Shown here in pieces: positions 1 to 64,000 of a stretch of 64,000 nucleotides of DNA. Position numbers and translations under genes: made by a program. Numbering within the stretch: the stretch's first letter is position 1; the number at the start of each line of letters is the position of its first letter. The notes under the pieces were generated by a model. The model was not told the origin of the DNA and did not search any database. It worked only from the letters and a program-made list of their open reading frames with translations. Source of the stretch: Paludibacter sp. (GTDB lineage Bacteria > Bacteroidota > Bacteroidia > Bacteroidales > Paludibacteraceae); contig JAQTUE010000002.1 of the NCBI GenBank assembly GCA_028710415.1, forward strand, positions 279,409 to 343,408. Direction: 5' to 3'.

Positions 1-989
1 TAATTGGGTGATTGAGTTATTATTCCAAATTGCAAAATGCTTCATTCTCAAAAACGCTGAACACTGAACGCGGGACTTTTCAAACCTTTCAAACCACAAA
101 CTTTTCAAAATAAACTGCTTCTTTACTACTCTGCTTTTCGGTTTTAATTTGTTCGCTCTTGCGAGGGGGTTGCCTGGGGGTTGCGAGGGGGTTGGCTGGG
201 GGTTGGCTGGGGGTTCCGAGGGCCCCGGCCCTCGGAACCCCCAGCCAACCCCCACTTAACCCCCTCTGAAGAGCGAACACTTCCAGACCCGAATAAGGAC
301 AAAAAAAGGCAAAAATAGAAGATTAGTCAATTTTTATGAGTTGATTTATTCCCCGATAGATTCCTGCTTGTAAATGTGGCATCGGACAAATTACTACAAA
401 TGTGCTACATTTAAATCGTATTAATTGATAAAAAAATGCGCATAAATACATAAAATAGCAACAAAAAACATAAAATGTTCTTTATATTACAATATATGTC
501 TATATTTGTGCGAAAATGAATTAAATATCTACATATAAAAGTTAATTATTAAAGTGTTGTTTGGAGATATTTATTCGTTGATCCTATTCAATATGGTATA
601 AATTAGGATTTCTTACACCATATATTCATGTTGAGTTGAGAAAACAGAAAATAGGATGAAATGAATGCCGTATTTTGCACCCAACATTCAATTATTGGGA
701 TAAAAATCGTGTACAGGCAGTTACAATCATATTTAAATGGCAAATTACCCCTAAAGTATAAACTGAGCATATAGTACATTCCAACTTGACGGAAACTCCC
801 AATACAGCAATCTGCAACAAGGGTTTTTGTCTGGCAGGAATTTTCCATAAGCACAGTAAACCTAATCAGAGTTTTTTCAGGTAATGGATTCGTAAAGGGA
901 AAAAATACGAAAATATATTTTAATAATTCCAAAAGTATTGCCATCAAAGCAAAGGCATTACAAAATGAAAAAAAAGAGATACAGCGAAA
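1..989. other. Intergenic region with repeats upstream of the first kinase gene
   Basis: No coding region is convincing here. Positions 1-110 hold a degenerate repeat whose reverse complement reappears at 5041-5150. Positions 151-278 hold a GC-rich palindromic element described separately. The rest, to 989, is A/T-rich. A segment at about 775-800 (ACATTCCAACTTGACGG) resembles the dispersed repeat family seen at 40478 and 40600. A 114-codon open frame on the minus strand (603-947) has no recognisable family and was not called. I could not pick a clear promoter for the downstream kinase. Confidence 0.6.
151..278. repeat. GC-rich palindromic element with 11-bp G5 tandem
   Basis: The element is bounded by perfect 10-bp inverted ends (GTTCGCTCTT at 151-160, AAGAGCGAAC at 269-278). 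Inside, five GGGGG tracts start at 165, 176, 187, 198 and 209, an exact 11-bp period with unit close to GGGGGTTGGCT. The last two units and the following CCGAGGGCC form a 28-bp perfect stem with the sequence up to about 256, separated by a 2-base centre. It is far more GC-rich than its surroundings. It could fold as a large hairpin or, on the G-rich strand, as a G-quadruplex. Function unknown. Confidence 0.8.
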
Positions 990-3830
990 ATGATAGATAC
1001 ACCAAACAACAAACCGGAACCATTTTTATCTAGTCCTTTACCCCAAAAATACATCGTATTGACTTGTATGTATATCATTCTGGCCGTAAGCATCCTGAAC
1101 CTGGGTGGATGGGCTTCTGGAATTCCCATTTCCATTATGAAAGGTATAAATGGCCATTTGTCACCCATGATGATTGATACGGCTATCTGCTTTATCCTTT
1201 GTGCCGGGTCACTCTATGTCATTCAAAAAAGACTGACCAAAGGATTCATATCCCTGATCCCTAAAATCTCGGGTGTATTGGTTTTTACAGTGGGGGTTAT
1301 AACAAGTTGCCTGCATATAGCTATCCTGAACCATGTAACTGAAAAATCGATAATGGAAATTCCTGTCCTGGGAATATTCCTCGCGCCGAATAACAATATG
1401 GCATTAGTTACTGCAGGCAATTTCGTTCTGATTGGAATGATCCTTTTCCTGGTTTCATTCCATAAAAAGAGGTTGACAGGGATAGCGCATGCATTAATTT
1501 TTCCATCTCTTCTTATTTGTTACATGATTCTGGTAAGTTATATTCTGGGAATCTATAATTTACATTCCATCAACCATGTTTCCGTTGCGCTATCAACGGC
1601 CATTTCATTTTGTGCCATATGCCTTGGGATCCTTTTTATCGACACCAATTCCTGGTTTATGAAAGTGTTTACCAGCAGTGGCTCAGGAGGATTGATGGCA
1701 CGCAGGTTATTACCCGGACTGATAGTACTGCCTATTGCAATTGCATGGTTCAGGATACTGGGTGAAAAAAGAGGAATTTATGAATCGGAAGTGGGCGTAG
1801 CGTTTGTTGCAATTACGTATACCGTTTGTTTTATTTTTCTTACCTGGCTAAGTGCAAAACATGCAAACAAGATCGACAAGAAAAGAGAGATGGCCGAAGA
1901 CGCCATCAGGGAAAGCGAATTACGCCACAGGCTCTTATCTGAAACAATGTTACAGGGAGTTGTCTATCAGAATGCCCAAGGTAAGATCATATCCATGAAT
2001 CCTGCATCTGAACGTATTTTAGGTAAAACCATGGAACGATTTTTAGGAAGCAATTCGATAGAAGAAGAGCACGATACCATTCGTGAAGATGGCTCATTAT
2101 TCCCGGGTGATGAACATCCGGCTATGGTTTCATTGCGAACTGGAGAATCTTTACAAAAAGTTATAATGGGTGTATTTAATCCTACCATGGATGAATACAG
2201 ATGGATTAGTATAAATTCGGTGCCGTTATTCAGAACAGGTAATGAAAAGCCTTCTGAAGTTTACACTATTTTTGAGGATATTACTAATGGAAAGCGGGCG
2301 GTGGATGCACTTCATGAAAGTGAATTACGATTGAAATACCATTTTGAGAATTCACCTCTTGCCGTAGTAGAATGGGATCATAATTACATGGTAACCCAAT
2401 GGTCGATAGAAGCAGAGCGTATGTTTGGATGGAAAAAGGAAGAAACCATCGGAAAGCCAATTGGGAAATTGAACCTGATTTATGAAGAAGATATCCAAAT
2501 TGTAAACCGCACCATGGAAAGACTTAATTCAGGTGTAGAGGATACAGTTGTAAGCACCAACCGGAATGTGACGAAATCGGGTGCAATCATCACCACCGTT
2601 TGGTACAATTCAATACTATTCGAACAAAACGGCGGAATGAAATCCGTAATGTCGCTCGTTCAGGATATAACCCAACAAAAACAAGCCCAGGAAGAAATTC
2701 TAAACAGCGAACGAAAGCTTTCTGAAATCTATGATAACATGTCGGAGGGTCTGGCTGTCCATGAACTGATTTTTGATCCTTCAGGGAAAGCGATCGATTA
2801 TTTGTTGACAGAAGTGAATCCGGCTTACGAAAATATAACAGGGCTCAAACGAAGTGAGATCATTGGAAAGAGAGCTTCTGAAATATATTTAATTGAAAAA
2901 GCCCCTTACCTTGAAATCTATTCTGAAGTTGAATCCACCGGTATATCAATATCCTTTGAAGCTTATTTTCCACCCATGGATAAACATTTTTCAATTTCTG
3001 TTTTTTCACCTGGAAAAGGAAGATTTGTAACCGTGTTCAAGGATATGACCGAACGAAAAAAGGCGGAAGAGGAACTGGAAGTCTATCGCAAACACCTCGA
3101 AGAATTAGTCACAGAACGTACCACTGATCTTGCAAATGCCATTTCGAACCTTGAACGATCCAATAAAGAACTGGAAGAGTTCGCCTACGTTGCATCCCAC
3201 GATTTACAGGAACCATTACGAATGGTCTCGAGCTATACTCAATTGCTCGAGCGAAGATACAAGGATAAACTGGACCAGGATGCCAACGACTTTATTTTTT
3301 ATGCCGTAGATGGTGCAAACCGGATGCAGAAATTAATAAACGACTTGCTCGAATATTCCAGGGTATCTTCACAGGGTAAGGTGTTTTTAAAGGTTGATAG
3401 TTCACAAGTGCTTGGACAGGCTATTTCGAATCTGCAGAATCTGATATCCGACAACCTGGCATTAGTTACGAACGAAGAATTACCTGTTTTAAATGTGGAT
3501 GAGACTCAGATTGTCCGGGTTTTTCAAAACCTGATTGAAAATGCCATCAAGTATAAAAAGAAAACTGAATCGCCTAAGATTCACATCAGCTGTAGAATGA
3601 CAAACAATATGTATGAATTTTCGGTACATGATAATGGCATAGGAATAGAAATGCAATATCACGACAGGATATTCATTATTTTTCAGCGCCTGCATAAAAA
3701 AGATGACTACCCGGGCACAGGAATAGGCTTGTCAGTGAGCAAACGAATTATTGAACGCCATGGTGGAACTATATGGTTTGAATCGAAAAAAGATGAGGGA
3801 ACCACCTTTTATTTCACCATTCCAGCGTAG
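990..3830 (+). CDS. Membrane PAS sensor histidine kinase, 946 aa
   Basis: A sensor kinase of the two-component type, inner membrane. Residues 1 to about 290 contain about eight hydrophobic segments forming an N-terminal membrane sensor region that I do not recognise as a named family. Three PAS domains follow at about 310-436, 445-562 and 573-692, then a coiled coil with LEELVTERTTDL, a HisKA domain with the phosphoacceptor His737 in ASHDLQEPLRMV, and an HATPase domain with N box NLIENAIKY (about 847), DNGIGI and GTGIGLSVSK. All catalytic boxes look intact. The HisKA type is the one usually seen in phytochrome-like kinases, which pair with small Rcp1-type receivers; two such receivers follow at 4074 and 4507. 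Its second and third PAS domains are close relatives of two PAS domains in the giant kinase at 5913. The ligand is unknown. Confidence 0.93.
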   Translation: MIDTPNNKPEPFLSSPLPQKYIVLTCMYIILAVSILNLGGWASGIPISIMKGINGHLSPMMIDTAICFILCAGSLYVIQKRLTKGFISLIPKISGVLVFTVGVITSCLHIAILNHVTEKSIMEIPVLGIFLAPNNNMALVTAGNFVLIGMILFLVSFHKKRLTGIAHALIFPSLLICYMILVSYILGIYNLHSINHVSVALSTAISFCAICLGILFIDTNSWFMKVFTSSGSGGLMARRLLPGLIVLPIAIAWFRILGEKRGIYESEVGVAFVAITYTVCFIFLTWLSAKHANKIDKKREMAEDAIRESELRHRLLSETMLQGVVYQNAQGKIISMNPASERILGKTMERFLGSNSIEEEHDTIREDGSLFPGDEHPAMVSLRTGESLQKVIMGVFNPTMDEYRWISINSVPLFRTGNEKPSEVYTIFEDITNGKRAVDALHESELRLKYHFENSPLAVVEWDHNYMVTQWSIEAERMFGWKKEETIGKPIGKLNLIYEEDIQIVNRTMERLNSGVEDTVVSTNRNVTKSGAIITTVWYNSILFEQNGGMKSVMSLVQDITQQKQAQEEILNSERKLSEIYDNMSEGLAVHELIFDPSGKAIDYLLTEVNPAYENITGLKRSEIIGKRASEIYLIEKAPYLEIYSEVESTGISISFEAYFPPMDKHFSISVFSPGKGRFVTVFKDMTERKKAEEELEVYRKHLEELVTERTTDLANAISNLERSNKELEEFAYVASHDLQEPLRMVSSYTQLLERRYKDKLDQDANDFIFYAVDGANRMQKLINDLLEYSRVSSQGKVFLKVDSSQVLGQAISNLQNLISDNLALVTNEELPVLNVDETQIVRVFQNLIENAIKYKKKTESPKIHISCRMTNNMYEFSVHDNGIGIEMQYHDRIFIIFQRLHKKDDYPGTGIGLSVSKRIIERHGGTIWFESKKDEGTTFYFTIPA

Positions 3831-3985
3831 AGCATCGAGCATCGAGCAATAAGAAGTGAGGAATGAGGAATGAGAAATGAGGAATGAGAAATGAGGAATG
3901 AGGAATGAGGAATGAGGAATGAGGAATGAGAAATGAGGAATGAGGAATGAGAAATGAGGAATGAGGAATGAGTAGGTAAAGAATC
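3831..3985. repeat. 7-bp GAGGAAT/GAGAAAT tandem repeat after kinase gene
   Basis: Starting at the stop codon there are GAGCATCGAGCATCGAGCAAT units, then about 15 copies of a heptamer, GAGGAAT or GAGAAAT, to about 3970, followed by GAGTAGGTA. The same order of motifs (GAGCATTG units, GAGGAAT heptamers, GAGTAGGTAG) follows the second kinase gene at 13938. On the minus strand the tract gives two spurious open frames with a repeated Pro-His-Ser-Ser-Phe-Leu-Ile pattern. There is no spacer diversity, so it is not a CRISPR array. Confidence 0.9.
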
Positions 3986-4073
3986 AAGAAACATAAATCA
4001 ATTATTTCGACAAAATTCAAATAGTTCAATAAGTAATATCATTAAAAATAAAATCAATTATAAATTATCAAAT

Positions 4074-4514
4074 ATGGAAGATTTTAAAATAGCAGAAATA
4101 CTGTTAATTGAAGATAATCCCGGAGATGCACGTCTCACACAGGAAGCTTTAAAGGACGGAAAAATGAAGATCAACCTGAGTATCGTATATGACGGTGAAG
4201 AGGGAACCGATTTTCTTTTCAAGAGAAATAAGCATCAGAATGCCCCACGTCCAGACCTTATCATCCTGGATCTTAATCTTCCTAAAAAAAACGGACGGGA
4301 AGTATTGGCTGAGATTAAAAATGACAAAAACCTGAAAATGATACCTGTCATTATCCTTACTACCTCTAAAGCCCAGGAAGATATTCTTAAGACTTACAAT
4401 TTACATGCGAATTGTTATATCACAAAACCCATTGACCTGGCGAAATTTTTCGATGTGGTTAAAATGATTGAAGGTTTTTGGCTCACCTTAGTAAAATTAC
4501 CGAAATATGAATAG
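4074..4514 (+). CDS. Single-domain response regulator, Rcp1 type
   Basis: A 146-residue protein that is a CheY-like receiver with no output domain. Acidic pocket Glu13-Asp14 (LIEDNP), phosphoacceptor Asp66 in ILDLNLPKKNG, conserved Thr96/Thr97 and Lys118 in ITKPID are all present. The long insert after helix 1 and the C-terminal segment IEGFWLTLVKLP are typical of Rcp1-type receivers that accept phosphate from phytochrome-like HisKA kinases. It lies 240 bp after the kinase at 990 and overlaps the next receiver gene by 8 bp, so the two receivers are probably co-transcribed. I infer that it is the partner of that kinase. Confidence 0.93.
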   Translation: MEDFKIAEILLIEDNPGDARLTQEALKDGKMKINLSIVYDGEEGTDFLFKRNKHQNAPRPDLIILDLNLPKKNGREVLAEIKNDKNLKMIPVIILTTSKAQEDILKTYNLHANCYITKPIDLAKFFDVVKMIEGFWLTLVKLPKYE

Positions 4515-5040
4515 TTTACCGGAACAAAAAATACTTCTAATTGAGGATAATCCCGGCGACAGTAGGTTAATCCAGGAAATGCTAAACGATATTACATCGT
4601 TTAAATACAAACTGGTTGTGGCAGACACCTTGAAAGAAGGATGTCAGTTGATTCTGAAAAATGAATTTATTCTCATTTTGCTGGATCTCAATTTACCGGA
4701 TAGTACCGGGAAAAGCACGTTCGATGTTATCATCCAATATGCTGTACATACTCCGGTTGTGTTAATAAGCGGCCTGCAAAATGTAGAATTATCCTTATCG
4801 CTCATCAAGGAGGGAGCCCAGGATTACATTATCAAACCAGACTTGAATAGCAGCTTACTGGGCAGGACCATTGAATTTGCAATAGAGCGTAAAAAACTCA
4901 TGACTCAGTTACGGGCAAAGACAAGTGAGCTGGAACAACTTAATTATTATTATGTAACCCGGGAATTGATAATGAATAAATTGAAAAATGAAGTAAATGA
5001 GTTGTTAGAACGCTGCGGGGAAAGGAAAAAATATAGTTGA
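4507..5040 (+). CDS. Single-domain response regulator with C-terminal coiled coil
   Basis: A receiver domain (residues about 7-122) with Glu13-Asp14, phosphoacceptor Asp60 in LLDLNLPDSTG, Ser88 and Lys110. It is followed by a predicted coiled coil and the segment RELIMNKLKNEVNELLERCG. That segment is common between sensory domains and transmitter or cyclase domains in multi-domain signalling proteins; here the protein ends right after it. The gene may therefore be a receiver-only relay or the front half of what was once a larger protein. The start ATG overlaps the end of the preceding receiver gene, pointing to translational coupling. Confidence 0.88.
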   Translation: MNSLPEQKILLIEDNPGDSRLIQEMLNDITSFKYKLVVADTLKEGCQLILKNEFILILLDLNLPDSTGKSTFDVIIQYAVHTPVVLISGLQNVELSLSLIKEGAQDYIIKPDLNSSLLGRTIEFAIERKKLMTQLRAKTSELEQLNYYYVTRELIMNKLKNEVNELLERCGERKKYS

Positions 5041-5179
5041 AAAGGTTTGAAGTTTGAAAGGTTTGAAGTTTGAAAGGTTTGGGGTTTGAAAGGTTCCGCG
5101 TTTATGGGATTGAAGTGTTCTCCATTTTGAATAATAACTCAATTAACTAACCAATTCAATTAACTAACCAACCAACATA

Positions 5180-5229
5180 GCGACGGCTTCGACAGTTAGC
5201 AATAACCAGGTTGTTATCGAAGCCGTCGC
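5180..5229. repeat. Inverted repeat with 13-bp perfect arms
   Basis: Arms GCGACGGCTTCGA and TCGAAGCCGTCGC enclose a 24-base centre that itself can pair (AATAACC with GGTTGTT, one G-U pair). No run of T follows, so it is not a clear intrinsic terminator. It is not a tRNA. It may be an operator, an mRNA-stabilising hairpin or the relic of a mobile repeat. Confidence 0.7.
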
Positions 5230-5289
5230 AATTTAATCAACCAATCAACCAATCTGATTCGCAGCCTAATTGATTATCACTATAAAAAG

Positions 5290-5321
5290 CTCTGCAACAT
5301 AAAGCTTGCAGAGTTTTTTTT
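5290..5321 (+). terminator. Intrinsic terminator
   Basis: An 8-bp stem CTCTGCAA (5290-5297) with TTGCAGAG (5306-5313), an 8-base loop, then eight T residues. It probably ends the kinase/receiver transcription unit that finishes at 5040. Confidence 0.8.
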
Positions 5322-5780
5322 GCTAATAATCCTGTGTTTATAGTGTAGATTTAATGTTAATGAACTGGTTTTAGATGCTCTGGATTGTCCTGGTAAATAA
5401 TCGAAAGTAAATTCGATTCAACGGATTCAGGTTCTCACTATTGGAAATTAGGTCCCGGGACCGGATTGGAATCATGCTTAATGGGGTTATTAAATGTGAA
5501 TAAGTAGCATGGAACTGAAAAATTAAAACCTGAAAGACTAATCAGGGGAAAGTGGAAGTCAGGTTCACAGGATAAAAAGACATATTGAAGTTAAAAAGCA
5601 GTGTTGTGACGTGAAACCTGAAACGGATATTTATTCCTGACAATGAGTGGTATAAGCATTATTACTACACTCAACAGAATAGTTCTATTTTTTTTGTAGT
5701 AAAATATCAGATTTAACACATAATTTAGATAATTATAACATACTAATCCATATCTTTGTATTTTGGAATAAACCCCAAAA

Positions 5781-5894
5781 ATGGATATTGTTTACATAAG
5801 TATGTCGAAATATCTTGTTTTTGACTGGAAGGCAATTGGTTCAAATGATAATTTATGTATTGAATTTATTGAAAACCAGTGGTCTGTGACCTAA
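5781..5894 (+). CDS. Possible 37-codon leader ORF
   Basis: An ATG-initiated frame of 37 codons ends 18 bases before the giant kinase start and begins about 22 bases after a TATCTTTG -7-like element at 5751. The peptide begins MDIVYISMSKYLVFDW. I recognise no family and no ribosome binding site. It may be chance; the only support is its position in the presumed leader of the kinase mRNA. Confidence 0.2.
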   Translation: MDIVYISMSKYLVFDWKAIGSNDNLCIEFIENQWSVT

Positions 5895-5912
5895 TTATAA
5901 ATTCCGGAAATT

Positions 5913-8900
5913 ATGGAAAAAGGAGGCATTTCATTAGCAACGCTCCTACGGGTAAAGGCTGAAAAAATATTAAAAGATAAGTCCCCTCGGGATGAATTAT
6001 TATCCACTGATGCCGATGTGTTACAACTGCTGCATGAGTTGGAGGTTTACAGTGTTGAGCTTGAAATGCAGAATGATGAGCTCCTGTCTACCAATTTAAG
6101 TTCGGAGGATACGCGGAGAAGAAACATATTTTCGGAGGAAGTAAAGCAGCGGATTATCCGTGAGTTCGAGTTAAACCAGATCGAACTTGACATGCAGAAT
6201 GAACAACTGCAACTCTCAACCCTGGTTTCGAAAGAAGTAGCCGAACGCTATTCCGACCTGTTTAATTACTCATCTACAGGGTATCTGATTCTTTCCAACG
6301 AAGGTGAAACCCTTGACCTGAATTACTCTGCGGCAAGGCTCTTGGGGAAGGAACGCATTAAATTGAAGAACAGCCGTTTTGGTTTCTTTGTTGCTGAGAA
6401 TGACCGCCCTGTATTTAACGGGTTCTTATCCGATTTGTTCAATTTTAAAATCAATATTAGCTGTGAAGTTTCGCTTATATTCGATAGATTACCGACAATT
6501 ACCGTACTCCTTAGCGGGATTCTTATTCAAAATCAAGAACAATGCCTGATCTCGGTATTGGATATCACCGAACGCGAGCAGACAGCAAAGTACAGGAATT
6601 TAACCCGGGATGTGCTGCAGGTTCTGAACGAACCGGGGGATATCCGGGAATCGCTGCATCGGACATTAACGTTGCTGAAAAACCGCACAGGCTTTGATGC
6701 GATTGGAATAAGGCTGCAGGAGGGGGAAGACTTCCCGTATTTGGAGCAGGTAGGTTTCACAACCGATTTTATACTCAAAGAAAACACCCTGATTGAGTTG
6801 GATCGGAAAGGAAAGGTATGCCGGGATAAAAATGGGAATGTCAGGTTGACATGCACCTGCGGATTGGTCATTTCGGGGAATGCCGAACGGACTGATAATT
6901 CAATTACCCCAGGGGGCAGTTGGTGGACGAACGATTCAAGCCCGATACCGGATATTCCCGCAAATAAAGACACCCGTTATCATCCGCGAAACCATTGCAT
7001 GCATGAGGGCTATCATTCCATAGCGCTTATACCCATACGGTCGGATAAGAATATTGTCGGGTTGATCCAGTTCAACGATTATCGCAAAGGAGCATTCAAT
7101 CAGAATAAGGTTGAATTTCTGGAGGGGATAGCCTCGCATATCGGGGCAGCCCTGATGCGGAAACAGGCTGAAGAGACCTTGCGTAAAAATGAAGAGCTCT
7201 TACGCAGTATTACCACCAATGCGCCCGATATCATCATTCAGCTCGATAGACAGGGAACTATCCTCTATATGAACCGTCCGTTTCCGGGATACACCCTTGA
7301 AGAAAGCATAGGGAAAAACTTTTGTGAATCGACTTTGCCGGATTTCCACAACATGATGAACCAATCGCTGGAACTTGTTTTTGAAACTTCAGCCACCCAA
7401 ACTTATCTTACGTGGGGCAGCGATAAACAGGGGGAAATGCATTGGTACCGAAGCAGCATATCTCCCGTCAAAGAAGGGGAAAGAGTGAAAAATGCCGTAT
7501 TGATTACCCGGGATATCACAGAAAGTATTTATGCCGAGGATACACTCCGGGAGAGTGAAGAAAAGAGAAATGCCATCATCATGACCGCCATGGATGGTTT
7601 TTCACTTACCGACCGGCGCGGTTGTTTTCTGGAGGTAAATGATGCCTACTGCCGTATGCACGGGTACAGCCGGCAGGAAATGCTGACCTTGCGCATTCAG
7701 GATGTTGAAACCGTTGAAAGTGAGAATGACACGCTTGCCCATATTCAAAAAATAATAGAACTGGGAGATGATCGTTTCGAGACCTCTCACCGGCATAAAG
7801 ATGGAACTGTGATCTATGTAGAGGCCAATGTACAATACCGGAAGGTAAACGGAGGCCAGTTTGTTAGTTTTGTACGTGATATAACCGAGCGAAAAAAGAC
7901 AGAACTGGAACTTCACCAAAGCGAGGAACGGTATAAATCGTTATTCCAGGAAAACCATTCTGTGATGTTGCTGATCCAACCGGAAACTGGTGCGATTATC
8001 GATGCCAACCCAACCGCCTGTGATTATTACGGATGGACAAAATCAGAGCTTTGTTCCAAGAATATCTCTGATATTAATACACTTTCAGGCGACGAAGTGG
8101 TAACAGAGATGCAAGCGGCCAAGGAAGAGAAACGGAATCATTTCTTTTTTAAGCACCGGCTGGCAAACGATGAAATACGGGATGTAGAGGTTTATTCAGG
8201 ACCTATCCGGTTTGGAGATAAAACAATGCTTTATTCCCTGGTACATGATATCACCGATAGACGAAAAGCGGAAGAAGCCCTGATTGAAAGTGAGGGGAGA
8301 GTGCGGCATAAACTGGAAAGCATACTATTCCCCGAAGGGAGTATCGCTGACCTGGAACTGAATGATATTATTGATGCTCCTTCCATCCAGAACCTGATGG
8401 ACAGTTTATATGAACTTGTACCTGTGCCCATGGCCATTATTGATACCTATGGCAAAGTGCTTGTTGGTACCGGATGGCAGGATATCTGCACCAAATTCCA
8501 CCGGGTTCATCCCGAGTCCTGCCTGGATTGCCTGGAAAGTGACCAGCTTCTCACACAAGGCATCCCGGATGGAGAATTCAGGTTGTACAAGTGTAAAAAC
8601 AATATGTGGGATATTGCAACTCCTATCATCATTGGAGGGGAACACAAGGGGAATTTGTTTATGGGGCAGTTTTTCTTTGATAACGAGCCCATCGATAGGC
8701 AGCAATTCAGGGCACAGGCTCAACGTTATGGTTATGACTTAAATGACTATATGGCTGCCCTTGACAGAGTGCCACAGCTTAGTGTGGAAAAACTCGATCA
8801 TGCAAAATCATTTTTCCTGAATCTTTCACGATCCATATCCCAACTGAGTTATAGTAATATTAAGCTAGCCAAGTCTATAACCCAGCAACAAATTGTAGAA

Positions 8901-11900
8901 GAAGCGTTACAAAAGAATAAAGATAATCTGCGTGCCATCCTGGATGCAACCCAGGAATCTATTTTTCTCTTCGATAAAGAAGGGACAGTAGTGGATGCCA
9001 ATGTGACAGCGGCGATGCGGTTAAAACTCGACTTAAGAGATTTAATCGGAAAAAAATTCTTAAGTGAATTACCATCTGGAATTAATGAAAGTCGCACAGG
9101 GTATCTTGAAAAGGTTATAATTAGCGGAAAGCCGGTACAATTTGAAGATACACGGGAAGAATATATTTTTGAACATAATTTCTTTCCTGTGTATACTGAT
9201 GGGAAAGTTGATCATGTTGTAAGTTTCAGCAGGGACATTACCGAAAGCAGGAAAAAAGAGCAAATTATTCGCGATAGTGAGGAACGATTTAAACTGGCGC
9301 TCAAGAATTCACCGGTATCTGTTACTATTCAGGATAAAAACCTGGAGTACACCTGGGCATATAACCAAATGACCCATTCGAATGAAGAAATTATCGGCAA
9401 GAACGATGTCTGGCTATATTCCCCGGATGATCTTTCCATTATTACGAAAATGAAAAGCAGGGTGCTCGGGTCGGGGACCGAAGAACATATTCAGACCTGG
9501 CTTACCAGCAACGGGGAACGACAGTATCTTGACCTGTACTATGAGCCGGTAAAGAATCCGGCAGGCGACATCACCGGCATTGGTACTGCGGCAGTAAACC
9601 TCACACAGCAGAAGCTGGCAGAAACAGCCCTGTATCAATACATACAAGCCCAGGAAATATTGTCCAATGCCGCCACCAAGCTCTTAGGGTCTATGTCCTA
9701 TTCGGAGATCCTGGCATTTTCAGTAGACCAAATCCAACAAATGGTTGGAAACTCGATCGTACTACTGAGTGAAATTGATCTGAAACAGAGAAAAGCGTTC
9801 ATTAGGGCAACCAGCAGTTCGGACAATAAGATTGCGAAGATGGAATCAATCCTTGGCACTCGTTTGATTGACCTGAGTTTTCAGGTTTCAGATGACTCCT
9901 GGCAACCCATTGCGCAGAGAACCCTGACCTTGGTCGAGGGAGGATTGCATGAGCTGTCGTTCCGGCAATATCCTGTCGATTTATGCCGTGAAATCGAGAC
10001 GGAGGTGGATATAAAAGCACTCTACACCATGCAGCTTACTGTGGATGATGATTTGATGGGAACCATTATTTTTTCAGCGGATAATACTCATGAATTGTAT
10101 AACAAATCCCTGATTGAAACCTTTATCAAACAATTGTCCCTGGCATTAAAAACAAAACGAACGGAGGAAACACTTCGTGAAAGCCGGGCAATACTGGATG
10201 CTGCCCTGGAGAGCATGACTGACTCAGTAGTGATTTCGGATGCCCGGGGACGGTTTATCAAAACAAATGAAGCCTTTGCATCCTTTTACAAATATAATAG
10301 CACAGAAGAATGCATCAAAGCCTTTGCCGAATTGACGGGTGTTGTGGATGTGTTTCTGGAAGATGGGACTCCGGTGCCTCCGGATATGTGGTCTATACCC
10401 AGGGCTTTAAGGGGGGAGAAAATGGCGTATAATGAATTGTGCCTGAGACGAAAAGATACCGGCGAGACCTGGACGGGCAGTTATAGTTTTGCCCCTATCC
10501 GAAGCAAGGAGGGCGAGATAGCCGGATCGGTTGTTGTTGCCCGCGACATCACGGAGATAAAAAGAGCTGAAGAGACAATCCGAAATAATGAACGGCGTCT
10601 TTCGGAGATCTATGCTTCGATGTCGGAAGGATTGGCCATTCACGAGATGATTTTTGACGATGCCGGACAAGCCATTAATTATAGGATTACGGAGGTAAAT
10701 CCTGCTTATGAACGGATTACCGGACATTCCCGGGCTGAGGTACTGGATATGAAAGCCACTGATCTGTATTTGACGGAAGAAGCACCTTACCTGGAGATTT
10801 ATTCTAGGGTAGAACAAACCGGTTTGCCTGCCTCGTTTGAAAGTTACTTTGCACCGATGGGGAAGTATTTTGCCATCTCTGTTTTTTCACCCGGGAAAGG
10901 ACGGTTTGTCACTGTATTCAGGGATGTTACCGATCAAAAACTGGCCCAGGAAGCCCTACTTATCAGCGAACGACGGATGGATGCTGTCATCAACGGAGTG
11001 ACAGAAACCATCCTATTGTTGGATGTGAAAGGAGTGGTACTGGCTGCCAATCAAACTGCTGCCAATAGATGGGGACTTCGTGTTGATGAAATGATCGGTA
11101 AAAACATGTTTGATTTTGTCACACCCGAGATGATTGAGGTGCGTACAGAGCAAATACAGGAAATGATTCAAACGGGTTCTCCGATCCGGTTTGAAGACGA
11201 ATTTAATGGCAGGACATTTGACCTTACATTCTACCCGATTAAAGAGCCTTCGGGAATCATCCGGCAGTTTGTTGTATTCAACCAGGATACCACCGAAATA
11301 AAGCAGGCCCAGGAAGAATTGCTAAAAAATGAAGAACGGTATTCGTTGATCTATAATTCCAGCCGTGATGGTATTTTCAGCCTGGATCTGGAAGGTAAAA
11401 TTACAAGTGCAAACCGAAGTTTCTGTTCCGATGTAAATCAGGAACAATCACAGATTATCGGACATACTTTAGCCGAAGTTGGATTGCCGGAATACCTGTA
11501 TCAGGAAGTGGAAAATTGGATCATACAGGTTAAGGATTCCAACAATACGGTTAATGCGGAAATTAAGATACCAATTCCCGATGGATCTGTACGGTATTAT
11601 GAAGTTATTTTAAACCCGTTGCATGAAGATAAAAATACAATTGTAGGGTTCGGAATCTCCATCCGTAATATAACAAAACGGAAGGAAGCAACCCAGGCTT
11701 TGTATGAAAGCGAAAAGAGGTTCCGGTACCTGATAAAAGACATGCAGGCCGGTGTATTGCTTTATGGGCCGGACTCGGAATTAATGATGACGAATCCAAA
11801 GGCCCTGCAGTTACTGGGAATTGCAGAAGAAAAGCTATTGACCAATTCTGGGGTTCAGAAGTCCTGGAATGCTATTCATGAAGATGGTACGCCTTTCCAA

Positions 11901-13937
11901 TTTTCTGAATATCCCATACCCCTTGCTTTTGCTAGTGGACAATCGGTTCATGATGTAATCATAGGTATTTCCATTCCGGGCTCTGAGGAAAAAACATGGT
12001 TGCTAATGAATGCTGAAATAATTTATAAGAGTGAAGGGACCATACGAAATGTGGTGTGTTCCTTTATTGATATCAGCCGGGTGAAACGGGCAGAAAATGA
12101 ATTAAAGATAAGCGAGCAGCGGTTGAAATATCATTTTGAGAATTCCCCGCTGGCTGTAGTGGAATGGGATAAAGATTTTAATATTACCCAATGGTCGATT
12201 GAAGCGGAACATATGTTCGGCTGGAAGAAAGAAGAGGCTATTGGGAAGAAACTCGAATCGCTGAACCTGGTGTATGAAGAGGATATCCCGTTTGTATATT
12301 ATACCCTTGAAAAACTAACCAGTGAAAAGGATGATACCATTGTGAGCTATAACCGGAATTTCACAAAATCGGGGACTATCATCGATTGCATGTGGTACAA
12401 TTCTATTTTACTGGATGAGAATGGGAAAATGACTTCGGTAATGGCCCTGATCCAGGATGTAACCTTGCGTAAGCAGGCGGAAAATGCACTTAAGAAACTG
12501 AACGAAGAGCTGGAATCCCGGGTCAGAGAGCGGACTGATGAATTGTCGACATTGAATGAAGTGCTAAAGCAAGCCCAGGATAAATACCGTACCGTTGCCG
12601 ATTTTGCGACCAACTGGGAATTCTGGATTGATCCGTTGGATCATATGATTTATTGCTCGCCATCCTGTGAGCGGATTACCGGTTATACGTCGGCAGAATT
12701 TGAAGACAATTCGCAATTAGTACTGGATATTATCTACCCGGATGATTTGCCGGTATATATGGAACATAAGAAGAAGGAACTTCATGCCCATGTGTGTGAT
12801 CACGAATTGCAATACCGGATACGAAAAAAAGATGGTGCCATCCGTTGGATCGGCCATTTCTGCCGGCCGGTATATGATGAGTTAGGAAATTTCAGGGGTA
12901 TCCGTGGAAGTAATAAAGATATTACCGCCCGGAAAAAGATGGAAGAATTGCTCACTACCAGCAACCAGAAATACAAATTATTATCCGAAAATATCAATGA
13001 TGGGATTTTCATCTGCAAACGGGGTAAGTTCGAGTATGTCAACAATGCCGTTTATGATATTTTTGGCTACCAGGGGCTTGAGCTGGAAGGCATGAAACTG
13101 ACCAAATTAGTAAACACGGATTACCATGAAGACCTTGAGACTTTTCTGTATACGAATTATCCAGAGAACAAAAGTTGCAACCTGGAAGTGGAATGTTTAA
13201 AGAAAGATATGACCCCTGTTTTCGTGGAGATACTGCTTAATTATTCAGCCAAAGAAAAAATGGTATACGGTGTTCTCCACGATATTACAGAAAAGAAGGA
13301 ACTTCAGAAAAATATGTTGAAAGCGATTATCCAGACCGAAGAGAAGGAACGGGCTTATTTCTCGAAAGAACTGCATGATGGATTGGGACCCTTGTTATCG
13401 ACTATCAAGCTTTACCTGCAATGGTCGGAAAGGCCAAACAGCATAAAATCAAGGGATGAAATCATAGAGAAGGCCGGAGAGATTCTGGAAGAAGCGTTGG
13501 CGACAGTAAAGGAGATTTCGAATAAGCTAAGCCCGCATTTACTTACAAATTATGGTTTGAATTCAGCTATCAAAAGTTTTGTAGACAAACTAAATGCAAC
13601 AGCCTCTTATAATATTGTGTTTGAAAGCAATACAGCAAGGCGGATTCAGGTTGAAACAGAAGCAGCCTTGTACCGGGCAGTCATTGAGTGTATCAACAAT
13701 ACATTGAAATATGCCCAGGCAAATAATATTCATATCCGGTTAGATGATACCGGAAGTCAGATTCAGCTTCATTATCAGGACGATGGCGCCGGGTTTGATT
13801 TGTCAGGAACGCTTGCCAAACAAAAGGGACTTGGACTGTTCAATCTTCAGAACCGGATACACACGATAGGTGGAAAGGTGGAACTGTTTAGTGAACCGGG
13901 AAAAGGAGTAAGCTATTTGTTTACAGTGAATTTATGA
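5913..13937 (+). CDS. Giant soluble PAS/GAF/PocR sensor histidine kinase, 2674 aa
   Basis: A kinase without membrane segments. Approximate domain order: coiled N-terminus 1-110; PAS 112-223; GAF 227-416 with a Cys cluster (Cys303, Cys314, Cys316 in TCTCGLVISG) and the GSWWTN motif; PAS 425-537, 545-658, 665-782; PocR-type ligand domain 808-978 with DIATPIIIGG; PAS 1001-1113 and 1122-1235; a second GAF 1242-1415; six PAS domains 1420-2187; coiled coil; PAS 2223-2339 and 2350-2462; HisKA_3 with phosphoacceptor His2488 in YFSKELHDGLGP; HATPase with NNTLKYAQA (Asn2595/2596), DDGAGF and GLGLFNL. The HisKA_3 type normally phosphorylates NarL/LuxR-type regulators, and such regulators follow from 15302. 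No receiver domain is fused. Ligands are unknown. The reading frame is continuous. Confidence 0.93.
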   Translation: MEKGGISLATLLRVKAEKILKDKSPRDELLSTDADVLQLLHELEVYSVELEMQNDELLSTNLSSEDTRRRNIFSEEVKQRIIREFELNQIELDMQNEQLQLSTLVSKEVAERYSDLFNYSSTGYLILSNEGETLDLNYSAARLLGKERIKLKNSRFGFFVAENDRPVFNGFLSDLFNFKINISCEVSLIFDRLPTITVLLSGILIQNQEQCLISVLDITEREQTAKYRNLTRDVLQVLNEPGDIRESLHRTLTLLKNRTGFDAIGIRLQEGEDFPYLEQVGFTTDFILKENTLIELDRKGKVCRDKNGNVRLTCTCGLVISGNAERTDNSITPGGSWWTNDSSPIPDIPANKDTRYHPRNHCMHEGYHSIALIPIRSDKNIVGLIQFNDYRKGAFNQNKVEFLEGIASHIGAALMRKQAEETLRKNEELLRSITTNAPDIIIQLDRQGTILYMNRPFPGYTLEESIGKNFCESTLPDFHNMMNQSLELVFETSATQTYLTWGSDKQGEMHWYRSSISPVKEGERVKNAVLITRDITESIYAEDTLRESEEKRNAIIMTAMDGFSLTDRRGCFLEVNDAYCRMHGYSRQEMLTLRIQDVETVESENDTLAHIQKIIELGDDRFETSHRHKDGTVIYVEANVQYRKVNGGQFVSFVRDITERKKTELELHQSEERYKSLFQENHSVMLLIQPETGAIIDANPTACDYYGWTKSELCSKNISDINTLSGDEVVTEMQAAKEEKRNHFFFKHRLANDEIRDVEVYSGPIRFGDKTMLYSLVHDITDRRKAEEALIESEGRVRHKLESILFPEGSIADLELNDIIDAPSIQNLMDSLYELVPVPMAIIDTYGKVLVGTGWQDICTKFHRVHPESCLDCLESDQLLTQGIPDGEFRLYKCKNNMWDIATPIIIGGEHKGNLFMGQFFFDNEPIDRQQFRAQAQRYGYDLNDYMAALDRVPQLSVEKLDHAKSFFLNLSRSISQLSYSNIKLAKSITQQQIVEEALQKNKDNLRAILDATQESIFLFDKEGTVVDANVTAAMRLKLDLRDLIGKKFLSELPSGINESRTGYLEKVIISGKPVQFEDTREEYIFEHNFFPVYTDGKVDHVVSFSRDITESRKKEQIIRDSEERFKLALKNSPVSVTIQDKNLEYTWAYNQMTHSNEEIIGKNDVWLYSPDDLSIITKMKSRVLGSGTEEHIQTWLTSNGERQYLDLYYEPVKNPAGDITGIGTAAVNLTQQKLAETALYQYIQAQEILSNAATKLLGSMSYSEILAFSVDQIQQMVGNSIVLLSEIDLKQRKAFIRATSSSDNKIAKMESILGTRLIDLSFQVSDDSWQPIAQRTLTLVEGGLHELSFRQYPVDLCREIETEVDIKALYTMQLTVDDDLMGTIIFSADNTHELYNKSLIETFIKQLSLALKTKRTEETLRESRAILDAALESMTDSVVISDARGRFIKTNEAFASFYKYNSTEECIKAFAELTGVVDVFLEDGTPVPPDMWSIPRALRGEKMAYNELCLRRKDTGETWTGSYSFAPIRSKEGEIAGSVVVARDITEIKRAEETIRNNERRLSEIYASMSEGLAIHEMIFDDAGQAINYRITEVNPAYERITGHSRAEVLDMKATDLYLTEEAPYLEIYSRVEQTGLPASFESYFAPMGKYFAISVFSPGKGRFVTVFRDVTDQKLAQEALLISERRMDAVINGVTETILLLDVKGVVLAANQTAANRWGLRVDEMIGKNMFDFVTPEMIEVRTEQIQEMIQTGSPIRFEDEFNGRTFDLTFYPIKEPSGIIRQFVVFNQDTTEIKQAQEELLKNEERYSLIYNSSRDGIFSLDLEGKITSANRSFCSDVNQEQSQIIGHTLAEVGLPEYLYQEVENWIIQVKDSNNTVNAEIKIPIPDGSVRYYEVILNPLHEDKNTIVGFGISIRNITKRKEATQALYESEKRFRYLIKDMQAGVLLYGPDSELMMTNPKALQLLGIAEEKLLTNSGVQKSWNAIHEDGTPFQFSEYPIPLAFASGQSVHDVIIGISIPGSEEKTWLLMNAEIIYKSEGTIRNVVCSFIDISRVKRAENELKISEQRLKYHFENSPLAVVEWDKDFNITQWSIEAEHMFGWKKEEAIGKKLESLNLVYEEDIPFVYYTLEKLTSEKDDTIVSYNRNFTKSGTIIDCMWYNSILLDENGKMTSVMALIQDVTLRKQAENALKKLNEELESRVRERTDELSTLNEVLKQAQDKYRTVADFATNWEFWIDPLDHMIYCSPSCERITGYTSAEFEDNSQLVLDIIYPDDLPVYMEHKKKELHAHVCDHELQYRIRKKDGAIRWIGHFCRPVYDELGNFRGIRGSNKDITARKKMEELLTTSNQKYKLLSENINDGIFICKRGKFEYVNNAVYDIFGYQGLELEGMKLTKLVNTDYHEDLETFLYTNYPENKSCNLEVECLKKDMTPVFVEILLNYSAKEKMVYGVLHDITEKKELQKNMLKAIIQTEEKERAYFSKELHDGLGPLLSTIKLYLQWSERPNSIKSRDEIIEKAGEILEEALATVKEISNKLSPHLLTNYGLNSAIKSFVDKLNATASYNIVFESNTARRIQVETEAALYRAVIECINNTLKYAQANNIHIRLDDTGSQIQLHYQDDGAGFDLSGTLAKQKGLGLFNLQNRIHTIGGKVELFSEPGKGVSYLFTVNL

Positions 13938-14064
13938 GCATTGAGCATTGAGCATTGAGGAATGAGGATTGAGGAATGAGGAATGAGGAATGAGGAATGA
14001 GGAATGAGTAGGTAGTTGGTAGATAGAAGTTAGAAGTTAGTAGGAAGTAGTTAGTAAGCAGTCA
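13938..14064. repeat. GAGCATTG / GAGGAAT / GTAGGTAG tandem repeats
   Basis: Directly at the stop codon of the giant kinase come GAGCATTG units, then six to seven GAGGAAT heptamers to about 14007, then a GTAGGTAG, AGAAGTTAG, AGTAG tract to about 14060. The order copies that after the first kinase gene (3831). Related GTAG tracts occur at 15029-15052 and 26909-26969. They sit only between genes. Confidence 0.85.
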
Positions 14065-14117
14065 ATTGATAAGAATGAATATCGATGATTGAACATTTAT
14101 AAACTATTCACTAGAAT

Positions 14118-14200
14118 AAAACCTTATTTTTATCTTCGCACCCTTCGTAGAGAGGTGAAAAATATATTCCTCTGTCCTTATTTCCTTATTAAAGAAGAAT
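14118..14200 (+). repeat. Duplicated intergenic segment, copy 1
   Basis: This stretch, containing TATTTTTATCTTCG near its start and TTATTAAAGAAGAAT at its end, matches 15104-15186 by eye at roughly 70% or better. The two copies bracket the ORF6N gene. Each may carry a promoter-like TATCTTCG and a leader. The region to 14339 is otherwise A/T-rich without a recognised feature. Confidence 0.75.
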
Positions 14201-14339
14201 GGTTTGAACATAATTATTAGTTAACGCGTCAAACCGTGAAAGAAACGGTTAATTGAGGAATGTGGAAGTTAGGTTGTAGTTTTTACTAAAAAAATCATAG
14301 TTGGTATTATTTACAATTATCAGATTAACTCTTTGAATA

Positions 14340-14877
14340 ATGGAAATCATTCATCAAATAGAAAATTCTATCATTCAACTTCAAGATAAGTTTGTGATAA
14401 TTGATACTGATGTAGCAGCACTATATGGGGTTGAGACAAAACGGATCAATGAAGCCGTTAAGAATAATCCTGATAAATTTCCGAAAGGATATATTCTGCA
14501 ATTGACTAAAGAAGAGAAAGATAATGTGGTCGAAAATTTCGACCACCTGACAATTTTGAAATTTTCGCCAATATTGCCCAAAGCTTTTACGGAAAAAGGG
14601 TTATATATGTTAGCAACTATTTTAAAGAGTTCTAAAGCGACCGAAACAACTATTGCTATTATCGAAACTTTCTCAAAAATACGGGGAGTTGAACATAAAT
14701 ATCAAGAAACTATCGGAAAGAGTAACCCAAGAAGGAAAGAAATCTCTGTTGCACCAAACTGGTAATTTATTAGAAGATTTAATGGATGATGAACTTAAAA
14801 TTAGTAAAACAGAAACAACAATAGAATTAAACCTGGCGGTTGTGAAATTTAAGCATACAATTAAAGCCCAAAAATAA
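14340..14877 (+). pseudogene. ORF6N-domain protein, broken by a frameshift
   Basis: The first frame (14340 to about 14680) encodes an ORF6N domain: LQDKFVIIDTDVAALYGVETKRINEAV and FTEKGLYMLATILKSSKA are hallmarks when read as separate motifs. It then runs out of frame and stops at 14765. The missing C-terminus, NINIKKLSERV followed by LLEDLMDDEL and ELNLAVVKFKHTIK, is found in the frame that ends at 14877. Removing one A from the A5 run at 14675-14679 rejoins them into a protein of about 178 residues, near the usual length. ORF6N proteins are DNA-binding or antirepressor-like proteins spread by phage and mobile elements. Either a real mutation or a sequencing error in the homopolymer explains the break. 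Confidence 0.85.
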
Positions 14878-15103
14878 TTTATTATTGATGAGTGTTAGGG
14901 AAGTCCTACCAAATCGGAATGTTGAAGCTGCATAAGTTGTACCGTTAGCGTGGAGAATTACAAACTCCATAAGATTTTTGATAATAAGGTTGATTGAGGA
15001 AGGAGTAAGAGGTAAGGAATGAGAAATGAGTAGGTAGAAAGTAGTAGGTAGGGAAGAGTTTGTGTTCGAGGTTTGAAAGTCGAATCATGTATTGAGCATT
15101 TAA

Positions 15104-15186
15104 AAAACCGTATTTTTATCTTCGAACCCTCAGTAGAAAGGTTAACCCCATATAAATCTGCCCTTATTCCCTTATTAAAGAAGAAT
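15104..15186 (+). repeat. Duplicated intergenic segment, copy 2
   Basis: The second copy of the segment at 14118-14200. The region 14878-15103 before it has a GAGGAAGGAG / GAGAAATGAG / GTAGGTAGAAAG tract (about 14995-15052) and a TCGGAATGTTG relic of the dispersed repeat family (about 14917). Confidence 0.75.
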
Positions 15187-15301
15187 AAAGCATTGAATCA
15201 GGAATGAGAAAGAAAGTTGTTTTAATTGTAAATCTGAATGTAATTTAGTTTGTTGTTTATATAAAAAGTAATTTGTAACATTATTTTTATACTTTTGTGA
15301 C

Positions 15302-15964
15302 ATGAATGCTACCCTAACACTTAAACCGAACATTATTATTGTCGATGATCATTTGATTTTTCGACAAGGATTGAAGTCCATCATGACCCTGGAGAACATC
15401 GCAACCGTCATTGGTGAAGCTTCAAATGGAATTGAGTTATTGAAACTTCTGACACATGTAAAGCCTGATTTGATACTTATGGACATTGATATGCCTCATA
15501 TGAACGGATTGGAAGCAACAGAGAAAGCCATGGAGCTTATGCCTGACCTGAAAATTATTGCTTTCAGCATGTTTAGTGATGAGGAATATTACTATAAAAT
15601 GATCGATAGGGGTGTGAAAGGGTTTATCCTGAAAACCAGCGGGATCAATGAACTTGAAACCGCCATTGGGAATGTGATGATGGGAGACAGCTATTTCTCC
15701 AACGAGTTATTAAGAAAAATAATTAACAACTTTGGGCATGCGAGTACTGCGAAACCGGTTGCACATGAGAACTTAACAGAAAGGGAAATAGAAATACTGC
15801 AACAAATATGCCTGGGACTCAGTACCGAGGAAATTGCTGAAAAGTTATTTATAAGCCCCAAGACTGTTAAGTCGCATAAGTCGAACTTATTGGAAAAAAC
15901 AGTATGCAAAAACACCCCGGCTTTAATTCTATTTGCTATAAAAAATAAACTGGTTGAATTGTAA
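15302..15964 (+). CDS. NarL/LuxR-family response regulator, complete
   Basis: A 220-residue regulator. Receiver domain (about 8-125) with Asp15-Asp16 (VDDH), phosphoacceptor Asp61 in LMDIDMPHMNG, Ser89 and Lys111. C-terminal LuxR-type helix-turn-helix at about 155-215 with LTEREIEILQQICLGLS and SPKTVKSHKSNLLEKT. It is the first of five paralogues and the first regulator gene after the giant HisKA_3 kinase, so it is a candidate partner. TACTTTTG at 15290-15297 fits a -7 element but lies only four bases before the ATG, so if used the mRNA would be nearly leaderless. Unlike its paralogues, this gene has no four-box array upstream. Confidence 0.93.
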   Translation: MNATLTLKPNIIIVDDHLIFRQGLKSIMTLENIATVIGEASNGIELLKLLTHVKPDLILMDIDMPHMNGLEATEKAMELMPDLKIIAFSMFSDEEYYYKMIDRGVKGFILKTSGINELETAIGNVMMGDSYFSNELLRKIINNFGHASTAKPVAHENLTEREIEILQQICLGLSTEEIAEKLFISPKTVKSHKSNLLEKTVCKNTPALILFAIKNKLVEL

Positions 15965-16115
15965 TTTTACCACCAAGCCGGAATGTTCCAACAGCGTTCC
16001 GGAATCAGCGCCACCAGTGTACCATTCTTTAGTTTGCTAAACTGAACGGCATTGTTTTAACCTCGATAATACAGTTCCCGGGTATCTGCTTAAAATATGG
16101 TAGATGCCCGAAACT
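15965..16115. other. Intergenic segment with dispersed-repeat relic
   Basis: CCGGAATGTTCCAACAGCG (about 15978-15996) followed by TTCCGG can form a short hairpin after the regulator gene. The same CGGAATGTTCC core recurs at 14917 (degenerate), 17654 and 40600. No gene is seen. Confidence 0.5.
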
Positions 16116-16230
16116 ACTCCTTTTGACCTACCTGGTTGTACTCCTTTTTTAAGTAAAAATACTCCTTTTGTCAACGAAATCTAACACTTTCGACTGTGAT
16201 AGCATTCTAATTCTTCCATTATATTTGTAG
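16116..16230 (+). promoter_or_regulatory. Four-box operator array A with -7 element
   Basis: Boxes ACTCCTTTTG (16116), ACTCCTTTTT (16140), ACTCCTTTTG (16161) and ACACTTTCG (16184) are spaced 21-24 bp. TATATTTGTAG at 16220 fits the Bacteroidota -7 element. This is the clearest of nine similar arrays and sets the box definition. No ORF follows it before the hairpin at 16537. Confidence 0.75.
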
Positions 16231-16231
16231 A

Positions 16232-16565
16232 CTAAAAAACAGATTGAATTAAATAAGACCGGAAACAGAATTGAAGGTTATTTTGTTGAATGGTCATAAG
16301 CAATTCAAATCTAATGGGTTAATACCTGATATGTCTTAATTTCATTCAACGGGCTTTAAAAACTTAGCAGGGATGCTCATTTTTTAAGGAGATGAAATAA
16401 GCTTTTTACCTTTTAATAAATTTAACGATTAATTTTAAGAAGATTAAATAAACCTTTATGTTTAAATTTATCTTTTGTTTACAGATCTGATAACCTATTA
16501 AAAGGAGAGGTTTAAGGTCTTTTTAAAATTATCACTGTGAGCCAGTCCTGAGGGATTGGCTCACT
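16232..16565 (+). ncRNA. Candidate small RNA of about 330 nt
   Basis: The segment lies between array A and a hairpin with a 12-bp stem (16537-16564). Its ATG codons are all followed within a few codons by stops, so it does not look coding. The arrangement of regulated promoter, non-coding stretch and terminator-like hairpin is what a small RNA gene would show. The 5' end is inferred from the -7 element. An alternative is an unusually long leader for the regulator at 16927. Confidence 0.4.
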
Positions 16566-16570
16566 TATTT
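16537..16570 (+). terminator. Probable intrinsic terminator
   Basis: GTGAGCCAGTCC (16537-16548) pairs with GGATTGGCTCAC (16553-16564) with one G-U pair and a TGAG loop, followed by a short T-rich tail (TTATTTCT). The tail is weaker than in the best terminators. Confidence 0.65.
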
Positions 16571-16591
16571 CTAAAATGACCCCATTCAAGT

Positions 16592-16707
16592 AATCCTTTT
16601 GACGGATGACCCTCTACACCTTTCATTCCCCTAAAATACACCTTTTACGATAAGAATTTACATCTTTTAGTACCTGTTACTCTGATGCCATTCGGGTATA
16701 TTTGTAA
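16592..16707 (+). promoter_or_regulatory. Four-box operator array B with -7 element
   Basis: Boxes AATCCTTTTG (16592), ACACCTTTCA (16616), ACACCTTTTA (16638) and ACATCTTTTA (16660), then TATATTTGTAA at 16697. The distances from box to -7 element match array A to within one base. It precedes a hairpin and then the regulator at 16927. Confidence 0.75.
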
Positions 16708-16747
16708 TAACTTATTCAACATAAGCCTTGAATTTGAATTTGAGTTT

Positions 16748-16788
16748 GAATCAGCCTGAGGCTCATGCAGCCTTGATTCTGGTTTTTT
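16748..16788 (+). terminator. Hairpin with T6 tail in the leader of the 16927 gene
   Basis: GAATCA (16748-16753) and AGGCT (16759-16763) pair with AGCCT (16769-16773) and TGATTC (16774-16779) around a five-base loop, with a five-base bulge, followed by TGGTTTTTT. GGCT (16760-16763) can instead pair with the upstream AGCC (16753-16756), which would undo the terminator stem. This could be an attenuator, or it may end a short RNA started at array B. Confidence 0.5.
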
Positions 16789-16926
16789 ATGCCGAGCATT
16801 GTCAAACTTAATCCAGAGAACTCAGTTGATCGAATAACCGTTGGCAAAATATGGCACGATTTGAGTTCTAGATTGAACTTTAAATATTAATGTAAATTTG
16901 AATATAAGTCTTATACATCACAGATT

Positions 16927-17442
16927 ATGAAAAAGCCTAAAATTATTATTGTGGATGATAACCAGACCTTCCGCCAAAGCCTGATATTATTGATCACCAT
17001 TGAAAATATTGCGCAAGTAATCGGTAAGGCATCCAATGGAAAGGAATTTGTGGAGCTGCTTGCAGATTGCAAACCGGAAATGGTTTTAATGGATATCGAC
17101 ATGCCTGAAATGAATGGTATAGAAGCTACCCAAAAGGCATTGGAAATCATGCCGGAACTGAAGATAATCGTTTTCTCAATGTATGGTAATGAAGAATACT
17201 ATACTAAGATGAAACAACTTGGAGTGAAGGGATATATTTTGAAATCATGTGACATTGACGAATTTGAAAGAGCAATCAAAATTGTGATGAAAGGAGGAAA
17301 TTATTTTTTTGCTGACCTGGAGATGAAAAACATCAAATACAAGCAACTCAAAGTGGTTGATAAAATCCTTTCAGAAAATTCTGACCTGACGGTAACTGAA
17401 ATTAAATTAATCCAAAATATCTATTCAGGTTCTTCAAACTAG
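16927..17442 (+). CDS. NarL-type response regulator with truncated DNA-binding domain
   Basis: A 171-residue paralogue of the 15302 regulator. The receiver is intact: Asp10-Asp11, phosphoacceptor Asp56 in LMDIDMPEMNG, Ser in VFSMYGNEEYY, and Lys in ILKSCD. After a linker, the protein begins the HTH (LTVTEIKLIQNIYSG) and stops, so the DNA-recognition helices are missing. No in-frame continuation is visible after the stop. It probably works as a phosphate sink, heterodimer partner or protein-interaction regulator, unless it is decaying. Array B and a terminator-like hairpin lie in its leader. Confidence 0.88.
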   Translation: MKKPKIIIVDDNQTFRQSLILLITIENIAQVIGKASNGKEFVELLADCKPEMVLMDIDMPEMNGIEATQKALEIMPELKIIVFSMYGNEEYYTKMKQLGVKGYILKSCDIDEFERAIKIVMKGGNYFFADLEMKNIKYKQLKVVDKILSENSDLTVTEIKLIQNIYSGSSN

Positions 17443-17802
17443 CGAGAGAAGTACCTGAAAGGGCATAATGTCTTGTTTTTTTAAGATTAACAGGCAGCAT
17501 TCCCTTGATCGAGCGATTAATAGAGGATTCTATTTCTCTTTAAGATTTAATACGGTTTCAACTCCAATAAGTTGGTGTTGAGCAGCAAAGATAAATCAAA
17601 CCCAATCTGTTGGAATTGAAATCCGCTTTTAGATCTGCATAATTCCGTCAACCCGGAATGTCCCGACAGCATTCAATTTTCTTGAATTTTAAATGTCATA
17701 TTTAAATCTTTTAAGTATAAGGCGTTGGGTTGAATAAACGCTGGATTTGTATTTTTTTATTACAATATTTTCGTGGTAAAATCAGGAATTGCTCGGTTTG
17801 GT
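17443..17802. other. Intergenic region with partial dispersed repeat
   Basis: Positions about 17555-17675 (CAACTCCAATAAGTTGG, then ATTCCGTCAACCCGGAATG) match part of the element at 56221-56507 in the same orientation. No gene is seen. Confidence 0.55.
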
Positions 17803-17916
17803 AGTCCTTTATACCGATAAGAAACTCATCCTTTAGTCCTATAAAAATACATCCTTTGGCTAAAAAGTATCCTCATTTAAACCCATTTAAATAGTTCGAT
17901 GAAAGTATATTTTTAC
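17803..17916 (+). promoter_or_regulatory. Four-box operator array C with -7 element
   Basis: Boxes AGTCCTTTAT (17803), CATCCTTTAG (17827), CATCCTTTGG (17850) and the weak TATCCTCATT (17868), then TATATTTTTAC at 17906. The regulator start at 17976 is about 60 bases downstream; a small hairpin (ACCCC with GGGGT, about 17927-17946) lies in this leader. Confidence 0.65.
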
Positions 17917-17975
17917 TGAGTAAACCCCGAAATTGATTTTGGGGTAAAAGTATCTAATTTAAAAATGACAAATAA

Positions 17976-18638
17976 ATGACTCCTAGCCCGTATAAACGCC
18001 CTGATGTTATTTTGGTTGATGATCACCTGATATTTCGTCAAGGTTTAAAATCGATTTTAACCCTGGATAATATTGCCAACATAATTGGAGAAGCCTCGAA
18101 TGGAATTGAGTTATTGGAACTTCTTACCCATTTAAAGCCACATTTGGTGTTGATGGATATTGATATGCCCCATATGAATGGAATGGATGCTACAAAAAGG
18201 ACCCTGGAACTTTACCCTGATATGAAAGTAATAGCATTCACCATGTACAGTGATGAAGAGTATTATTATAGAATGATAGAAGTCGGCGTGAAAGGTTTTG
18301 TCCTTAAAACATGCGGGATCAATGAACTTGAAGAAGCTATTGTTAGTGTTATGCAGGGAGATAATTATTTTTCGAATGAACTATTGCGAAAAATAATCAA
18401 AAATTTCGGGAGATCAAAATATGATCTCACAAATGATCATGAAAAACTGACACGCAGGGAAACGGATATCCTGCAACAAATCTGCCTGGGTTTAACAACA
18501 GACGAAATTGCAAAGAAACTTTTCATAAGTCCAAAGACAGTTAAATCACACAAGTCTAACTTGTTGGAAAAAACGGATTGCAAAAACACTCCATCTCTTA
18601 TTCTTTATGCAATAAAAAATAATATGGTTGAATATTGA
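17976..18638 (+). CDS. NarL/LuxR-family response regulator, complete
   Basis: A 220-residue paralogue, closest by eye to the 15302 protein. Receiver with Asp15-Asp16, phosphoacceptor Asp61 in LMDIDMPHMNG, and Lys in VLKTCG. Complete LuxR-type HTH with LTRRETDILQQICLGLT and SPKTVKSHKSNLLEKT. It is the only regulator in the window with both an intact DNA-binding domain and a four-box array (C) in front of it. It is therefore the best candidate for a protein that binds the arrays, perhaps with autoregulation; that is inference. Confidence 0.93.
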   Translation: MTPSPYKRPDVILVDDHLIFRQGLKSILTLDNIANIIGEASNGIELLELLTHLKPHLVLMDIDMPHMNGMDATKRTLELYPDMKVIAFTMYSDEEYYYRMIEVGVKGFVLKTCGINELEEAIVSVMQGDNYFSNELLRKIIKNFGRSKYDLTNDHEKLTRRETDILQQICLGLTTDEIAKKLFISPKTVKSHKSNLLEKTDCKNTPSLILYAIKNNMVEY

Positions 18639-18760
18639 ATTGTACAATAAGACCTCTGTTATACCAGAATGTTTTGTTGATTGAAGAGTTCCTATGTAAC
18701 AAGATGACGGTGATTAAGTTCGATAATAAATATTTAAAATCGAACAACCCATCAAGAAGT

Positions 18761-18874
18761 AGTCCGTTAGTCGCATAAACAACTCCTTCTTTAGTCGCTT
18801 TAAATTACTTCTATTAACAAGGAAGTATACTCTTTTAATCCCATTTAATTTATTTTAATAATAACTATTTTTAC
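18761..18874 (+). promoter_or_regulatory. Four-box operator array D with -7 element
   Basis: Boxes AGTCCGTTAG (18761), ACTCCTTCTT (18782), ACTTCTATTA (18807, weak) and ACTCTTTTAA (18829), then ACTATTTTTAC at 18864. It precedes the regulator at 18933 with a leader of about 55 bases carrying AAGGAG. Confidence 0.6.
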
Positions 18875-18932
18875 AGAAAAATAATCAGAAGAATTTTTCG
18901 CAAAGAACCGTATCTTAAAAAGGAGCAACTAA

Positions 18933-19475
18933 ATGAATCCCCCTTTTACTAAAAAACCGGATATAATTATTGTTGATGATCACCTGATCTTTCGTCAGGG
19001 ATTGAAAGCAATTATAAACTTCGAGGAGGTAGGAACAGTAATTGGGGAGGCCTCAAATGGGGAAGAACTTATGCAATTCCTGTCTGCCATGAAGCCTGAT
19101 TTAGTACTAATGGATATTGATATGCCACAGATGGATGGTTTTGAGGCGACCAAAAAAGCGTTGGAGTTATTCCCTGATTTAAAAATCATTGCATTTACTG
19201 TTTTTTCGGAAGAGGCGTATTCGTATAAAATGATAGAACTTGGTGCAAAGGGATTCTTATTGAAATCCGGTGGGATCAATGAACTTGAAAATGCAATCGA
19301 ACTGGTTATGCAAGGAGAATTGTATTTTTCAACACAACCGGAATTAAAAGTCAATGCGGATTTAGATAAAGATCAAAAGGGTGTTTCTGGAAATGAGATA
19401 GATAAAGCTAAATCAACCAGAAAAATGCTCTTTTACCCCTGGATGACAAACAAGGAAAACCGTGTTAAAATCTAA
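18933..19475 (+). CDS. Receiver-only NarL-type paralogue with LFYPWM tail
   Basis: A 180-residue protein. The receiver matches the other paralogues closely: Asp15-Asp16, phosphoacceptor Asp61 in LMDIDMPQMDG, and Lys in LLKSGG. The HTH is absent; the C-terminus is a charged linker followed by RKMLFYPWMTNKENRVKI. The receiver-only paralogue at 41021 also ends in a related LFPPWF. The reading frame is intact, so loss of the DNA-binding domain looks settled rather than recent. AAGGAG seven bases before the ATG is an unusually good ribosome binding site for this window. It ends 8 bp before the next regulator. Confidence 0.88.
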   Translation: MNPPFTKKPDIIIVDDHLIFRQGLKAIINFEEVGTVIGEASNGEELMQFLSAMKPDLVLMDIDMPQMDGFEATKKALELFPDLKIIAFTVFSEEAYSYKMIELGAKGFLLKSGGINELENAIELVMQGELYFSTQPELKVNADLDKDQKGVSGNEIDKAKSTRKMLFYPWMTNKENRVKI

Positions 19476-19483
19476 AGCCCCAA

Positions 19484-19996
19484 ATGAAAAGGCCAAAGCT
19501 AATAGTAGTTGAAAACAATGTGACTTTCAGGAAGCGATTAATTTTCCTGATTAATGTCGAGAAAAGCATTGAAATAATTGGGGAGGCATCAACCGGAGTT
19601 GAGTTTTTAAAACTTCTTGAGAATGACCATCCTGATTTGATTTTAATTGATCTGGATATACCACATTTAAATGGAATAGGAATTGTCCGAAAGGCATTGA
19701 AAAAACTCCCTTGTTTAAAGATTTTTGCTTTTACCTTATTTGAGGATGATGAATTGATAATTAAACTGATAAAAGCAGGAGTTAAAGGATTTATTTTCAA
19801 ATCGAGTGCTATTTATGAATTGGACAAAGACATCCATTCATTTATGACGGTTGAAGACTATTGTCTAAATAATCAGGTGATAAATATCCTAAAGAGTGTT
19901 GCAATTAATAAATTACATATTTGCCGGGAACATATCTGGGTGTCAAAGAACAAAAGAAAAAATTATACAAGAATCGATTATCCTGTCAATGAGTAG
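19484..19996 (+). CDS. Receiver-like protein with altered acidic pocket
   Basis: A 170-residue member of the same paralogue set, 8 bp after the previous gene and surely co-transcribed. Asp56 in LIDLDIPHLNG and Lys in FIFKSS remain, but the usual VDDH acidic pair has become VENN (Glu10-Asn11-Asn12), so Mg2+ binding and phosphorylation are likely weakened. No HTH; the C-terminal 50 residues are basic and unrecognised (KNKRKNYTRIDYP). It may be a phosphorylation-independent or decoy receiver. It is followed about 100 bp later by the metal island. Confidence 0.8.
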   Translation: MKRPKLIVVENNVTFRKRLIFLINVEKSIEIIGEASTGVEFLKLLENDHPDLILIDLDIPHLNGIGIVRKALKKLPCLKIFAFTLFEDDELIIKLIKAGVKGFIFKSSAIYELDKDIHSFMTVEDYCLNNQVINILKSVAINKLHICREHIWVSKNKRKNYTRIDYPVNE

Positions 19997-20092
19997 TACT
20001 TGAAATTGAAGTTTCAACCGATTTATTAAGATATTGAACTGAATCCCTAAAACAATATTATTTTAAGAACTAACATATTAAATTCAAGAAGC

Positions 20093-20368
20093 ATGAAACG
20101 TTTTATTTTTATCCTGGCAATTTGTATTGCAGTACCTTCGGTAGTTTCTTTTGGCTTAACTCCATCGCCGAAGCATTCAGACTCGATTCGAAAAGTTACG
20201 ACTGTTCAGCGTGAAAAGGTTGTGAAAAAGAATCTTATTGCAAAAGTTGTTTATACCTGTCCCATGCATCCGGAAGTATTGCTGGACAAACCGGGGAAAT
20301 GTCCCAAATGCGGAATGAATCTGGTGAAAAAGACACCGGCAGTAAAAATGGAGCCTAAAAAGAAATAG
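20093..20368 (+). CDS. Secreted heavy-metal-binding-domain peptide
   Basis: A 91-residue protein with a signal peptide (MKRFIFILAICIAVPSVVSFG) and one heavy-metal-binding domain of the YHS-like type: YTCPMHPEV (Cys56, Met58, His59) and CPKCGMNL (Cys70, Cys73, Met75). Such domains bind Cu/Ag or Zn and are often fused to CusB, CusA or P-type ATPases. Here the domain stands alone in the periplasm at the head of the pump genes and could act as a metal chaperone or buffer. The same motif reappears fused in the adaptor at 23688. Confidence 0.9.
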   Translation: MKRFIFILAICIAVPSVVSFGLTPSPKHSDSIRKVTTVQREKVVKKNLIAKVVYTCPMHPEVLLDKPGKCPKCGMNLVKKTPAVKMEPKKK

Positions 20369-20479
20369 ACTTTGAACTGTAACTAAAAATATGTTTCATC
20401 GTGGTACACCTGATTCTTTCCAGCTATGAATTTATAGAAAACATGCAGATTGCATCAGGTGCTTAATTAATAATCCACT

Positions 20480-21754
20480 ATGGTTGAAAAATTAATTTCC
20501 TTCTCATTACGGAATAAATATGTAGTTTTAATTATAGCCGGAATATTATTTGTCTGGGGAGTCTATTCTGTAGGTAATAACCCGATTGATGCCATTCCGG
20601 ATGTTTCAGAGAATCAGGTTATTGTTTTTACCGAGTGGGCAGGACGAAGCCCTCAGGTAATCGAAGACCAGGTTACTTTTCCACTTGTATCCAACCTGCA
20701 GGGTATCCCAATGGTGAAGAATATCCGTGGTACTTCTATGTTCGGGATGAGTTTTGTATACATTATTTTCGAGGATGAGGCAGATGTCTATTGGGCCAGG
20801 ACACGGGTGCTCGAAAGGTTAAGTTCAGCCCAACAGTTAATGCCAACAGGAGTGACCCCAACGCTGGGGCCAGACGGGACCGGGGTTGGACATATTTATT
20901 GGTATACCTTAAATGCCAAAGGATATGATTTGGGAGAATTAAGGGCCCTTCAGGACTGGTATGTGAAATTTGCCCTGCAATCTGTACCGGGAGTCAGTGA
21001 AGTGGCTTCATTCGGAGGGTTTCAAAAACAATATCAGATTGTGATTGACCCTCATAAGCTCACGTATTACAATATCTCCCTTCCCCAGGTGCTGAAAGCA
21101 ACTAAAGAGAATAACAACGATGTCAGCGGGCGCAAGATCGAAATGTCCGGAATGAGTTATATTGTCAGGGGGCTTGGGTATATCCAAAAGAAGGAAGATA
21201 TAGAACGAATTGCGGTAGGCGTATCTAACAGCATTCCAATTACTATCCGTGATGTAGGCACCGTACAGCAAGGCGGGGATTTACGCCTTGGTATATTTGA
21301 TGAAAATGGAGAAGGCGAGGCGGTAGGCGGAATCATAGTCATGCGTTATAATGAAAATGCCGACAAAGTAATTGCTGCTGTAAAAGAGAAGATGAAGGAA
21401 GTCTCAAAAGGTTTGCCGGCAGGAGTTACGTTTAAAACCTCGTACGATAGAAGTACTTTAATTGAGGAAGCAGTGAAGTCTGTGAAGGGCACCTTACTTG
21501 AAGTGATGATAGCCGTATCGTTGGTAGTCTTCTTTTTTCTGCTGCACTGGCGCAGTGCCATCATCATCTTAATACAAATGCCTATCTCCATCGCAGTAGC
21601 ATTTATCTTATTGAATGCATTTAATATATCATCAAACATTATGTCACTCACAGGAATCATCCTGGCAATCGGAGTTATTGTTGATGACAGTATTGTCATG
21701 GTTGAAAATTCATACCGCCGGCTGGCAAATGCATCGAGTGAAAGAAAAGAATAA
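20480..21754 (+). CDS. cusA: CusA/CzcA-type RND pump, N-terminal part
   Basis: The first 424 residues of a heavy-metal RND exporter. TM1 at about 12-30, then the first periplasmic porter segment with FTEWAGRSPQVIEDQVTFP, then TM2-TM4 ending with IVDDSIVMVENSYRRLA, whose Asp402/Asp403 pair matches the proton-relay region of TM4. The frame stops 14 residues later in the cytoplasmic loop before TM5. The rest of the pump is encoded from 21784 in another frame. No single-base change rejoins the two, because stops close both frames between 21752 and 21771. Either at least two mutations occurred or the pump is made as two chains. Copper/silver is favoured by the neighbours. Confidence 0.9.
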   Translation: MVEKLISFSLRNKYVVLIIAGILFVWGVYSVGNNPIDAIPDVSENQVIVFTEWAGRSPQVIEDQVTFPLVSNLQGIPMVKNIRGTSMFGMSFVYIIFEDEADVYWARTRVLERLSSAQQLMPTGVTPTLGPDGTGVGHIYWYTLNAKGYDLGELRALQDWYVKFALQSVPGVSEVASFGGFQKQYQIVIDPHKLTYYNISLPQVLKATKENNNDVSGRKIEMSGMSYIVRGLGYIQKKEDIERIAVGVSNSIPITIRDVGTVQQGGDLRLGIFDENGEGEAVGGIIVMRYNENADKVIAAVKEKMKEVSKGLPAGVTFKTSYDRSTLIEEAVKSVKGTLLEVMIAVSLVVFFFLLHWRSAIIILIQMPISIAVAFILLNAFNISSNIMSLTGIILAIGVIVDDSIVMVENSYRRLANASSERKE

Positions 21755-21783
21755 CAACACCCATGAGGTGAAAATTATATGTA

Positions 21784-23676
21784 ATGAAGAAAGAAGAACG
21801 GGAATCGATTATAGAAAAGGCTTCAAAGCAGGTTGGACCAGGTGTGTTTTACTCCACTATTGTGGTAATAGCTTCCTTTCTTCCTGTTTTTATGCTGACA
21901 GGAATGGAAGGAAAGATGTTTCATCCGTTAGCCTATACAAAAACGTTTATATTAATCATTGATGCATTTCTGGCTATAACCCTTACGCCGGTACTGATTT
22001 CCTTTTTCCTGAAAGGGAAGCTTAAACAGGAAACTGCCAATCCGGTAACCCGGTTCATGGAACGGATTTATACCCCGGTGTTAAAGTTCTGCCTGAAATG
22101 GCGTAAGACCACTATTGGGATTAATATCGTAGCTTTAATAATCAGTATTCCTATGTTTTTAAGCCTGGGTACCGAGTTTATCCCACCGTTAGATGAAGGC
22201 TCGTTGTTGTTTATGCCTGTCACTTTACCGGATGTTTCAAACAGTGAAATTAAAAGAATTCTACAGGTTCAGGATAAAATTATCAAATCAGTACCCGAGG
22301 TTGAAAATGTACTTGGAAAAGCAGGCAGGGCAAATACTGCAACTGATAATTCCCCTATTAGTATGATTGAAACTATTATATTGTTGAAACCTCATAAGGA
22401 TTGGAGGCCAGGGATGACAAAGGAAGGTATTTTGCAGGAATTGAATGCAAAATTACAAATACCGGGTGTTGTAAATGGTTGGACACAACCAATCATTAAC
22501 CGGATTAATATGCTTTCAACAGGAGTCCGGACTGATGTCGGATTAAAGGTATATGGGCAGAACCTGGATTCAATCTATGCCTTGTCCAATAAATTAAAAA
22601 GGCATCTCATGAATGTGCGTGGTGTAACCGACCTGTATGTTGATCCAATTACAGGAGGCAAATTCATTGATATTTCAATACGACGCGATGAAATAGGCAG
22701 ATACGGGCTGAGTGTTGATGATGTCAATGCAGTTATTGAATCTGCTTTAGGGGGAGTAAACGTTACAACTACCATTGAAGGGCGGAGAAGATTTAATGTC
22801 AATGTCCGGTTGGCACAGGATTACCGGAGGAACCTGGAAGATGTAAAACGGATACTCATCCAGAGTCCAGCTTCAGGTGCCATTCCACTTTCATCTGTTG
22901 CGGATATTGTGGTCAATGATGGACCTCCCATGGTGAATTCAGAAAATGCCATGTTACGTGGAGCAGTCCTGTTTAATGTACGGGATCGTGATTTGGGGAG
23001 TACGGTTCAGGAATGTAAGGAGAAACTCAATGAAATGGTAAAATCATTACCCAAAGGGTATTACCTGGAGTGGAGCGGCCAATATGAAAATCAGTTACGG
23101 GCAACCCAGAAACTCAGGATCATTATACCTATCGTGTTATTGATTATCCTGTTGGTTGTTTATTTCACGTTTCGATCGTTTAAGGAAGCATTCTTAACCC
23201 TGATTACAGTGCCTTTTGCATTGATTGGGGGAGTTTATATCATCTATTTTTATGGAATAAATCTCTCAGTAGCCGTTGCGGTTGGTTTTATAGCCCTTTT
23301 CGGGATGGCTATAGAAACCTCGATGTTAATGACCATATACCTGAATGAAGCCATGGAGGATATGGTCGCTAAAAAAGGGAATTCTGCAAAAACAATCAGT
23401 ACAGGTGATATTCATGAATTTGTTATTAAGGGAGCCGTTAAACGCTTAAGACCTAAATTAATGACGGTTAGTGTTTCGTTATTTGGATTGTTTCCGGTGT
23501 TATGGCAGACCGGAGTAGGAAGTGATATCATGCTTCCGATCACACTGCCGTTAATCGGTGGGCTCTTTACGTCAACGATCTATGTACTTCTTTTGACTCC
23601 GGTAATATTTGAAATGACCAAAGTGCAAGAGTTACGGAAATACGGGGAAATCAGACTGATACAATCGGAAAAATAA
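21784..23676 (+). CDS. cusA: CusA/CzcA-type RND pump, C-terminal part
   Basis: The remaining 630 residues: the loop segment REREI-like region then QVGPGVFYSTIVV (TM5), FLPVFMLTGMEGKMFHP, TM6, TM7, the second porter domain with RINMLSTGVRTDVGLKVYG (a motif of the CusA branch), and TM8-TM12 including GFIALFGMAIETSMLMTIYL. An ATG at 21784, 29 bp after the stop of the first part, can start translation. Together the two parts have the usual length of about 1050 residues and nothing between TM4 and TM5 seems lost except linker. It would act in the inner membrane with the adaptors at 23688 and 25047; no CusC/TolC outer-membrane gene is in the window. Confidence 0.9.
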   Translation: MKKEERESIIEKASKQVGPGVFYSTIVVIASFLPVFMLTGMEGKMFHPLAYTKTFILIIDAFLAITLTPVLISFFLKGKLKQETANPVTRFMERIYTPVLKFCLKWRKTTIGINIVALIISIPMFLSLGTEFIPPLDEGSLLFMPVTLPDVSNSEIKRILQVQDKIIKSVPEVENVLGKAGRANTATDNSPISMIETIILLKPHKDWRPGMTKEGILQELNAKLQIPGVVNGWTQPIINRINMLSTGVRTDVGLKVYGQNLDSIYALSNKLKRHLMNVRGVTDLYVDPITGGKFIDISIRRDEIGRYGLSVDDVNAVIESALGGVNVTTTIEGRRRFNVNVRLAQDYRRNLEDVKRILIQSPASGAIPLSSVADIVVNDGPPMVNSENAMLRGAVLFNVRDRDLGSTVQECKEKLNEMVKSLPKGYYLEWSGQYENQLRATQKLRIIIPIVLLIILLVVYFTFRSFKEAFLTLITVPFALIGGVYIIYFYGINLSVAVAVGFIALFGMAIETSMLMTIYLNEAMEDMVAKKGNSAKTISTGDIHEFVIKGAVKRLRPKLMTVSVSLFGLFPVLWQTGVGSDIMLPITLPLIGGLFTSTIYVLLLTPVIFEMTKVQELRKYGEIRLIQSEK

Positions 23677-23687
23677 AATGGATTTGT

Positions 23688-24977
23688 ATGAAAAATCGGG
23701 TTTACATTCTGGAAGATAAGAAAGCATTCATCAATACGCTTTTATTTCTTTTGCTTATCATCGTAATCATTGTAGTTTTTTTATCCTGTTCCAGTAATAA
23801 GAGGATAGATAAAGAATCTCAAAACAAAACGGAAAATGGTACTGCCATGAAACATTATGTCTGTTCCATGCATCCACAGGTTGTGCAGGATAAACCGGGT
23901 GATTGTCCTATTTGCGGGATGTCGCTTATTGAAAAAGTTGTTGATGCTAATCCGGCAGATACAACATTGAATGATGTGGTTAGCCCTGTCAATGAATCGG
24001 TTCTTTCATCCATAACAACCGTACATCCGGCAATCGATAATCTGCCCCTCATTGTTGAGGCGTCCGGAATCATTAATTTTGATACCCGGAAGATTCACAT
24101 GGTTAGTGCCCGTTACGGTGGATTGATTGAAAAATCATACATTAAATCGCAGTTCCAACGGATAAAGAAAGGGCAGGCAATTTTTCAAATCTATTGTCCG
24201 GATATCTATACCGAAAAATGGAATTATATCAAGTTGTTGCAGATGTATCCCGATCAGGATAACCTGACAGTGGAAGCGCGTGAATGGCTGAAATTACTGG
24301 GTCTGACTTCCGCGCAAATTGAAGCTTTAAAGCATTCGGTTAAACCGGATTATCATCTGATGGTATATAGCGACGTGGATGGATATGCTGTTCCCGCAGA
24401 TTTTGATCCTGAGAAATACTATTCGTCGGAAAACAACGAAGGCAATAATCAAACAGGAAGTAAAGGAATCGGTTTAAATGATGGGATAACCATTCAAACC
24501 GGTACTCCCCTTTTTAAAGTGGTTGATGTAAGGTCACTCAGGGCCGATTTGAAAGTAAAGACCGAAGAAGTAAGGCTATTAAAAAAGGGGCAGAGGGTAA
24601 CTTTTTCGGCTAATGCCTCCCCGGCTAAAAGGATAGAGGCAGTCATTAGTCAGATAGAACCGCTGAATGGAGGAGTTTTTCAATTGGTTAAAGTCTATTT
24701 CACCGATAAAGATGGAGTATTATTCCCGGGCAGGCAAATTCAGGCTACTATTCAGGCCGGTACAACTCATTCAATCTGGCTACCTGAAACAACAGTCGTT
24801 AATATGGGGCAGCATAAGTCGGTTTTTGTGAAGCATGATAATAAATTCCTGGCAACAGTTATTAAAACCGGAATTCATACCGGTAATAAGGTAGAGATAC
24901 TCTCAGGTGTCGATCAACAGTCAAAAGTTGCACTAAACGCATCGTTGTTAATCGATAGTGATGGATTGATAAAATAA
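23688..24977 (+). CDS. cusB: CusB-type periplasmic adaptor with metal-binding domain
   Basis: A 429-residue membrane-fusion protein of a heavy-metal RND pump. Hydrophobic N-terminus ending in FLSC, a possible lipobox with Cys34. Then a heavy-metal-binding domain, YVCSMHPQV (Cys59, Met61, His62) and CPICGMSL (Cys73, Cys76, Met78), then the HlyD-type body: first barrel strand GLIEKSYIKSQFQRIKKGQ, a helical hairpin, the returning lipoyl half VDGYAVPADFD, and beta-barrel and membrane-proximal domains. It starts 11 bp after the pump gene. CusB proteins pass Cu(I) to CusA and stabilise the pump; the N-terminal metal domain supports a copper or silver role. Confidence 0.9.
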   Translation: MKNRVYILEDKKAFINTLLFLLLIIVIIVVFLSCSSNKRIDKESQNKTENGTAMKHYVCSMHPQVVQDKPGDCPICGMSLIEKVVDANPADTTLNDVVSPVNESVLSSITTVHPAIDNLPLIVEASGIINFDTRKIHMVSARYGGLIEKSYIKSQFQRIKKGQAIFQIYCPDIYTEKWNYIKLLQMYPDQDNLTVEAREWLKLLGLTSAQIEALKHSVKPDYHLMVYSDVDGYAVPADFDPEKYYSSENNEGNNQTGSKGIGLNDGITIQTGTPLFKVVDVRSLRADLKVKTEEVRLLKKGQRVTFSANASPAKRIEAVISQIEPLNGGVFQLVKVYFTDKDGVLFPGRQIQATIQAGTTHSIWLPETTVVNMGQHKSVFVKHDNKFLATVIKTGIHTGNKVEILSGVDQQSKVALNASLLIDSDGLIK

Positions 24978-25046
24978 TTCATACAGTATGACATTATACC
25001 TGAATAAAATGAAACTCTTTATTTCAATTAGAAAACGAAAACTATC

Positions 25047-26147
25047 ATGATAAAATACAAACATACAATTTGGTTGGTTTCTTTAATCCTGACAATTTTT
25101 TTGCTTCCAACATCTTGTAAAAGGCAAACGGAAACAGGAATAAACGAAAGTCATGCTAAAACACCAGGAAATTCAATTCATCTGAGTGAGGCCCAGATTC
25201 AGTTGGCCAATATAAAATTTACTCAGGTTAATGAAGGAGCCTTTAATTATAACAGGATATTCACGGGTGTCCTGAAGGTGAATGAAGAGAGTGCCTTAAA
25301 TATCAGTTCACGGGCAACAGGCAGAATCCTGAAACTTTTTCTGAAGACGGTAGGAGAGACCGTGAATAAAGGAGATTCTCTGTATAAAATCTATTGCGAA
25401 GAAATGGTCGCTGCTGAACGTCAGTACTTCACACTCCAGAGCAATAACTGGAATTTTAATGGCAAATATGAACCAAGCCTGGCACTTGAGAATAAATTAT
25501 TATTACTGGGAATGCTTCCTGCTCAGATTGAAAAGCTTAGGAAAGATGGAAAAATACTGTTCGAAATTACAATTTATAGTCCTGTAAAAGGTGTAGTCAG
25601 ATCTATCAACGTATCAGAAGGCCAATATGTAAATTCGGGACAAACATTATTTGAACTGGCAGATGGCACTAAATTGTGGGTGGAAGCAGAGGTTCAACCC
25701 ACTGAACTGGAAAACGTAAAGGTAGGGATGCAATCGATTATAACAGTTCCGGATGCTGGAAATAAGCCCATTCACAGTACTATAAGCTTTATCAACCCAT
25801 CGCTGGAACAAGGGAGAAATGTAACAGTCATCAGATCAGTGATTGATAATTCGAACCGAAAACTGTACCCGGGGATGCTGGCACTTATGACTATACAGTC
25901 AGAAAAACACCGAAGCGTCGTGGCTCCGGCTTCGGCAGTTATTACCTCCAAAAATGGAAGCTTAGTGTGGATCAGGAATGACGATGGTTCTTTTTCTGAG
26001 AAAAACGTAACAACCGGAATACAATCGGATGATTCTGTACAGATTTTATCCGGTCTCACTAAATCGGAATATGTGGTTTCATCAGGAGCCTATCTGCTGA
26101 ATAGTGAACTCGTATTACGGAGAGGGACAGTTGCTGAAGTAAGATAG
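25047..26147 (+). CDS. Second efflux adaptor, HlyD/CusB family lipoprotein
   Basis: A 366-residue adaptor. Signal sequence with possible lipid-attachment Cys24 (LPTSC). The body follows the CusB plan: ALNISSRATGRILKLFLKTVGETVNKGDSLYKIY, read as barrel and lipoyl half, a helical hairpin around AAERQYFTLQ, the second lipoyl half YSPVKGVVRSINVSEGQYV, then barrel strands ending SSGAYLLNSEL. It lacks the metal-binding domain of the 23688 adaptor. Two different adaptors beside one pump is uncommon; RND pumps use six adaptors per trimer, so a mixed ring is possible, or this one serves a pump elsewhere. Confidence 0.85.
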   Translation: MIKYKHTIWLVSLILTIFLLPTSCKRQTETGINESHAKTPGNSIHLSEAQIQLANIKFTQVNEGAFNYNRIFTGVLKVNEESALNISSRATGRILKLFLKTVGETVNKGDSLYKIYCEEMVAAERQYFTLQSNNWNFNGKYEPSLALENKLLLLGMLPAQIEKLRKDGKILFEITIYSPVKGVVRSINVSEGQYVNSGQTLFELADGTKLWVEAEVQPTELENVKVGMQSIITVPDAGNKPIHSTISFINPSLEQGRNVTVIRSVIDNSNRKLYPGMLALMTIQSEKHRSVVAPASAVITSKNGSLVWIRNDDGSFSEKNVTTGIQSDDSVQILSGLTKSEYVVSSGAYLLNSELVLRRGTVAEVR

Positions 26148-26218
26148 AAATTATAGAACGAAGGAATTCTCTATGATTTGTAATACATAAATGAAAACTA
26201 AATTAAAAATTAAAGATT

Positions 26219-26905
26219 ATGAAAATGACATCAATTAAATCAACGGCGTTAATTTGTTTTATACTCCTGTCAGTAGGCAGTTTCACTCTTCAGGCTCAGG
26301 GGTTGAAAGATAAGAACGGGAATTTATACCGCACCATTAAATATGGTTTGCAGGAATGGACGGCAAGTAATATCAGTACAACTATTTTTAATAATGGCGA
26401 TGTTATTCCTGAAGCCAAAACGAAAGAAGAATGGATCAAGGCAGGAACTTCAGGGAAACCAGCCTGGTGTTATTACAAAAACGATCCTGAGAATGGAAAG
26501 AAATACGGAAAATTATACAACTGGTACGCAATCAATGACCCCAGGGGATTAGCTCCTGCAGGATGGAAGATTTCTACCAACAACGAATGGATGACGTTGA
26601 TTCAAAACATGCAGGGAGTAGATTATGCAGGTCCAAAACTAAAGAATACGAAAGGTTGGAAATCAAGAAATGGAGTCAATAAGATCGGTTTCTCTGCACT
26701 TCCGGCAGGTATTCGTGATGAAAATGGTGACTTTAGTTTTCTTGGTACGGTTGGCCAATGGTGGTCGAATACCGAACCTGTGGAAGTGAAGAAAAGCAAT
26801 ATGATATTTTCAGTAAAACTCAATGATAATACTGTTGAAATAAGCTATGTAAAAGTAAAGAAGGATACCGGGTTATCGGTAAGATTGGTAAGAGCGATTA
26901 AATAA
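26219..26905 (+). CDS. Secreted FISUMP-domain protein
   Basis: A 228-residue protein with a signal peptide (cleavage near residue 27, after TLQAQ) and a domain of the Fibrobacter succinogenes major paralogous type: KDKNGNLYRTIKYGLQEW, ASNISTTIFNNGDVIP, AWCYYKND, KLYNWYAIND and APAGWKISTNNEWMTL. These proteins are secreted or surface-exposed in Bacteroidota and related groups; the exact function is unknown. It is the last gene before a GTAG-repeat tract. A link with metal handling is only by position. Confidence 0.85.
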   Translation: MKMTSIKSTALICFILLSVGSFTLQAQGLKDKNGNLYRTIKYGLQEWTASNISTTIFNNGDVIPEAKTKEEWIKAGTSGKPAWCYYKNDPENGKKYGKLYNWYAINDPRGLAPAGWKISTNNEWMTLIQNMQGVDYAGPKLKNTKGWKSRNGVNKIGFSALPAGIRDENGDFSFLGTVGQWWSNTEPVEVKKSNMIFSVKLNDNTVEISYVKVKKDTGLSVRLVRAIK

Positions 26906-26908
26906 TTT

Positions 26909-26969
26909 AGTAGGTAGAAAGTAGAAAGTAGTAGGTAGAAAGTAGTAGGTAGTTTTTAGTAAGTAGTCA
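26909..26969. repeat. GTAGGTAGAAA repeat tract
   Basis: Imperfect tandem copies of GTAGGTAGAAAGTAG after the FISUMP gene, the same family as the tracts at 14007-14060 and 15029-15052. It ends with TTAGTAAGTAGTCAG, close to TTAGTAAGCAGTCAA at about 14050. Confidence 0.85.
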
Positions 26970-27015
26970 GATTTTAAGGATTTGATTACATTGTAACATA
27001 AATACAAGAAGTAAA

Positions 27016-27432
27016 ATGTCAGTGCAGTTCAAAATCAGGCAACCAATATCCACTATACGTTCTAAAACGTATAGTGTGATATGTTTGTCCATCCTGATGT
27101 TTTATGTTATACGCCCGGTACTGCCATTTGTAGAATATGCCATTAATAAAGATTATATTGCAAAGAATTTATGTATTAATAAAGATAAACCTTTAAATTG
27201 TTGCCAGGGGAAATGCTACCTGAATGAAGAGCTAAAAAAATCTGCACAAACACAGGAATCCAATAGTGACAATACTAAAAAAACAGTTCCTGATCTAAGA
27301 ATGGAAGATCATCTGAAAGCTGAACTGATTCTTGTTTTGCCTGTTGAAAAAGCAATAAAACTGAACTGCTATTTTCCTGTACGGATTATAGTTCCCTGCC
27401 TTTCCGCGTTTTTTGTCCCTCCAAAGAACTAG
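27016..27432 (+). CDS. Small Cys-motif membrane-associated protein
   Basis: A 138-residue protein with a hydrophobic segment at about 20-38 and then a Cys motif: Cys53, Cys62-Cys63 and Cys67 in NLCINKDKPLNCCQGKCYL. A second, short hydrophobic stretch lies near the C-terminus. I recall similar proteins with a C..GKCYL motif beside TonB receptors in Bacteroidota metal loci, but cannot name a family. The position between efflux genes and a copper-type receptor suggests metal binding at the membrane; this is inference. Confidence 0.75.
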   Translation: MSVQFKIRQPISTIRSKTYSVICLSILMFYVIRPVLPFVEYAINKDYIAKNLCINKDKPLNCCQGKCYLNEELKKSAQTQESNSDNTKKTVPDLRMEDHLKAELILVLPVEKAIKLNCYFPVRIIVPCLSAFFVPPKN

Positions 27433-27586
27433 TTTGTTTTTCATTTTTCTAATTCATCCAACCTCCTTATATGTCAATTCTTTAAACAGGAATTGATTAT
27501 AACTGACTGTACCTGTGTAATTATGCAAGTAAGTGTTGGAAATATAGCTATTGGTTTAATATACACTATTTTAAAACAAAAAGAAT

Positions 27587-28414
27587 ATGAACTCAACTAT
27601 AAAAATTATCACATCCATACTTGTGATTTCTTCCTTGTTTGTTTCATGTAATAATGATGAGCCTATCATAAAAAATCAGGTAAACTACATTAAAGTTGCT
27701 GAGGCTGTTTCCGCCAGTTCTTCATTCAATGTCGTGTTTTATGCCACTGACTCACTTTTTGTGGGATATAACAACGTTTACTTTAAGATCACTGATAAAA
27801 ACACCGGAGCAGCAATTACTCATGCCACTCTTGTTATGCATCCACTCATGAATATGGGTACCTCGTCACATGCCTGTCCGTTTGAAAACCCTGCTGATAG
27901 CCTGACTGCTGAAGGGTATTTCAAAGGTGCCGTTCTTTTTTCCATGATGGGTACAAACTCCTGGTCACTGGCTGTTGATGTTACTGCGAATGGAAAGACT
28001 GAAACAGTCACATTCCCAATTGATAAAGTAAAGTCAACAAACCCGGTTAAGAAAATAGTCGTCATGGATAGCTTAAGTACCGGTGCCGGTACCTGGACAG
28101 TTACAAAATACCCGGTATCACTGGTTGAACCCACTGCCTGGAAAACCGGCATTAATACCTTTGAGATTACTGTTCATACGATGGCTTCGATGATGAGTTT
28201 CCCGTGTTGTTCGGGAATGACGGTAGAGATTACACCCGAAATGCCTTCCATGGGGCATGGTTCCCCGAATAATGTAAACCCGGTATTTATTGGAAACGGA
28301 CATTACCGGGGGGCTGTGAATTTTACCATGACCGGTTCCTGGAGAATAAATATGGTTTTTAAAATGGGAGGTAGAACGCTTGGTACTAATAATTACTTCG
28401 ATATAGTTTTTTGA
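27587..28414 (+). CDS. Met/His-rich lipoprotein with two YtkA-like domains
   Basis: A 275-residue lipoprotein: signal ending LFVSC with Cys21. Two related beta domains of about 110 residues (about 40-140 and 160-270) fit the YtkA-like family. Each has a metal-ligand-rich loop: HPLMNMGTSSHACPF in the first, MASMMSFPCCSGM and MPSMGHGSP in the second. YtkA-like proteins are often linked to copper handling. It is followed 100 bp later by the TonB receptor, with which it may cooperate in copper binding outside the cytoplasm. Confidence 0.8.
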   Translation: MNSTIKIITSILVISSLFVSCNNDEPIIKNQVNYIKVAEAVSASSSFNVVFYATDSLFVGYNNVYFKITDKNTGAAITHATLVMHPLMNMGTSSHACPFENPADSLTAEGYFKGAVLFSMMGTNSWSLAVDVTANGKTETVTFPIDKVKSTNPVKKIVVMDSLSTGAGTWTVTKYPVSLVEPTAWKTGINTFEITVHTMASMMSFPCCSGMTVEITPEMPSMGHGSPNNVNPVFIGNGHYRGAVNFTMTGSWRINMVFKMGGRTLGTNNYFDIVF

Positions 28415-28514
28415 TCCATCGGCAATAAGTCAGGTTGCAGGTTTTGCAGCCTGACTTATTACTATTTTGGCTATACTATGATGGCTTCAACTGAAAGTAA
28501 ATTTATCAGGGAAA

Positions 28515-30584
28515 ATGAAACTACCACTTCTTTTGATCGTACTTTTTAATCTTTGTTCGACTTTGGCTGCCCAGCAGAATTCAAAGAAGAATGAGGCCTT
28601 GAAAGATACTGTCAAATTAAGTGAAGTTACCGTATCTTGTGTCATTCCTCTTAATAACAAGCAAGTTGAAAATTTCTACAAGACAAACTATTTTTCGACT
28701 ATTGATAACCTGACCTCGCATTTGGAAGGGATTTCAATGATTAAGCGCGGATCGTATGCCATGGAACCTCAGTTGAACGGATTCTCAGGTGGCCAACTGA
28801 ATGTAACCATTGGAGGTATGAAGATGTTTGGTGCCTGTACCGATAAAATGGATCCGGTTACGTCGTATATTGAACCCTCGAACCTGAAAAGTATTACCCT
28901 GGAGCATGGTACCAACGGAGGGCTATTTGGCAATAATATCGGTGGTTCCATTGACATGGCGTTGCAGGAGCCTGATCCTAAAAGTGCCCATCCCTTTTAT
29001 TCTGCATTATCCTATGGATATGAAAGTGTGTCGAACAGCCGGAATGTGCTGTTGTCCACCGGTTATACCAGGAACAGGTGGGAGTGGGGTTTGAATGGTG
29101 TTTACCGAAAAAATGACTCTTACAAAGATGGCCTTGGGAATGTAGTCCGTTTTTCCCAGTTCGAAAAATACAATGTCCATTCGGTGTTAAAGTATTTGCC
29201 CGATAGTATAAATACCCTGAAGGCTGATGTTTTATACGATATAGCCACCAATGTCGGGTATCCCGCCCTACCAATGGACGTAAGCAAGGCGCGTGCCGTC
29301 CTGTTCTCGCTGGAGTACCTTCGGGTTAAACCAACTTACAACCTGAGGGTTAAACTGTATTATAACTCAGTGTTTCATGTCATGGACGATTCCCATAGGG
29401 ATAGCCTGTTCTACTTTCATAATAAAACAACGGGCAAACCTGACTCTGTGTTTATGCGGATGGATATGCCCGGACGAAGCAATACTTTTGGATCATTTGT
29501 CCTGGCTTCATTCCGTTTAAATGATAAAAACAAGTTCACTGTCAAGGCCGATAATTATATAAACAACTCCCTGGCCGAAATGACCATGCACATGCATTTT
29601 GTAGGACTACCGGCAGAATCACCGATGTATCTTCAGACATGGCCTGATATTGTGCGAAATGTTACCGGTTTGTATATTCAAAACACCACTTTCTTCACTG
29701 ACAGGTTATTCCTGACTGTGAACGGGCGGGTGGATTATACCCTCGACATGTTGCAATCAGATGTTGCAAACCAACAATTTTCAATCTTTAATTACAACCT
29801 CCCAAGGAATTTCAATAAACTGACTAAAAGTGTCAATCTGTCGGTGCAGTATCAGATAGTACAACCCCTGCAAGTTACTTTTCAGACAGGAATTTCGGAA
29901 CGAACACCTACCATTACCGAGCAATTCGGGTATTACCTGTTTAATGCCTACGATGGTTACGATTACATTGGCAATCCATACCTTAAAACTGAGAAATCCC
30001 TTTCCGGAAGAATTACACTGGCTTATACCAACAGTATGTTGAAAGTTAATCTCAGCCAGTCCTGCAACCTGATGACCGATTATATACTGGGAATTACCAA
30101 TACCGTGATACCGCCCCTGAACTTTTATACCAACGGGTTGCGGGTGTATAATAATGTTCCGGGAGCTACCCTGCTCAGTACCGATATCCAGGCAATTTAC
30201 AATCCAGTGGAGGGGCTGTATCTATTCAATTCTTCCAAATTTACCTGGGGTAAGTTGAATTCAGGTGATCCGATTCCTTTAATTCCTCCTTTTAAAAATA
30301 TGCTCTCGGTCAGCTATGAAAAGAATAACTGGACCTTGCAGGTTGAGAATGAATCGGCACTCAGGCAAAAACGGATTAACCTTCAGTATGGCGAAACGAC
30401 TTCACCCTCCTATGCAGTTTTCAATCTGAAAGGCAGTTATCATATGATGTTTTCTGATTTTATGTTTGATGGCAGCATTGGCATTACAAACCTGTTGAAT
30501 GCTGCCTATTACGAACACCTCGACTGGGGGCATATTCTCCGGCCGGGAAGAAGCATCAATTTTTTTATCAAGTGTTCGTATTAA
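28515..30584 (+). CDS. TonB-dependent outer-membrane receptor, copper type
   Basis: A 689-residue receptor with signal peptide, plug (about 38-150) and a beta-barrel ending in an aromatic residue (INFFIKCSY). The plug carries GACTDKMDPVTSYIEP (Cys108, Asp110, Met112, Asp113), matching the motif of OprC/NosA-type copper receptors. The barrel has Met-rich stretches, FMRMDMPGRS and EMTMHMHFVG (about residue 355), suited to Cu binding. Short N-terminus without the carboxypeptidase-like domain of SusC proteins, and no SusD partner, so not a glycan receptor. Together with 27016 and 27587 it forms the uptake or sensing side of the metal island. Confidence 0.88.
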   Translation: MKLPLLLIVLFNLCSTLAAQQNSKKNEALKDTVKLSEVTVSCVIPLNNKQVENFYKTNYFSTIDNLTSHLEGISMIKRGSYAMEPQLNGFSGGQLNVTIGGMKMFGACTDKMDPVTSYIEPSNLKSITLEHGTNGGLFGNNIGGSIDMALQEPDPKSAHPFYSALSYGYESVSNSRNVLLSTGYTRNRWEWGLNGVYRKNDSYKDGLGNVVRFSQFEKYNVHSVLKYLPDSINTLKADVLYDIATNVGYPALPMDVSKARAVLFSLEYLRVKPTYNLRVKLYYNSVFHVMDDSHRDSLFYFHNKTTGKPDSVFMRMDMPGRSNTFGSFVLASFRLNDKNKFTVKADNYINNSLAEMTMHMHFVGLPAESPMYLQTWPDIVRNVTGLYIQNTTFFTDRLFLTVNGRVDYTLDMLQSDVANQQFSIFNYNLPRNFNKLTKSVNLSVQYQIVQPLQVTFQTGISERTPTITEQFGYYLFNAYDGYDYIGNPYLKTEKSLSGRITLAYTNSMLKVNLSQSCNLMTDYILGITNTVIPPLNFYTNGLRVYNNVPGATLLSTDIQAIYNPVEGLYLFNSSKFTWGKLNSGDPIPLIPPFKNMLSVSYEKNNWTLQVENESALRQKRINLQYGETTSPSYAVFNLKGSYHMMFSDFMFDGSIGITNLLNAAYYEHLDWGHILRPGRSINFFIKCSY

Positions 30585-31198
30585 TTGCTATCACACCTCG
30601 TTTTTATTCTTCTCCACTATTCTTTCCCCTGTTGTTTTCAGTTTTTTATTCCGGACAAAATAATGCTTAAGATATGAATTCGCACTCCTTTTGAATTTCA
30701 TTCAGATAGCATTCGTTTTAGGTTTGTCCATGCTTTGTTTATCGTTCGTCCATCGTTTAATTATGTATTCGAAGGATAATCATTGCAGTTACAACATATC
30801 TACATAGATATGTTGTATATGCAACGCATATATATCCGAATCGTGGACGAACCATGGACGGACGTAGGGCAAATACCCTTTTAGTGGAATACATTTATTC
30901 AATTAATCCAGAAAATGAGATAACTAAGTTGAGTGAGTTAACTAAGTTGTTTAATAGACTCGAATGATTGAAAACAGGTGTCAAAGAATTGACTTTAATG
31001 CCAAGATTAATTCCGGTTATTCACAGCGTGTCAATTGAATTATGCATTGATAGTATCTGTCCGGTATCTGGCTCATGTTATATTTAACATGCAATCGATC
31101 ATTTATATTGTAAAGATTCAATATAAATATATAAAAAAAGATAAGTGATGCTTTTGGATAATATAAGTGCCACTTATATAGAACTATATGATGAAAAT
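30585..31198. other. Intergenic region with large palindrome
   Basis: About 600 bp without a recognisable gene. It holds the imperfect palindrome at 30723-30864; array F follows. A/T-rich elsewhere. Confidence 0.6.
30723..30864. repeat. Palindromic element of about 140 bp
   Basis: Centre: ACAACATATCT (30791-30801), ACAT, AGATATGTTGT (30806-30816), perfect 11-bp arms. The symmetry continues imperfectly outward: ATTGCAGT against ATGCAAC, TTCGAAGGAT against ATCCGAA, and GTTCGTCCATCG against CGTGGACGAAC, with GTCCAT also repeated directly on both sides. It resembles a small non-autonomous palindromic element (MITE- or REP-like). No transposase is nearby. Confidence 0.7.
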
Positions 31199-31312
31199 AC
31201 TACTTTTGGCTGATGTTTTCTACTCCTTTATGCTTACCTGAAATTACGACCTTAATCCAAGAAATTCAGACTTTTACGTGATAATATAATTGTATAGGGT
31301 TTGTAATTTTAC
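31199..31312 (+). promoter_or_regulatory. Four-box operator array F with -7 element
   Basis: Boxes ACTACTTTTGG (31199), ACTCCTTTATG (31222), ACGACCTTAA (31246) and AGACTTTTACG (31267), then TAATTTTAC at 31304. It precedes the secreted protein at 31513 with a leader of about 200 bases, which contains a short hairpin (GCCATC with GATGGC, near 31339). Confidence 0.65.
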
Positions 31313-31512
31313 CCAAAATAAAATAAGTTGGATAACGCCATCCCGATGGCAGTTTAAGTGGTATTTTAATTTCTTTGAATGATATTATACAATTAAAAAG
31401 GGTATCATTTTATTTAACGAGTGAAAATTTTTGAAATACAGGTTGAAGCTTATTCTCAAGATTTTATTTTACAAACTAATTATCAACTATCAACAATCAA
31501 CAATTATCCATT

Positions 31513-33708
31513 ATGAAACAACTATTCATTTCCCTAATTGTTAGTTTGCTTTTTATCACAGGTATTGCAGCTCAAAGCATAGCAAATTATGGTTTTAGCA
31601 CCTCAACAGCAGCAGTGCTTGAAAATATGAGCACCGGAACCACTTCATTGATTGGTCCCTCAACACCTGATGTAGCTTCAGCACTGACGACTATTGGATT
31701 TTCATTTGAATTTACGGGGAATACTTTTACCGAATTCTCCGTCAATTCAAATGGTCAGATGAGGCTGGGTGCTACCGTAATCTCCGGGTCCGGCATCACG
31801 AACGCAGCCCCGAATACCCCGTTGCTTGTACCTATTTCCGGTGGGAATGCTATTTTAAGCACCGGTAAAGTGCATTACAAGGTAAAGGGTACAGCCCCGA
31901 ACAGGATATTAATTGTAGAATGGAAAGATTTAAATGTCCCTGATCCCATATTGGATAATAATCCTCCGATAGCAGAATATAATCCGACCCAGGTGCAGGT
32001 TTATTTGCACGAAACAACCGGAACCATTGAATTCAGGTATGGGATGGTTAGCAATAATTCTGTTCCCTCCGTTACCAGGGCAACCTTTATTTCGTCGAGC
32101 AATACGGCAAATACTGTAAAATACATAGCGCCGGATCTGATTTCGGCAGTGAATGGTTCTTCGGCAGGAACATATCCCCTGACGCTTAGCAATACGGATT
32201 TGTTGACTTCACGACAATATGTGTTTATTCCTTCAATACCCGATGCTCCAACAGTAGATGTAGTGAATAATTGTGATGGAACTTCGACCCTCACCGCTTC
32301 AAATTACACCGGTACCCTGCTGTGGAGTACGATGGAAACGACTCCAACAATTACTGTTACAGTGGCCGGAGTTTATACAGTTACCCAAACCGTGGGTGGA
32401 TTTACCAGTGAACCTGGATCAGGAACAGCAGCTCCAAAGACAACCCCACCTGCTCCTACAGTTACTGTGATCAATAATTGTGATGGCACCTCCACCCTTA
32501 CCGCTTCTGGATTTACCGGAAGCTTGATGTGGAGCACCCAGCAAACCTCAGCTTCGATTGTAGTGACAACATCCGGCACTTACACGGTAACACAAACTGT
32601 AAACGGATGTACCAGTCAACCCGGATCTGGCATTGCCGATCCAAAAACTCCAATTCAGGCCAGTGTGACCATTGCCGTGGATAATAATCCGGTTTGCAGC
32701 GGAACTTCGGTCACCTTTACAGCAACACCGGTGAATGGAGGAGCATCCCCCGCTTACCAATGGTATAAAGGTTCCACCCCGGTTGGGACAAATTCAGCCA
32801 CTTATTCGTACACTCCGGCAAACGGGGATATGATCAAAGTGGTGATGACTTCGAATGCCGGTTCTTGCGTAACAGATTCTCCGGCCACCTCGAATATAGT
32901 TACTATGGTGGTCAATCAAACGTTGACTGCCAGTGTGACCATTGCTGTCGATAATAATACCGTTTGCAGCGGAACTTCGGTCACCTTTACAGCAACACCG
33001 GTGAATGGAGGAGCAGCCCCCACTTACCAATGGTATAAAGGTTCCACCCCGGTTGGGACAAATTCAGCCACTTATTCGTACACTCCGGCAAACGGGGATA
33101 TGATCAAAGTGGTGATGACTTCGAATGCCGGATCATGTGTGACCGGTTCACTGGCAACTTCGAATACAGTCACCATGGTGGTTAACCCAATTATTGTTGC
33201 CAGTGTCACACTGGATGTAAACTATAATCCGGTTACCCTGGGAAGAACTGTAACCTTTGAAGCAACTCCACATGGTGGAGGAACCTCTCCGGTTTTCAGG
33301 TGGTTCAGGAATAACCTGCTTATTCCAAATACCGGGCTTGAATACACCTATACCCCATTGGATAAAGACGAAGTGTATGTGGAAATGACTTCCAATGCTT
33401 CTCCTTGCCTGACCGGCAGCCCGGTGAAATCGAATACCATCAAAATGTCAGTTAGCTTTGGTACCTCCCTGGATCAAAACAGCACAGATAAGATCAACAT
33501 TTACTCATTCAATAAGACCATTTTCGTGAGCTGCCAGGAAGAAGCAAGACAAATCTTCTTGTACAATTCGTTGGGAACCTTGATTGCCTCCGATCAACAT
33601 GTAAACGGTCCGAAGAAATTTGATATGAGCAATGGGGCCTGCCAGTATTATTTTGTGAAGATCATCACACAAAGTACAGTCTATACCCAACGAGTGTTAC
33701 TTAAATAA
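31513..33708 (+). CDS. Secreted T9SS protein with Ig-like repeats, 731 aa
   Basis: Signal peptide (MKQLFISLIVSLLFITGIAA), an N-terminal beta domain of about 220 residues, two short repeats with NNCDGTSTLTASN-FTG and LWST, three Ig-like repeats of exactly 90 codons, and a T9SS type A sorting domain in the last 75 residues (IYSFNKTIFV to QRVLLK). The first two Ig repeats (starting at 32659 and 32929) are nearly identical at DNA level; the third (33199) has diverged. The N-terminal domain is shared with the multicopper oxidase at 34428. The protein should be exported by Sec, then across the outer membrane by T9SS and held on the surface. Its role may be adhesion or scaffolding. Array F lies upstream. 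Confidence 0.88.
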   Translation: MKQLFISLIVSLLFITGIAAQSIANYGFSTSTAAVLENMSTGTTSLIGPSTPDVASALTTIGFSFEFTGNTFTEFSVNSNGQMRLGATVISGSGITNAAPNTPLLVPISGGNAILSTGKVHYKVKGTAPNRILIVEWKDLNVPDPILDNNPPIAEYNPTQVQVYLHETTGTIEFRYGMVSNNSVPSVTRATFISSSNTANTVKYIAPDLISAVNGSSAGTYPLTLSNTDLLTSRQYVFIPSIPDAPTVDVVNNCDGTSTLTASNYTGTLLWSTMETTPTITVTVAGVYTVTQTVGGFTSEPGSGTAAPKTTPPAPTVTVINNCDGTSTLTASGFTGSLMWSTQQTSASIVVTTSGTYTVTQTVNGCTSQPGSGIADPKTPIQASVTIAVDNNPVCSGTSVTFTATPVNGGASPAYQWYKGSTPVGTNSATYSYTPANGDMIKVVMTSNAGSCVTDSPATSNIVTMVVNQTLTASVTIAVDNNTVCSGTSVTFTATPVNGGAAPTYQWYKGSTPVGTNSATYSYTPANGDMIKVVMTSNAGSCVTGSLATSNTVTMVVNPIIVASVTLDVNYNPVTLGRTVTFEATPHGGGTSPVFRWFRNNLLIPNTGLEYTYTPLDKDEVYVEMTSNASPCLTGSPVKSNTIKMSVSFGTSLDQNSTDKINIYSFNKTIFVSCQEEARQIFLYNSLGTLIASDQHVNGPKKFDMSNGACQYYFVKIITQSTVYTQRVLLK

Positions 33709-34138
33709 GCCGGATTTCCCTTCCCCTCCAGCACCCGGAGTGGGAAGGAAAACCCTTTTACCATTCAGAAATCAATGTCGTAGAATTTAGAGAACCAGAA
33801 ATAGTCCGTGGATAATGTACTCCAGGACCGCTGATTAAAAAGGTTATGAAAACATAGAATTATTTTACCTGCGTTCAAATTTTTTCTTAAAAGACATGAA
33901 ATTCAACATCACAAATTGGTATGGGTCTTTAGTTTGCCTTCCCGGATCAATAAGCTAATTGGCCTGGAATATCGACTCTTTATCAGGATGAATACCGTCC
34001 AGAAAAGCACATACAGTTCCTAAATAGAGTAAAAAAACACTAAATGGCATCCCGAAATTTCCATGTTCAGTAAATAAGTAGCGTTTAGACGGTCTGTTGC
34101 TATTAAATGTATAGATATCAATATGTTACTATTAAAAT
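33709..34138. other. Intergenic region with terminator
   Basis: A hairpin at 33719-33748 follows the gene; the rest is A/T-rich DNA without a recognised feature up to array G. Confidence 0.55.
33719..33760 (+). terminator. Terminator-like hairpin
   Basis: CCTTCCC-CTCC (33719-33729) pairs with GGAG-T-GGGAAGG (33737-33748) around AGCACCC, followed by AAAACCCTTTTA. Located 10 bp after the stop codon; T tail modest. Confidence 0.65.
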
Positions 34139-34252
34139 GATACTTTTGACGTATAAATAACTACAACTTTATAACTATAAAAATCAAGACCTTAGTCAAC
34201 TAAATTTAGTCTTTTATGCTAATTTTATTCAGGTCCGGTTTGGTACTTTTAC
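34139..34252 (+). promoter_or_regulatory. Four-box operator array G with -7 element
   Basis: Boxes GATACTTTTG (34139), ACAACTTTAT (34163), AGACCTTAGT (34187) and AGTCTTTTAT (34208), then TACTTTTAC at 34244. Upstream of the multicopper oxidase gene, leader about 170 bases. Confidence 0.65.
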
Positions 34253-34427
34253 TTCGTTAAATTCTAATAAAAGAATATTTAAATTTAAAAATCTAAATCA
34301 ATTATGTTCAACAATTATCCACATTTATTTGAGATAGACATAGGTCTTTGATCTCAATGTATTTTACTGATATTAGTACAGTACCCCTATTAATTTATTT
34401 TAAAAACGAACAAACAATTATTCATTT

Positions 34428-37400
34428 ATGAAAAAACTATTCATTACCTTAATTGTGAGTGTGCTTGCAGTATTCGGATTGAATTCGCAAAATATTGCGA
34501 ATTATCACTTTAGCACAGCTCAAAATGCAGTTTTGGAAGACATAACCGGATCTACCCAATTAATTCCTGGGTCTGCCCGTAATATGGCTTCAACGGTAAC
34601 CGGAATTGGTTTTACATTTAAGTTTATGGCGGTAGATTACACCCAATTCTCCGTAAACTCAAACGGCCAATTTTGCTTTGGAAGTACTGTCATCCCGGGA
34701 ACGGGCATTGACAATCCGATTGCAGGTATGCCTTTACTGGTACCTATTTCAGGTGCCGACTCGATTTTAGGCAGTGGGAAAGTGCATTATATTGTAAAAG
34801 GCACTGCACCGAACCGGATATTAGTTGTGGAATGGAAAGACATAATTATTCCTTTCCCGCTTAACGACAATAATCCACCGATTGCGGAATTTAACCTGAC
34901 CCAACTGCAGGTGATTTTGCATGAAACGACCGGATTAATTGAATTCAAGTATGGCGTTGTGAACAATAATTCCGTGCCGAATATCCTGAAATCAATTTTC
35001 ATTTCATCCAGCAACACCGCAACCACGGTTAAATCCATTGGAGCAGACCTGATCTCGGCAGTTAATGGAGTTCCGGTACAAACATTCCAGATGAATTCAA
35101 CGAATGAGAATTTATTAAATGGACGTGTTTATTCCTTTAATCCGATTCCAAATGCACCAACCATTACCGTTGTTGATAGCTGTACTGCTGCATCAAGCCT
35201 TACTGCTTCCAATTACACCGGAACCTTGTTGTGGAGCACATCGGAAACTACTCCTACTATTGTTGTCTATACACCGGGATATTATTTGGTGACCCAGACT
35301 GTAGATGGTTATACCAGTTTGCCGGATTCAGCCTTTGCAGCTCCGGTACCAACCATTACCGGACCAATGGTAAATGGTTTGCCGGCTACCCTTGATGGGA
35401 ATCCGATTTTAGGACAGGTGTATACCACTGAACCCGGAAAGACCAATTATGTATGGGCTGTATCTTCGGGCGCAACACACATTACCGGACTAGGTACAAA
35501 TTCCATTACAGTGGATTGGGGAACCCTGTCATCCCAACAATCAGTAAGTGTATCGTACCAGAATGCTTTGCTATGTACAAAACAAACCGTTTTGATCATT
35601 AATTATTATCCATATGCGGCTTCTATTGATCCCACAACCGTTCCGCAGTTTGTGGATCCAATGCCTCATTTTGCAGCCGGTCTTCGGGTTGATGTCAAAG
35701 CAGGTGGTGCCCTGGTTGTCAAGGAAGTATTGGTACAACAGGTTGCCTTGTCAACAGGTACTGTCGTCAGTACCGGAACGATAGGTACTACCCCGGGAGC
35801 AGGATTAGGTAATTATGCTGCCTATGCAATTTCCAAGGATAATGGAGCAACCTTCGGACCAGCCATGTGGCCTGCACAGACTATTGAAGCCCAGCAAGGG
35901 AATCAACTGACTGTACAATACCAGAATAAGCTGAATGGTGTCAGGTACGATGCTTTCAATATCCTGGCCGACCAGACTCTGATGATGAACGGGTACGACC
36001 TGAACGGAAATATATTAACCGACCCGTATCGGGGTGACATCCCAATGGTTGTCCACCTGCATGGTGGAGAAATACCATCCGGTTCGGACGGCGGTCCTAC
36101 TGCCTGGTTTACGCCCGATTATGCTAAATTTGGCCCCGGATTTGCACACAGTGCCCAGTCCTTGGTTACCTATCCAAACAAGCAGGAAGCTACTACGTTG
36201 TGGTACCACCCTCACGACCAGGGATTGACCCGTATCAATGTGTATACAGGTCTTGCCGGATACTATTTCCTGAGAGGTGCTGCCGAAGAAGCAGCCCATC
36301 TTCCGGGATGGTCGGGTGATACGAAAGTTCAGGAAGTAACCCCAGCCGGGAAAACTCCGACTTTTAACGGAACAAAAACCTATTTACCTGAAATAGAACT
36401 TGCGGTACAGGACCGTATGTTCAATACCAAGGGTGAATTATACTGGCCTGTTAATCCTACCAACCCTGATATTCACCCATTCTGGACTCCGGAATTCTTT
36501 GGGAATATTATGACGGTGAATGGTAAAAGCTGGCCTTACTTAAGTGTAGCTCCACGTAAATACCGCTTCCGCGTACTCGATGGATGTAATGCCCGTTTCT
36601 TAAATATGTGGCTGATGGATCTTGCAAACAGTGTAAACGGTCCTAAAATAACAGTTGTAGGTACTGATGGCGGTTTGCTGGATGCACCGGTTGTTCTGGA
36701 CCCTGCAAACGGAGGAACAGCATTTATGGCACCGGGTGAACGAATGGATGTAGTGATTGATTTCACAGGGATGGCCGGTAAGACATTTACCCTGATGAAT
36801 GATGCTGCAGCCCCTTATCCTACCGGTGATCCTGTGATTCCAGGTTTGACCGACCGGATTATGCAGTTTGTAGTGAACGGCAACGTCGTTGATGCAAATA
36901 ATGTGGTTGATCCAACTTATACAGATAATAGTTTGTTGAATCCAAATTTACGACCTTTAAATCCAATGGTCAAACTGACCGACTTTGCAGGAAACCTGGC
37001 AACAAATGTTGTCCCTAATGTAAAACGGCAGATCATATTAAATGAAGTAACAGGTCCCGGTGGTCCGGTACAGGTTCTCTTTAATAATTCGCATTTCGAT
37101 GCAGCAACTCCACTACCCGGTGCTCCCGCAGAATTTGGAGGACCTACCGAAATGCCGTTGGAAGGAACCACTGAATTGTTCCAGATCATTAATACTACCG
37201 TGGATGCCCATCCAATCCATATCCACTTGTTGCAATGGCAGCTGGTGAGCAGGCAGGCGTTTACCACGAGTACTTATATGACTGCATACGGCAACGCCTG
37301 GGCCACTAAACATCCAACTGTGCCAATCTGGCCGGCAGGATTAGGCTATCCGGGAGGTGCAGGATCACCATACCGATATGATTCGATTAATGCGGATGGT

Positions 37401-40097
37401 GCAGTAGGAGGAAATCCAGCCATTACTCCATTTTTAACAGGTCCGGTAATGCCGGCAAGACCTGAAGAAATGGGCTGGAAAGATGACATCAAGGCTATAC
37501 CTGGTGAAGTTGCTACTTTCATTGTGAGAGTTGCTCCAACCGATAAACCAATCGGTGCCACCCAGCAAGATTTGTTGTTACCATTCGATCCAAGTATCGG
37601 ACCTGGCTATGTATGGCACTGCCATATTATTGACCACGAAGATATGGATATGATGCGTCCGTTGATGATCAAGCCTTCTTTATTGAGGTATCCTCAGATA
37701 ACAGCTCAGCCTGCTCCTGTAGTATCTTGTATTGGTAATTCTGAAACATTTGCTGTTACTGCAACAAGTGCAACTACAATTACCTATCAATGGCAAATTA
37801 GTACGGATAATGGTGTGAATTGGCTGAACCTGACTAACGGTGCTCCATATTCAGGGGTATTAACAAATGCATTGACCATCAATCCAATTGCAATAGCAAT
37901 GTCAACAAACAGATACCGTGTGATATTAACCAATATTGATGGGGTTACTACTTCGAATGGTGCCTTGTTGACGGTTGATCCAGATGTTCCTGCCAGTGTA
38001 AGTATTACTGTAAATGAGAACCCTATATTTAACGGTGAAACTGTAACCTTTACCCCTGCCCCTGTTGGCGGTGGCACAGCTCCAACCTATCAGTGGTATA
38101 AGAATGCTGTTATGGTTTCCACAGGCAATACCTATACATATGCTCCGGCAAATGGCGATATGGTTTATGTAATTATGACCTCCAGTGCACATTGTGCAAC
38201 CGGAAGCCCTGCTACATCAAATACGATCACCATGTCAGTTACAGGTTCTTCAACGGTTGCTCAAAGTGGTGATTGGAGTGTTCCTGCAACCTGGGCGAAT
38301 AATACGGTTCCAACAAGTTCGGACAATGTAGTTATTCCACTTGGATTTACAGTTACGATTAATCAAGCTAATGCATTCTGTTACAACCTGGTTGTTGAAG
38401 GTGCATTAAGCAGTACGATTGGAAGCCAGACACTCACTGTTGGTGCAGATCTACTTCTTGAAGGAACAATGACAATTACAGGGGCAAATACAGTTGTCCT
38501 TAAGGGTGCAACTTCTGGAAGTGCTAATATTGATGTCATTGACGGTAATTTGGTATACGCAGGTTTATTGCCTCAGACGATATCCAATATTGCTTCCAAT
38601 GCTATCAAGAATCTGACCAGTGATAACAAGGCAGGTGTCACCTTACCAGCTATATTGACTGTAAGTAATTTGCTTACTATCAATGCAGGAGCTAAATTGA
38701 CAAACCCAGCGCTTGCCAGCCAGACTGTGAATAATGTTATGATTAAGAGTGACGTTACTTCAGGAACAGGAACATTTGTTGATAATGGATTAATCACGAC
38801 TACCCCGGGTGGTGTGGCTAATGTTCAGCAATATGTGACCGGTGGCAGAAACTGGTATATTTCCAGTCCTGTTACGAACGCAACAACCGGTTCGATATCG
38901 ACCGCTTCTTTGGTTCAAAGTTACAATGAATCAACTTCGTTGTGGGTTCCTGAAAGTTCAACATTAAATGTACTGAAGGGTTATGTAGCCAGTATTTCAA
39001 CAACCGGCGTCATCACATTTACCGGCGCTGCATTGAATACAGGCTCGATGAATCCTGGATTAACACGTGTAGGTTCGACCATTAAGACCGGTTACAACCT
39101 GGTAGGTAATCCTTATCCTTCTTATCTGAACTGGGATCTTGCCAGTGCAGCTTCAAGCAATTTGGAAACAACTATCTGGTATCGTACGAAGAATGCAGCC
39201 AATACCGTTTATGTATTCGACACCTACAATGCTACTGGTGGCATAGGTACGAGCAACAACGGTACAGTGATTACGTCCATGATTCCACCGATCCAGGCAT
39301 TCTGGGTACGTGTAGCTTCCGGAGTATCAGGTACTTTAGCTGTTACGAATGCGATGAGGTCACATGAAGGCGTTGTCTCAAACCGCCTGAAAGCACGTTC
39401 ATTTGAAGAATTATCTCAACAGGTGTTACGTTTGCAGGTAACGAATGGTACCAACAGTGACGAAGCAATTGTATTGTTTAATGCGAATGCAGTTGATGGA
39501 ATGGATAAATACGATTCTGAAAAGATGACAAACGGTAATGCGTATGTTCCCGAAATCTATACTTTAGCAGGAACCGAACCGGTAGTTATCAATGGCTTGA
39601 ATAGTGTGAAAACCACTCCTGAATTGTCACTGGGCTTTAATACCGGTGAAGTAAACATCTTTACGATCAAGGCAATTGAAGCGAGCAATTTTGATGCAGA
39701 TACAAGGATTGTATTGAAGGATAAACAGTTGAATGTAGAAAAGGAACTTAAGGTCGGTGATGACTATAGTTTCAGTTCAAATGCAACCAATACTTCAACA
39801 CGTTTCAGCATTCTGTTTAAATCAGCTTCGATAACCACCGGAAAGATCAATACTGAAGGTAATGGAAGTGAATCCATGTTCATTTACAGGAACCAGAATA
39901 ACAGGATTACAATTAACCGCAGCGATGCAATAGGTGAAGGAACAGTAACAGTTTGTAATGCCATCGGTCAGAAACTGGTGAACATGTCAACTACCGGAAC
40001 TCTCACCGTAGTTAACCAACGGTTGTTGCCTGGTGTTTACCTGGTTACAGTTGATGTACAAGGCAAGAGCACAACGAAGAAGATAACACTTTATTAA
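34428..40097 (+). CDS. Surface multicopper oxidase with T9SS tail, 1889 aa
   Basis: Signal peptide, then the same N-terminal beta domain as the 31513 protein (about 22-240), a short LWST repeat, a PKD/Ig-like segment, and a complete three-domain multicopper oxidase (about 400-1085). Copper ligands are all visible: HLHGG (His543, His545), WYHPHDQG (His594, His596), HPIHIH (His928, His931, His933) and WHCHIIDHEDMDM (His1064, Cys1065, His1066, His1070, Met1075). Then two Ig-like domains, a beta-helix-like segment and a C-terminal module of about 450 residues ending in a T9SS type A sorting domain (KSTTKKITLY). The C-terminal module is closely shared with the 53564 protein. A laccase-like oxidase (Cu(I), phenol, Mn or bilirubin-type substrates possible) exposed on the cell surface is expected; substrate unknown. 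The copper island upstream fits its need for copper. Confidence 0.92.
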   Translation: MKKLFITLIVSVLAVFGLNSQNIANYHFSTAQNAVLEDITGSTQLIPGSARNMASTVTGIGFTFKFMAVDYTQFSVNSNGQFCFGSTVIPGTGIDNPIAGMPLLVPISGADSILGSGKVHYIVKGTAPNRILVVEWKDIIIPFPLNDNNPPIAEFNLTQLQVILHETTGLIEFKYGVVNNNSVPNILKSIFISSSNTATTVKSIGADLISAVNGVPVQTFQMNSTNENLLNGRVYSFNPIPNAPTITVVDSCTAASSLTASNYTGTLLWSTSETTPTIVVYTPGYYLVTQTVDGYTSLPDSAFAAPVPTITGPMVNGLPATLDGNPILGQVYTTEPGKTNYVWAVSSGATHITGLGTNSITVDWGTLSSQQSVSVSYQNALLCTKQTVLIINYYPYAASIDPTTVPQFVDPMPHFAAGLRVDVKAGGALVVKEVLVQQVALSTGTVVSTGTIGTTPGAGLGNYAAYAISKDNGATFGPAMWPAQTIEAQQGNQLTVQYQNKLNGVRYDAFNILADQTLMMNGYDLNGNILTDPYRGDIPMVVHLHGGEIPSGSDGGPTAWFTPDYAKFGPGFAHSAQSLVTYPNKQEATTLWYHPHDQGLTRINVYTGLAGYYFLRGAAEEAAHLPGWSGDTKVQEVTPAGKTPTFNGTKTYLPEIELAVQDRMFNTKGELYWPVNPTNPDIHPFWTPEFFGNIMTVNGKSWPYLSVAPRKYRFRVLDGCNARFLNMWLMDLANSVNGPKITVVGTDGGLLDAPVVLDPANGGTAFMAPGERMDVVIDFTGMAGKTFTLMNDAAAPYPTGDPVIPGLTDRIMQFVVNGNVVDANNVVDPTYTDNSLLNPNLRPLNPMVKLTDFAGNLATNVVPNVKRQIILNEVTGPGGPVQVLFNNSHFDAATPLPGAPAEFGGPTEMPLEGTTELFQIINTTVDAHPIHIHLLQWQLVSRQAFTTSTYMTAYGNAWATKHPTVPIWPAGLGYPGGAGSPYRYDSINADGAVGGNPAITPFLTGPVMPARPEEMGWKDDIKAIPGEVATFIVRVAPTDKPIGATQQDLLLPFDPSIGPGYVWHCHIIDHEDMDMMRPLMIKPSLLRYPQITAQPAPVVSCIGNSETFAVTATSATTITYQWQISTDNGVNWLNLTNGAPYSGVLTNALTINPIAIAMSTNRYRVILTNIDGVTTSNGALLTVDPDVPASVSITVNENPIFNGETVTFTPAPVGGGTAPTYQWYKNAVMVSTGNTYTYAPANGDMVYVIMTSSAHCATGSPATSNTITMSVTGSSTVAQSGDWSVPATWANNTVPTSSDNVVIPLGFTVTINQANAFCYNLVVEGALSSTIGSQTLTVGADLLLEGTMTITGANTVVLKGATSGSANIDVIDGNLVYAGLLPQTISNIASNAIKNLTSDNKAGVTLPAILTVSNLLTINAGAKLTNPALASQTVNNVMIKSDVTSGTGTFVDNGLITTTPGGVANVQQYVTGGRNWYISSPVTNATTGSISTASLVQSYNESTSLWVPESSTLNVLKGYVASISTTGVITFTGAALNTGSMNPGLTRVGSTIKTGYNLVGNPYPSYLNWDLASAASSNLETTIWYRTKNAANTVYVFDTYNATGGIGTSNNGTVITSMIPPIQAFWVRVASGVSGTLAVTNAMRSHEGVVSNRLKARSFEELSQQVLRLQVTNGTNSDEAIVLFNANAVDGMDKYDSEKMTNGNAYVPEIYTLAGTEPVVINGLNSVKTTPELSLGFNTGEVNIFTIKAIEASNFDADTRIVLKDKQLNVEKELKVGDDYSFSSNATNTSTRFSILFKSASITTGKINTEGNGSESMFIYRNQNNRITINRSDAIGEGTVTVCNAIGQKLVNMSTTGTLTVVNQRLLPGVYLVTVDVQGKSTTKKITLY

Positions 40098-40854
40098 TAA
40101 TTAGTTATTAATATTGAAAGTTTAAGTTTCAACCCATAAGTCCAACTCCGCAAGGAGTTGGCCGGGTAAACTAACTTTGAATTTGATTCGTTGGAACAAC
40201 TTCGATAATTCTAACAGAGTAAAAAGTAGAAGTTGTACTCTTAATGCCGCAATACTTCTTCCTGGTTATCCTGGAAGGAAAACGGAAAATGAACACTGTT
40301 AAAGTCAAACTCTGGAAAAGGGCTGATTTTAATGGTGTTCTTTTATTATCCTAATCGTACTATTCAAAAATTAAGCCCAGTTGACATTCAAACTGCAACA
40401 AAGTAATTGGAACAATTAAATGTCCCATTTTGAATTCAGGAGAATAGAACGCGGATTCACACAGATTTGGCGGATGGTACATTCCGGTTTTACGGAATAA
40501 TAACGGATCTTATTCCACCAAGTTGGAGTTTTAATCCGAAAATAATCTTTGTAATAAATGAATCCGTAAACATCCGCTTGATCAGCGAATTCCGCCAAGT
40601 CGGAATGTTCCATCAGCGTTCTATTCTTATAAAAAACAGGACATTATATCCATTCCAGTACTTATAACATCTTCTAATAGCGGTTATTAAATTCAATAAT
40701 TTCTTTGAGGTTAAACATGTTTCCAAGTTTGATACATCAGGGTTAGAAAAAACCGGAAAATATTCAGGTGAAAGAATACTCTTAGTCATTTGATCTTTTC
40801 GGATTCCTCTTCCACTGAACATTAAAACAATACCATTATTCGAGGGGAAGTACT
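40098..40854. other. Intergenic region with hairpin and dispersed element
   Basis: A perfect 8-bp hairpin, CCAACTCC-GCAA-GGAGTTGG (40142-40161), lies 45 bp after the oxidase gene, without a T tail. Positions 40402-40673 hold a dispersed repeat. Short open frames on both strands lie inside the repeat and were not called. Confidence 0.6.
40402..40673 (+). repeat. Dispersed repeat element, copy 1
   Basis: About 270 bp whose reverse complement appears at 56221-56507. The ends AAGTAATTGGAACAATTAAA and CCAGTACTTA match in the other copy, and the segment TGTCCCATTTTGAATTCAGG is identical. Inside, GGCGGATGGTACATTCCGG (40468 on) and CGGAATGTTCCATCAGCG (40600 on) are inverted relatives. Fragments recur after several regulator genes (14917, 15978, 17654). 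Confidence 0.8.
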
Positions 40855-40968
40855 ACTCTTTTTGGATGAGATCCAATACTTATTTTTACCTAGTCAATAT
40901 ACGTATTTTTCCCTTCTCTTTTCATACTAACTTCCGAGGAAAACAATACATTAATGTTGTATTTTCGC
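40855..40968 (+). promoter_or_regulatory. Four-box operator array E with -7 element
   Basis: Boxes ACTCTTTTTG (40855), ACTTATTTTT (40878), ACGTATTTTT (40901) and ACTAACTTCC (40926, weak), then TATTTTCG at 40960. It precedes the receiver gene at 41021 with a leader of about 50 bases. Among the nine arrays this has the weakest boxes but the spacing fits. Confidence 0.5.
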
Positions 40969-41020
40969 ATACTTTATAAGTAAACTCAGCGAATAAAACC
41001 AATAATAATCTCACTACCTA

Positions 41021-41527
41021 ATGAAAAAACCAGATATTATCATTGTAGATGATCACCAGATTTTTAGAAAAGGAATAAAATCCATCATAACCATTGAAAA
41101 TATTGCAAATGTGATAGGGGAAGCCTCCACGGGTGAGGAGTTCTTAGATCTTCTTATTCACATAAAGCCGGACCTGGTATTACTGGATATTGACATGCCC
41201 CATATGAACGGATTGGAAGCGACTGAAAAAGCCCTTGAATTATATCCCGATTTAAAAATAATGGCTTTTACCATGTTTGGGGATGAAGAGTATTTCATCC
41301 GGATGATAGAACTGGGTGCCATGGGTTATATGCTTAAGTCAAGCGATATGAGTGAACTTGAAAAAGCCATTCATCACATCATGAAGGGGGAGAAGTATTT
41401 TTCCAACCATCAGTTCAAAAGAAACAGCAGCCATCTGGGAAATAAAGAAATAAAGAAAATATATGAGAATCATAGCCATTCTCATAAGAGCAATGGAACC
41501 GGAGATTTATTTCCACCCTGGTTTTAG
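41021..41527 (+). CDS. Receiver-only NarL-type paralogue with LFPPWF tail
   Basis: A 168-residue sixth member of the regulator set, 21 kb from the others. Receiver intact: Asp10-Asp11 (VDDH), phosphoacceptor Asp56 in LLDIDMPHMNG, and Lys in MLKSSD. The HTH is replaced by a His/Ser-rich linker (ENHSHSHKSNG) and the end GDLFPPWF, similar to the LFYPWM tail of the 18933 protein. It is followed after 78 bp by a secreted T9SS protein gene and is probably co-transcribed with it. This is the physical link between the regulator family and the surface proteins. Confidence 0.9.
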   Translation: MKKPDIIIVDDHQIFRKGIKSIITIENIANVIGEASTGEEFLDLLIHIKPDLVLLDIDMPHMNGLEATEKALELYPDLKIMAFTMFGDEEYFIRMIELGAMGYMLKSSDMSELEKAIHHIMKGEKYFSNHQFKRNSSHLGNKEIKKIYENHSHSHKSNGTGDLFPPWF

Positions 41528-41605
41528 GCATTCCCGTATAAACTTTCGAATACACTGGTTTGCATTTCCTTGTTGGTAAGGCAAATGTCCCATAATAGCT
41601 ATAGT

Positions 41606-44600
41606 ATGAAAAAACTATACTTGCTCGTCGTATTCATCCTTTTTCATTTCACATTGCTACATGGACAGGTTTCAGGGGATTTCCGATCAAAGGCAGGCGA
41701 TTCGGGACTCTGGAATGATTGTAATGCCTGGGAGACTTACAACGGGAGTTTGTGGGTGGATGCGCTAACTGGACAACGCCAGCAGATAGATTTACCAGAA
41801 AGTGATCAAATCAATTTCTCTACAATTGCTCATGCCCAAGGGCACACAGTAGGGCATTTAAATCCTACTATAACAATTTCAACTGATTCATCGAAAGACT
41901 CAAATTTTATATCAACCCAACAGGCAAAAGCAATAAAAGAAATAACTGTAGATTTTCCTGATACAATTAAAATTGGTCCAGGATTAGATTATCCTTCATT
42001 AACCGGAAATGGTGGTTTGTTTCAAAAATTAAACACTCCAGGAATAGTTGTGAATAAAAATCTGATAGTAATTATTACAGTTGACCTGACTGAAGATGGA
42101 ACTAACGCAATTAATGCATGGACAAATGGGACTGGAGGTCCGTTTACTATTACGATAAATCCAGCGGGAAAGAGAAAAATTACGTTTGAAGGTGTATATA
42201 ATAATTATAAGCTTTGTATTAAATTAGACGGAACAAAAGGATTTACTATCGATGGATTAGATGATGGTGTAAACAACTTATCAATGATAAGGGCAGGTGG
42301 TGCAAGTAGTGCCGGAGTAATAGAGTTTAGAAATGGTGCTTCCAATAATAAAATTACCAGAACGTCTATATTTGGAAATAATTCTACAAACTGTCCATAC
42401 GTTATAACGTTAGTAAACTCGGCATCTATTCCTCTTAAAAATAATGTCATTAGTTTCTGTTTGATATCCTCTGCCAATACAAATTTCCCAACAAATCAAG
42501 GCGTTTTATTAACAGGAAATGCTCTTACTGCTAATGGTACTGTCATTGACCATAATATATTTGCTAATTTTAGCATTTGTGCCATTCACCAGGATAATGG
42601 AACTTTTACTAATACGACTATATCAAACAATGAAATTTACAATACAATTGCAGTCAGTTCCGGAAATAATTATACAGGGATAAATCTAACTAATAATTTA
42701 GGAACTAGCAATATATTTAACAATAAAATTCACGATATTAAATGTAGTTCAGGAACTACGAATAACACAGGAATTTCTGCTATTTATTGTTTGACTTCAG
42801 GGAATGATATTTTAAATATTTATAATAACTTGATTTATTTGGATGTAACCGGAACTCAGACAGGGTTAGGAATAAATGGCATTAAATTAAATAATATTGG
42901 TAGAGTCAATTTGTATTATAATACTGTTGGAATTGGTGGAACAGGTATAATTGCAAATAATAGTTATTGTATTAATAATGAAAATAATGGCAATTTAAAC
43001 GAAGCTAATAATATTGTTTATAATGTAAGATCAAGCACCGCCGGAACAGGAAAACATTACGGAATTTATAATAAAGGAACCGTCATATCTAATAATAATG
43101 ATCTGTTTGTAACAGGAAGTGGCGGTTATGTTGGTTATCAGACAACTGATCAAAAGACGTTGGGTGATTTGCGTACAGCTAGCGGTCAGGATGCTAATTC
43201 AATTAGTGTTGATCCTCAGTTTACTTCCACTACTAATTCTAATTATGTACCCTTAAATTCAGCACTTAATATTGGCACCCCCATTTCAGGAATTACAACT
43301 GACATTAATGGCATTTTGCGCGATGTTATTTCTCCAACAGTAGGCGCTTATGAAATACCATGTAATAATCCAACAACCGCTGGCACAATTGCCTCTGATC
43401 AAACCGTGTGGGATAATGAAATGCCTGCATTAATTACCAGTTCAACACCGGCAAGTGGATACTCTGGAGAAGTAGAATACAAATGGCAAAGTTCGGTGTC
43501 TCCATTTAATGTCTGGGTTGAAATTCCGAACAGCAATGCATTAACTTACCAACCCGCTAAAATTACTGAGATAACGCTTTTTAAAAGGTTAGCCAGAGCA
43601 GAATGCAAGAAATCATGGGTAGGTGCACCAGAGTCAAATGTTGTAACGATTACTTGTAGTACCAATAAATGGAAAGGAACAATTGACTCAGATTGGGGTA
43701 ACCCTGAAAATTGGACTCGACATTTAGTCCCCGCTGAAGATACTGATATTATCTTTGAAGACCAGCCGACACATAATTGTCAGTTGGATCAGGACCGTTC
43801 AGTAAATAATGTAACTATTAGTACAGGCGGACAATTGATAATTCCGGTTGGTAAACTGCTACAGGTAAATGGTAAAATTATAAACCTTGCTGGACCAACT
43901 GGCCTCGTAATAAAAGCAAGTCCAGCCGGTGAAGTTGCAAACGGGTCATTAATTTTTCACAATGATCCGACACTTGATCCTGCTGTGCAAGCCACTGTAG
44001 AAATGTACACGAAAGCTTCCCGGGTAAGTGGTTCCTATCGGTGGCAGTTTTTTGGAATTCCTGTTAAATCCATACCAGCTAATCCTACTTTCGCCGGGTC
44101 GTATGTCCGCGAAATGCATGAAAATGTTAGCGGGTCGGCAGGTCATTGGGTGCAATTGCAGAATGAGTCAGTGTTGTCTTCCTTTACAGGATATGAGATA
44201 ACCCAGGATTCAGCAAAGATAATTCGTTTTGAGGGAGAATTGGAAAATCGAAATTTTGGTTCGGTAGAATTATCAGTTACTCCAGGAGCAACCTATCAAG
44301 GTGAACATTTGATAGCAAACCCTTATACGGCGGCTGTAGCAATAAAAAATCCAACAATACCTGCCAATTCACTCACTTTTGGTGAAGGACTGGATAAAAC
44401 TGTTTACCTGTACAATACAGGTTCGAAAGATGATTGGTCTAACAATGGGTCAAATGGAGGCGGTGATTCCAATGCACCAGGTCAATACCTGGCCGTACCT
44501 CAAGAAAATGCAGGAAGTGATAGTTTGCCTGCTTCAATCCCTTCCATGCAGGCATTCCTGGTCATGGTGAATACGCACGGACCTACTGCCACCGTTACAA

Positions 44601-45346
44601 TTCCTTATAGTTCAACGGGGACAATTTTAAAAAATACAACAATACAACGTGCACCCGGAGTTGAGAAAGTTTATACCCGAATTGACGTCACCGGACCAAA
44701 CTCGGGTGACCGAATGTGGCTTTTTACTGTTCCAACCTGTACCCGTGGTTTTGATAATGGCTGGGATGGATATAAGCTGATGGGATCAGCCCTAATGCCC
44801 CAGATTTATGCCTCGGAGACGGATGCAGACTATCAGGTGAATTCCATAGAGGACATAAATGGTACTTATCTTGGATTTGTAGCAGGGGCGGATACTGCCT
44901 ACACTCTTAAATTTACACACCACAATACAACTACCCTATACCGTGAAATTTATTTATTGGACTTAATTGAAAATAAAACGATAGACATAACAGCAAACAA
45001 ATCACAGTATTCATTTCTTGTGAAATCAGGTCCGGCAGTTGAAAGGCGTTTTAAAATTATTGCAACCCCTGCAAATCCTGAGATATCAACTGATATAAAG
45101 TCAACTAAAGAAGTGCTTCTTTCATTGGTTGTTTTCAGTACCCAAAATACGATCGTTGTCAAAAATCATAGTAACCTGAACGGAAATTTGTATTTATATG
45201 ATTTGACAGGTCATTGTATTGGAAAAATGCAATTTGATGCCAATGTAATCACAGCTCTACCAATACACTTGCCGGTTGGGTGTTATATTGCAAAAGCAGT
45301 TACTTCGTTGCAGGAAGTCTCAACCAACTTACTAATTCATAATTGA
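41606..45346 (+). CDS. Secreted T9SS beta-helix protein, about 1246 aa
   Basis: The ATG at 41606 is preferred over one at 41570 because it places the signal peptide (MKKLYLLVVFILFHFTLLHG) at the N-terminus. The mature start QVSGDFRSKAGDSGLWND is the common opening of Bacteroidota surface proteins and is shared with the 45833 protein. Then a right-handed beta-helix-like region rich in Asn and NNxI patterns (about 180-560), an Ig-like part, an NWT-containing strand repeat, and a C-terminal module with YRWQFFGIPV and LIANPYTAAV that parallels the NWYISSPV and YNLVGNPF modules of 34428 and 53564. The last 75 residues are a T9SS type A sorting domain. Likely an adhesin or surface-structure protein; no catalytic motif seen. 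Confidence 0.85.
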   Translation: MKKLYLLVVFILFHFTLLHGQVSGDFRSKAGDSGLWNDCNAWETYNGSLWVDALTGQRQQIDLPESDQINFSTIAHAQGHTVGHLNPTITISTDSSKDSNFISTQQAKAIKEITVDFPDTIKIGPGLDYPSLTGNGGLFQKLNTPGIVVNKNLIVIITVDLTEDGTNAINAWTNGTGGPFTITINPAGKRKITFEGVYNNYKLCIKLDGTKGFTIDGLDDGVNNLSMIRAGGASSAGVIEFRNGASNNKITRTSIFGNNSTNCPYVITLVNSASIPLKNNVISFCLISSANTNFPTNQGVLLTGNALTANGTVIDHNIFANFSICAIHQDNGTFTNTTISNNEIYNTIAVSSGNNYTGINLTNNLGTSNIFNNKIHDIKCSSGTTNNTGISAIYCLTSGNDILNIYNNLIYLDVTGTQTGLGINGIKLNNIGRVNLYYNTVGIGGTGIIANNSYCINNENNGNLNEANNIVYNVRSSTAGTGKHYGIYNKGTVISNNNDLFVTGSGGYVGYQTTDQKTLGDLRTASGQDANSISVDPQFTSTTNSNYVPLNSALNIGTPISGITTDINGILRDVISPTVGAYEIPCNNPTTAGTIASDQTVWDNEMPALITSSTPASGYSGEVEYKWQSSVSPFNVWVEIPNSNALTYQPAKITEITLFKRLARAECKKSWVGAPESNVVTITCSTNKWKGTIDSDWGNPENWTRHLVPAEDTDIIFEDQPTHNCQLDQDRSVNNVTISTGGQLIIPVGKLLQVNGKIINLAGPTGLVIKASPAGEVANGSLIFHNDPTLDPAVQATVEMYTKASRVSGSYRWQFFGIPVKSIPANPTFAGSYVREMHENVSGSAGHWVQLQNESVLSSFTGYEITQDSAKIIRFEGELENRNFGSVELSVTPGATYQGEHLIANPYTAAVAIKNPTIPANSLTFGEGLDKTVYLYNTGSKDDWSNNGSNGGGDSNAPGQYLAVPQENAGSDSLPASIPSMQAFLVMVNTHGPTATVTIPYSSTGTILKNTTIQRAPGVEKVYTRIDVTGPNSGDRMWLFTVPTCTRGFDNGWDGYKLMGSALMPQIYASETDADYQVNSIEDINGTYLGFVAGADTAYTLKFTHHNTTTLYREIYLLDLIENKTIDITANKSQYSFLVKSGPAVERRFKIIATPANPEISTDIKSTKEVLLSLVVFSTQNTIVVKNHSNLNGNLYLYDLTGHCIGKMQFDANVITALPIHLPVGCYIAKAVTSLQEVSTNLLIHN

Positions 45347-45577
45347 CAAAACCGTATGTCCAAAATGTGAACATCTAATTTTCTAAATATTACTTCAGAA
45401 AATAGAGAAATGAACCCCACATACAATAAATCGGATTCAATGGAGTAATACAATTTAAGATGTAAATAATGTAAATTTTGGATTATTGTCTTTTAAATAA
45501 ATCATAAATCGATTGATCACTTTTGTAATCAATGACAAATTATGATATAACGATTTAATTTGCGGGTTAGTTCCTGT
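45347..45577. other. Intergenic segment ending in a terminator hairpin
   Basis: A/T-rich stretch after the T9SS gene with no feature seen until the hairpin at 45569. Confidence 0.5.
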
Positions 45578-45608
45578 CATCCTTTAGGATGACAGGAACT
45601 AATTTTTA
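45569..45608 (+). terminator. Intrinsic terminator overlapping array H
   Basis: A 14-bp perfect stem, AGTTCCTGTCATCC (45569-45582) and GGATGACAGGAACT (45587-45600), TTTA loop, then AATTTTTAA. The first box of array H, CATCCTTTAGG, lies at its tip. Confidence 0.75.
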
Positions 45609-45690
45609 ATACCTAGCATAATTACGACTTATATTGTGGTAATTACTACTTTTTAATTATAGGTTAAATATATATTAATGGTAAATTTAC
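45578..45690 (+). promoter_or_regulatory. Four-box operator array H with -7 element
   Basis: Boxes CATCCTTTAG (45578), ACTAATTTTT (45598), ACGACTTATA (45624) and ACTACTTTTT (45645), then TAAATTTAC at 45682. It precedes the giant beta-helix gene at 45833 with a leader of about 140 bases. Confidence 0.6.
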
Positions 45691-45832
45691 AGCATTAAAA
45701 TCCCTTGAAAGACTTAAATAATACAGGGTTTAGTAAATAAGAAAATATCCAAAATGAATTTTATTTTTAACATGTTGATTTTCACTAGACATAAAATTTA
45801 CAACATACATTCATACTTTTAATATTTTAATT

Positions 45833-48800
45833 ATGAAAAAGTTTTACATCTTACTCGCTTTCTTATTCTTTATTTTTTTTAATGTTCTAGGACAGGTAAC
45901 TGGTGATTTTCGTTCAAAGACAGGTGGAACAGGTAACTGGAATGATTTTAATGCTTGGGAAACTTATAACGGTACTTCGTGGATTGCAGCCTCTACAGGT
46001 CAATTACCAACTGCAACCAGTACAACAGAAATAAAAGCCGGGGATGCTATGGTTGTTAATGCATCCGGATTACTTTCTGGGAATTTGAATGTAAACGGTT
46101 CATTGTCTTATCATACAACCACTGTCAGCTCATTGACAGTGAGTGGAAGTGTAAACATAGGAATAACAGGTAGTTTTACTTCACCGGCATCGGGTACAGT
46201 GCTGACCCATGCTCTCAATATTGGAGGGTCTACAGCAGCCGGTGTTGGCGGTAACCTTGTGGTAAATGGTGTTTTCAATATGAATGCATTTCCAACTGCA
46301 GGAGTAGTCGTAACATTTTTCGGAAGTTCAAACAATACAATTTCAGGATCAGGAACGACTATCAACTTTTACTCCATTGTTGTAAATAAAGGAACATCAA
46401 ATGCTTCAATTCTTGAAGCTACCAGTATTATTTCCTGTTCGGATGCAACTTCTGCAGTTGGTTTGCGATTGTCAGTTACAATAGGTACGTTTAAGCTTTC
46501 CAGTGCATCAACCTTGAAACCCTTTTATGGCAGTGTGCAGCCTACACAGGCTGTAAATGCAAGACTCTGGATGAATAATGCCTCTGCCACAATTCAGGGT
46601 GTAGGAGCTGGTACGGCTAGCGGACCCTCTGGAACTTTAACCTTTGGTGGAATGCTTCAAATAGATGCAGGAACTTTGTCGTATGGAAATGGCGCGAGCA
46701 CCATTAGTGTTTTTGGGAATTACACGATTGGAGGAGCAAATTCAACTTTAAATGTTTATGGAAGCTTCACTTCAGGAAGCGCAACAATCGGAACGATTAC
46801 AGCCGGTAATATTAATATTTATGGACAATTAGGTGCTAATTACGCTCCTACAACTTATTTTTCGCAAGGCGGTCTCTTTCAATTTGGAGGCAGTGCACTT
46901 AATTTTACTGGGGGGACATTGACTATTGTTGATCCAACTCTAGCTGTAACTTCAGGTTTGAATTATGCTCCATTTTCATTTTATATAAGTGGTGGAACAA
47001 ATAATTTTGCTGGAAGTACAATAAGATTTGGTAATGGAATAAGTGATTTGGAGGGAGGGAGTGGATTTGTAGTCTCTCCGGGTGGTGCTGCTTTAGGAAC
47101 TGTGATTATAAATAATTCCCCTTCTTCAATAAAGACAACTCGTAATGTAACTTTATTGGCAAATACAAATATTGCTGGAAATTTAACTATCAATAGTGGT
47201 GTTGCAAATAAAATGTTATTAGGTGCTTATGCACTTACTTTAGGTGGAAACCTGACTAATGGTGGTACGATTACGAGTAATAATGTATCAACCAATATGT
47301 TGACATTTAATGGGGCTGTACAACAAATTATAACAAATACGGGTACATTCTTAAATAATATTCCTAATCTTACAATTAACAACTCCTCATTAACGACGCC
47401 TTCTGTCGATATCCAAGTACCTTTAACTGTATCCACAGCTCTAAATTTAACAAAGGGGCAATTGGGTTCTTCAAATGCATCGGTATTGACTTTAGGTAAT
47501 TCTGTTGTCTCTACAACTTTCACAATGACACGTAATGGAGGTACACTTGCATCATTACCTACTTTTGCTTTAAGCGGAGTTACCTATAATGCTATTTATA
47601 ATGCACCAACTGTACCAGGAATTACAACTACAGGTTTTGAATTACCAGTATCAACAAACCTCGGAACCTTTACAGTCAATAATACAAGTGGTGTAATTCT
47701 TGATAAAACTGTTAATTGTACGACATTATCATTAACTGCCGGAATATTGACTGCTACCAGTTCAAATTCAATCGTTGTAACAGGGCCATTGACAACCAGT
47801 ATTACGGGTGGTAGTTCCACTTCATATGTTAATGGACCTTTGACACGAACAATCCCTAATAACGCTGTCGCCGCCAATTATAAGTATCAAATTGGTAAAA
47901 CTTCATATAGGCTTTTTGAGTTTTCAAGCCTGACTACTGGTGGTACAGGTACAGGAACGATAACATTAGAAGCATTTGATGCCGGACCTTATAGCGGAAC
48001 AGCAGGAACAGGATTATCATCAATAAATACAGATAAGTACTGGACATTAACAGGTGCTTTAGGATTGGTTACAATTTCGTCTTCGAATATAAAACTTGCT
48101 GATACTGGTTTACTTTCCTATAATAGAGTGGGTCAATCAAATAATGTTACCGGGACATATAATAATATCGGAGGTACGGTTACTGGAGGAACATCCGTTG
48201 TTTCTGTGAATCCGATCGACTATTCGGTTATAGGAACAGGTACTAATTTCAGGATCGGATCTGCCACCGGTATTTCTGCAGGAACGTATGCTATCGGCCC
48301 GCAAGCTTCATATGAAGGATATGCCGGGGCATATCCAACCATAGCTGCAGCTGTCACGGCAATTACAGCAGTTCCGTTATCAGGTAATGTAATTTTTGAA
48401 TTCCAGCCTGATTACGTACCAACAATTGAAACATATCCCATTGCTTTAAGTTCAGTAATTATGAGTAATGCAGCTGCAACTGTAACATTCAGGCCAGCTT
48501 TAGGCGTTTCTAACATAATTAATTTTTCCGGCACAACTTCTATAATAACTAATTCAGGTGCTGATTATATAATTTTCGACGGTAGAAATGGCGGTACAGG
48601 AACAAATAAATACTTCCAGTTTACGAGCAGTTCATTAACTACATCGACGATTGTTTTGTCGGGTGATGCTCAATATAATAAGATTTTATATTCAATTATA
48701 AAAGGTTCAAACAGTACTGCTACAACCGGTAGTATTGTAGCTATTAATACCCCTACTACAGGTAATAATTTCTATACTATTGATCATTGTAATTTTGATG

Positions 48801-51800
48801 CATCCAGTTCAGCGAATAATTGTTTGTATTCTACCGGAGTTGCCACCGATGCTACCATCACCAATAATAATTTCTATGATTTTAGAAATGGTGGAGCAAT
48901 AAATCTGGCAAGTGGAAGCAATAATGCATTAATAGATAACAACAATATCTATCAAACAACGACTAATATTGGTTTAATTGGTACTACTTCGGGCATTATA
49001 GTTACAGGTGGAAACAATGTCAGGATCAGCAATAATAATATTGGTGGTAGCGGACCAGCATTGGCAGGTACCTGGACTGTTTCAGCAACAACACCTGCGG
49101 CATATAATTTTACAGGTATAAACGCCACGTCTTTGGCAACAATCAGTAAGATTTACAATAATAAAATTCAGAATTTTGACTGGAAATCTACACCGGCAAC
49201 CTGGACTGGTATAAATGCTTCGGGTGAAGTGAATATTGGGACAGATGGAGCTAATTTTGTTGGAAGCAATACCGGTAACGACATTATTAAAGTTACCTAT
49301 TTTACTACAAATGGCAATTCTCAAATTAATGGGATAAATGCAGGTACAGGCACTACGGTGAATATTGAGAATAATAATATAGGTTCAATTACTACTGTAT
49401 TAAGTGGAGTTACCGGAGTTGGTTCAAGTTTTACTGGAATAAGTAGTAACGCAACAACATTAAATATCAAAAATAATATTATTGGAAGTACAACTACTCT
49501 CAAAAGTATAAATGCAGCAAATCAATCAACTACCGGAAGTACCCAGAATATCTACGGAATTGTAGCCGGTGGTACAACAAATACTGTTACAGGAAATACA
49601 ATTGCAAATATGTACAGTGATATGACTTTTTCTTCAACAAGTGCAGGCATGATTAGAGGAATTAAAATAACAGGAGGTAATTATTATTTAATATCATCCA
49701 ACAGTATTTATTCACTTTCAACTCCACAACCAATGTCAGGTGCATTATCAGGAGGAACTTCCTATCATAATATAGTAGGTATAGATATTTATGCTTCGAA
49801 TAACACGAGTTTGTGTAATATAACGGGTAATTCAATTTATGATTTGGCAAATACTTCGGCATCAGCATCAATAAATGTATTGGGAATCTATTGCCAGACA
49901 TCACCAAGTTATGGGGCAATATTTGACAAAAACTACATACATAGTTTTTCAACAGCTTCCAATACTGCTGTTCAGACAGGTATTCATCTTAATTACGGAG
50001 GACCATGTACTATTCAGAATAATGTCATTCGATTGGGAATAGACAAAGCCGGTAATTCAATAACAAGTACCGCTCAAATTAATGGAATTGTTAAAGCTTC
50101 TGGCTATTTATGTAACATTTACTTTAATACTATCTACATTGGTGGTTCAGGAGTTGTAGCCGGAACAGTCAAAACCTATGCATTTAACCTAACATTGCAT
50201 GCCACTGAAGATATCCGCAATAACATCTTTATAAATGCACGTACCAATGCAATTGCAAATCAATTGAACTATGCTGTTTCACTATCAGGCACATTAACTT
50301 CCGGGTTTAGCAGTGACTATAATATTTACTATGTAAGCAGTACAGATGGTAAATTAGCTCTTGTTAGCAACGTAGATAAACTTTCATTAAGTGCACTACA
50401 AAGTGCACTACCCGGAAACGATATTCATACAGGATTTGGTGACCCATTATTAGTAAATCCAACAGCAGCTTTGGTACCAATGGATTTGAAGCTATCAAAT
50501 CTTTCACCGGCAGAAGGAACAGGAACAACAATTGGTACTGTAACCGATGACATTAATGGTGTTTTGAGAGCTTCAAATACACCAACTGATATGGGTGCCT
50601 ATGCAGTTAATGTTACACCCCCAACAATTGCGCAGGATATTTTCTCACCTGCAATTTCTTATCTTACAATGGGAAATGGAAGTTCAATTATCAATAGATT
50701 GACATCTGCCAATTTTGCTGCAATCACAGATAATATTAATGGAATAAATGTTACATCCGGAACCAGACCCAGACTTTATTACAAACTATCTACTAATGCC
50801 TCCGCTTTCGTAGGCAATACCCCCGCTGATAATGGTTGGAAATGGGTAGAAGCTTCAGGATCAACAACTCCATTTAATTTTAATATCGATTATAGTTTAT
50901 TGTACGGCGGGCCGGTAGCTATCGGGAGTATTATTCAATATTTTGTTGTAGCACAAAATTCTGCATCAACAGCAATAGTCTCATTTAATCCGTCAATTGG
51001 TGCTTCAGGAACTTCAGTTGCTACAGTATTAACTGCACCAACTACACCTAACAGTTATACAATAGTACCTTCATTTCCGATTGCTGTAAATGTTGGAACA
51101 GGGCAAACTTATACTACATTAACAGGTGCAGGAGGTTACTTTGCAGCGATTAATGCAGGTACTATTAGTGCAAATACAGTTGCAACCATTACTTCGGATA
51201 TTTCTGAACCGGGAACAACTTCCCTGAATTTAGTAAATGAGGAAGGTCCTAATGCAGGAACTTTAACTCTGACTGTTCAATCGGATGGTACTCCTCATGT
51301 CATTTCAGGCACTGCTGTTACAGCAAGTTCACCCATGATTTCGATTACAGGAGCAAAACGATTGATAATTGATGGTGGTTACACTAAACTACTTACATTC
51401 AGGAACACTAACTTAACACCGGCTAGTACCGGTCCGGTAATTCAGTTTAGTAACAATTCACAAAACTGTATGGTCCAAAACTGTATAATTGAAAGTAATT
51501 CTACTTCCACATCAACAGGAGCTTTAAATATTGGAAGCGGAGCAAATAGTGTTTCAATAAGTCAAAATGATATCCGAGATGCCAGGGGAGGAACAACAGG
51601 TTCACCTACTAACGGAATTTTTTCTAATAATAATATTGCAAATACTTTAAGCATCACTAATAATAATATCTATAATCAGAAAAATGCAACTTCTTATGGC
51701 ATTTATCTGAATAGTGTTGCGAATGGTTGTATTGTTACCGGAAATAGTTTATATATGGAAAATGGATTCATTGCAGCAGGCCCCTATACCGGCATTTTTC

Positions 51801-53512
51801 TGCAAAATTCATATAACCACTTAGTTTCCGGAAATTATATCGGAGGTTCTGCTCCGTTATGTGGTGGATCAGTTCCGTTTACTAATTCAGGAGCAGCCGT
51901 TTTTACAGGGATTTATTTATACTTAACATCAACACAAACTTCAACGATTCAGGGAAATACAATTCAAAATATCAGTATGACGAATACCGGCAATCCGACT
52001 TTTTATGGAATTAATAATACTATGTATGGAGCAGTTAATTTAATTGGAAATGTTATAGGAAGTGTCACAACTGCCAATTCTATCCAGATAGCCGGAACAG
52101 GAGTATCGGCTGGAATTAATCAAACCTATGGTTATGTACTTAATCCGTGCAGATTGGATAATAATACGATAGCCAATATTACATTGACAAATGCAACAGG
52201 ATCACCGGTTTTTTATGGAATGAAAACGTATAGTAATTGGGTTAGAAAAAATTCAATTTATAATATCGGTACTTCAGCAAATATAGGGGTGACTATTTAT
52301 GGAATTTATAATTCTTTTAATAATGCAAATTCATTTACGAATGAATTTTCAAATAATGTGATTTCTTTAAATGGAGGGGCTTCAACGACTCCAACTATCT
52401 ATGGATTCTATGAAAGTTCAACATATGGAACAACGGGATTTTACTATAACTCGATTAATTTAAATGGTACTGCCTCAGGTACTGCGCCGTCTTATGCTTT
52501 CTATCGGAGTGCAGCAGGGATTTATAATTTCAACGATAATATTCTGGTCAATTCAAGAACAGGTGGCACCGGTATACATTATGCCATTTATTCTGTACCG
52601 ACAACTTTATTTACATCGAATTATAATGACTTTTATGTATCCGGAACAACTTTAGGACATTGGGGTGCAGCTGGTATTCCACAAGATAAAGCAGATATTA
52701 TTGCCTGGAGAACAGCTACTGGACAAGATGCAAATTCTATCAGTTCAGATCCTCAATTTACTGCTTCAACTAATTTACAACCATTTGCGACTTCACCAGT
52801 ATTAGGAATTGGTATACCTGTTGCAAGTGTTACAACAGATATTGTGAATAATACTCGTAGTTTAGCTGCAACATCATTAGGAGCTTATGAAGTTTCTAGT
52901 AATAAAGCTCTTACATTGAAAGTATTCTTGCAGGGGTTGTATAATACGACCAACAGCAATATGAACCAATGCCAGGACTATGTAAATGCGGTTCCGGTTA
53001 ATAAATTTACCGGAACGATAGCAGATACTATTACTGTTGAATTGCATGACGCAGTCACTTATTCCACCATTGTGTACAGGGCAACAGGCATTGAACTGAA
53101 CCAAAATGGAACATGTAACAGTACAGGTTTGGCTTATGTTAATTTGCCTGGAACTTACACAGGTAGTTATTACATTACCATTAAAACGAGAAATCACCTT
53201 GAAACGACAAGTGCTGCACCTGTATCATTTGCAACTAATGCAGTAGATTATAACTTTACAGATGTTGCAGCCAAAGCATTTGGAAGTAATATGATATTGT
53301 TAAATGCAAATGTGTATGGACTGTATGCAGGTGATGTGAATAAGCTTGGAGCAGTAAATTTATTTAATTTATCTGCAATAAATAGTTCCGCAATACAGCA
53401 ATCAACCGGATATTTGAACACTGACATTAATGGAGATGGAATTGTAAATTTACTTGATTTATCAAAAGTAAACACCAATGTCATATCTCAGATTTCAAAA
53501 TTAAATCCATAA
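45833..53512 (+). CDS. Giant secreted beta-helix protein with dockerin-like end, 2559 aa
   Basis: Signal peptide (MKKFYILLAFLFFIFFNVLG), the QVTGDFRSKTGGTGNWND opening, then about 780 residues of Thr/Ser/Gly-rich beta repeats, right-handed beta-helix regions at about 980-1470 and 1850-2260 (NNNIY and NNIG-type coils), and a C-terminal domain with TVELHDAVTYSTIVY and GSYYITIKTRNHLETTSA. The last 60 residues have two EF-hand-like loops as in dockerin type I: DVNKLGAVNLFN (2501, degenerate) and DINGDGIVNLLD (2531, canonical). There is no T9SS sorting domain. It lies 51 bp before a gene for a cohesin-like, T9SS-anchored protein. It might be held on the surface by that partner. Confidence 0.85.
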   Translation: MKKFYILLAFLFFIFFNVLGQVTGDFRSKTGGTGNWNDFNAWETYNGTSWIAASTGQLPTATSTTEIKAGDAMVVNASGLLSGNLNVNGSLSYHTTTVSSLTVSGSVNIGITGSFTSPASGTVLTHALNIGGSTAAGVGGNLVVNGVFNMNAFPTAGVVVTFFGSSNNTISGSGTTINFYSIVVNKGTSNASILEATSIISCSDATSAVGLRLSVTIGTFKLSSASTLKPFYGSVQPTQAVNARLWMNNASATIQGVGAGTASGPSGTLTFGGMLQIDAGTLSYGNGASTISVFGNYTIGGANSTLNVYGSFTSGSATIGTITAGNINIYGQLGANYAPTTYFSQGGLFQFGGSALNFTGGTLTIVDPTLAVTSGLNYAPFSFYISGGTNNFAGSTIRFGNGISDLEGGSGFVVSPGGAALGTVIINNSPSSIKTTRNVTLLANTNIAGNLTINSGVANKMLLGAYALTLGGNLTNGGTITSNNVSTNMLTFNGAVQQIITNTGTFLNNIPNLTINNSSLTTPSVDIQVPLTVSTALNLTKGQLGSSNASVLTLGNSVVSTTFTMTRNGGTLASLPTFALSGVTYNAIYNAPTVPGITTTGFELPVSTNLGTFTVNNTSGVILDKTVNCTTLSLTAGILTATSSNSIVVTGPLTTSITGGSSTSYVNGPLTRTIPNNAVAANYKYQIGKTSYRLFEFSSLTTGGTGTGTITLEAFDAGPYSGTAGTGLSSINTDKYWTLTGALGLVTISSSNIKLADTGLLSYNRVGQSNNVTGTYNNIGGTVTGGTSVVSVNPIDYSVIGTGTNFRIGSATGISAGTYAIGPQASYEGYAGAYPTIAAAVTAITAVPLSGNVIFEFQPDYVPTIETYPIALSSVIMSNAAATVTFRPALGVSNIINFSGTTSIITNSGADYIIFDGRNGGTGTNKYFQFTSSSLTTSTIVLSGDAQYNKILYSIIKGSNSTATTGSIVAINTPTTGNNFYTIDHCNFDASSSANNCLYSTGVATDATITNNNFYDFRNGGAINLASGSNNALIDNNNIYQTTTNIGLIGTTSGIIVTGGNNVRISNNNIGGSGPALAGTWTVSATTPAAYNFTGINATSLATISKIYNNKIQNFDWKSTPATWTGINASGEVNIGTDGANFVGSNTGNDIIKVTYFTTNGNSQINGINAGTGTTVNIENNNIGSITTVLSGVTGVGSSFTGISSNATTLNIKNNIIGSTTTLKSINAANQSTTGSTQNIYGIVAGGTTNTVTGNTIANMYSDMTFSSTSAGMIRGIKITGGNYYLISSNSIYSLSTPQPMSGALSGGTSYHNIVGIDIYASNNTSLCNITGNSIYDLANTSASASINVLGIYCQTSPSYGAIFDKNYIHSFSTASNTAVQTGIHLNYGGPCTIQNNVIRLGIDKAGNSITSTAQINGIVKASGYLCNIYFNTIYIGGSGVVAGTVKTYAFNLTLHATEDIRNNIFINARTNAIANQLNYAVSLSGTLTSGFSSDYNIYYVSSTDGKLALVSNVDKLSLSALQSALPGNDIHTGFGDPLLVNPTAALVPMDLKLSNLSPAEGTGTTIGTVTDDINGVLRASNTPTDMGAYAVNVTPPTIAQDIFSPAISYLTMGNGSSIINRLTSANFAAITDNINGINVTSGTRPRLYYKLSTNASAFVGNTPADNGWKWVEASGSTTPFNFNIDYSLLYGGPVAIGSIIQYFVVAQNSASTAIVSFNPSIGASGTSVATVLTAPTTPNSYTIVPSFPIAVNVGTGQTYTTLTGAGGYFAAINAGTISANTVATITSDISEPGTTSLNLVNEEGPNAGTLTLTVQSDGTPHVISGTAVTASSPMISITGAKRLIIDGGYTKLLTFRNTNLTPASTGPVIQFSNNSQNCMVQNCIIESNSTSTSTGALNIGSGANSVSISQNDIRDARGGTTGSPTNGIFSNNNIANTLSITNNNIYNQKNATSYGIYLNSVANGCIVTGNSLYMENGFIAAGPYTGIFLQNSYNHLVSGNYIGGSAPLCGGSVPFTNSGAAVFTGIYLYLTSTQTSTIQGNTIQNISMTNTGNPTFYGINNTMYGAVNLIGNVIGSVTTANSIQIAGTGVSAGINQTYGYVLNPCRLDNNTIANITLTNATGSPVFYGMKTYSNWVRKNSIYNIGTSANIGVTIYGIYNSFNNANSFTNEFSNNVISLNGGASTTPTIYGFYESSTYGTTGFYYNSINLNGTASGTAPSYAFYRSAAGIYNFNDNILVNSRTGGTGIHYAIYSVPTTLFTSNYNDFYVSGTTLGHWGAAGIPQDKADIIAWRTATGQDANSISSDPQFTASTNLQPFATSPVLGIGIPVASVTTDIVNNTRSLAATSLGAYEVSSNKALTLKVFLQGLYNTTNSNMNQCQDYVNAVPVNKFTGTIADTITVELHDAVTYSTIVYRATGIELNQNGTCNSTGLAYVNLPGTYTGSYYITIKTRNHLETTSAAPVSFATNAVDYNFTDVAAKAFGSNMILLNANVYGLYAGDVNKLGAVNLFNLSAINSSAIQQSTGYLNTDINGDGIVNLLDLSKVNTNVISQISKLNP

Positions 53513-53563
53513 TTAAATATCCAGAAATTAAAAATATAATTTACAGTTTAAAAAAATAAAAAC

Positions 53564-55936
53564 ATGAAAAAGAAATTTATTTTTACGCTCTTAGTTTTAA
53601 TGTTTGGGCTTTTCTCACCAAATTTATTTGCAGTCCGTTCTTACAAAATGGAGCTTAAAAACATTGTACAAATAAATGAAAACGAACTGCGTTTTGATGT
53701 CTATTTAACGAACACCTCGTCAACTCCTGCTGCAGACTTTATTGCAATAAGTGGGATTCAACTACAGGTAACATTTAACAATTTAATGTTAAATGGAGGC
53801 AGGTTGAATGGCATTGGTTCACTAAGTTATGTTACTGGTACTTCTGATTTAGATCCTGTTTCAACCAAGATTTTTCCGACTGGAGGAGCTGTTTCAGTAA
53901 ATAATCAAGCTAATCCAGCATTGCAGACTACTATTCAGTTTGTAGCTGGTGGAACGATTCAACCAGGAGAATACATGCCTTATATAGCAGATAATAAACC
54001 AGTTCGAATTGGTACATTCAAAGCCAGGGTGATGTCTACACCGCCAAAACTGACAAATTATGCAAGCGTATTGCCGAATTTACAATTACATGCTTCGGGT
54101 TGTATATTGCTTTGGACTTATGTCGATTTTAACTTATTTGGAGATTTGAAATATACACGTAGTTCAGATCCAGTTGATTATGTAATAACAAACCAGACTC
54201 TTGTTTCTCCTTCACTCTCAGATAGATCTTTAGGTGCAAACAGAGGATTATACAGTTCTGCTTATACAGGTACAGGCAATTATAGTGCTGCAGCTAATTG
54301 GAATACCTCACTTGATCCAACTGATCCAAGTTATCATGTTGTTCCAACCAATACTACGGCTAATATCTCTATCGGTAAATTATCCACAGCTTCAATTCCG
54401 GTAGCAGTATTAGGTGCTTGTTCAGTAGATGCCAGTAAAACTGTAAATGATTTAACAATAAATGCAGGATCTCAACTAACACTAAACGTTGGTAGCACAG
54501 TTACAGCTACAAATGTTGATCTCTTTAGCAATGCTGCAAATGGCACAGGAACCTTTGTTGACATGAATTCATCAGGAGGATTAACCGTTAGTGGGGCATC
54601 AAGTGTACAGCAATACCTTCCAATGGGCAGAAACTGGTATATTTCCAGTCCAGTCGCCTCTGCACCAACGAGTATTGTAACGGGAACAACCAGTAACAAA
54701 CTTTGGAATTATACAGAAGCAAATAACGGAACAACTTTATTATGGAATACGATTTCAGGTACTGGTAATTTTGGAGTCACAACAGGGTATATTGCGTATA
54801 TGGCTGCAAGCGGGAACCTTATATTTAATGGAGCATTAAATACAGGTGCAATAACAACGCCAACCTTAACTCGTACCATAGGGGCACTTTCCAGCGGTTA
54901 TAACCTGGTAGGGAACCCATTTCCATCTTTTCTAAACTGGATATCAGCTGTTGCTTCAACAAATACAGGAACTACCAATATGGAACCAACCATGTGGTAC
55001 CGTACTAAAAATCCAAATTCAACATATGTTTTTGATACCTTTATTGCAAATGGTTCTGGTGGAGGAGTAGGTACTTCCAATTTCAGTGGAGGAACTACCG
55101 CAGTAACTTGTTTCATTCCACCAATGCAGGCATTTTGGGTAAGAATTGTACCAGGTCAATCTACCGGAACACTTGCTTTTGATAACAGCATGCGTTCACA
55201 TCAGGATCAAATTTTGACAACAAACCGGTTAAGATCACCCGGAGTAGTCAATATAAGCCAACCCTTGTTACGTTTACAGGTATCGAACGGAGTAAATAGT
55301 GATGAAGCCATCGTATATTTCAACGCCAATGCGTCAGACGGTTTTGATCGTTTTGATGCTGAAAAAATGTCGAATAATAATGATGAAATTCCTGAGATTT
55401 ATACCCTGGCAGGCGACGAAAAGGTTGTCATCAATGGGTTGAAAAGTGTCTACCCTGAAGAAGAGTTGTTATTGGGCTTTAACACACGAAAAGAAAACAC
55501 ATTCTCAATAAAGTTAACAGAGATAAGCAACTTTGATGAGTATACAAAAATTATATTGAAGGACAAACTGTTGAATACAGAACAAGAACTTTCAAGTGAT
55601 AACAGTTATAGTTTTACTTCGGGAGTAATCGACAATGCTAACCGTTTCAGCCTTGTGTTTAAATCGAATTCGATTACCACCGGATTAAATTATCATAAAG
55701 TTGGAAGTGAATCAATATTCATTTATAAGAACCATAATGGACAGATTACAGTAAGCAGGAATGATGCCATTGGAGAAGGAACAGTTGATGTATGCAATGC
55801 AGCAGGGCAAGTCTTGGTGAACAAATCAACAACAGGATCAGTGACAGTGATTGAAACGAATTTAATGCCCGGAGTTTATTTTGTAAAAGTAACTTTAGCA
55901 GGAAAGAACACAACAAAAAAAGTAATAATCAACTAA
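53564..55936 (+). CDS. T9SS surface protein with cohesin-like N-terminus, 790 aa
   Basis: Signal peptide (to about residue 23), then a beta-sandwich domain of about 190 residues (QINENELRFDVYLTNTS, ISGIQLQVTFN, GTFKARV) that looks cohesin-like by pattern and is related to the N-terminus of the 62971 protein. A G8-like strand segment follows (AANWNTSLDPTDP), then the C-terminal module found also in the multicopper oxidase: NWYISSPVAS, SSGYNLVGNPFPSFLNW, MWYRTKN, IPPMQAFWVR, MRSHQ, and a T9SS type A sorting domain (KNTTKKVIIN). Over the last 430 residues the two proteins are plainly homologous. The cohesin-like call is tentative. Position after the dockerin-ended 45833 gene suggests they pair. 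Confidence 0.85.
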   Translation: MKKKFIFTLLVLMFGLFSPNLFAVRSYKMELKNIVQINENELRFDVYLTNTSSTPAADFIAISGIQLQVTFNNLMLNGGRLNGIGSLSYVTGTSDLDPVSTKIFPTGGAVSVNNQANPALQTTIQFVAGGTIQPGEYMPYIADNKPVRIGTFKARVMSTPPKLTNYASVLPNLQLHASGCILLWTYVDFNLFGDLKYTRSSDPVDYVITNQTLVSPSLSDRSLGANRGLYSSAYTGTGNYSAAANWNTSLDPTDPSYHVVPTNTTANISIGKLSTASIPVAVLGACSVDASKTVNDLTINAGSQLTLNVGSTVTATNVDLFSNAANGTGTFVDMNSSGGLTVSGASSVQQYLPMGRNWYISSPVASAPTSIVTGTTSNKLWNYTEANNGTTLLWNTISGTGNFGVTTGYIAYMAASGNLIFNGALNTGAITTPTLTRTIGALSSGYNLVGNPFPSFLNWISAVASTNTGTTNMEPTMWYRTKNPNSTYVFDTFIANGSGGGVGTSNFSGGTTAVTCFIPPMQAFWVRIVPGQSTGTLAFDNSMRSHQDQILTTNRLRSPGVVNISQPLLRLQVSNGVNSDEAIVYFNANASDGFDRFDAEKMSNNNDEIPEIYTLAGDEKVVINGLKSVYPEEELLLGFNTRKENTFSIKLTEISNFDEYTKIILKDKLLNTEQELSSDNSYSFTSGVIDNANRFSLVFKSNSITTGLNYHKVGSESIFIYKNHNGQITVSRNDAIGEGTVDVCNAAGQVLVNKSTTGSVTVIETNLMPGVYFVKVTLAGKNTTKKVIIN

Positions 55937-55949
55937 CTCATATAATGAT

Positions 55950-56123
55950 ATGAAGATAATACATAAAACAAAGCGGGTATATTCATCTCCTGAAATAGAA
56001 CATGTGAAACTGGACAATGACATTTCATTGATACTGGAATCGGATCCACCAAATGGTCCAAACGAAACAAATAATACTCCTGAGTATTTTAAAAACGATC
56101 CGTTTAAGTCTATTCTGGCATAA
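55950..56123 (+). CDS. Small conserved-type protein, 57 aa
   Basis: A 57-codon ORF 13 bp after the 53564 stop and directly before a strong terminator, so it is the last gene of that operon. It begins MKIIHKTKRVYSSPEIEHV and contains DNDISLILESDPPNGPNE and ends YFKNDPFKSILA. The pattern (P.IE...LD..ISL.L.S.PP..PNE, then NPF-like end) resembles short Bacteroidales proteins I have seen as hypothetical, of unknown function. No signal peptide. It may be a precursor peptide or a small partner of surface-protein export; this is speculation. Confidence 0.75.
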   Translation: MKIIHKTKRVYSSPEIEHVKLDNDISLILESDPPNGPNETNNTPEYFKNDPFKSILA

Positions 56124-56138
56124 AGAAAATAATTTTAA

Positions 56139-56166
56139 AACCACTGAGCAATCGGTGGTTTTTTTT
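56139..56166 (+). terminator. Strong intrinsic terminator
   Basis: AACCACTGA (56139-56147), GCAA loop, TCGGTGGTT (56152-56160), with T8 overlapping the end. It closes the 45833-56123 operon. Confidence 0.88.
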
Positions 56167-56220
56167 AATTATTATAGAAATGCAATCTGAAATCATGCAA
56201 TATGCGAATATAATAATTAA

Positions 56221-56507
56221 GATAAGTACTGGAATGGATATAATGTCCTGTTTCTTATATGAATAGAACACTGATTTTCGCTGATCAAACGAATGTTTAC
56301 TGATTCATTTATTAGAAAGATTATTTTCGGATTAAAACTCCAACAAGTTGGAGTTGAACAATATAGAAAAATCGATTCCAACTTGTTGGAATAAGATCCA
56401 TTATTATTCCGTAAAACCGGAATATGCCATCCGCCAAATCTGCTTGTATCCGCGTTCTATTCTCCTGAATTCAAAATGGGACATTTAATTGTTCCAATTA
56501 CTTAATT
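56221..56507 (-). repeat. Dispersed repeat element, copy 2 (inverted)
   Basis: The reverse complement of the 40402-40673 element, with an internal difference: TCCAACAAGTTGGA and TCCAACTTGTTGGA palindromes near 56350 and 56380. A part of this (from TTAAAACTCCAAC to GGAATATGCC) is also related to 17555-17675. The surrounding 56167-56715 region has no gene that I can see. Confidence 0.78.
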
Positions 56508-56715
56508 GATTTCAAATTATTTATAACTTCAGTCCACCTTCTATAACAATGAAATTATAGAGAAAATAAATAGTCTTTGAAAAATTGAATTATTAGCCTG
56601 GAGACTTTAAAATAGAGATTCCCATCAATTAAAAATTTTTGATATTCTGTTGTTGGGATTTTTTTGATATTGAAGAATCTTATATAAAAATAATAGCAAT
56701 AAAAAGATAATAATC

Positions 56716-56827
56716 ATTCTTTAGGATGATAACTACTACAACTTTAGTAGTAGAAAATTACGACTTTTAATACCATTATTTACTTCATATTGTCTACAAT
56801 AAAAGAAATCAGATTTAATAATTTTAC
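56716..56827 (+). promoter_or_regulatory. Four-box operator array I with -7 element
   Basis: Boxes ATTCTTTAGG (56716), ACAACTTTAG (56738), ACGACTTTTA (56760) and ACTTCATATT (56782, weak), exactly 22 bp apart, then TAATTTTAC at 56819, identical to the -7 element of array F. It precedes the operon starting at 56924. Confidence 0.65.
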
Positions 56828-56923
56828 ATGGATAAATTTATAAGAAGAATAAATTTGATATGATTTCATGATCAACAATATAATGATTTTCATTATGGTT
56901 TAATTAATAGATAATATATAATT

Positions 56924-57373
56924 ATGAAAAAAAAATTGGAAATTCAGTTACCCTGTTTTAATAAAGGATTTATAGTATTAATAATCTTACTATTTATAAC
57001 CATGACAGGGTTTTCACAAAATGTTAGTATTAGTCCTGCCGGAGCATTGCCGGCAAATCCTGCTGCCGGGCTGGATGTAAACTTTACCACCCAGGGATTA
57101 CTTGTACCGCGTGTTGCTTTGACTGCGAGTACAAGTTTTTTACCACTGGCTGCCCACGTCGCCGGAATGATTGTCTATAATACGGTAAGTGTTGCAGATG
57201 TTGTTCCAGGTTTATATTATAATAATGGTGCCAAATGGATTCCTGTATTTCCAAAAGCAACCACCACCGGTGATATGTTATATTGGGATGGTGCTACCTG
57301 GAAATCAATACCTATAGGACAGCCGGGTCAAAAACTTCAACTTGTAGCTGGAGTGCCTACCTGGGTAAATTGA
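56924..57373 (+). CDS. Secreted protein, short paralogue of the 57451 N-terminus
   Basis: A 149-residue protein with an N-terminal signal or anchor segment (about 14-32) and one domain: NVSISPAGALPANPAAGLDVNF, GLLVPRVALT, HVAGMIVYNT, GLYYNNGAKW, GDMLYWDGATWKSIPIGQPGQ. The same domain opens the 57451 protein. This pattern (ALDV, GLLIPR, GMLVYNT, YYNG..W) is frequent in Bacteroidota secreted proteins and resembles phage tail-fibre/collar starts. No sorting domain. First gene of the operon under array I; function unknown. Confidence 0.75.
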   Translation: MKKKLEIQLPCFNKGFIVLIILLFITMTGFSQNVSISPAGALPANPAAGLDVNFTTQGLLVPRVALTASTSFLPLAAHVAGMIVYNTVSVADVVPGLYYNNGAKWIPVFPKATTTGDMLYWDGATWKSIPIGQPGQKLQLVAGVPTWVN

Positions 57374-57450
57374 TTGAAGTATATTATCAATGAATTTACT
57401 ACTTAAGATAAAATAACTATAACTTGTCAACATTAAAAAATACAAATAGA

Positions 57451-60400
57451 ATGAAAATGAATACTCAGCCTTCAGCAAACAGACTTCGTAAGATGTTTTA
57501 TAGTCTGTTGATTTTAATTTCTGTTTCATTATCCATGTTTTCACAAAATGTAGGGATTAATGCTACAGGTGCACAACCAAATCCTTCAGCGGGTTTGGAT
57601 GTGGATTTTATGAATATGGGCCTCTTAATCCCCAGAGTCGCACTTACCGGAACAACAAGTGCTGCACCATTAACTGCAAAAGTAGCCGGGATGATTGTGT
57701 ATAATACTGCTACTGTTGCCGATGTTACTCCTGGTTTTTATTATAATGATGGTGCAAACTGGATTGCCGGTTATCCCGGAGGAAGCACAATTGGCGATAT
57801 GCTTTATTGGAATGGAACTGCCTGGGTGAAAATACCGGTAGGAACATCTGGGCAATATTTACAAGTTTCCAGTTCAAATATTCCGGTATGGGGTGGAGGT
57901 GCAATTAATTCATCACTATCGACAACAGCCGCAAGTGCCATAACAGCTATCACTGCTACGAGTGGGGGTAACATTACCAATGATGGAGGATCACCGGTTC
58001 TTGCACGTGGTGTCTGTTGGAGTACAACTATCAGTCCTACAATTGCAAATTCAAAAACAACAGATGGTACTGGAATGGGAATTTATGTCAGCAGTTTAAC
58101 CGGACTTCTATCCGGAACCACATACCATGTAAGAGCATATTCCATGAATAGTACAGTGATAAATTATGGAAATGAAATTACATTTACAACTTTAGCCAGT
58201 GCGCCAACAGTGGCTGCAACAACTGCGGCAAGTTTGATAACCAGCAATACTGCCAATACAGGTGGGAATGTGACCGCTGATGGTGGATCGCCTATTCTTG
58301 AAAGAGGGGTATGTTATGCAACAACCAGTTCGCCTACCATTCTGAATAGTAAAGTGATTGATAGTAATCCGGGAGTTGGTTCGTATGTCAGTAACCTGAG
58401 TGGTTTAACAGGAGGTACACTTTATTATGTCAGGGCTTATGCTACAACCAGTATCGGTACGACTTACGGTACTCAAATCTCATTTACAACAGCAGTAGCA
58501 CCACCATCTCTGTTTACTGTTGCAGCAACAAACATTACCGGTGCATCAGCAGTTTCCGGAGCAAGTATGAATTGGAATGGAGCAGGTTATTCAAATTATC
58601 AATATTATGGAGTCTGCTATTCAACAGTTCCAAATGCTGCAACTCCTACTTATGTTAATACAAATTCTAGTAACTTCGCTGTAAACCCACTTATTAACAT
58701 TGCTCCCTGGGTAACTAATATAACAGGTTTGACTTCAAATACAACCTATTACATACGATCGTTTCTCTATGTTTATAAAGCCGGGTGGAGTTATGTTTAT
58801 GGTAATGAATTAAGTTTCACCACCACTTCACCAACTGCACCTATTGTAGGATTACCAACTGCACCAACCGTTATTTCAGCAAATGCAGCAAATACTGGTG
58901 GCACTATTGTTTCGGATGGTGGATCTGCAATTACAGCAAAAGGAGTATGTTGGGGTTTATCGCCTTCTCCAACATTAGGTGTTGGAAACTTTACCTCAAA
59001 TGGAACTGGTACTGCAGGTTTTGTGAGCAATATAACCGGTTTAGCCGGCAGCACAACTTATTATGCCAGAACTTACGCCACCAACATCATAGGGACTTCA
59101 TATGGGGCATCGGATGTCACTTTTACTACCTGGGTACAAGCTCCATATGCACTTGGACAAATATTAAGCTATGGAAGGGTTGGATATGTTGCCCCAAATG
59201 GGTCAGGATTTATTGTCAGCCCTGAGATTCCTTCACAGAATGGTTGGGGATGTAATGGTGTAAATGTTACCGGCACAAGTTCTGCTTTAGGGACAGGCCA
59301 GACAAATACAGCTGCTATACTTGCATGCTCAGTTGGGACTACTACAGCTGCCAGTGTTGCCAGTTCATATAACGGTGGTGGTTTTAACGATTGGTATTTA
59401 CCTTCATCGGGGGATTGGGCACAGATTGCTCAAAATTATTACTGGTATGGACTCAATGGGAATAAAATGTATTATACATCTTCACAGTATGGTACAAATT
59501 ACAATTATGCTGCCGCTTATTTCCATACAGGAAGCCAGGCATACGCATCCGGTTTAAACCGTATACCTAATGCCAATGACCTTTCATTAATGACTGGCAT
59601 ACTTGCAATTCGAAATTTTGTTGCAGCCACATTACCTACAGTTACAACTGCTTCAATCTCTAATATTGGCGGAGGTTCTGCAACTGGTGGAGGAAATGTT
59701 ACAAATGACGGTGGAGCACCTGTAACTGCTTATGGAGTCTGTTGGAGTACTGCAACAGGACCAAATGTTTCCTTGTCGACAAAAACTGTTGATGGAACAG
59801 GTACAGGAGTGTTTGCAAGTTCGATTGCAGGATTAAATCCGGGAACTAAATATTATGTCAGGGCATATGCAACTAACATAAGCGGCACTTCTTATGGTTC
59901 GGAAGTTAACTTTACAACCAGTGTAGCCACTGCTCCTGTAATATCAACAGATCCAATAAGCGGAGCAGGAGGAACAGTTGCAACCGGTGGTGGAAATGTT
60001 TCAAGCGATGGAGGAGCAGCTATAATTGCCCGTGGAATTTGCTGGAGCACTTCAACAGCACCGACTATTGCACTTTCTACAAAAACTTCGGATGGAACAG
60101 GAATAGGAGCTTTTGTAAGCTCACTATCAGGTCTCACTGTTGGTGCAACTTATTATGTAAGAGCTTATGCCACCAATAGCGTTGGCACTACATACGGCAA
60201 TGAAGTGAACTTTACGCAGCCCGGAGTAGGACTTCCAACAGTTTCAACATTACCGATTACTAATATTTATGCTTCAACAGCTATGAGCGGTGTTGATGTG
60301 ACTGGTGATGGTGGGTCTGTGGTAACAGCAGCAGGTATTTGCTGGAGTACTACAACCGGTCCGGATATAACTCTACCTACTTCTACTTTTGTAGGTTCAG

Positions 60401-61344
60401 GGATTGGAACTTTTGCCAGCAATCTCTTTGGTCTTTTGCCAACAACAGTCTATTATGTCAGAGCGTATGCTACAAATGCCAATGGAACAAGTTACGGAGC
60501 AGAATTAAGTTTTACTACATCCGCTGCCTCAACGCCAATTGTTGTAACAGATCCAATCACAAACCTTATTGGTGCTTTAGCCGAAGTTGGGGGTACATTG
60601 AATAGTGATGGTGGTTCAACACTATCAGCAGTTGGTGTTTGCTGGGGTAATTCTGTCGATCCAACAATTACTTCACATCTCGGCATAACAAATGAGTCTC
60701 AATATTTAGGGTCTTTTGCTCCGTTTACATATTTTAGTAATATGAACAATCTTACTATTGGAACGACCTATCATGTCAGGGCTTATGCAACAAATGCCAG
60801 TGGAACTTCCTATGGTACTGATGTATCCTTTGTGGCAACAGCAGCAACTCTTGGACAAAATCTTACTGGTGGATTAATTTGGGGATATGTTTTCTCAGTT
60901 GATGCAACGGGTTTACATGGTTTGATTGCGGATATGTGGGGATATGGAACATCTGACTGGGGTTGTACTTCAACCGTTACCGGAGCGACCGGAACTGCCA
61001 TTGGAACAGGAATGACAAATACAACTTCCATTCTAAATGACATTACAACAAATTCGTGTACAAGTGCGAGTCAAATGTTTGCATTTGCATCTGAAATTAG
61101 TAAATGGAATGGAACAGATTGGTATTTGCCTTCAAAGGATGAAATGAATCTTTTGTGGACAAATCGGAATGCAGACACTTCGGGAACGCTGGATGCGAAT
61201 CTTAATAGTGCATTAGTAACCGCACCTTTGTGGAGTTCTTCAGAAGTAAGTGCAACGAATGTATGGAACTTTGATGGAACATCATGGCTGAATACCGGGT
61301 TAAAAACCGCTCAAAACATTGTTTGGCCAATCCGTTCATTCTAA
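57451..61344 (+). CDS. Secreted repeat protein with two DUF1566-like domains, about 1297 aa
   Basis: The ATG at 57451 is preferred over a TTG at 57424. Signal peptide (to SLSMFSQ), the NVGINATGAQPNPSAGLDVDF domain shared with 56924, then about eight beta repeats of 80-90 residues with the signature GGNV.DGGSP...GVCW......T.DG.G.G.F.S...GL..GT.YYVRAYATN..GT.YG....FTT, fibronectin III-like. Two DUF1566/Lcl-type domains are inserted: WGCNGVNVTGTSSALGTG to NDWYLPSSGDW (about residues 590-720), and WGCTSTVTG to DWYLPSKDEMNLLW at the C-terminus ending NIVWPIRSF. There is no T9SS sorting domain or dockerin. Likely surface-associated or periplasmic; no enzyme motif. Confidence 0.8.
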   Translation: MKMNTQPSANRLRKMFYSLLILISVSLSMFSQNVGINATGAQPNPSAGLDVDFMNMGLLIPRVALTGTTSAAPLTAKVAGMIVYNTATVADVTPGFYYNDGANWIAGYPGGSTIGDMLYWNGTAWVKIPVGTSGQYLQVSSSNIPVWGGGAINSSLSTTAASAITAITATSGGNITNDGGSPVLARGVCWSTTISPTIANSKTTDGTGMGIYVSSLTGLLSGTTYHVRAYSMNSTVINYGNEITFTTLASAPTVAATTAASLITSNTANTGGNVTADGGSPILERGVCYATTSSPTILNSKVIDSNPGVGSYVSNLSGLTGGTLYYVRAYATTSIGTTYGTQISFTTAVAPPSLFTVAATNITGASAVSGASMNWNGAGYSNYQYYGVCYSTVPNAATPTYVNTNSSNFAVNPLINIAPWVTNITGLTSNTTYYIRSFLYVYKAGWSYVYGNELSFTTTSPTAPIVGLPTAPTVISANAANTGGTIVSDGGSAITAKGVCWGLSPSPTLGVGNFTSNGTGTAGFVSNITGLAGSTTYYARTYATNIIGTSYGASDVTFTTWVQAPYALGQILSYGRVGYVAPNGSGFIVSPEIPSQNGWGCNGVNVTGTSSALGTGQTNTAAILACSVGTTTAASVASSYNGGGFNDWYLPSSGDWAQIAQNYYWYGLNGNKMYYTSSQYGTNYNYAAAYFHTGSQAYASGLNRIPNANDLSLMTGILAIRNFVAATLPTVTTASISNIGGGSATGGGNVTNDGGAPVTAYGVCWSTATGPNVSLSTKTVDGTGTGVFASSIAGLNPGTKYYVRAYATNISGTSYGSEVNFTTSVATAPVISTDPISGAGGTVATGGGNVSSDGGAAIIARGICWSTSTAPTIALSTKTSDGTGIGAFVSSLSGLTVGATYYVRAYATNSVGTTYGNEVNFTQPGVGLPTVSTLPITNIYASTAMSGVDVTGDGGSVVTAAGICWSTTTGPDITLPTSTFVGSGIGTFASNLFGLLPTTVYYVRAYATNANGTSYGAELSFTTSAASTPIVVTDPITNLIGALAEVGGTLNSDGGSTLSAVGVCWGNSVDPTITSHLGITNESQYLGSFAPFTYFSNMNNLTIGTTYHVRAYATNASGTSYGTDVSFVATAATLGQNLTGGLIWGYVFSVDATGLHGLIADMWGYGTSDWGCTSTVTGATGTAIGTGMTNTTSILNDITTNSCTSASQMFAFASEISKWNGTDWYLPSKDEMNLLWTNRNADTSGTLDANLNSALVTAPLWSSSEVSATNVWNFDGTSWLNTGLKTAQNIVWPIRSF

Positions 61345-61408
61345 CATGGGATTGAAAGTGATAATTTTTAATTCTTGAAATTGCTTCAAATCCATAAAAC
61401 AAAGCACA

Positions 61409-62884
61409 ATGAAAAAATACATTATAAGCTCAATACTGTTGTTATTATGTTCCTGTCTGTTTGCACAGGGAATATATAACAATGGCGCCAGGATTGCTGT
61501 TGGCATAGGCTCTTATCTGACCATAGGAGGCTCAAATGGCAATTTGCTGAATGAAACCACTGGGTCGGTTGATTTGTACGGGACTCTCATATTATCAGGC
61601 AATTTGACTAACAACTTAGCCAATGCCGATGTGTTCAGTACAGTAGGTCCGGCAAGCACAGTGATACTTAACGGAGCAACCCCTCAGGCATTGGGGGGTG
61701 TTAGCTCCTTCCCTTTAATGTTCCAAAACCTGACAATAAATAATGCATCAGGAATTAACCTTTTGAATAATGTACAGATGTTGGGAAACCTGACTTTCTC
61801 CACCGGATTATTGAATTTAGGAAATAGTAATTTTACTTTTGGACCCTTATCAGCGGTTGTAGGTGTACCTTCGCCTTCGAGTATGATTTATACTTCGGGT
61901 ACAGGCCAGGTTCAGAAAGTGTGGTCGGGGACAGGTGCTTTTACATTCCCAATTGGTAACAATGCAACTGAATATTCACCGGTATCATTGAACTTTACAA
62001 GCGGGACATTTGCTCCTGGAGCTGTAACAGGTGTGAAAGTGGTGAATACGAAGTACAATGATCCTTTGATTACAGGCGCGCACATCGACCGGTATTGGAA
62101 TGTAAACCAAACAGGTATCACAGCATTTACCTGTGATGCTAACTTTCAATATCTGCCATCGGACGTTTTCGGGACAGAAAGCAGCCTCAGCAGTTTGAGA
62201 GTTGTACCTACTCCTTTCACTACCTATAATCCTGCTGATGTAGTTCTCCACCAGTTAAGTGCTACCGGGTTAACATCTTTCGGTACGTTTACAGGTGCTT
62301 CTACTGATAAAACATTGAATATTAATTCGTTGTTCCTGGAAGGTCTTTATAATGGTGCAGGAACCATGCGTCAGGCAATGGGTGTTTCGTTGCCACAATG
62401 GCCAGCCGGAGTTGCCGATCATATTACAGTTGAATTGCATGATGCTACCACCTATGCCACAATTGTTTATTCAGCAGTCGATGTTCCATTAAGTACAACA
62501 GGGACAGCGACAGTTTTAGTACCTGCTAACTTCAGTGGATCCTATTACATCACAATTAAACATCGCAATAGTTTGCAAACAGTGAGTGCCACTGCCCAAT
62601 CTTTTGCAAGCAACGTCATAAATCAATCTTTTGGTTTACCGGCTAATGTGTTTGGAGGAAATCTGGTTCAAATGACCGATTTATCGTATACAATTTATAG
62701 CGGAGATGTGAATCAGGATAATATTATTGACCTGAGTGATTCTTCACCTGTCGATAATCAAGCAGCAGCATTTAGTTTTGGTTATTTGCCGGAAGATATA
62801 AATGGTGATGGTTTGATAGATTTGTCCGATGCATCCATTATTGATAATAATGTCTCCTTATTTGTGGGTGCAATGACACCTTAA
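61409..62884 (+). CDS. Secreted protein with dockerin-like C-terminus, 491 aa
   Basis: Signal peptide (MKKYIISSILLLLCSCLFAQG), a beta-rich body of about 290 residues, then the same C-terminal unit as the 45833 protein: LEGLYNGAGTMRQA, ITVELHDATTYATIVYSA, GSYYITIKHRNSLQTVSA. The end carries two canonical EF-hand-like loops, DVNQDNIIDLSD (433) and DINGDGLIDLSD (463), typical of dockerin type I. No T9SS sorting domain. The next gene, 87 bp downstream, encodes a cohesin-like start. This repeats the 45833/53564 gene order. Confidence 0.82.
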   Translation: MKKYIISSILLLLCSCLFAQGIYNNGARIAVGIGSYLTIGGSNGNLLNETTGSVDLYGTLILSGNLTNNLANADVFSTVGPASTVILNGATPQALGGVSSFPLMFQNLTINNASGINLLNNVQMLGNLTFSTGLLNLGNSNFTFGPLSAVVGVPSPSSMIYTSGTGQVQKVWSGTGAFTFPIGNNATEYSPVSLNFTSGTFAPGAVTGVKVVNTKYNDPLITGAHIDRYWNVNQTGITAFTCDANFQYLPSDVFGTESSLSSLRVVPTPFTTYNPADVVLHQLSATGLTSFGTFTGASTDKTLNINSLFLEGLYNGAGTMRQAMGVSLPQWPAGVADHITVELHDATTYATIVYSAVDVPLSTTGTATVLVPANFSGSYYITIKHRNSLQTVSATAQSFASNVINQSFGLPANVFGGNLVQMTDLSYTIYSGDVNQDNIIDLSDSSPVDNQAAAFSFGYLPEDINGDGLIDLSDASIIDNNVSLFVGAMTP

Positions 62885-62970
62885 CTGGTTGTGAATAACT
62901 AAAATCATGTTGTATGTTCTAAATTGGAAAGATGTACAAAAGAAAAATATAATCTACAAAAATAAAAAAA

Positions 62971-64000
62971 ATGAAAAATATACATCCACAATTATTTCGA
63001 AGCATTACAATCCTACTGTTTGTAATTGCTATTTTTCACCAAAGCGCAGTTGGTCAAAAATTTGCACCTTTATCGCCCAATGCTATCAGTGATTATAATT
63101 ATACAATCGCCAATGATGTTCAGGTTACTGACCGGGTTTTGGAATTTGATTTGTTTGTCTTGGATACAGATCCAACTCAACCGTTTGAAATGGCTGCTAT
63201 TCAAGCCGGCATAACCGTTGATCCGGCCATTTACAATGGTGGAACTATTACAGTTGCTATACTCCCCGGGACTTCACAATTTACAAATACTGCCCAGTAT
63301 CCGTCAAGTATTTCATTTGTTCAGGCTCAAAACATTATTAGGATTGCGGCAAAACCTGCACCGGGAACAGGATTCGGTTCAATAATCAGTACCACTGCCC
63401 CGGGAACAAGAGTTTGTCGGCTCAGCATAACCAATACTGTTCCATTTACAGTAAACTCGAGAGCCAATCTGACTTTTAATTTTACAACTATACCCTATCC
63501 AACAAAAATCGCTCAATATGTTGCCAATCTAAATACGGTACTTGTAAGTGATGCATCCAATTGTTTCAGTAATGCAACCAATATGTACCTTAACCAGTCG
63601 CTGACTCCAATTCCTTTTGCAGTAACAGGAACAGGTTCTGTTTGTTTAGGTGCTGGTGGGTTGCCTGTTGGCCTGGCAAGTTCCCAGGTAGGAGTAACTT
63701 ATACGTTGTATAATGGAGCCACTCCCTTAACACCAACTGTTGCAGGGACAGGTGCAGCAATTTCTTTTGGGAATCAATTAGCAGGAACCTATACCGTTCA
63801 AGGGACAAATGCCTCCGGTACAGCTAATATGATTGGTAATGCTGTAATTACAGAAGATCCGATCGTTCCAGCCAGTGTAACAATAGCTCCAAGTGCAAAT
63901 AATGTTTGTGCCGGAACCTCCGTTACCTTTACCCCGACACCAATAGGAGGTGGAACCGCTCCAACCTACCAGTGGTATAAAAACACAATAGCTGTTGCCA
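62971..64000 (+). CDS. Secreted cohesin-like/Ig protein, truncated by window end
   Basis: An open frame from ATG 62971 runs off the window after 343 codons. Signal peptide (MKNIHPQLFRSITILLFVIA to about residue 29), then a domain related to the 53564 N-terminus: TIANDVQVTDRVLEFDLFV, FEMAAIQAGITV, ILPGTSQFTN. At about 220 an Ig-like or PKD-like segment starts, and the visible end, PASVTIAPSANNVCAGTSV and TYQWYKN, is the Ig repeat type found in the 31513 protein. A T9SS sorting domain may follow outside the window. It is the presumed partner of the dockerin-like 61409 protein. Confidence 0.82.
   Translation, partial: MKNIHPQLFRSITILLFVIAIFHQSAVGQKFAPLSPNAISDYNYTIANDVQVTDRVLEFDLFVLDTDPTQPFEMAAIQAGITVDPAIYNGGTITVAILPGTSQFTNTAQYPSSISFVQAQNIIRIAAKPAPGTGFGSIISTTAPGTRVCRLSITNTVPFTVNSRANLTFNFTTIPYPTKIAQYVANLNTVLVSDASNCFSNATNMYLNQSLTPIPFAVTGTGSVCLGAGGLPVGLASSQVGVTYTLYNGATPLTPTVAGTGAAISFGNQLAGTYTVQGTNASGTANMIGNAVITEDPIVPASVTIAPSANNVCAGTSVTFTPTPIGGGTAPTYQWYKNTIAVA

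Follow-up and report, generated by a model that had tools for sequence, protein, structure and literature searches.

The window contains nine phased four-box arrays

The stretch of DNA analysed here (the window; 64,000 nucleotides) corresponds to positions 279409–343408 of contig C81 from a Bacteroidales genome of 6.28 Mb in 104 contigs (G000), for which the listed contamination is 6.3%. Genes are named by their start coordinates in the window. The features relevant to this study are as follows.

5913..13937, + strand: histidine kinase with GAF, PocR and multiple PAS domains; HisKA_3 match just under the cut-off; likely partner kinase
15302..15964, + strand: REC-GerE response regulator; candidate box binder; not preceded by an array
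16110..16231, + strand: array A; four boxes and a −7 element; heads the non-coding stretch; E 1.5e-16 (as a training member of the profile)
16232..16572, + strand: candidate non-coding RNA; intrinsic terminator at its end; 3′ half conserved in locus L044
16584..16707, + strand: array B; heads REC-only gene 16927
16927..17442, + strand: REC-only paralogue; tail alignable with the first part of GerE, then ends
17798..17920, + strand: array C; heads REC-GerE regulator 17976
17976..18638, + strand: REC-GerE response regulator; candidate box binder; behind array C
18755..18878, + strand: array D; heads REC-only genes 18933 and 19484
18933..19475, + strand: REC-only paralogue; Pro-Trp near the C-terminus (YPW)
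19484..19996, + strand: REC-only paralogue; Glu-Asn in place of the acidic pair
31191..31314, + strand: array E; heads 31513 (731 aa, Ig_3 domain)
34131..34255, + strand: array F; third box weak; heads 34428
40848..40971, + strand: array G; fourth box very weak; heads REC-only gene 41021, and 41570
41021..41527, + strand: REC-only paralogue; C-terminal end FPPWF
45572..45694, + strand: array H; second box weak; heads 45833 (2559 aa), then 53564
56707..56829, + strand: array I; fourth box weak; heads 56924 (149 aa) and 57424 (1306 aa)

All nine arrays were found where the original prediction had placed them, and each is a real, phased set of four boxes adjoining a −7 element. The predicted distances, counted from the central CC-equivalent of each box to the start of the −7 11-mer, were reproduced for arrays A (101/77/56/33), B (102/78/56/34), C (100/76/53/35), D (100/79/54/32), E (100/77/54/29), F (100/77/53/32), H (99/79/53/32) and I (98/76/54/32). 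Those of array G (100/76/52/31), the poorest of the nine, were also reproduced, but here another register scores equally well. When each array was held out and scored in turn, the weakest boxes were G4 (0.3 bits), F3 (1.4), H2 (3.3), I4 (3.6) and D1 (4.3). The boxes previously singled out as weak were C4, D3, E2–E4 and I4; this was borne out for I4, but most of the rest were stronger than boxes that had not been listed.

The arrays were compared with chance using a held-out score summed over the four boxes and the −7 element. The test was partly non-blind, as the matrix was seeded with the motif of the original prediction and the slots were taken from the arrays; with this score, no other position on either strand of the window equalled any held-out array (150 bp around each array being excluded from the + strand count). 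Nor did any position in 1 Mb of first-order Markov DNA. With the boxes alone, two reverse-strand positions in the window equalled array F. A check that depends less on the seed used the strict two-box pattern AAAGNNGTA N10-16 AAAGNNGTA, which has six matches in the genome, each of them within array A, B, E or I and all in one orientation; its reversed control, taken as a count only, likewise gave six genome matches. As predicted, there is no array before the kinases, 15302 or the metal pump, the best match in the window beyond the nine having an E-value of 0.15 in a profile search.

A separate observation concerns positions 20480–23676 of the window, where the gene for an AcrB-type pump is broken into two neighbouring open reading frames (424 and 630 aa) that match consecutive parts of the profile.

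Box sequence and array geometry

An iteratively optimised matrix gave the box core as TACTCCTTTT(G/A), which is a NarL heptamer followed by a T tract. The heptamer recognised by NarL and NarP is given as TACYYMT in an excerpt of PMC4886647, and the core TACTCCT fits it exactly. One heptamer is conserved per unit, with a C at +13 and an A at +16 weakly conserved. Units 1 and 2 have additional conserved bases 3′ of the box, which are possibly a degenerate second half-site.

The boxes are arranged head to tail in steps of ∼24, 22–23 and 21–22 bp, a spacing that would set all four on one face of the DNA. We determined the geometry from the 23 arrays, out of 39 in total (nine of them from the window), in which all four boxes exceed 4 bits; each of the remaining 16 has at least one weak box. 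Relative to the start of the −7 11-mer, whose position was picked with narrow slots that bias it towards the geometry of the window, the boxes lie at −104.3, −80.7, −58.1 and −36.4 (sd 1.1–1.5). The mean spacings in the 23 arrays are 23.6, 22.5 and 21.7 bp, over a range limited by the search slots, and the last spacing is 21 or 22 bp in every one. Box 4, at −36.4 ± 1.1, therefore abuts the predicted core promoter, in a place where an activator would touch RNA polymerase. The −7 element itself resembles the TAnnTTTG sequence described in a portion of PMC7366714.

Two full-length regulators, a kinase and a group of receiver-only proteins

Regulators 17976 and 15302 both match PF00072 and PF00196 above the cut-offs, which places them in the NarL/FixJ family. 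Of the four array-headed genes originally taken for regulators, 17976 is one, but 16927, 18933 and 41021 encode no DNA-binding domain detectable with Pfam. In these three and in 19484, a receiver was found but no GerE domain. An alignment of 16 proteins, ten of them receiver-only, showed no variation at the acceptor aspartate (D61 in 15302) or at K111.

Inspection by eye placed a Pro-Trp near the C-terminus in 9 of 25 receiver-only proteins, in the forms FPPWF, FPHWF, IPWW, LPWW, FPW and YPW; this feature is possibly a docking motif. Receivers of this kind were seen in 18933 and 41021 of the window and in loci L044, L048, L054, L057, L058, L066, L068 and L203. A truncated receiver-only gene in genome G008 ends in FPHWY.

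The regulators of the window had been described as orphans, and this is probably wrong. The 5913–13937 kinase, with a HisKA_3 score of 23.7 bits against a cut-off of 24 bits, precedes regulator 15302 with one ORF6N gene in between. A kinase with an above-threshold HisKA_3 domain lies directly before the response regulator in L142, L146 and L156, although in L146 the pair is present without an array.

The other class of targets had been predicted to be surface proteins of the type IX secretion system (T9SS). This was upheld for two of eight non-receiver proteins of the window compared with NCBIfam, 34428 (multicopper-oxidase, PKD and T9SS type A sorting domains) and 53564; the other six did not reach the NCBIfam cut-off.

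Arrays elsewhere in the genome and in relatives

We built a sequence-only profile from the nine arrays of the window (R1) and a second from 33 arrays, including the same nine (R2). A search of the whole genome with R1 gave 12 matches at E ≤ 0.01, which were the nine training arrays and three outside the window:

C104:84711: array outside the window; R1 E 1.8e-11
C26:59649: array outside the window; R1 E 1.2e-7
C104:74898: weak array outside the window, in a curli region; R1 E 7.2e-4 (6e-4 with R2)

The R2 search gave 13 matches, adding a weak array at C104:81354 (E 0.004), also in the curli region. Both weak arrays are unsteady: C104:74898 was missed by R1 in the short locus L018 and recovered there by R2, and C104:81354 was missing from a repeat search of locus L080. 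The genome thus has eleven strong arrays, nine of them in the window, and two weak ones. The two additional strong arrays precede a curlin–CsgE–CsgF cluster and a cytochrome-biogenesis gene. The set of nine arrays that had been described, shared by regulator genes and genes for large secreted-looking proteins, is real but incomplete, as arrays also occur outside the window. Locus L081 shows a clear array at 9650–9769, ∼430 bp before a gene for ResB/CcsB-type cytochrome c biogenesis.

Among 40 relatives, R1 matched at E ≤ 0.01 in 10 genomes (G000 included), and at E < 1e-5 in only four of these (G000, G006, G008 and G023). A profile scan across the order found arrays in at least 5 of 393 genomes, again counting G000; this is a lower bound, as nine candidates were scored per genome. 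The genes behind the 39 arrays, classified by eye from lists of open reading frames (as was the property of looking secreted), are receivers or regulators in 20 cases, large or secreted-looking proteins in 11, curli-region genes in four, a non-coding stretch in two, and CheA and a CcsB-type cytochrome-biogenesis protein in one each. Outside the genus, arrays precede REC-only, CheW and MCP-like genes (L156, the CheW and MCP calls being made by eye), CheA (L157) and REC-only and CheA genes (L158).

Arrays recur beside the regulator

A set of 36 loci was fetched by homology to the 17976 protein alone. In 26 of these (L044–L068 and L072) the match was at least 51% identical over at least 130 residues, the match in L068 being itself a receiver-only paralogue. 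R1 found 19 arrays at E ≤ 0.01 in 15 of the 26 loci, and all 19 are on the strand of the regulator. The 11 good-match loci in which R1 found no array include some cut by contig ends. With the same profile and threshold, none of the other 10 loci had an array.

From each regulator, a downstream stretch of at most 2 kb was scored with a matrix made from the nine arrays of the window only. Three of the 26 loci (L065, L066 and L068) have no full-length regulator and were excluded; of the 23 tested, 22 had sufficient downstream DNA to be evaluated. Half of these (11/22) scored 34–54, compared with control maxima of 29.1 in 1100 Markov stretches, 24.1 in reversed sequences and 28.3 in upstream stretches. 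A frequent gene order is a REC-GerE regulator, then an array, then a REC-only paralogue, in many cases with a large protein behind it. Array presence is clustered on a tree of the regulators, in which only 5 of the 28 inner branches have good support: it changes five times, whereas shuffling gave a mean of 9.0 changes and a value as low in 4 of 500 shuffles.

A different transcription factor might bind the boxes, with the REC-GerE regulator a mere neighbour or another target. Several genomes would suit this explanation. G008 has five arrays, yet its best full-length match to the regulator is only 31% identical, and the recognition-helix sequence of 17976 is absent from all four of its regulators that were read. 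Conversely, relatives of the regulator are present in G422 (63% identical), G011 (56%) and G427 (56%) with no array at E ≤ 0.01, and regulator 15302 has no array before it. Our main reading is also weakened by G007, which has weak arrays only, and by G014, which has CsgF and one weak array match with no such regulator at E ≤ 1e-28. Against a different factor, arrays recur beside the regulator in metagenome-assembled genomes (MAGs) assigned to several families, and the box core fits the heptamer of the NarL family. Moreover, an edge of a G008 contig holds half of a receiver-only paralogue of the same family, cut by the contig end, making it plausible that the regulator of G008 is missing through an assembly gap. 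We therefore regard a different factor as unlikely and favour 17976 and 15302 as the proteins that would bind the boxes.

Arrays precede curli genes in two genomes

The curli cluster on C104 of G000 matches PF07012, PF10627 and PF10614 above the cut-offs, with a copy of CsgG read by eye. Locus L080 encodes curlin-repeat proteins, CsgE (8.7e-21) and CsgF (2.9e-44). It has a strong array before 15013 and weak ones before 5108 and 11568, with a curlin gene after each; the curlin match of 5108 is below the cut-off. In genome G419, where CsgG was identified by model (PF03783, 6.5e-63), the elements form a single locus in the order histidine kinase, response regulator, array, REC-only gene, two curlin genes, response regulator, array, two curlin genes, CsgE, CsgF and CsgG, with two small open reading frames between. 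R1 alone detected the two arrays of this locus, at E-values of 6.9e-8 and 4.9e-5.

CsgF was found in 6 of 60 relatives. Only G000 and G419 have curli loci with testable upstream DNA, and both have arrays. The curli stretches of G006, G008, G014 and G422 showed no array, but their contigs end within or near the start of the csg genes. We also searched the CsgF loci of six genomes from other families and found no array; upstream DNA is assembled in four of these, two loci (L215 and L216) ending just past the csg genes, and the best matches had E-values of 0.27 (R2) and 0.099 (R1). Because these loci are without arrays, the curli link is known from this genus alone.

The G419 locus L142 also contains three tandem CsgG-like genes (15590–18871), the first and third identified by model and the middle one by eye. 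A CsgF-like stretch (PF10614) makes up the end of the first gene.

A candidate RNA gene behind array A

The stretch behind array A had been described simply as non-coding. An array does head it, but the description was incomplete, as the stretch is a candidate RNA gene: its ∼340 bases end in a strong terminator, and 16232–16572 is predicted to be transcribed. L044 repeats this order: a separate array precedes the corresponding stretch (9820–10162), which has a terminator of its own. Compared with shuffled sequences, the folds gave z-scores of −4.68 (window) and −3.31 (L044). There was no Rfam match at the gathering score, and no small open reading frame was alike between the two genomes. A DNA search of 60 genomes found no full-length relative, although this search was insensitive and missed a known one in G006. 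We considered a shared RNA structure and discarded it, as the two stretches have little in common beyond the terminator hairpin; no structured-RNA family is claimed.

Comparison with known systems

The layout was originally thought to have no counterpart among described systems. However, at the BvgA-activated promoters of Bordetella, an excerpt of PMC7250471 describes dimers bound every 22 bp on one face of the DNA up to the −35 element, which the most proximal site adjoins, so the four-box layout is not unprecedented. Both systems have a response regulator of the NarL family and multiple sites ∼22 bp apart on one face, the proximal one abutting the core promoter. In both, the other sites are weak; the fha promoter has its high-affinity site furthest upstream (same excerpt). 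They differ in phylum and in the core promoter, which here is of the −7 TAnnTTTG type. The two halves of a BvgA dimer bind head to head, and its strong sites contain an inverted heptad; in the present arrays each unit has one conserved heptamer and at most a degenerate second half, and the steps are 24, 22–23 and 21–22 bp. The arrays described here also head truncated receivers and a non-coding stretch.

With NarL and NarP the system shares a core that fits TACYYMT and a REC-GerE regulator that aligns with NarL; the T tract, the four-fold direct repeat and the fixed offset to the −7 element are additional here. Assignment as NarL itself was rejected, at 125–128 bits against the NCBIfam equivalog cut-off of 250. 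The likeness to Escherichia coli CsgD is that a LuxR/FixJ-type regulator is tied to curli genes. CsgD is not known to have the phospho-acceptor aspartate, which is kept here, and multi-box arrays are a further difference. Identity with CsgD was likewise rejected for 17976 and 15302 (69.4 and 75.6 bits against an equivalog cut-off of 250).

A model for array function

We infer from these data that the regulator binds and activates, and by analogy a cooperative, BvgA-like activation array is the most likely arrangement. The complete reading, that the phased arrays are bound by 17976 and 15302 and activate a regulon in which receiver-only proteins are feedback brakes, we consider probable. In such a system, the PAS/GAF kinase would phosphorylate the NarL-family regulator. 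Regulators 17976 and 15302 would then bind the array, one dimer per box, to activate transcription, with phosphorylated dimers occupying the four weak sites cooperatively in the manner of BvgA. The regulon would consist of 17976, the receiver-only paralogues, the non-coding RNA and large surface proteins, together with the curli genes at other places in the genome. Since the receiver-only proteins keep the phospho-acceptor aspartate and have no helix-turn-helix, they would act as brakes, either as phosphate sinks or as inactive partners. Production of adhesin and curli would thus be a self-limited switch.

Repression is common among regulators that bind over their own gene, and the last box is close to the expected −33 element. 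A protein bound there could instead block the polymerase, with the receiver-only proteins relieving the block. A run of four phased sites directly adjoining the core promoter agrees with activation of the BvgA type, however, and repression seems to us distinctly improbable. Within one cluster, several arrays stand before paralogous receiver genes, as would functionless remnants of regulator promoters that were duplicated together with the paralogues, but we give this hardly any credence because boxes and phase are kept across species while the spacers look diverged, and because arrays also head unrelated genes (curlin, CcsB, CheA and giant proteins).

Activation by 17976 and 15302 can be extended to a more speculative proposal: a master switch for curli and adhesins in one Bacteroidales genus that replaces CsgD, in which a BvgA-like regulator would act cooperatively on four weak boxes and be self-limited by Pro-Trp receivers and the non-coding RNA, brakes that would themselves be driven by arrays. 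We put this forward tentatively, as a real possibility that falls short of an even chance. Curli genes occur in Bacteroidetes, and a 2012 report, in the part covered by our excerpt, found csgD absent from all Bacteroidetes genera but Spirosoma and proposed an alternative regulation (PMC3521004). Among the literature matches listed (titles and abstract openings, with few subscription papers covered), we recognised no described Bacteroidetes curli regulator and no such arrays.

What is new is the proposed Bacteroidales regulon with its array-headed truncated receivers, its array-headed non-coding stretch and its link to curli. In two genomes, curli genes are now tied to a defined operator and to a candidate regulator and kinase. 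The array provides an operator model for a Bacteroidales two-component system with which genomes can be scanned, and the truncated receivers behind arrays point to a feedback design. In other families, the position of arrays before CheA, CheW, MCP and CheY-like genes hints at control of a chemosensory system.
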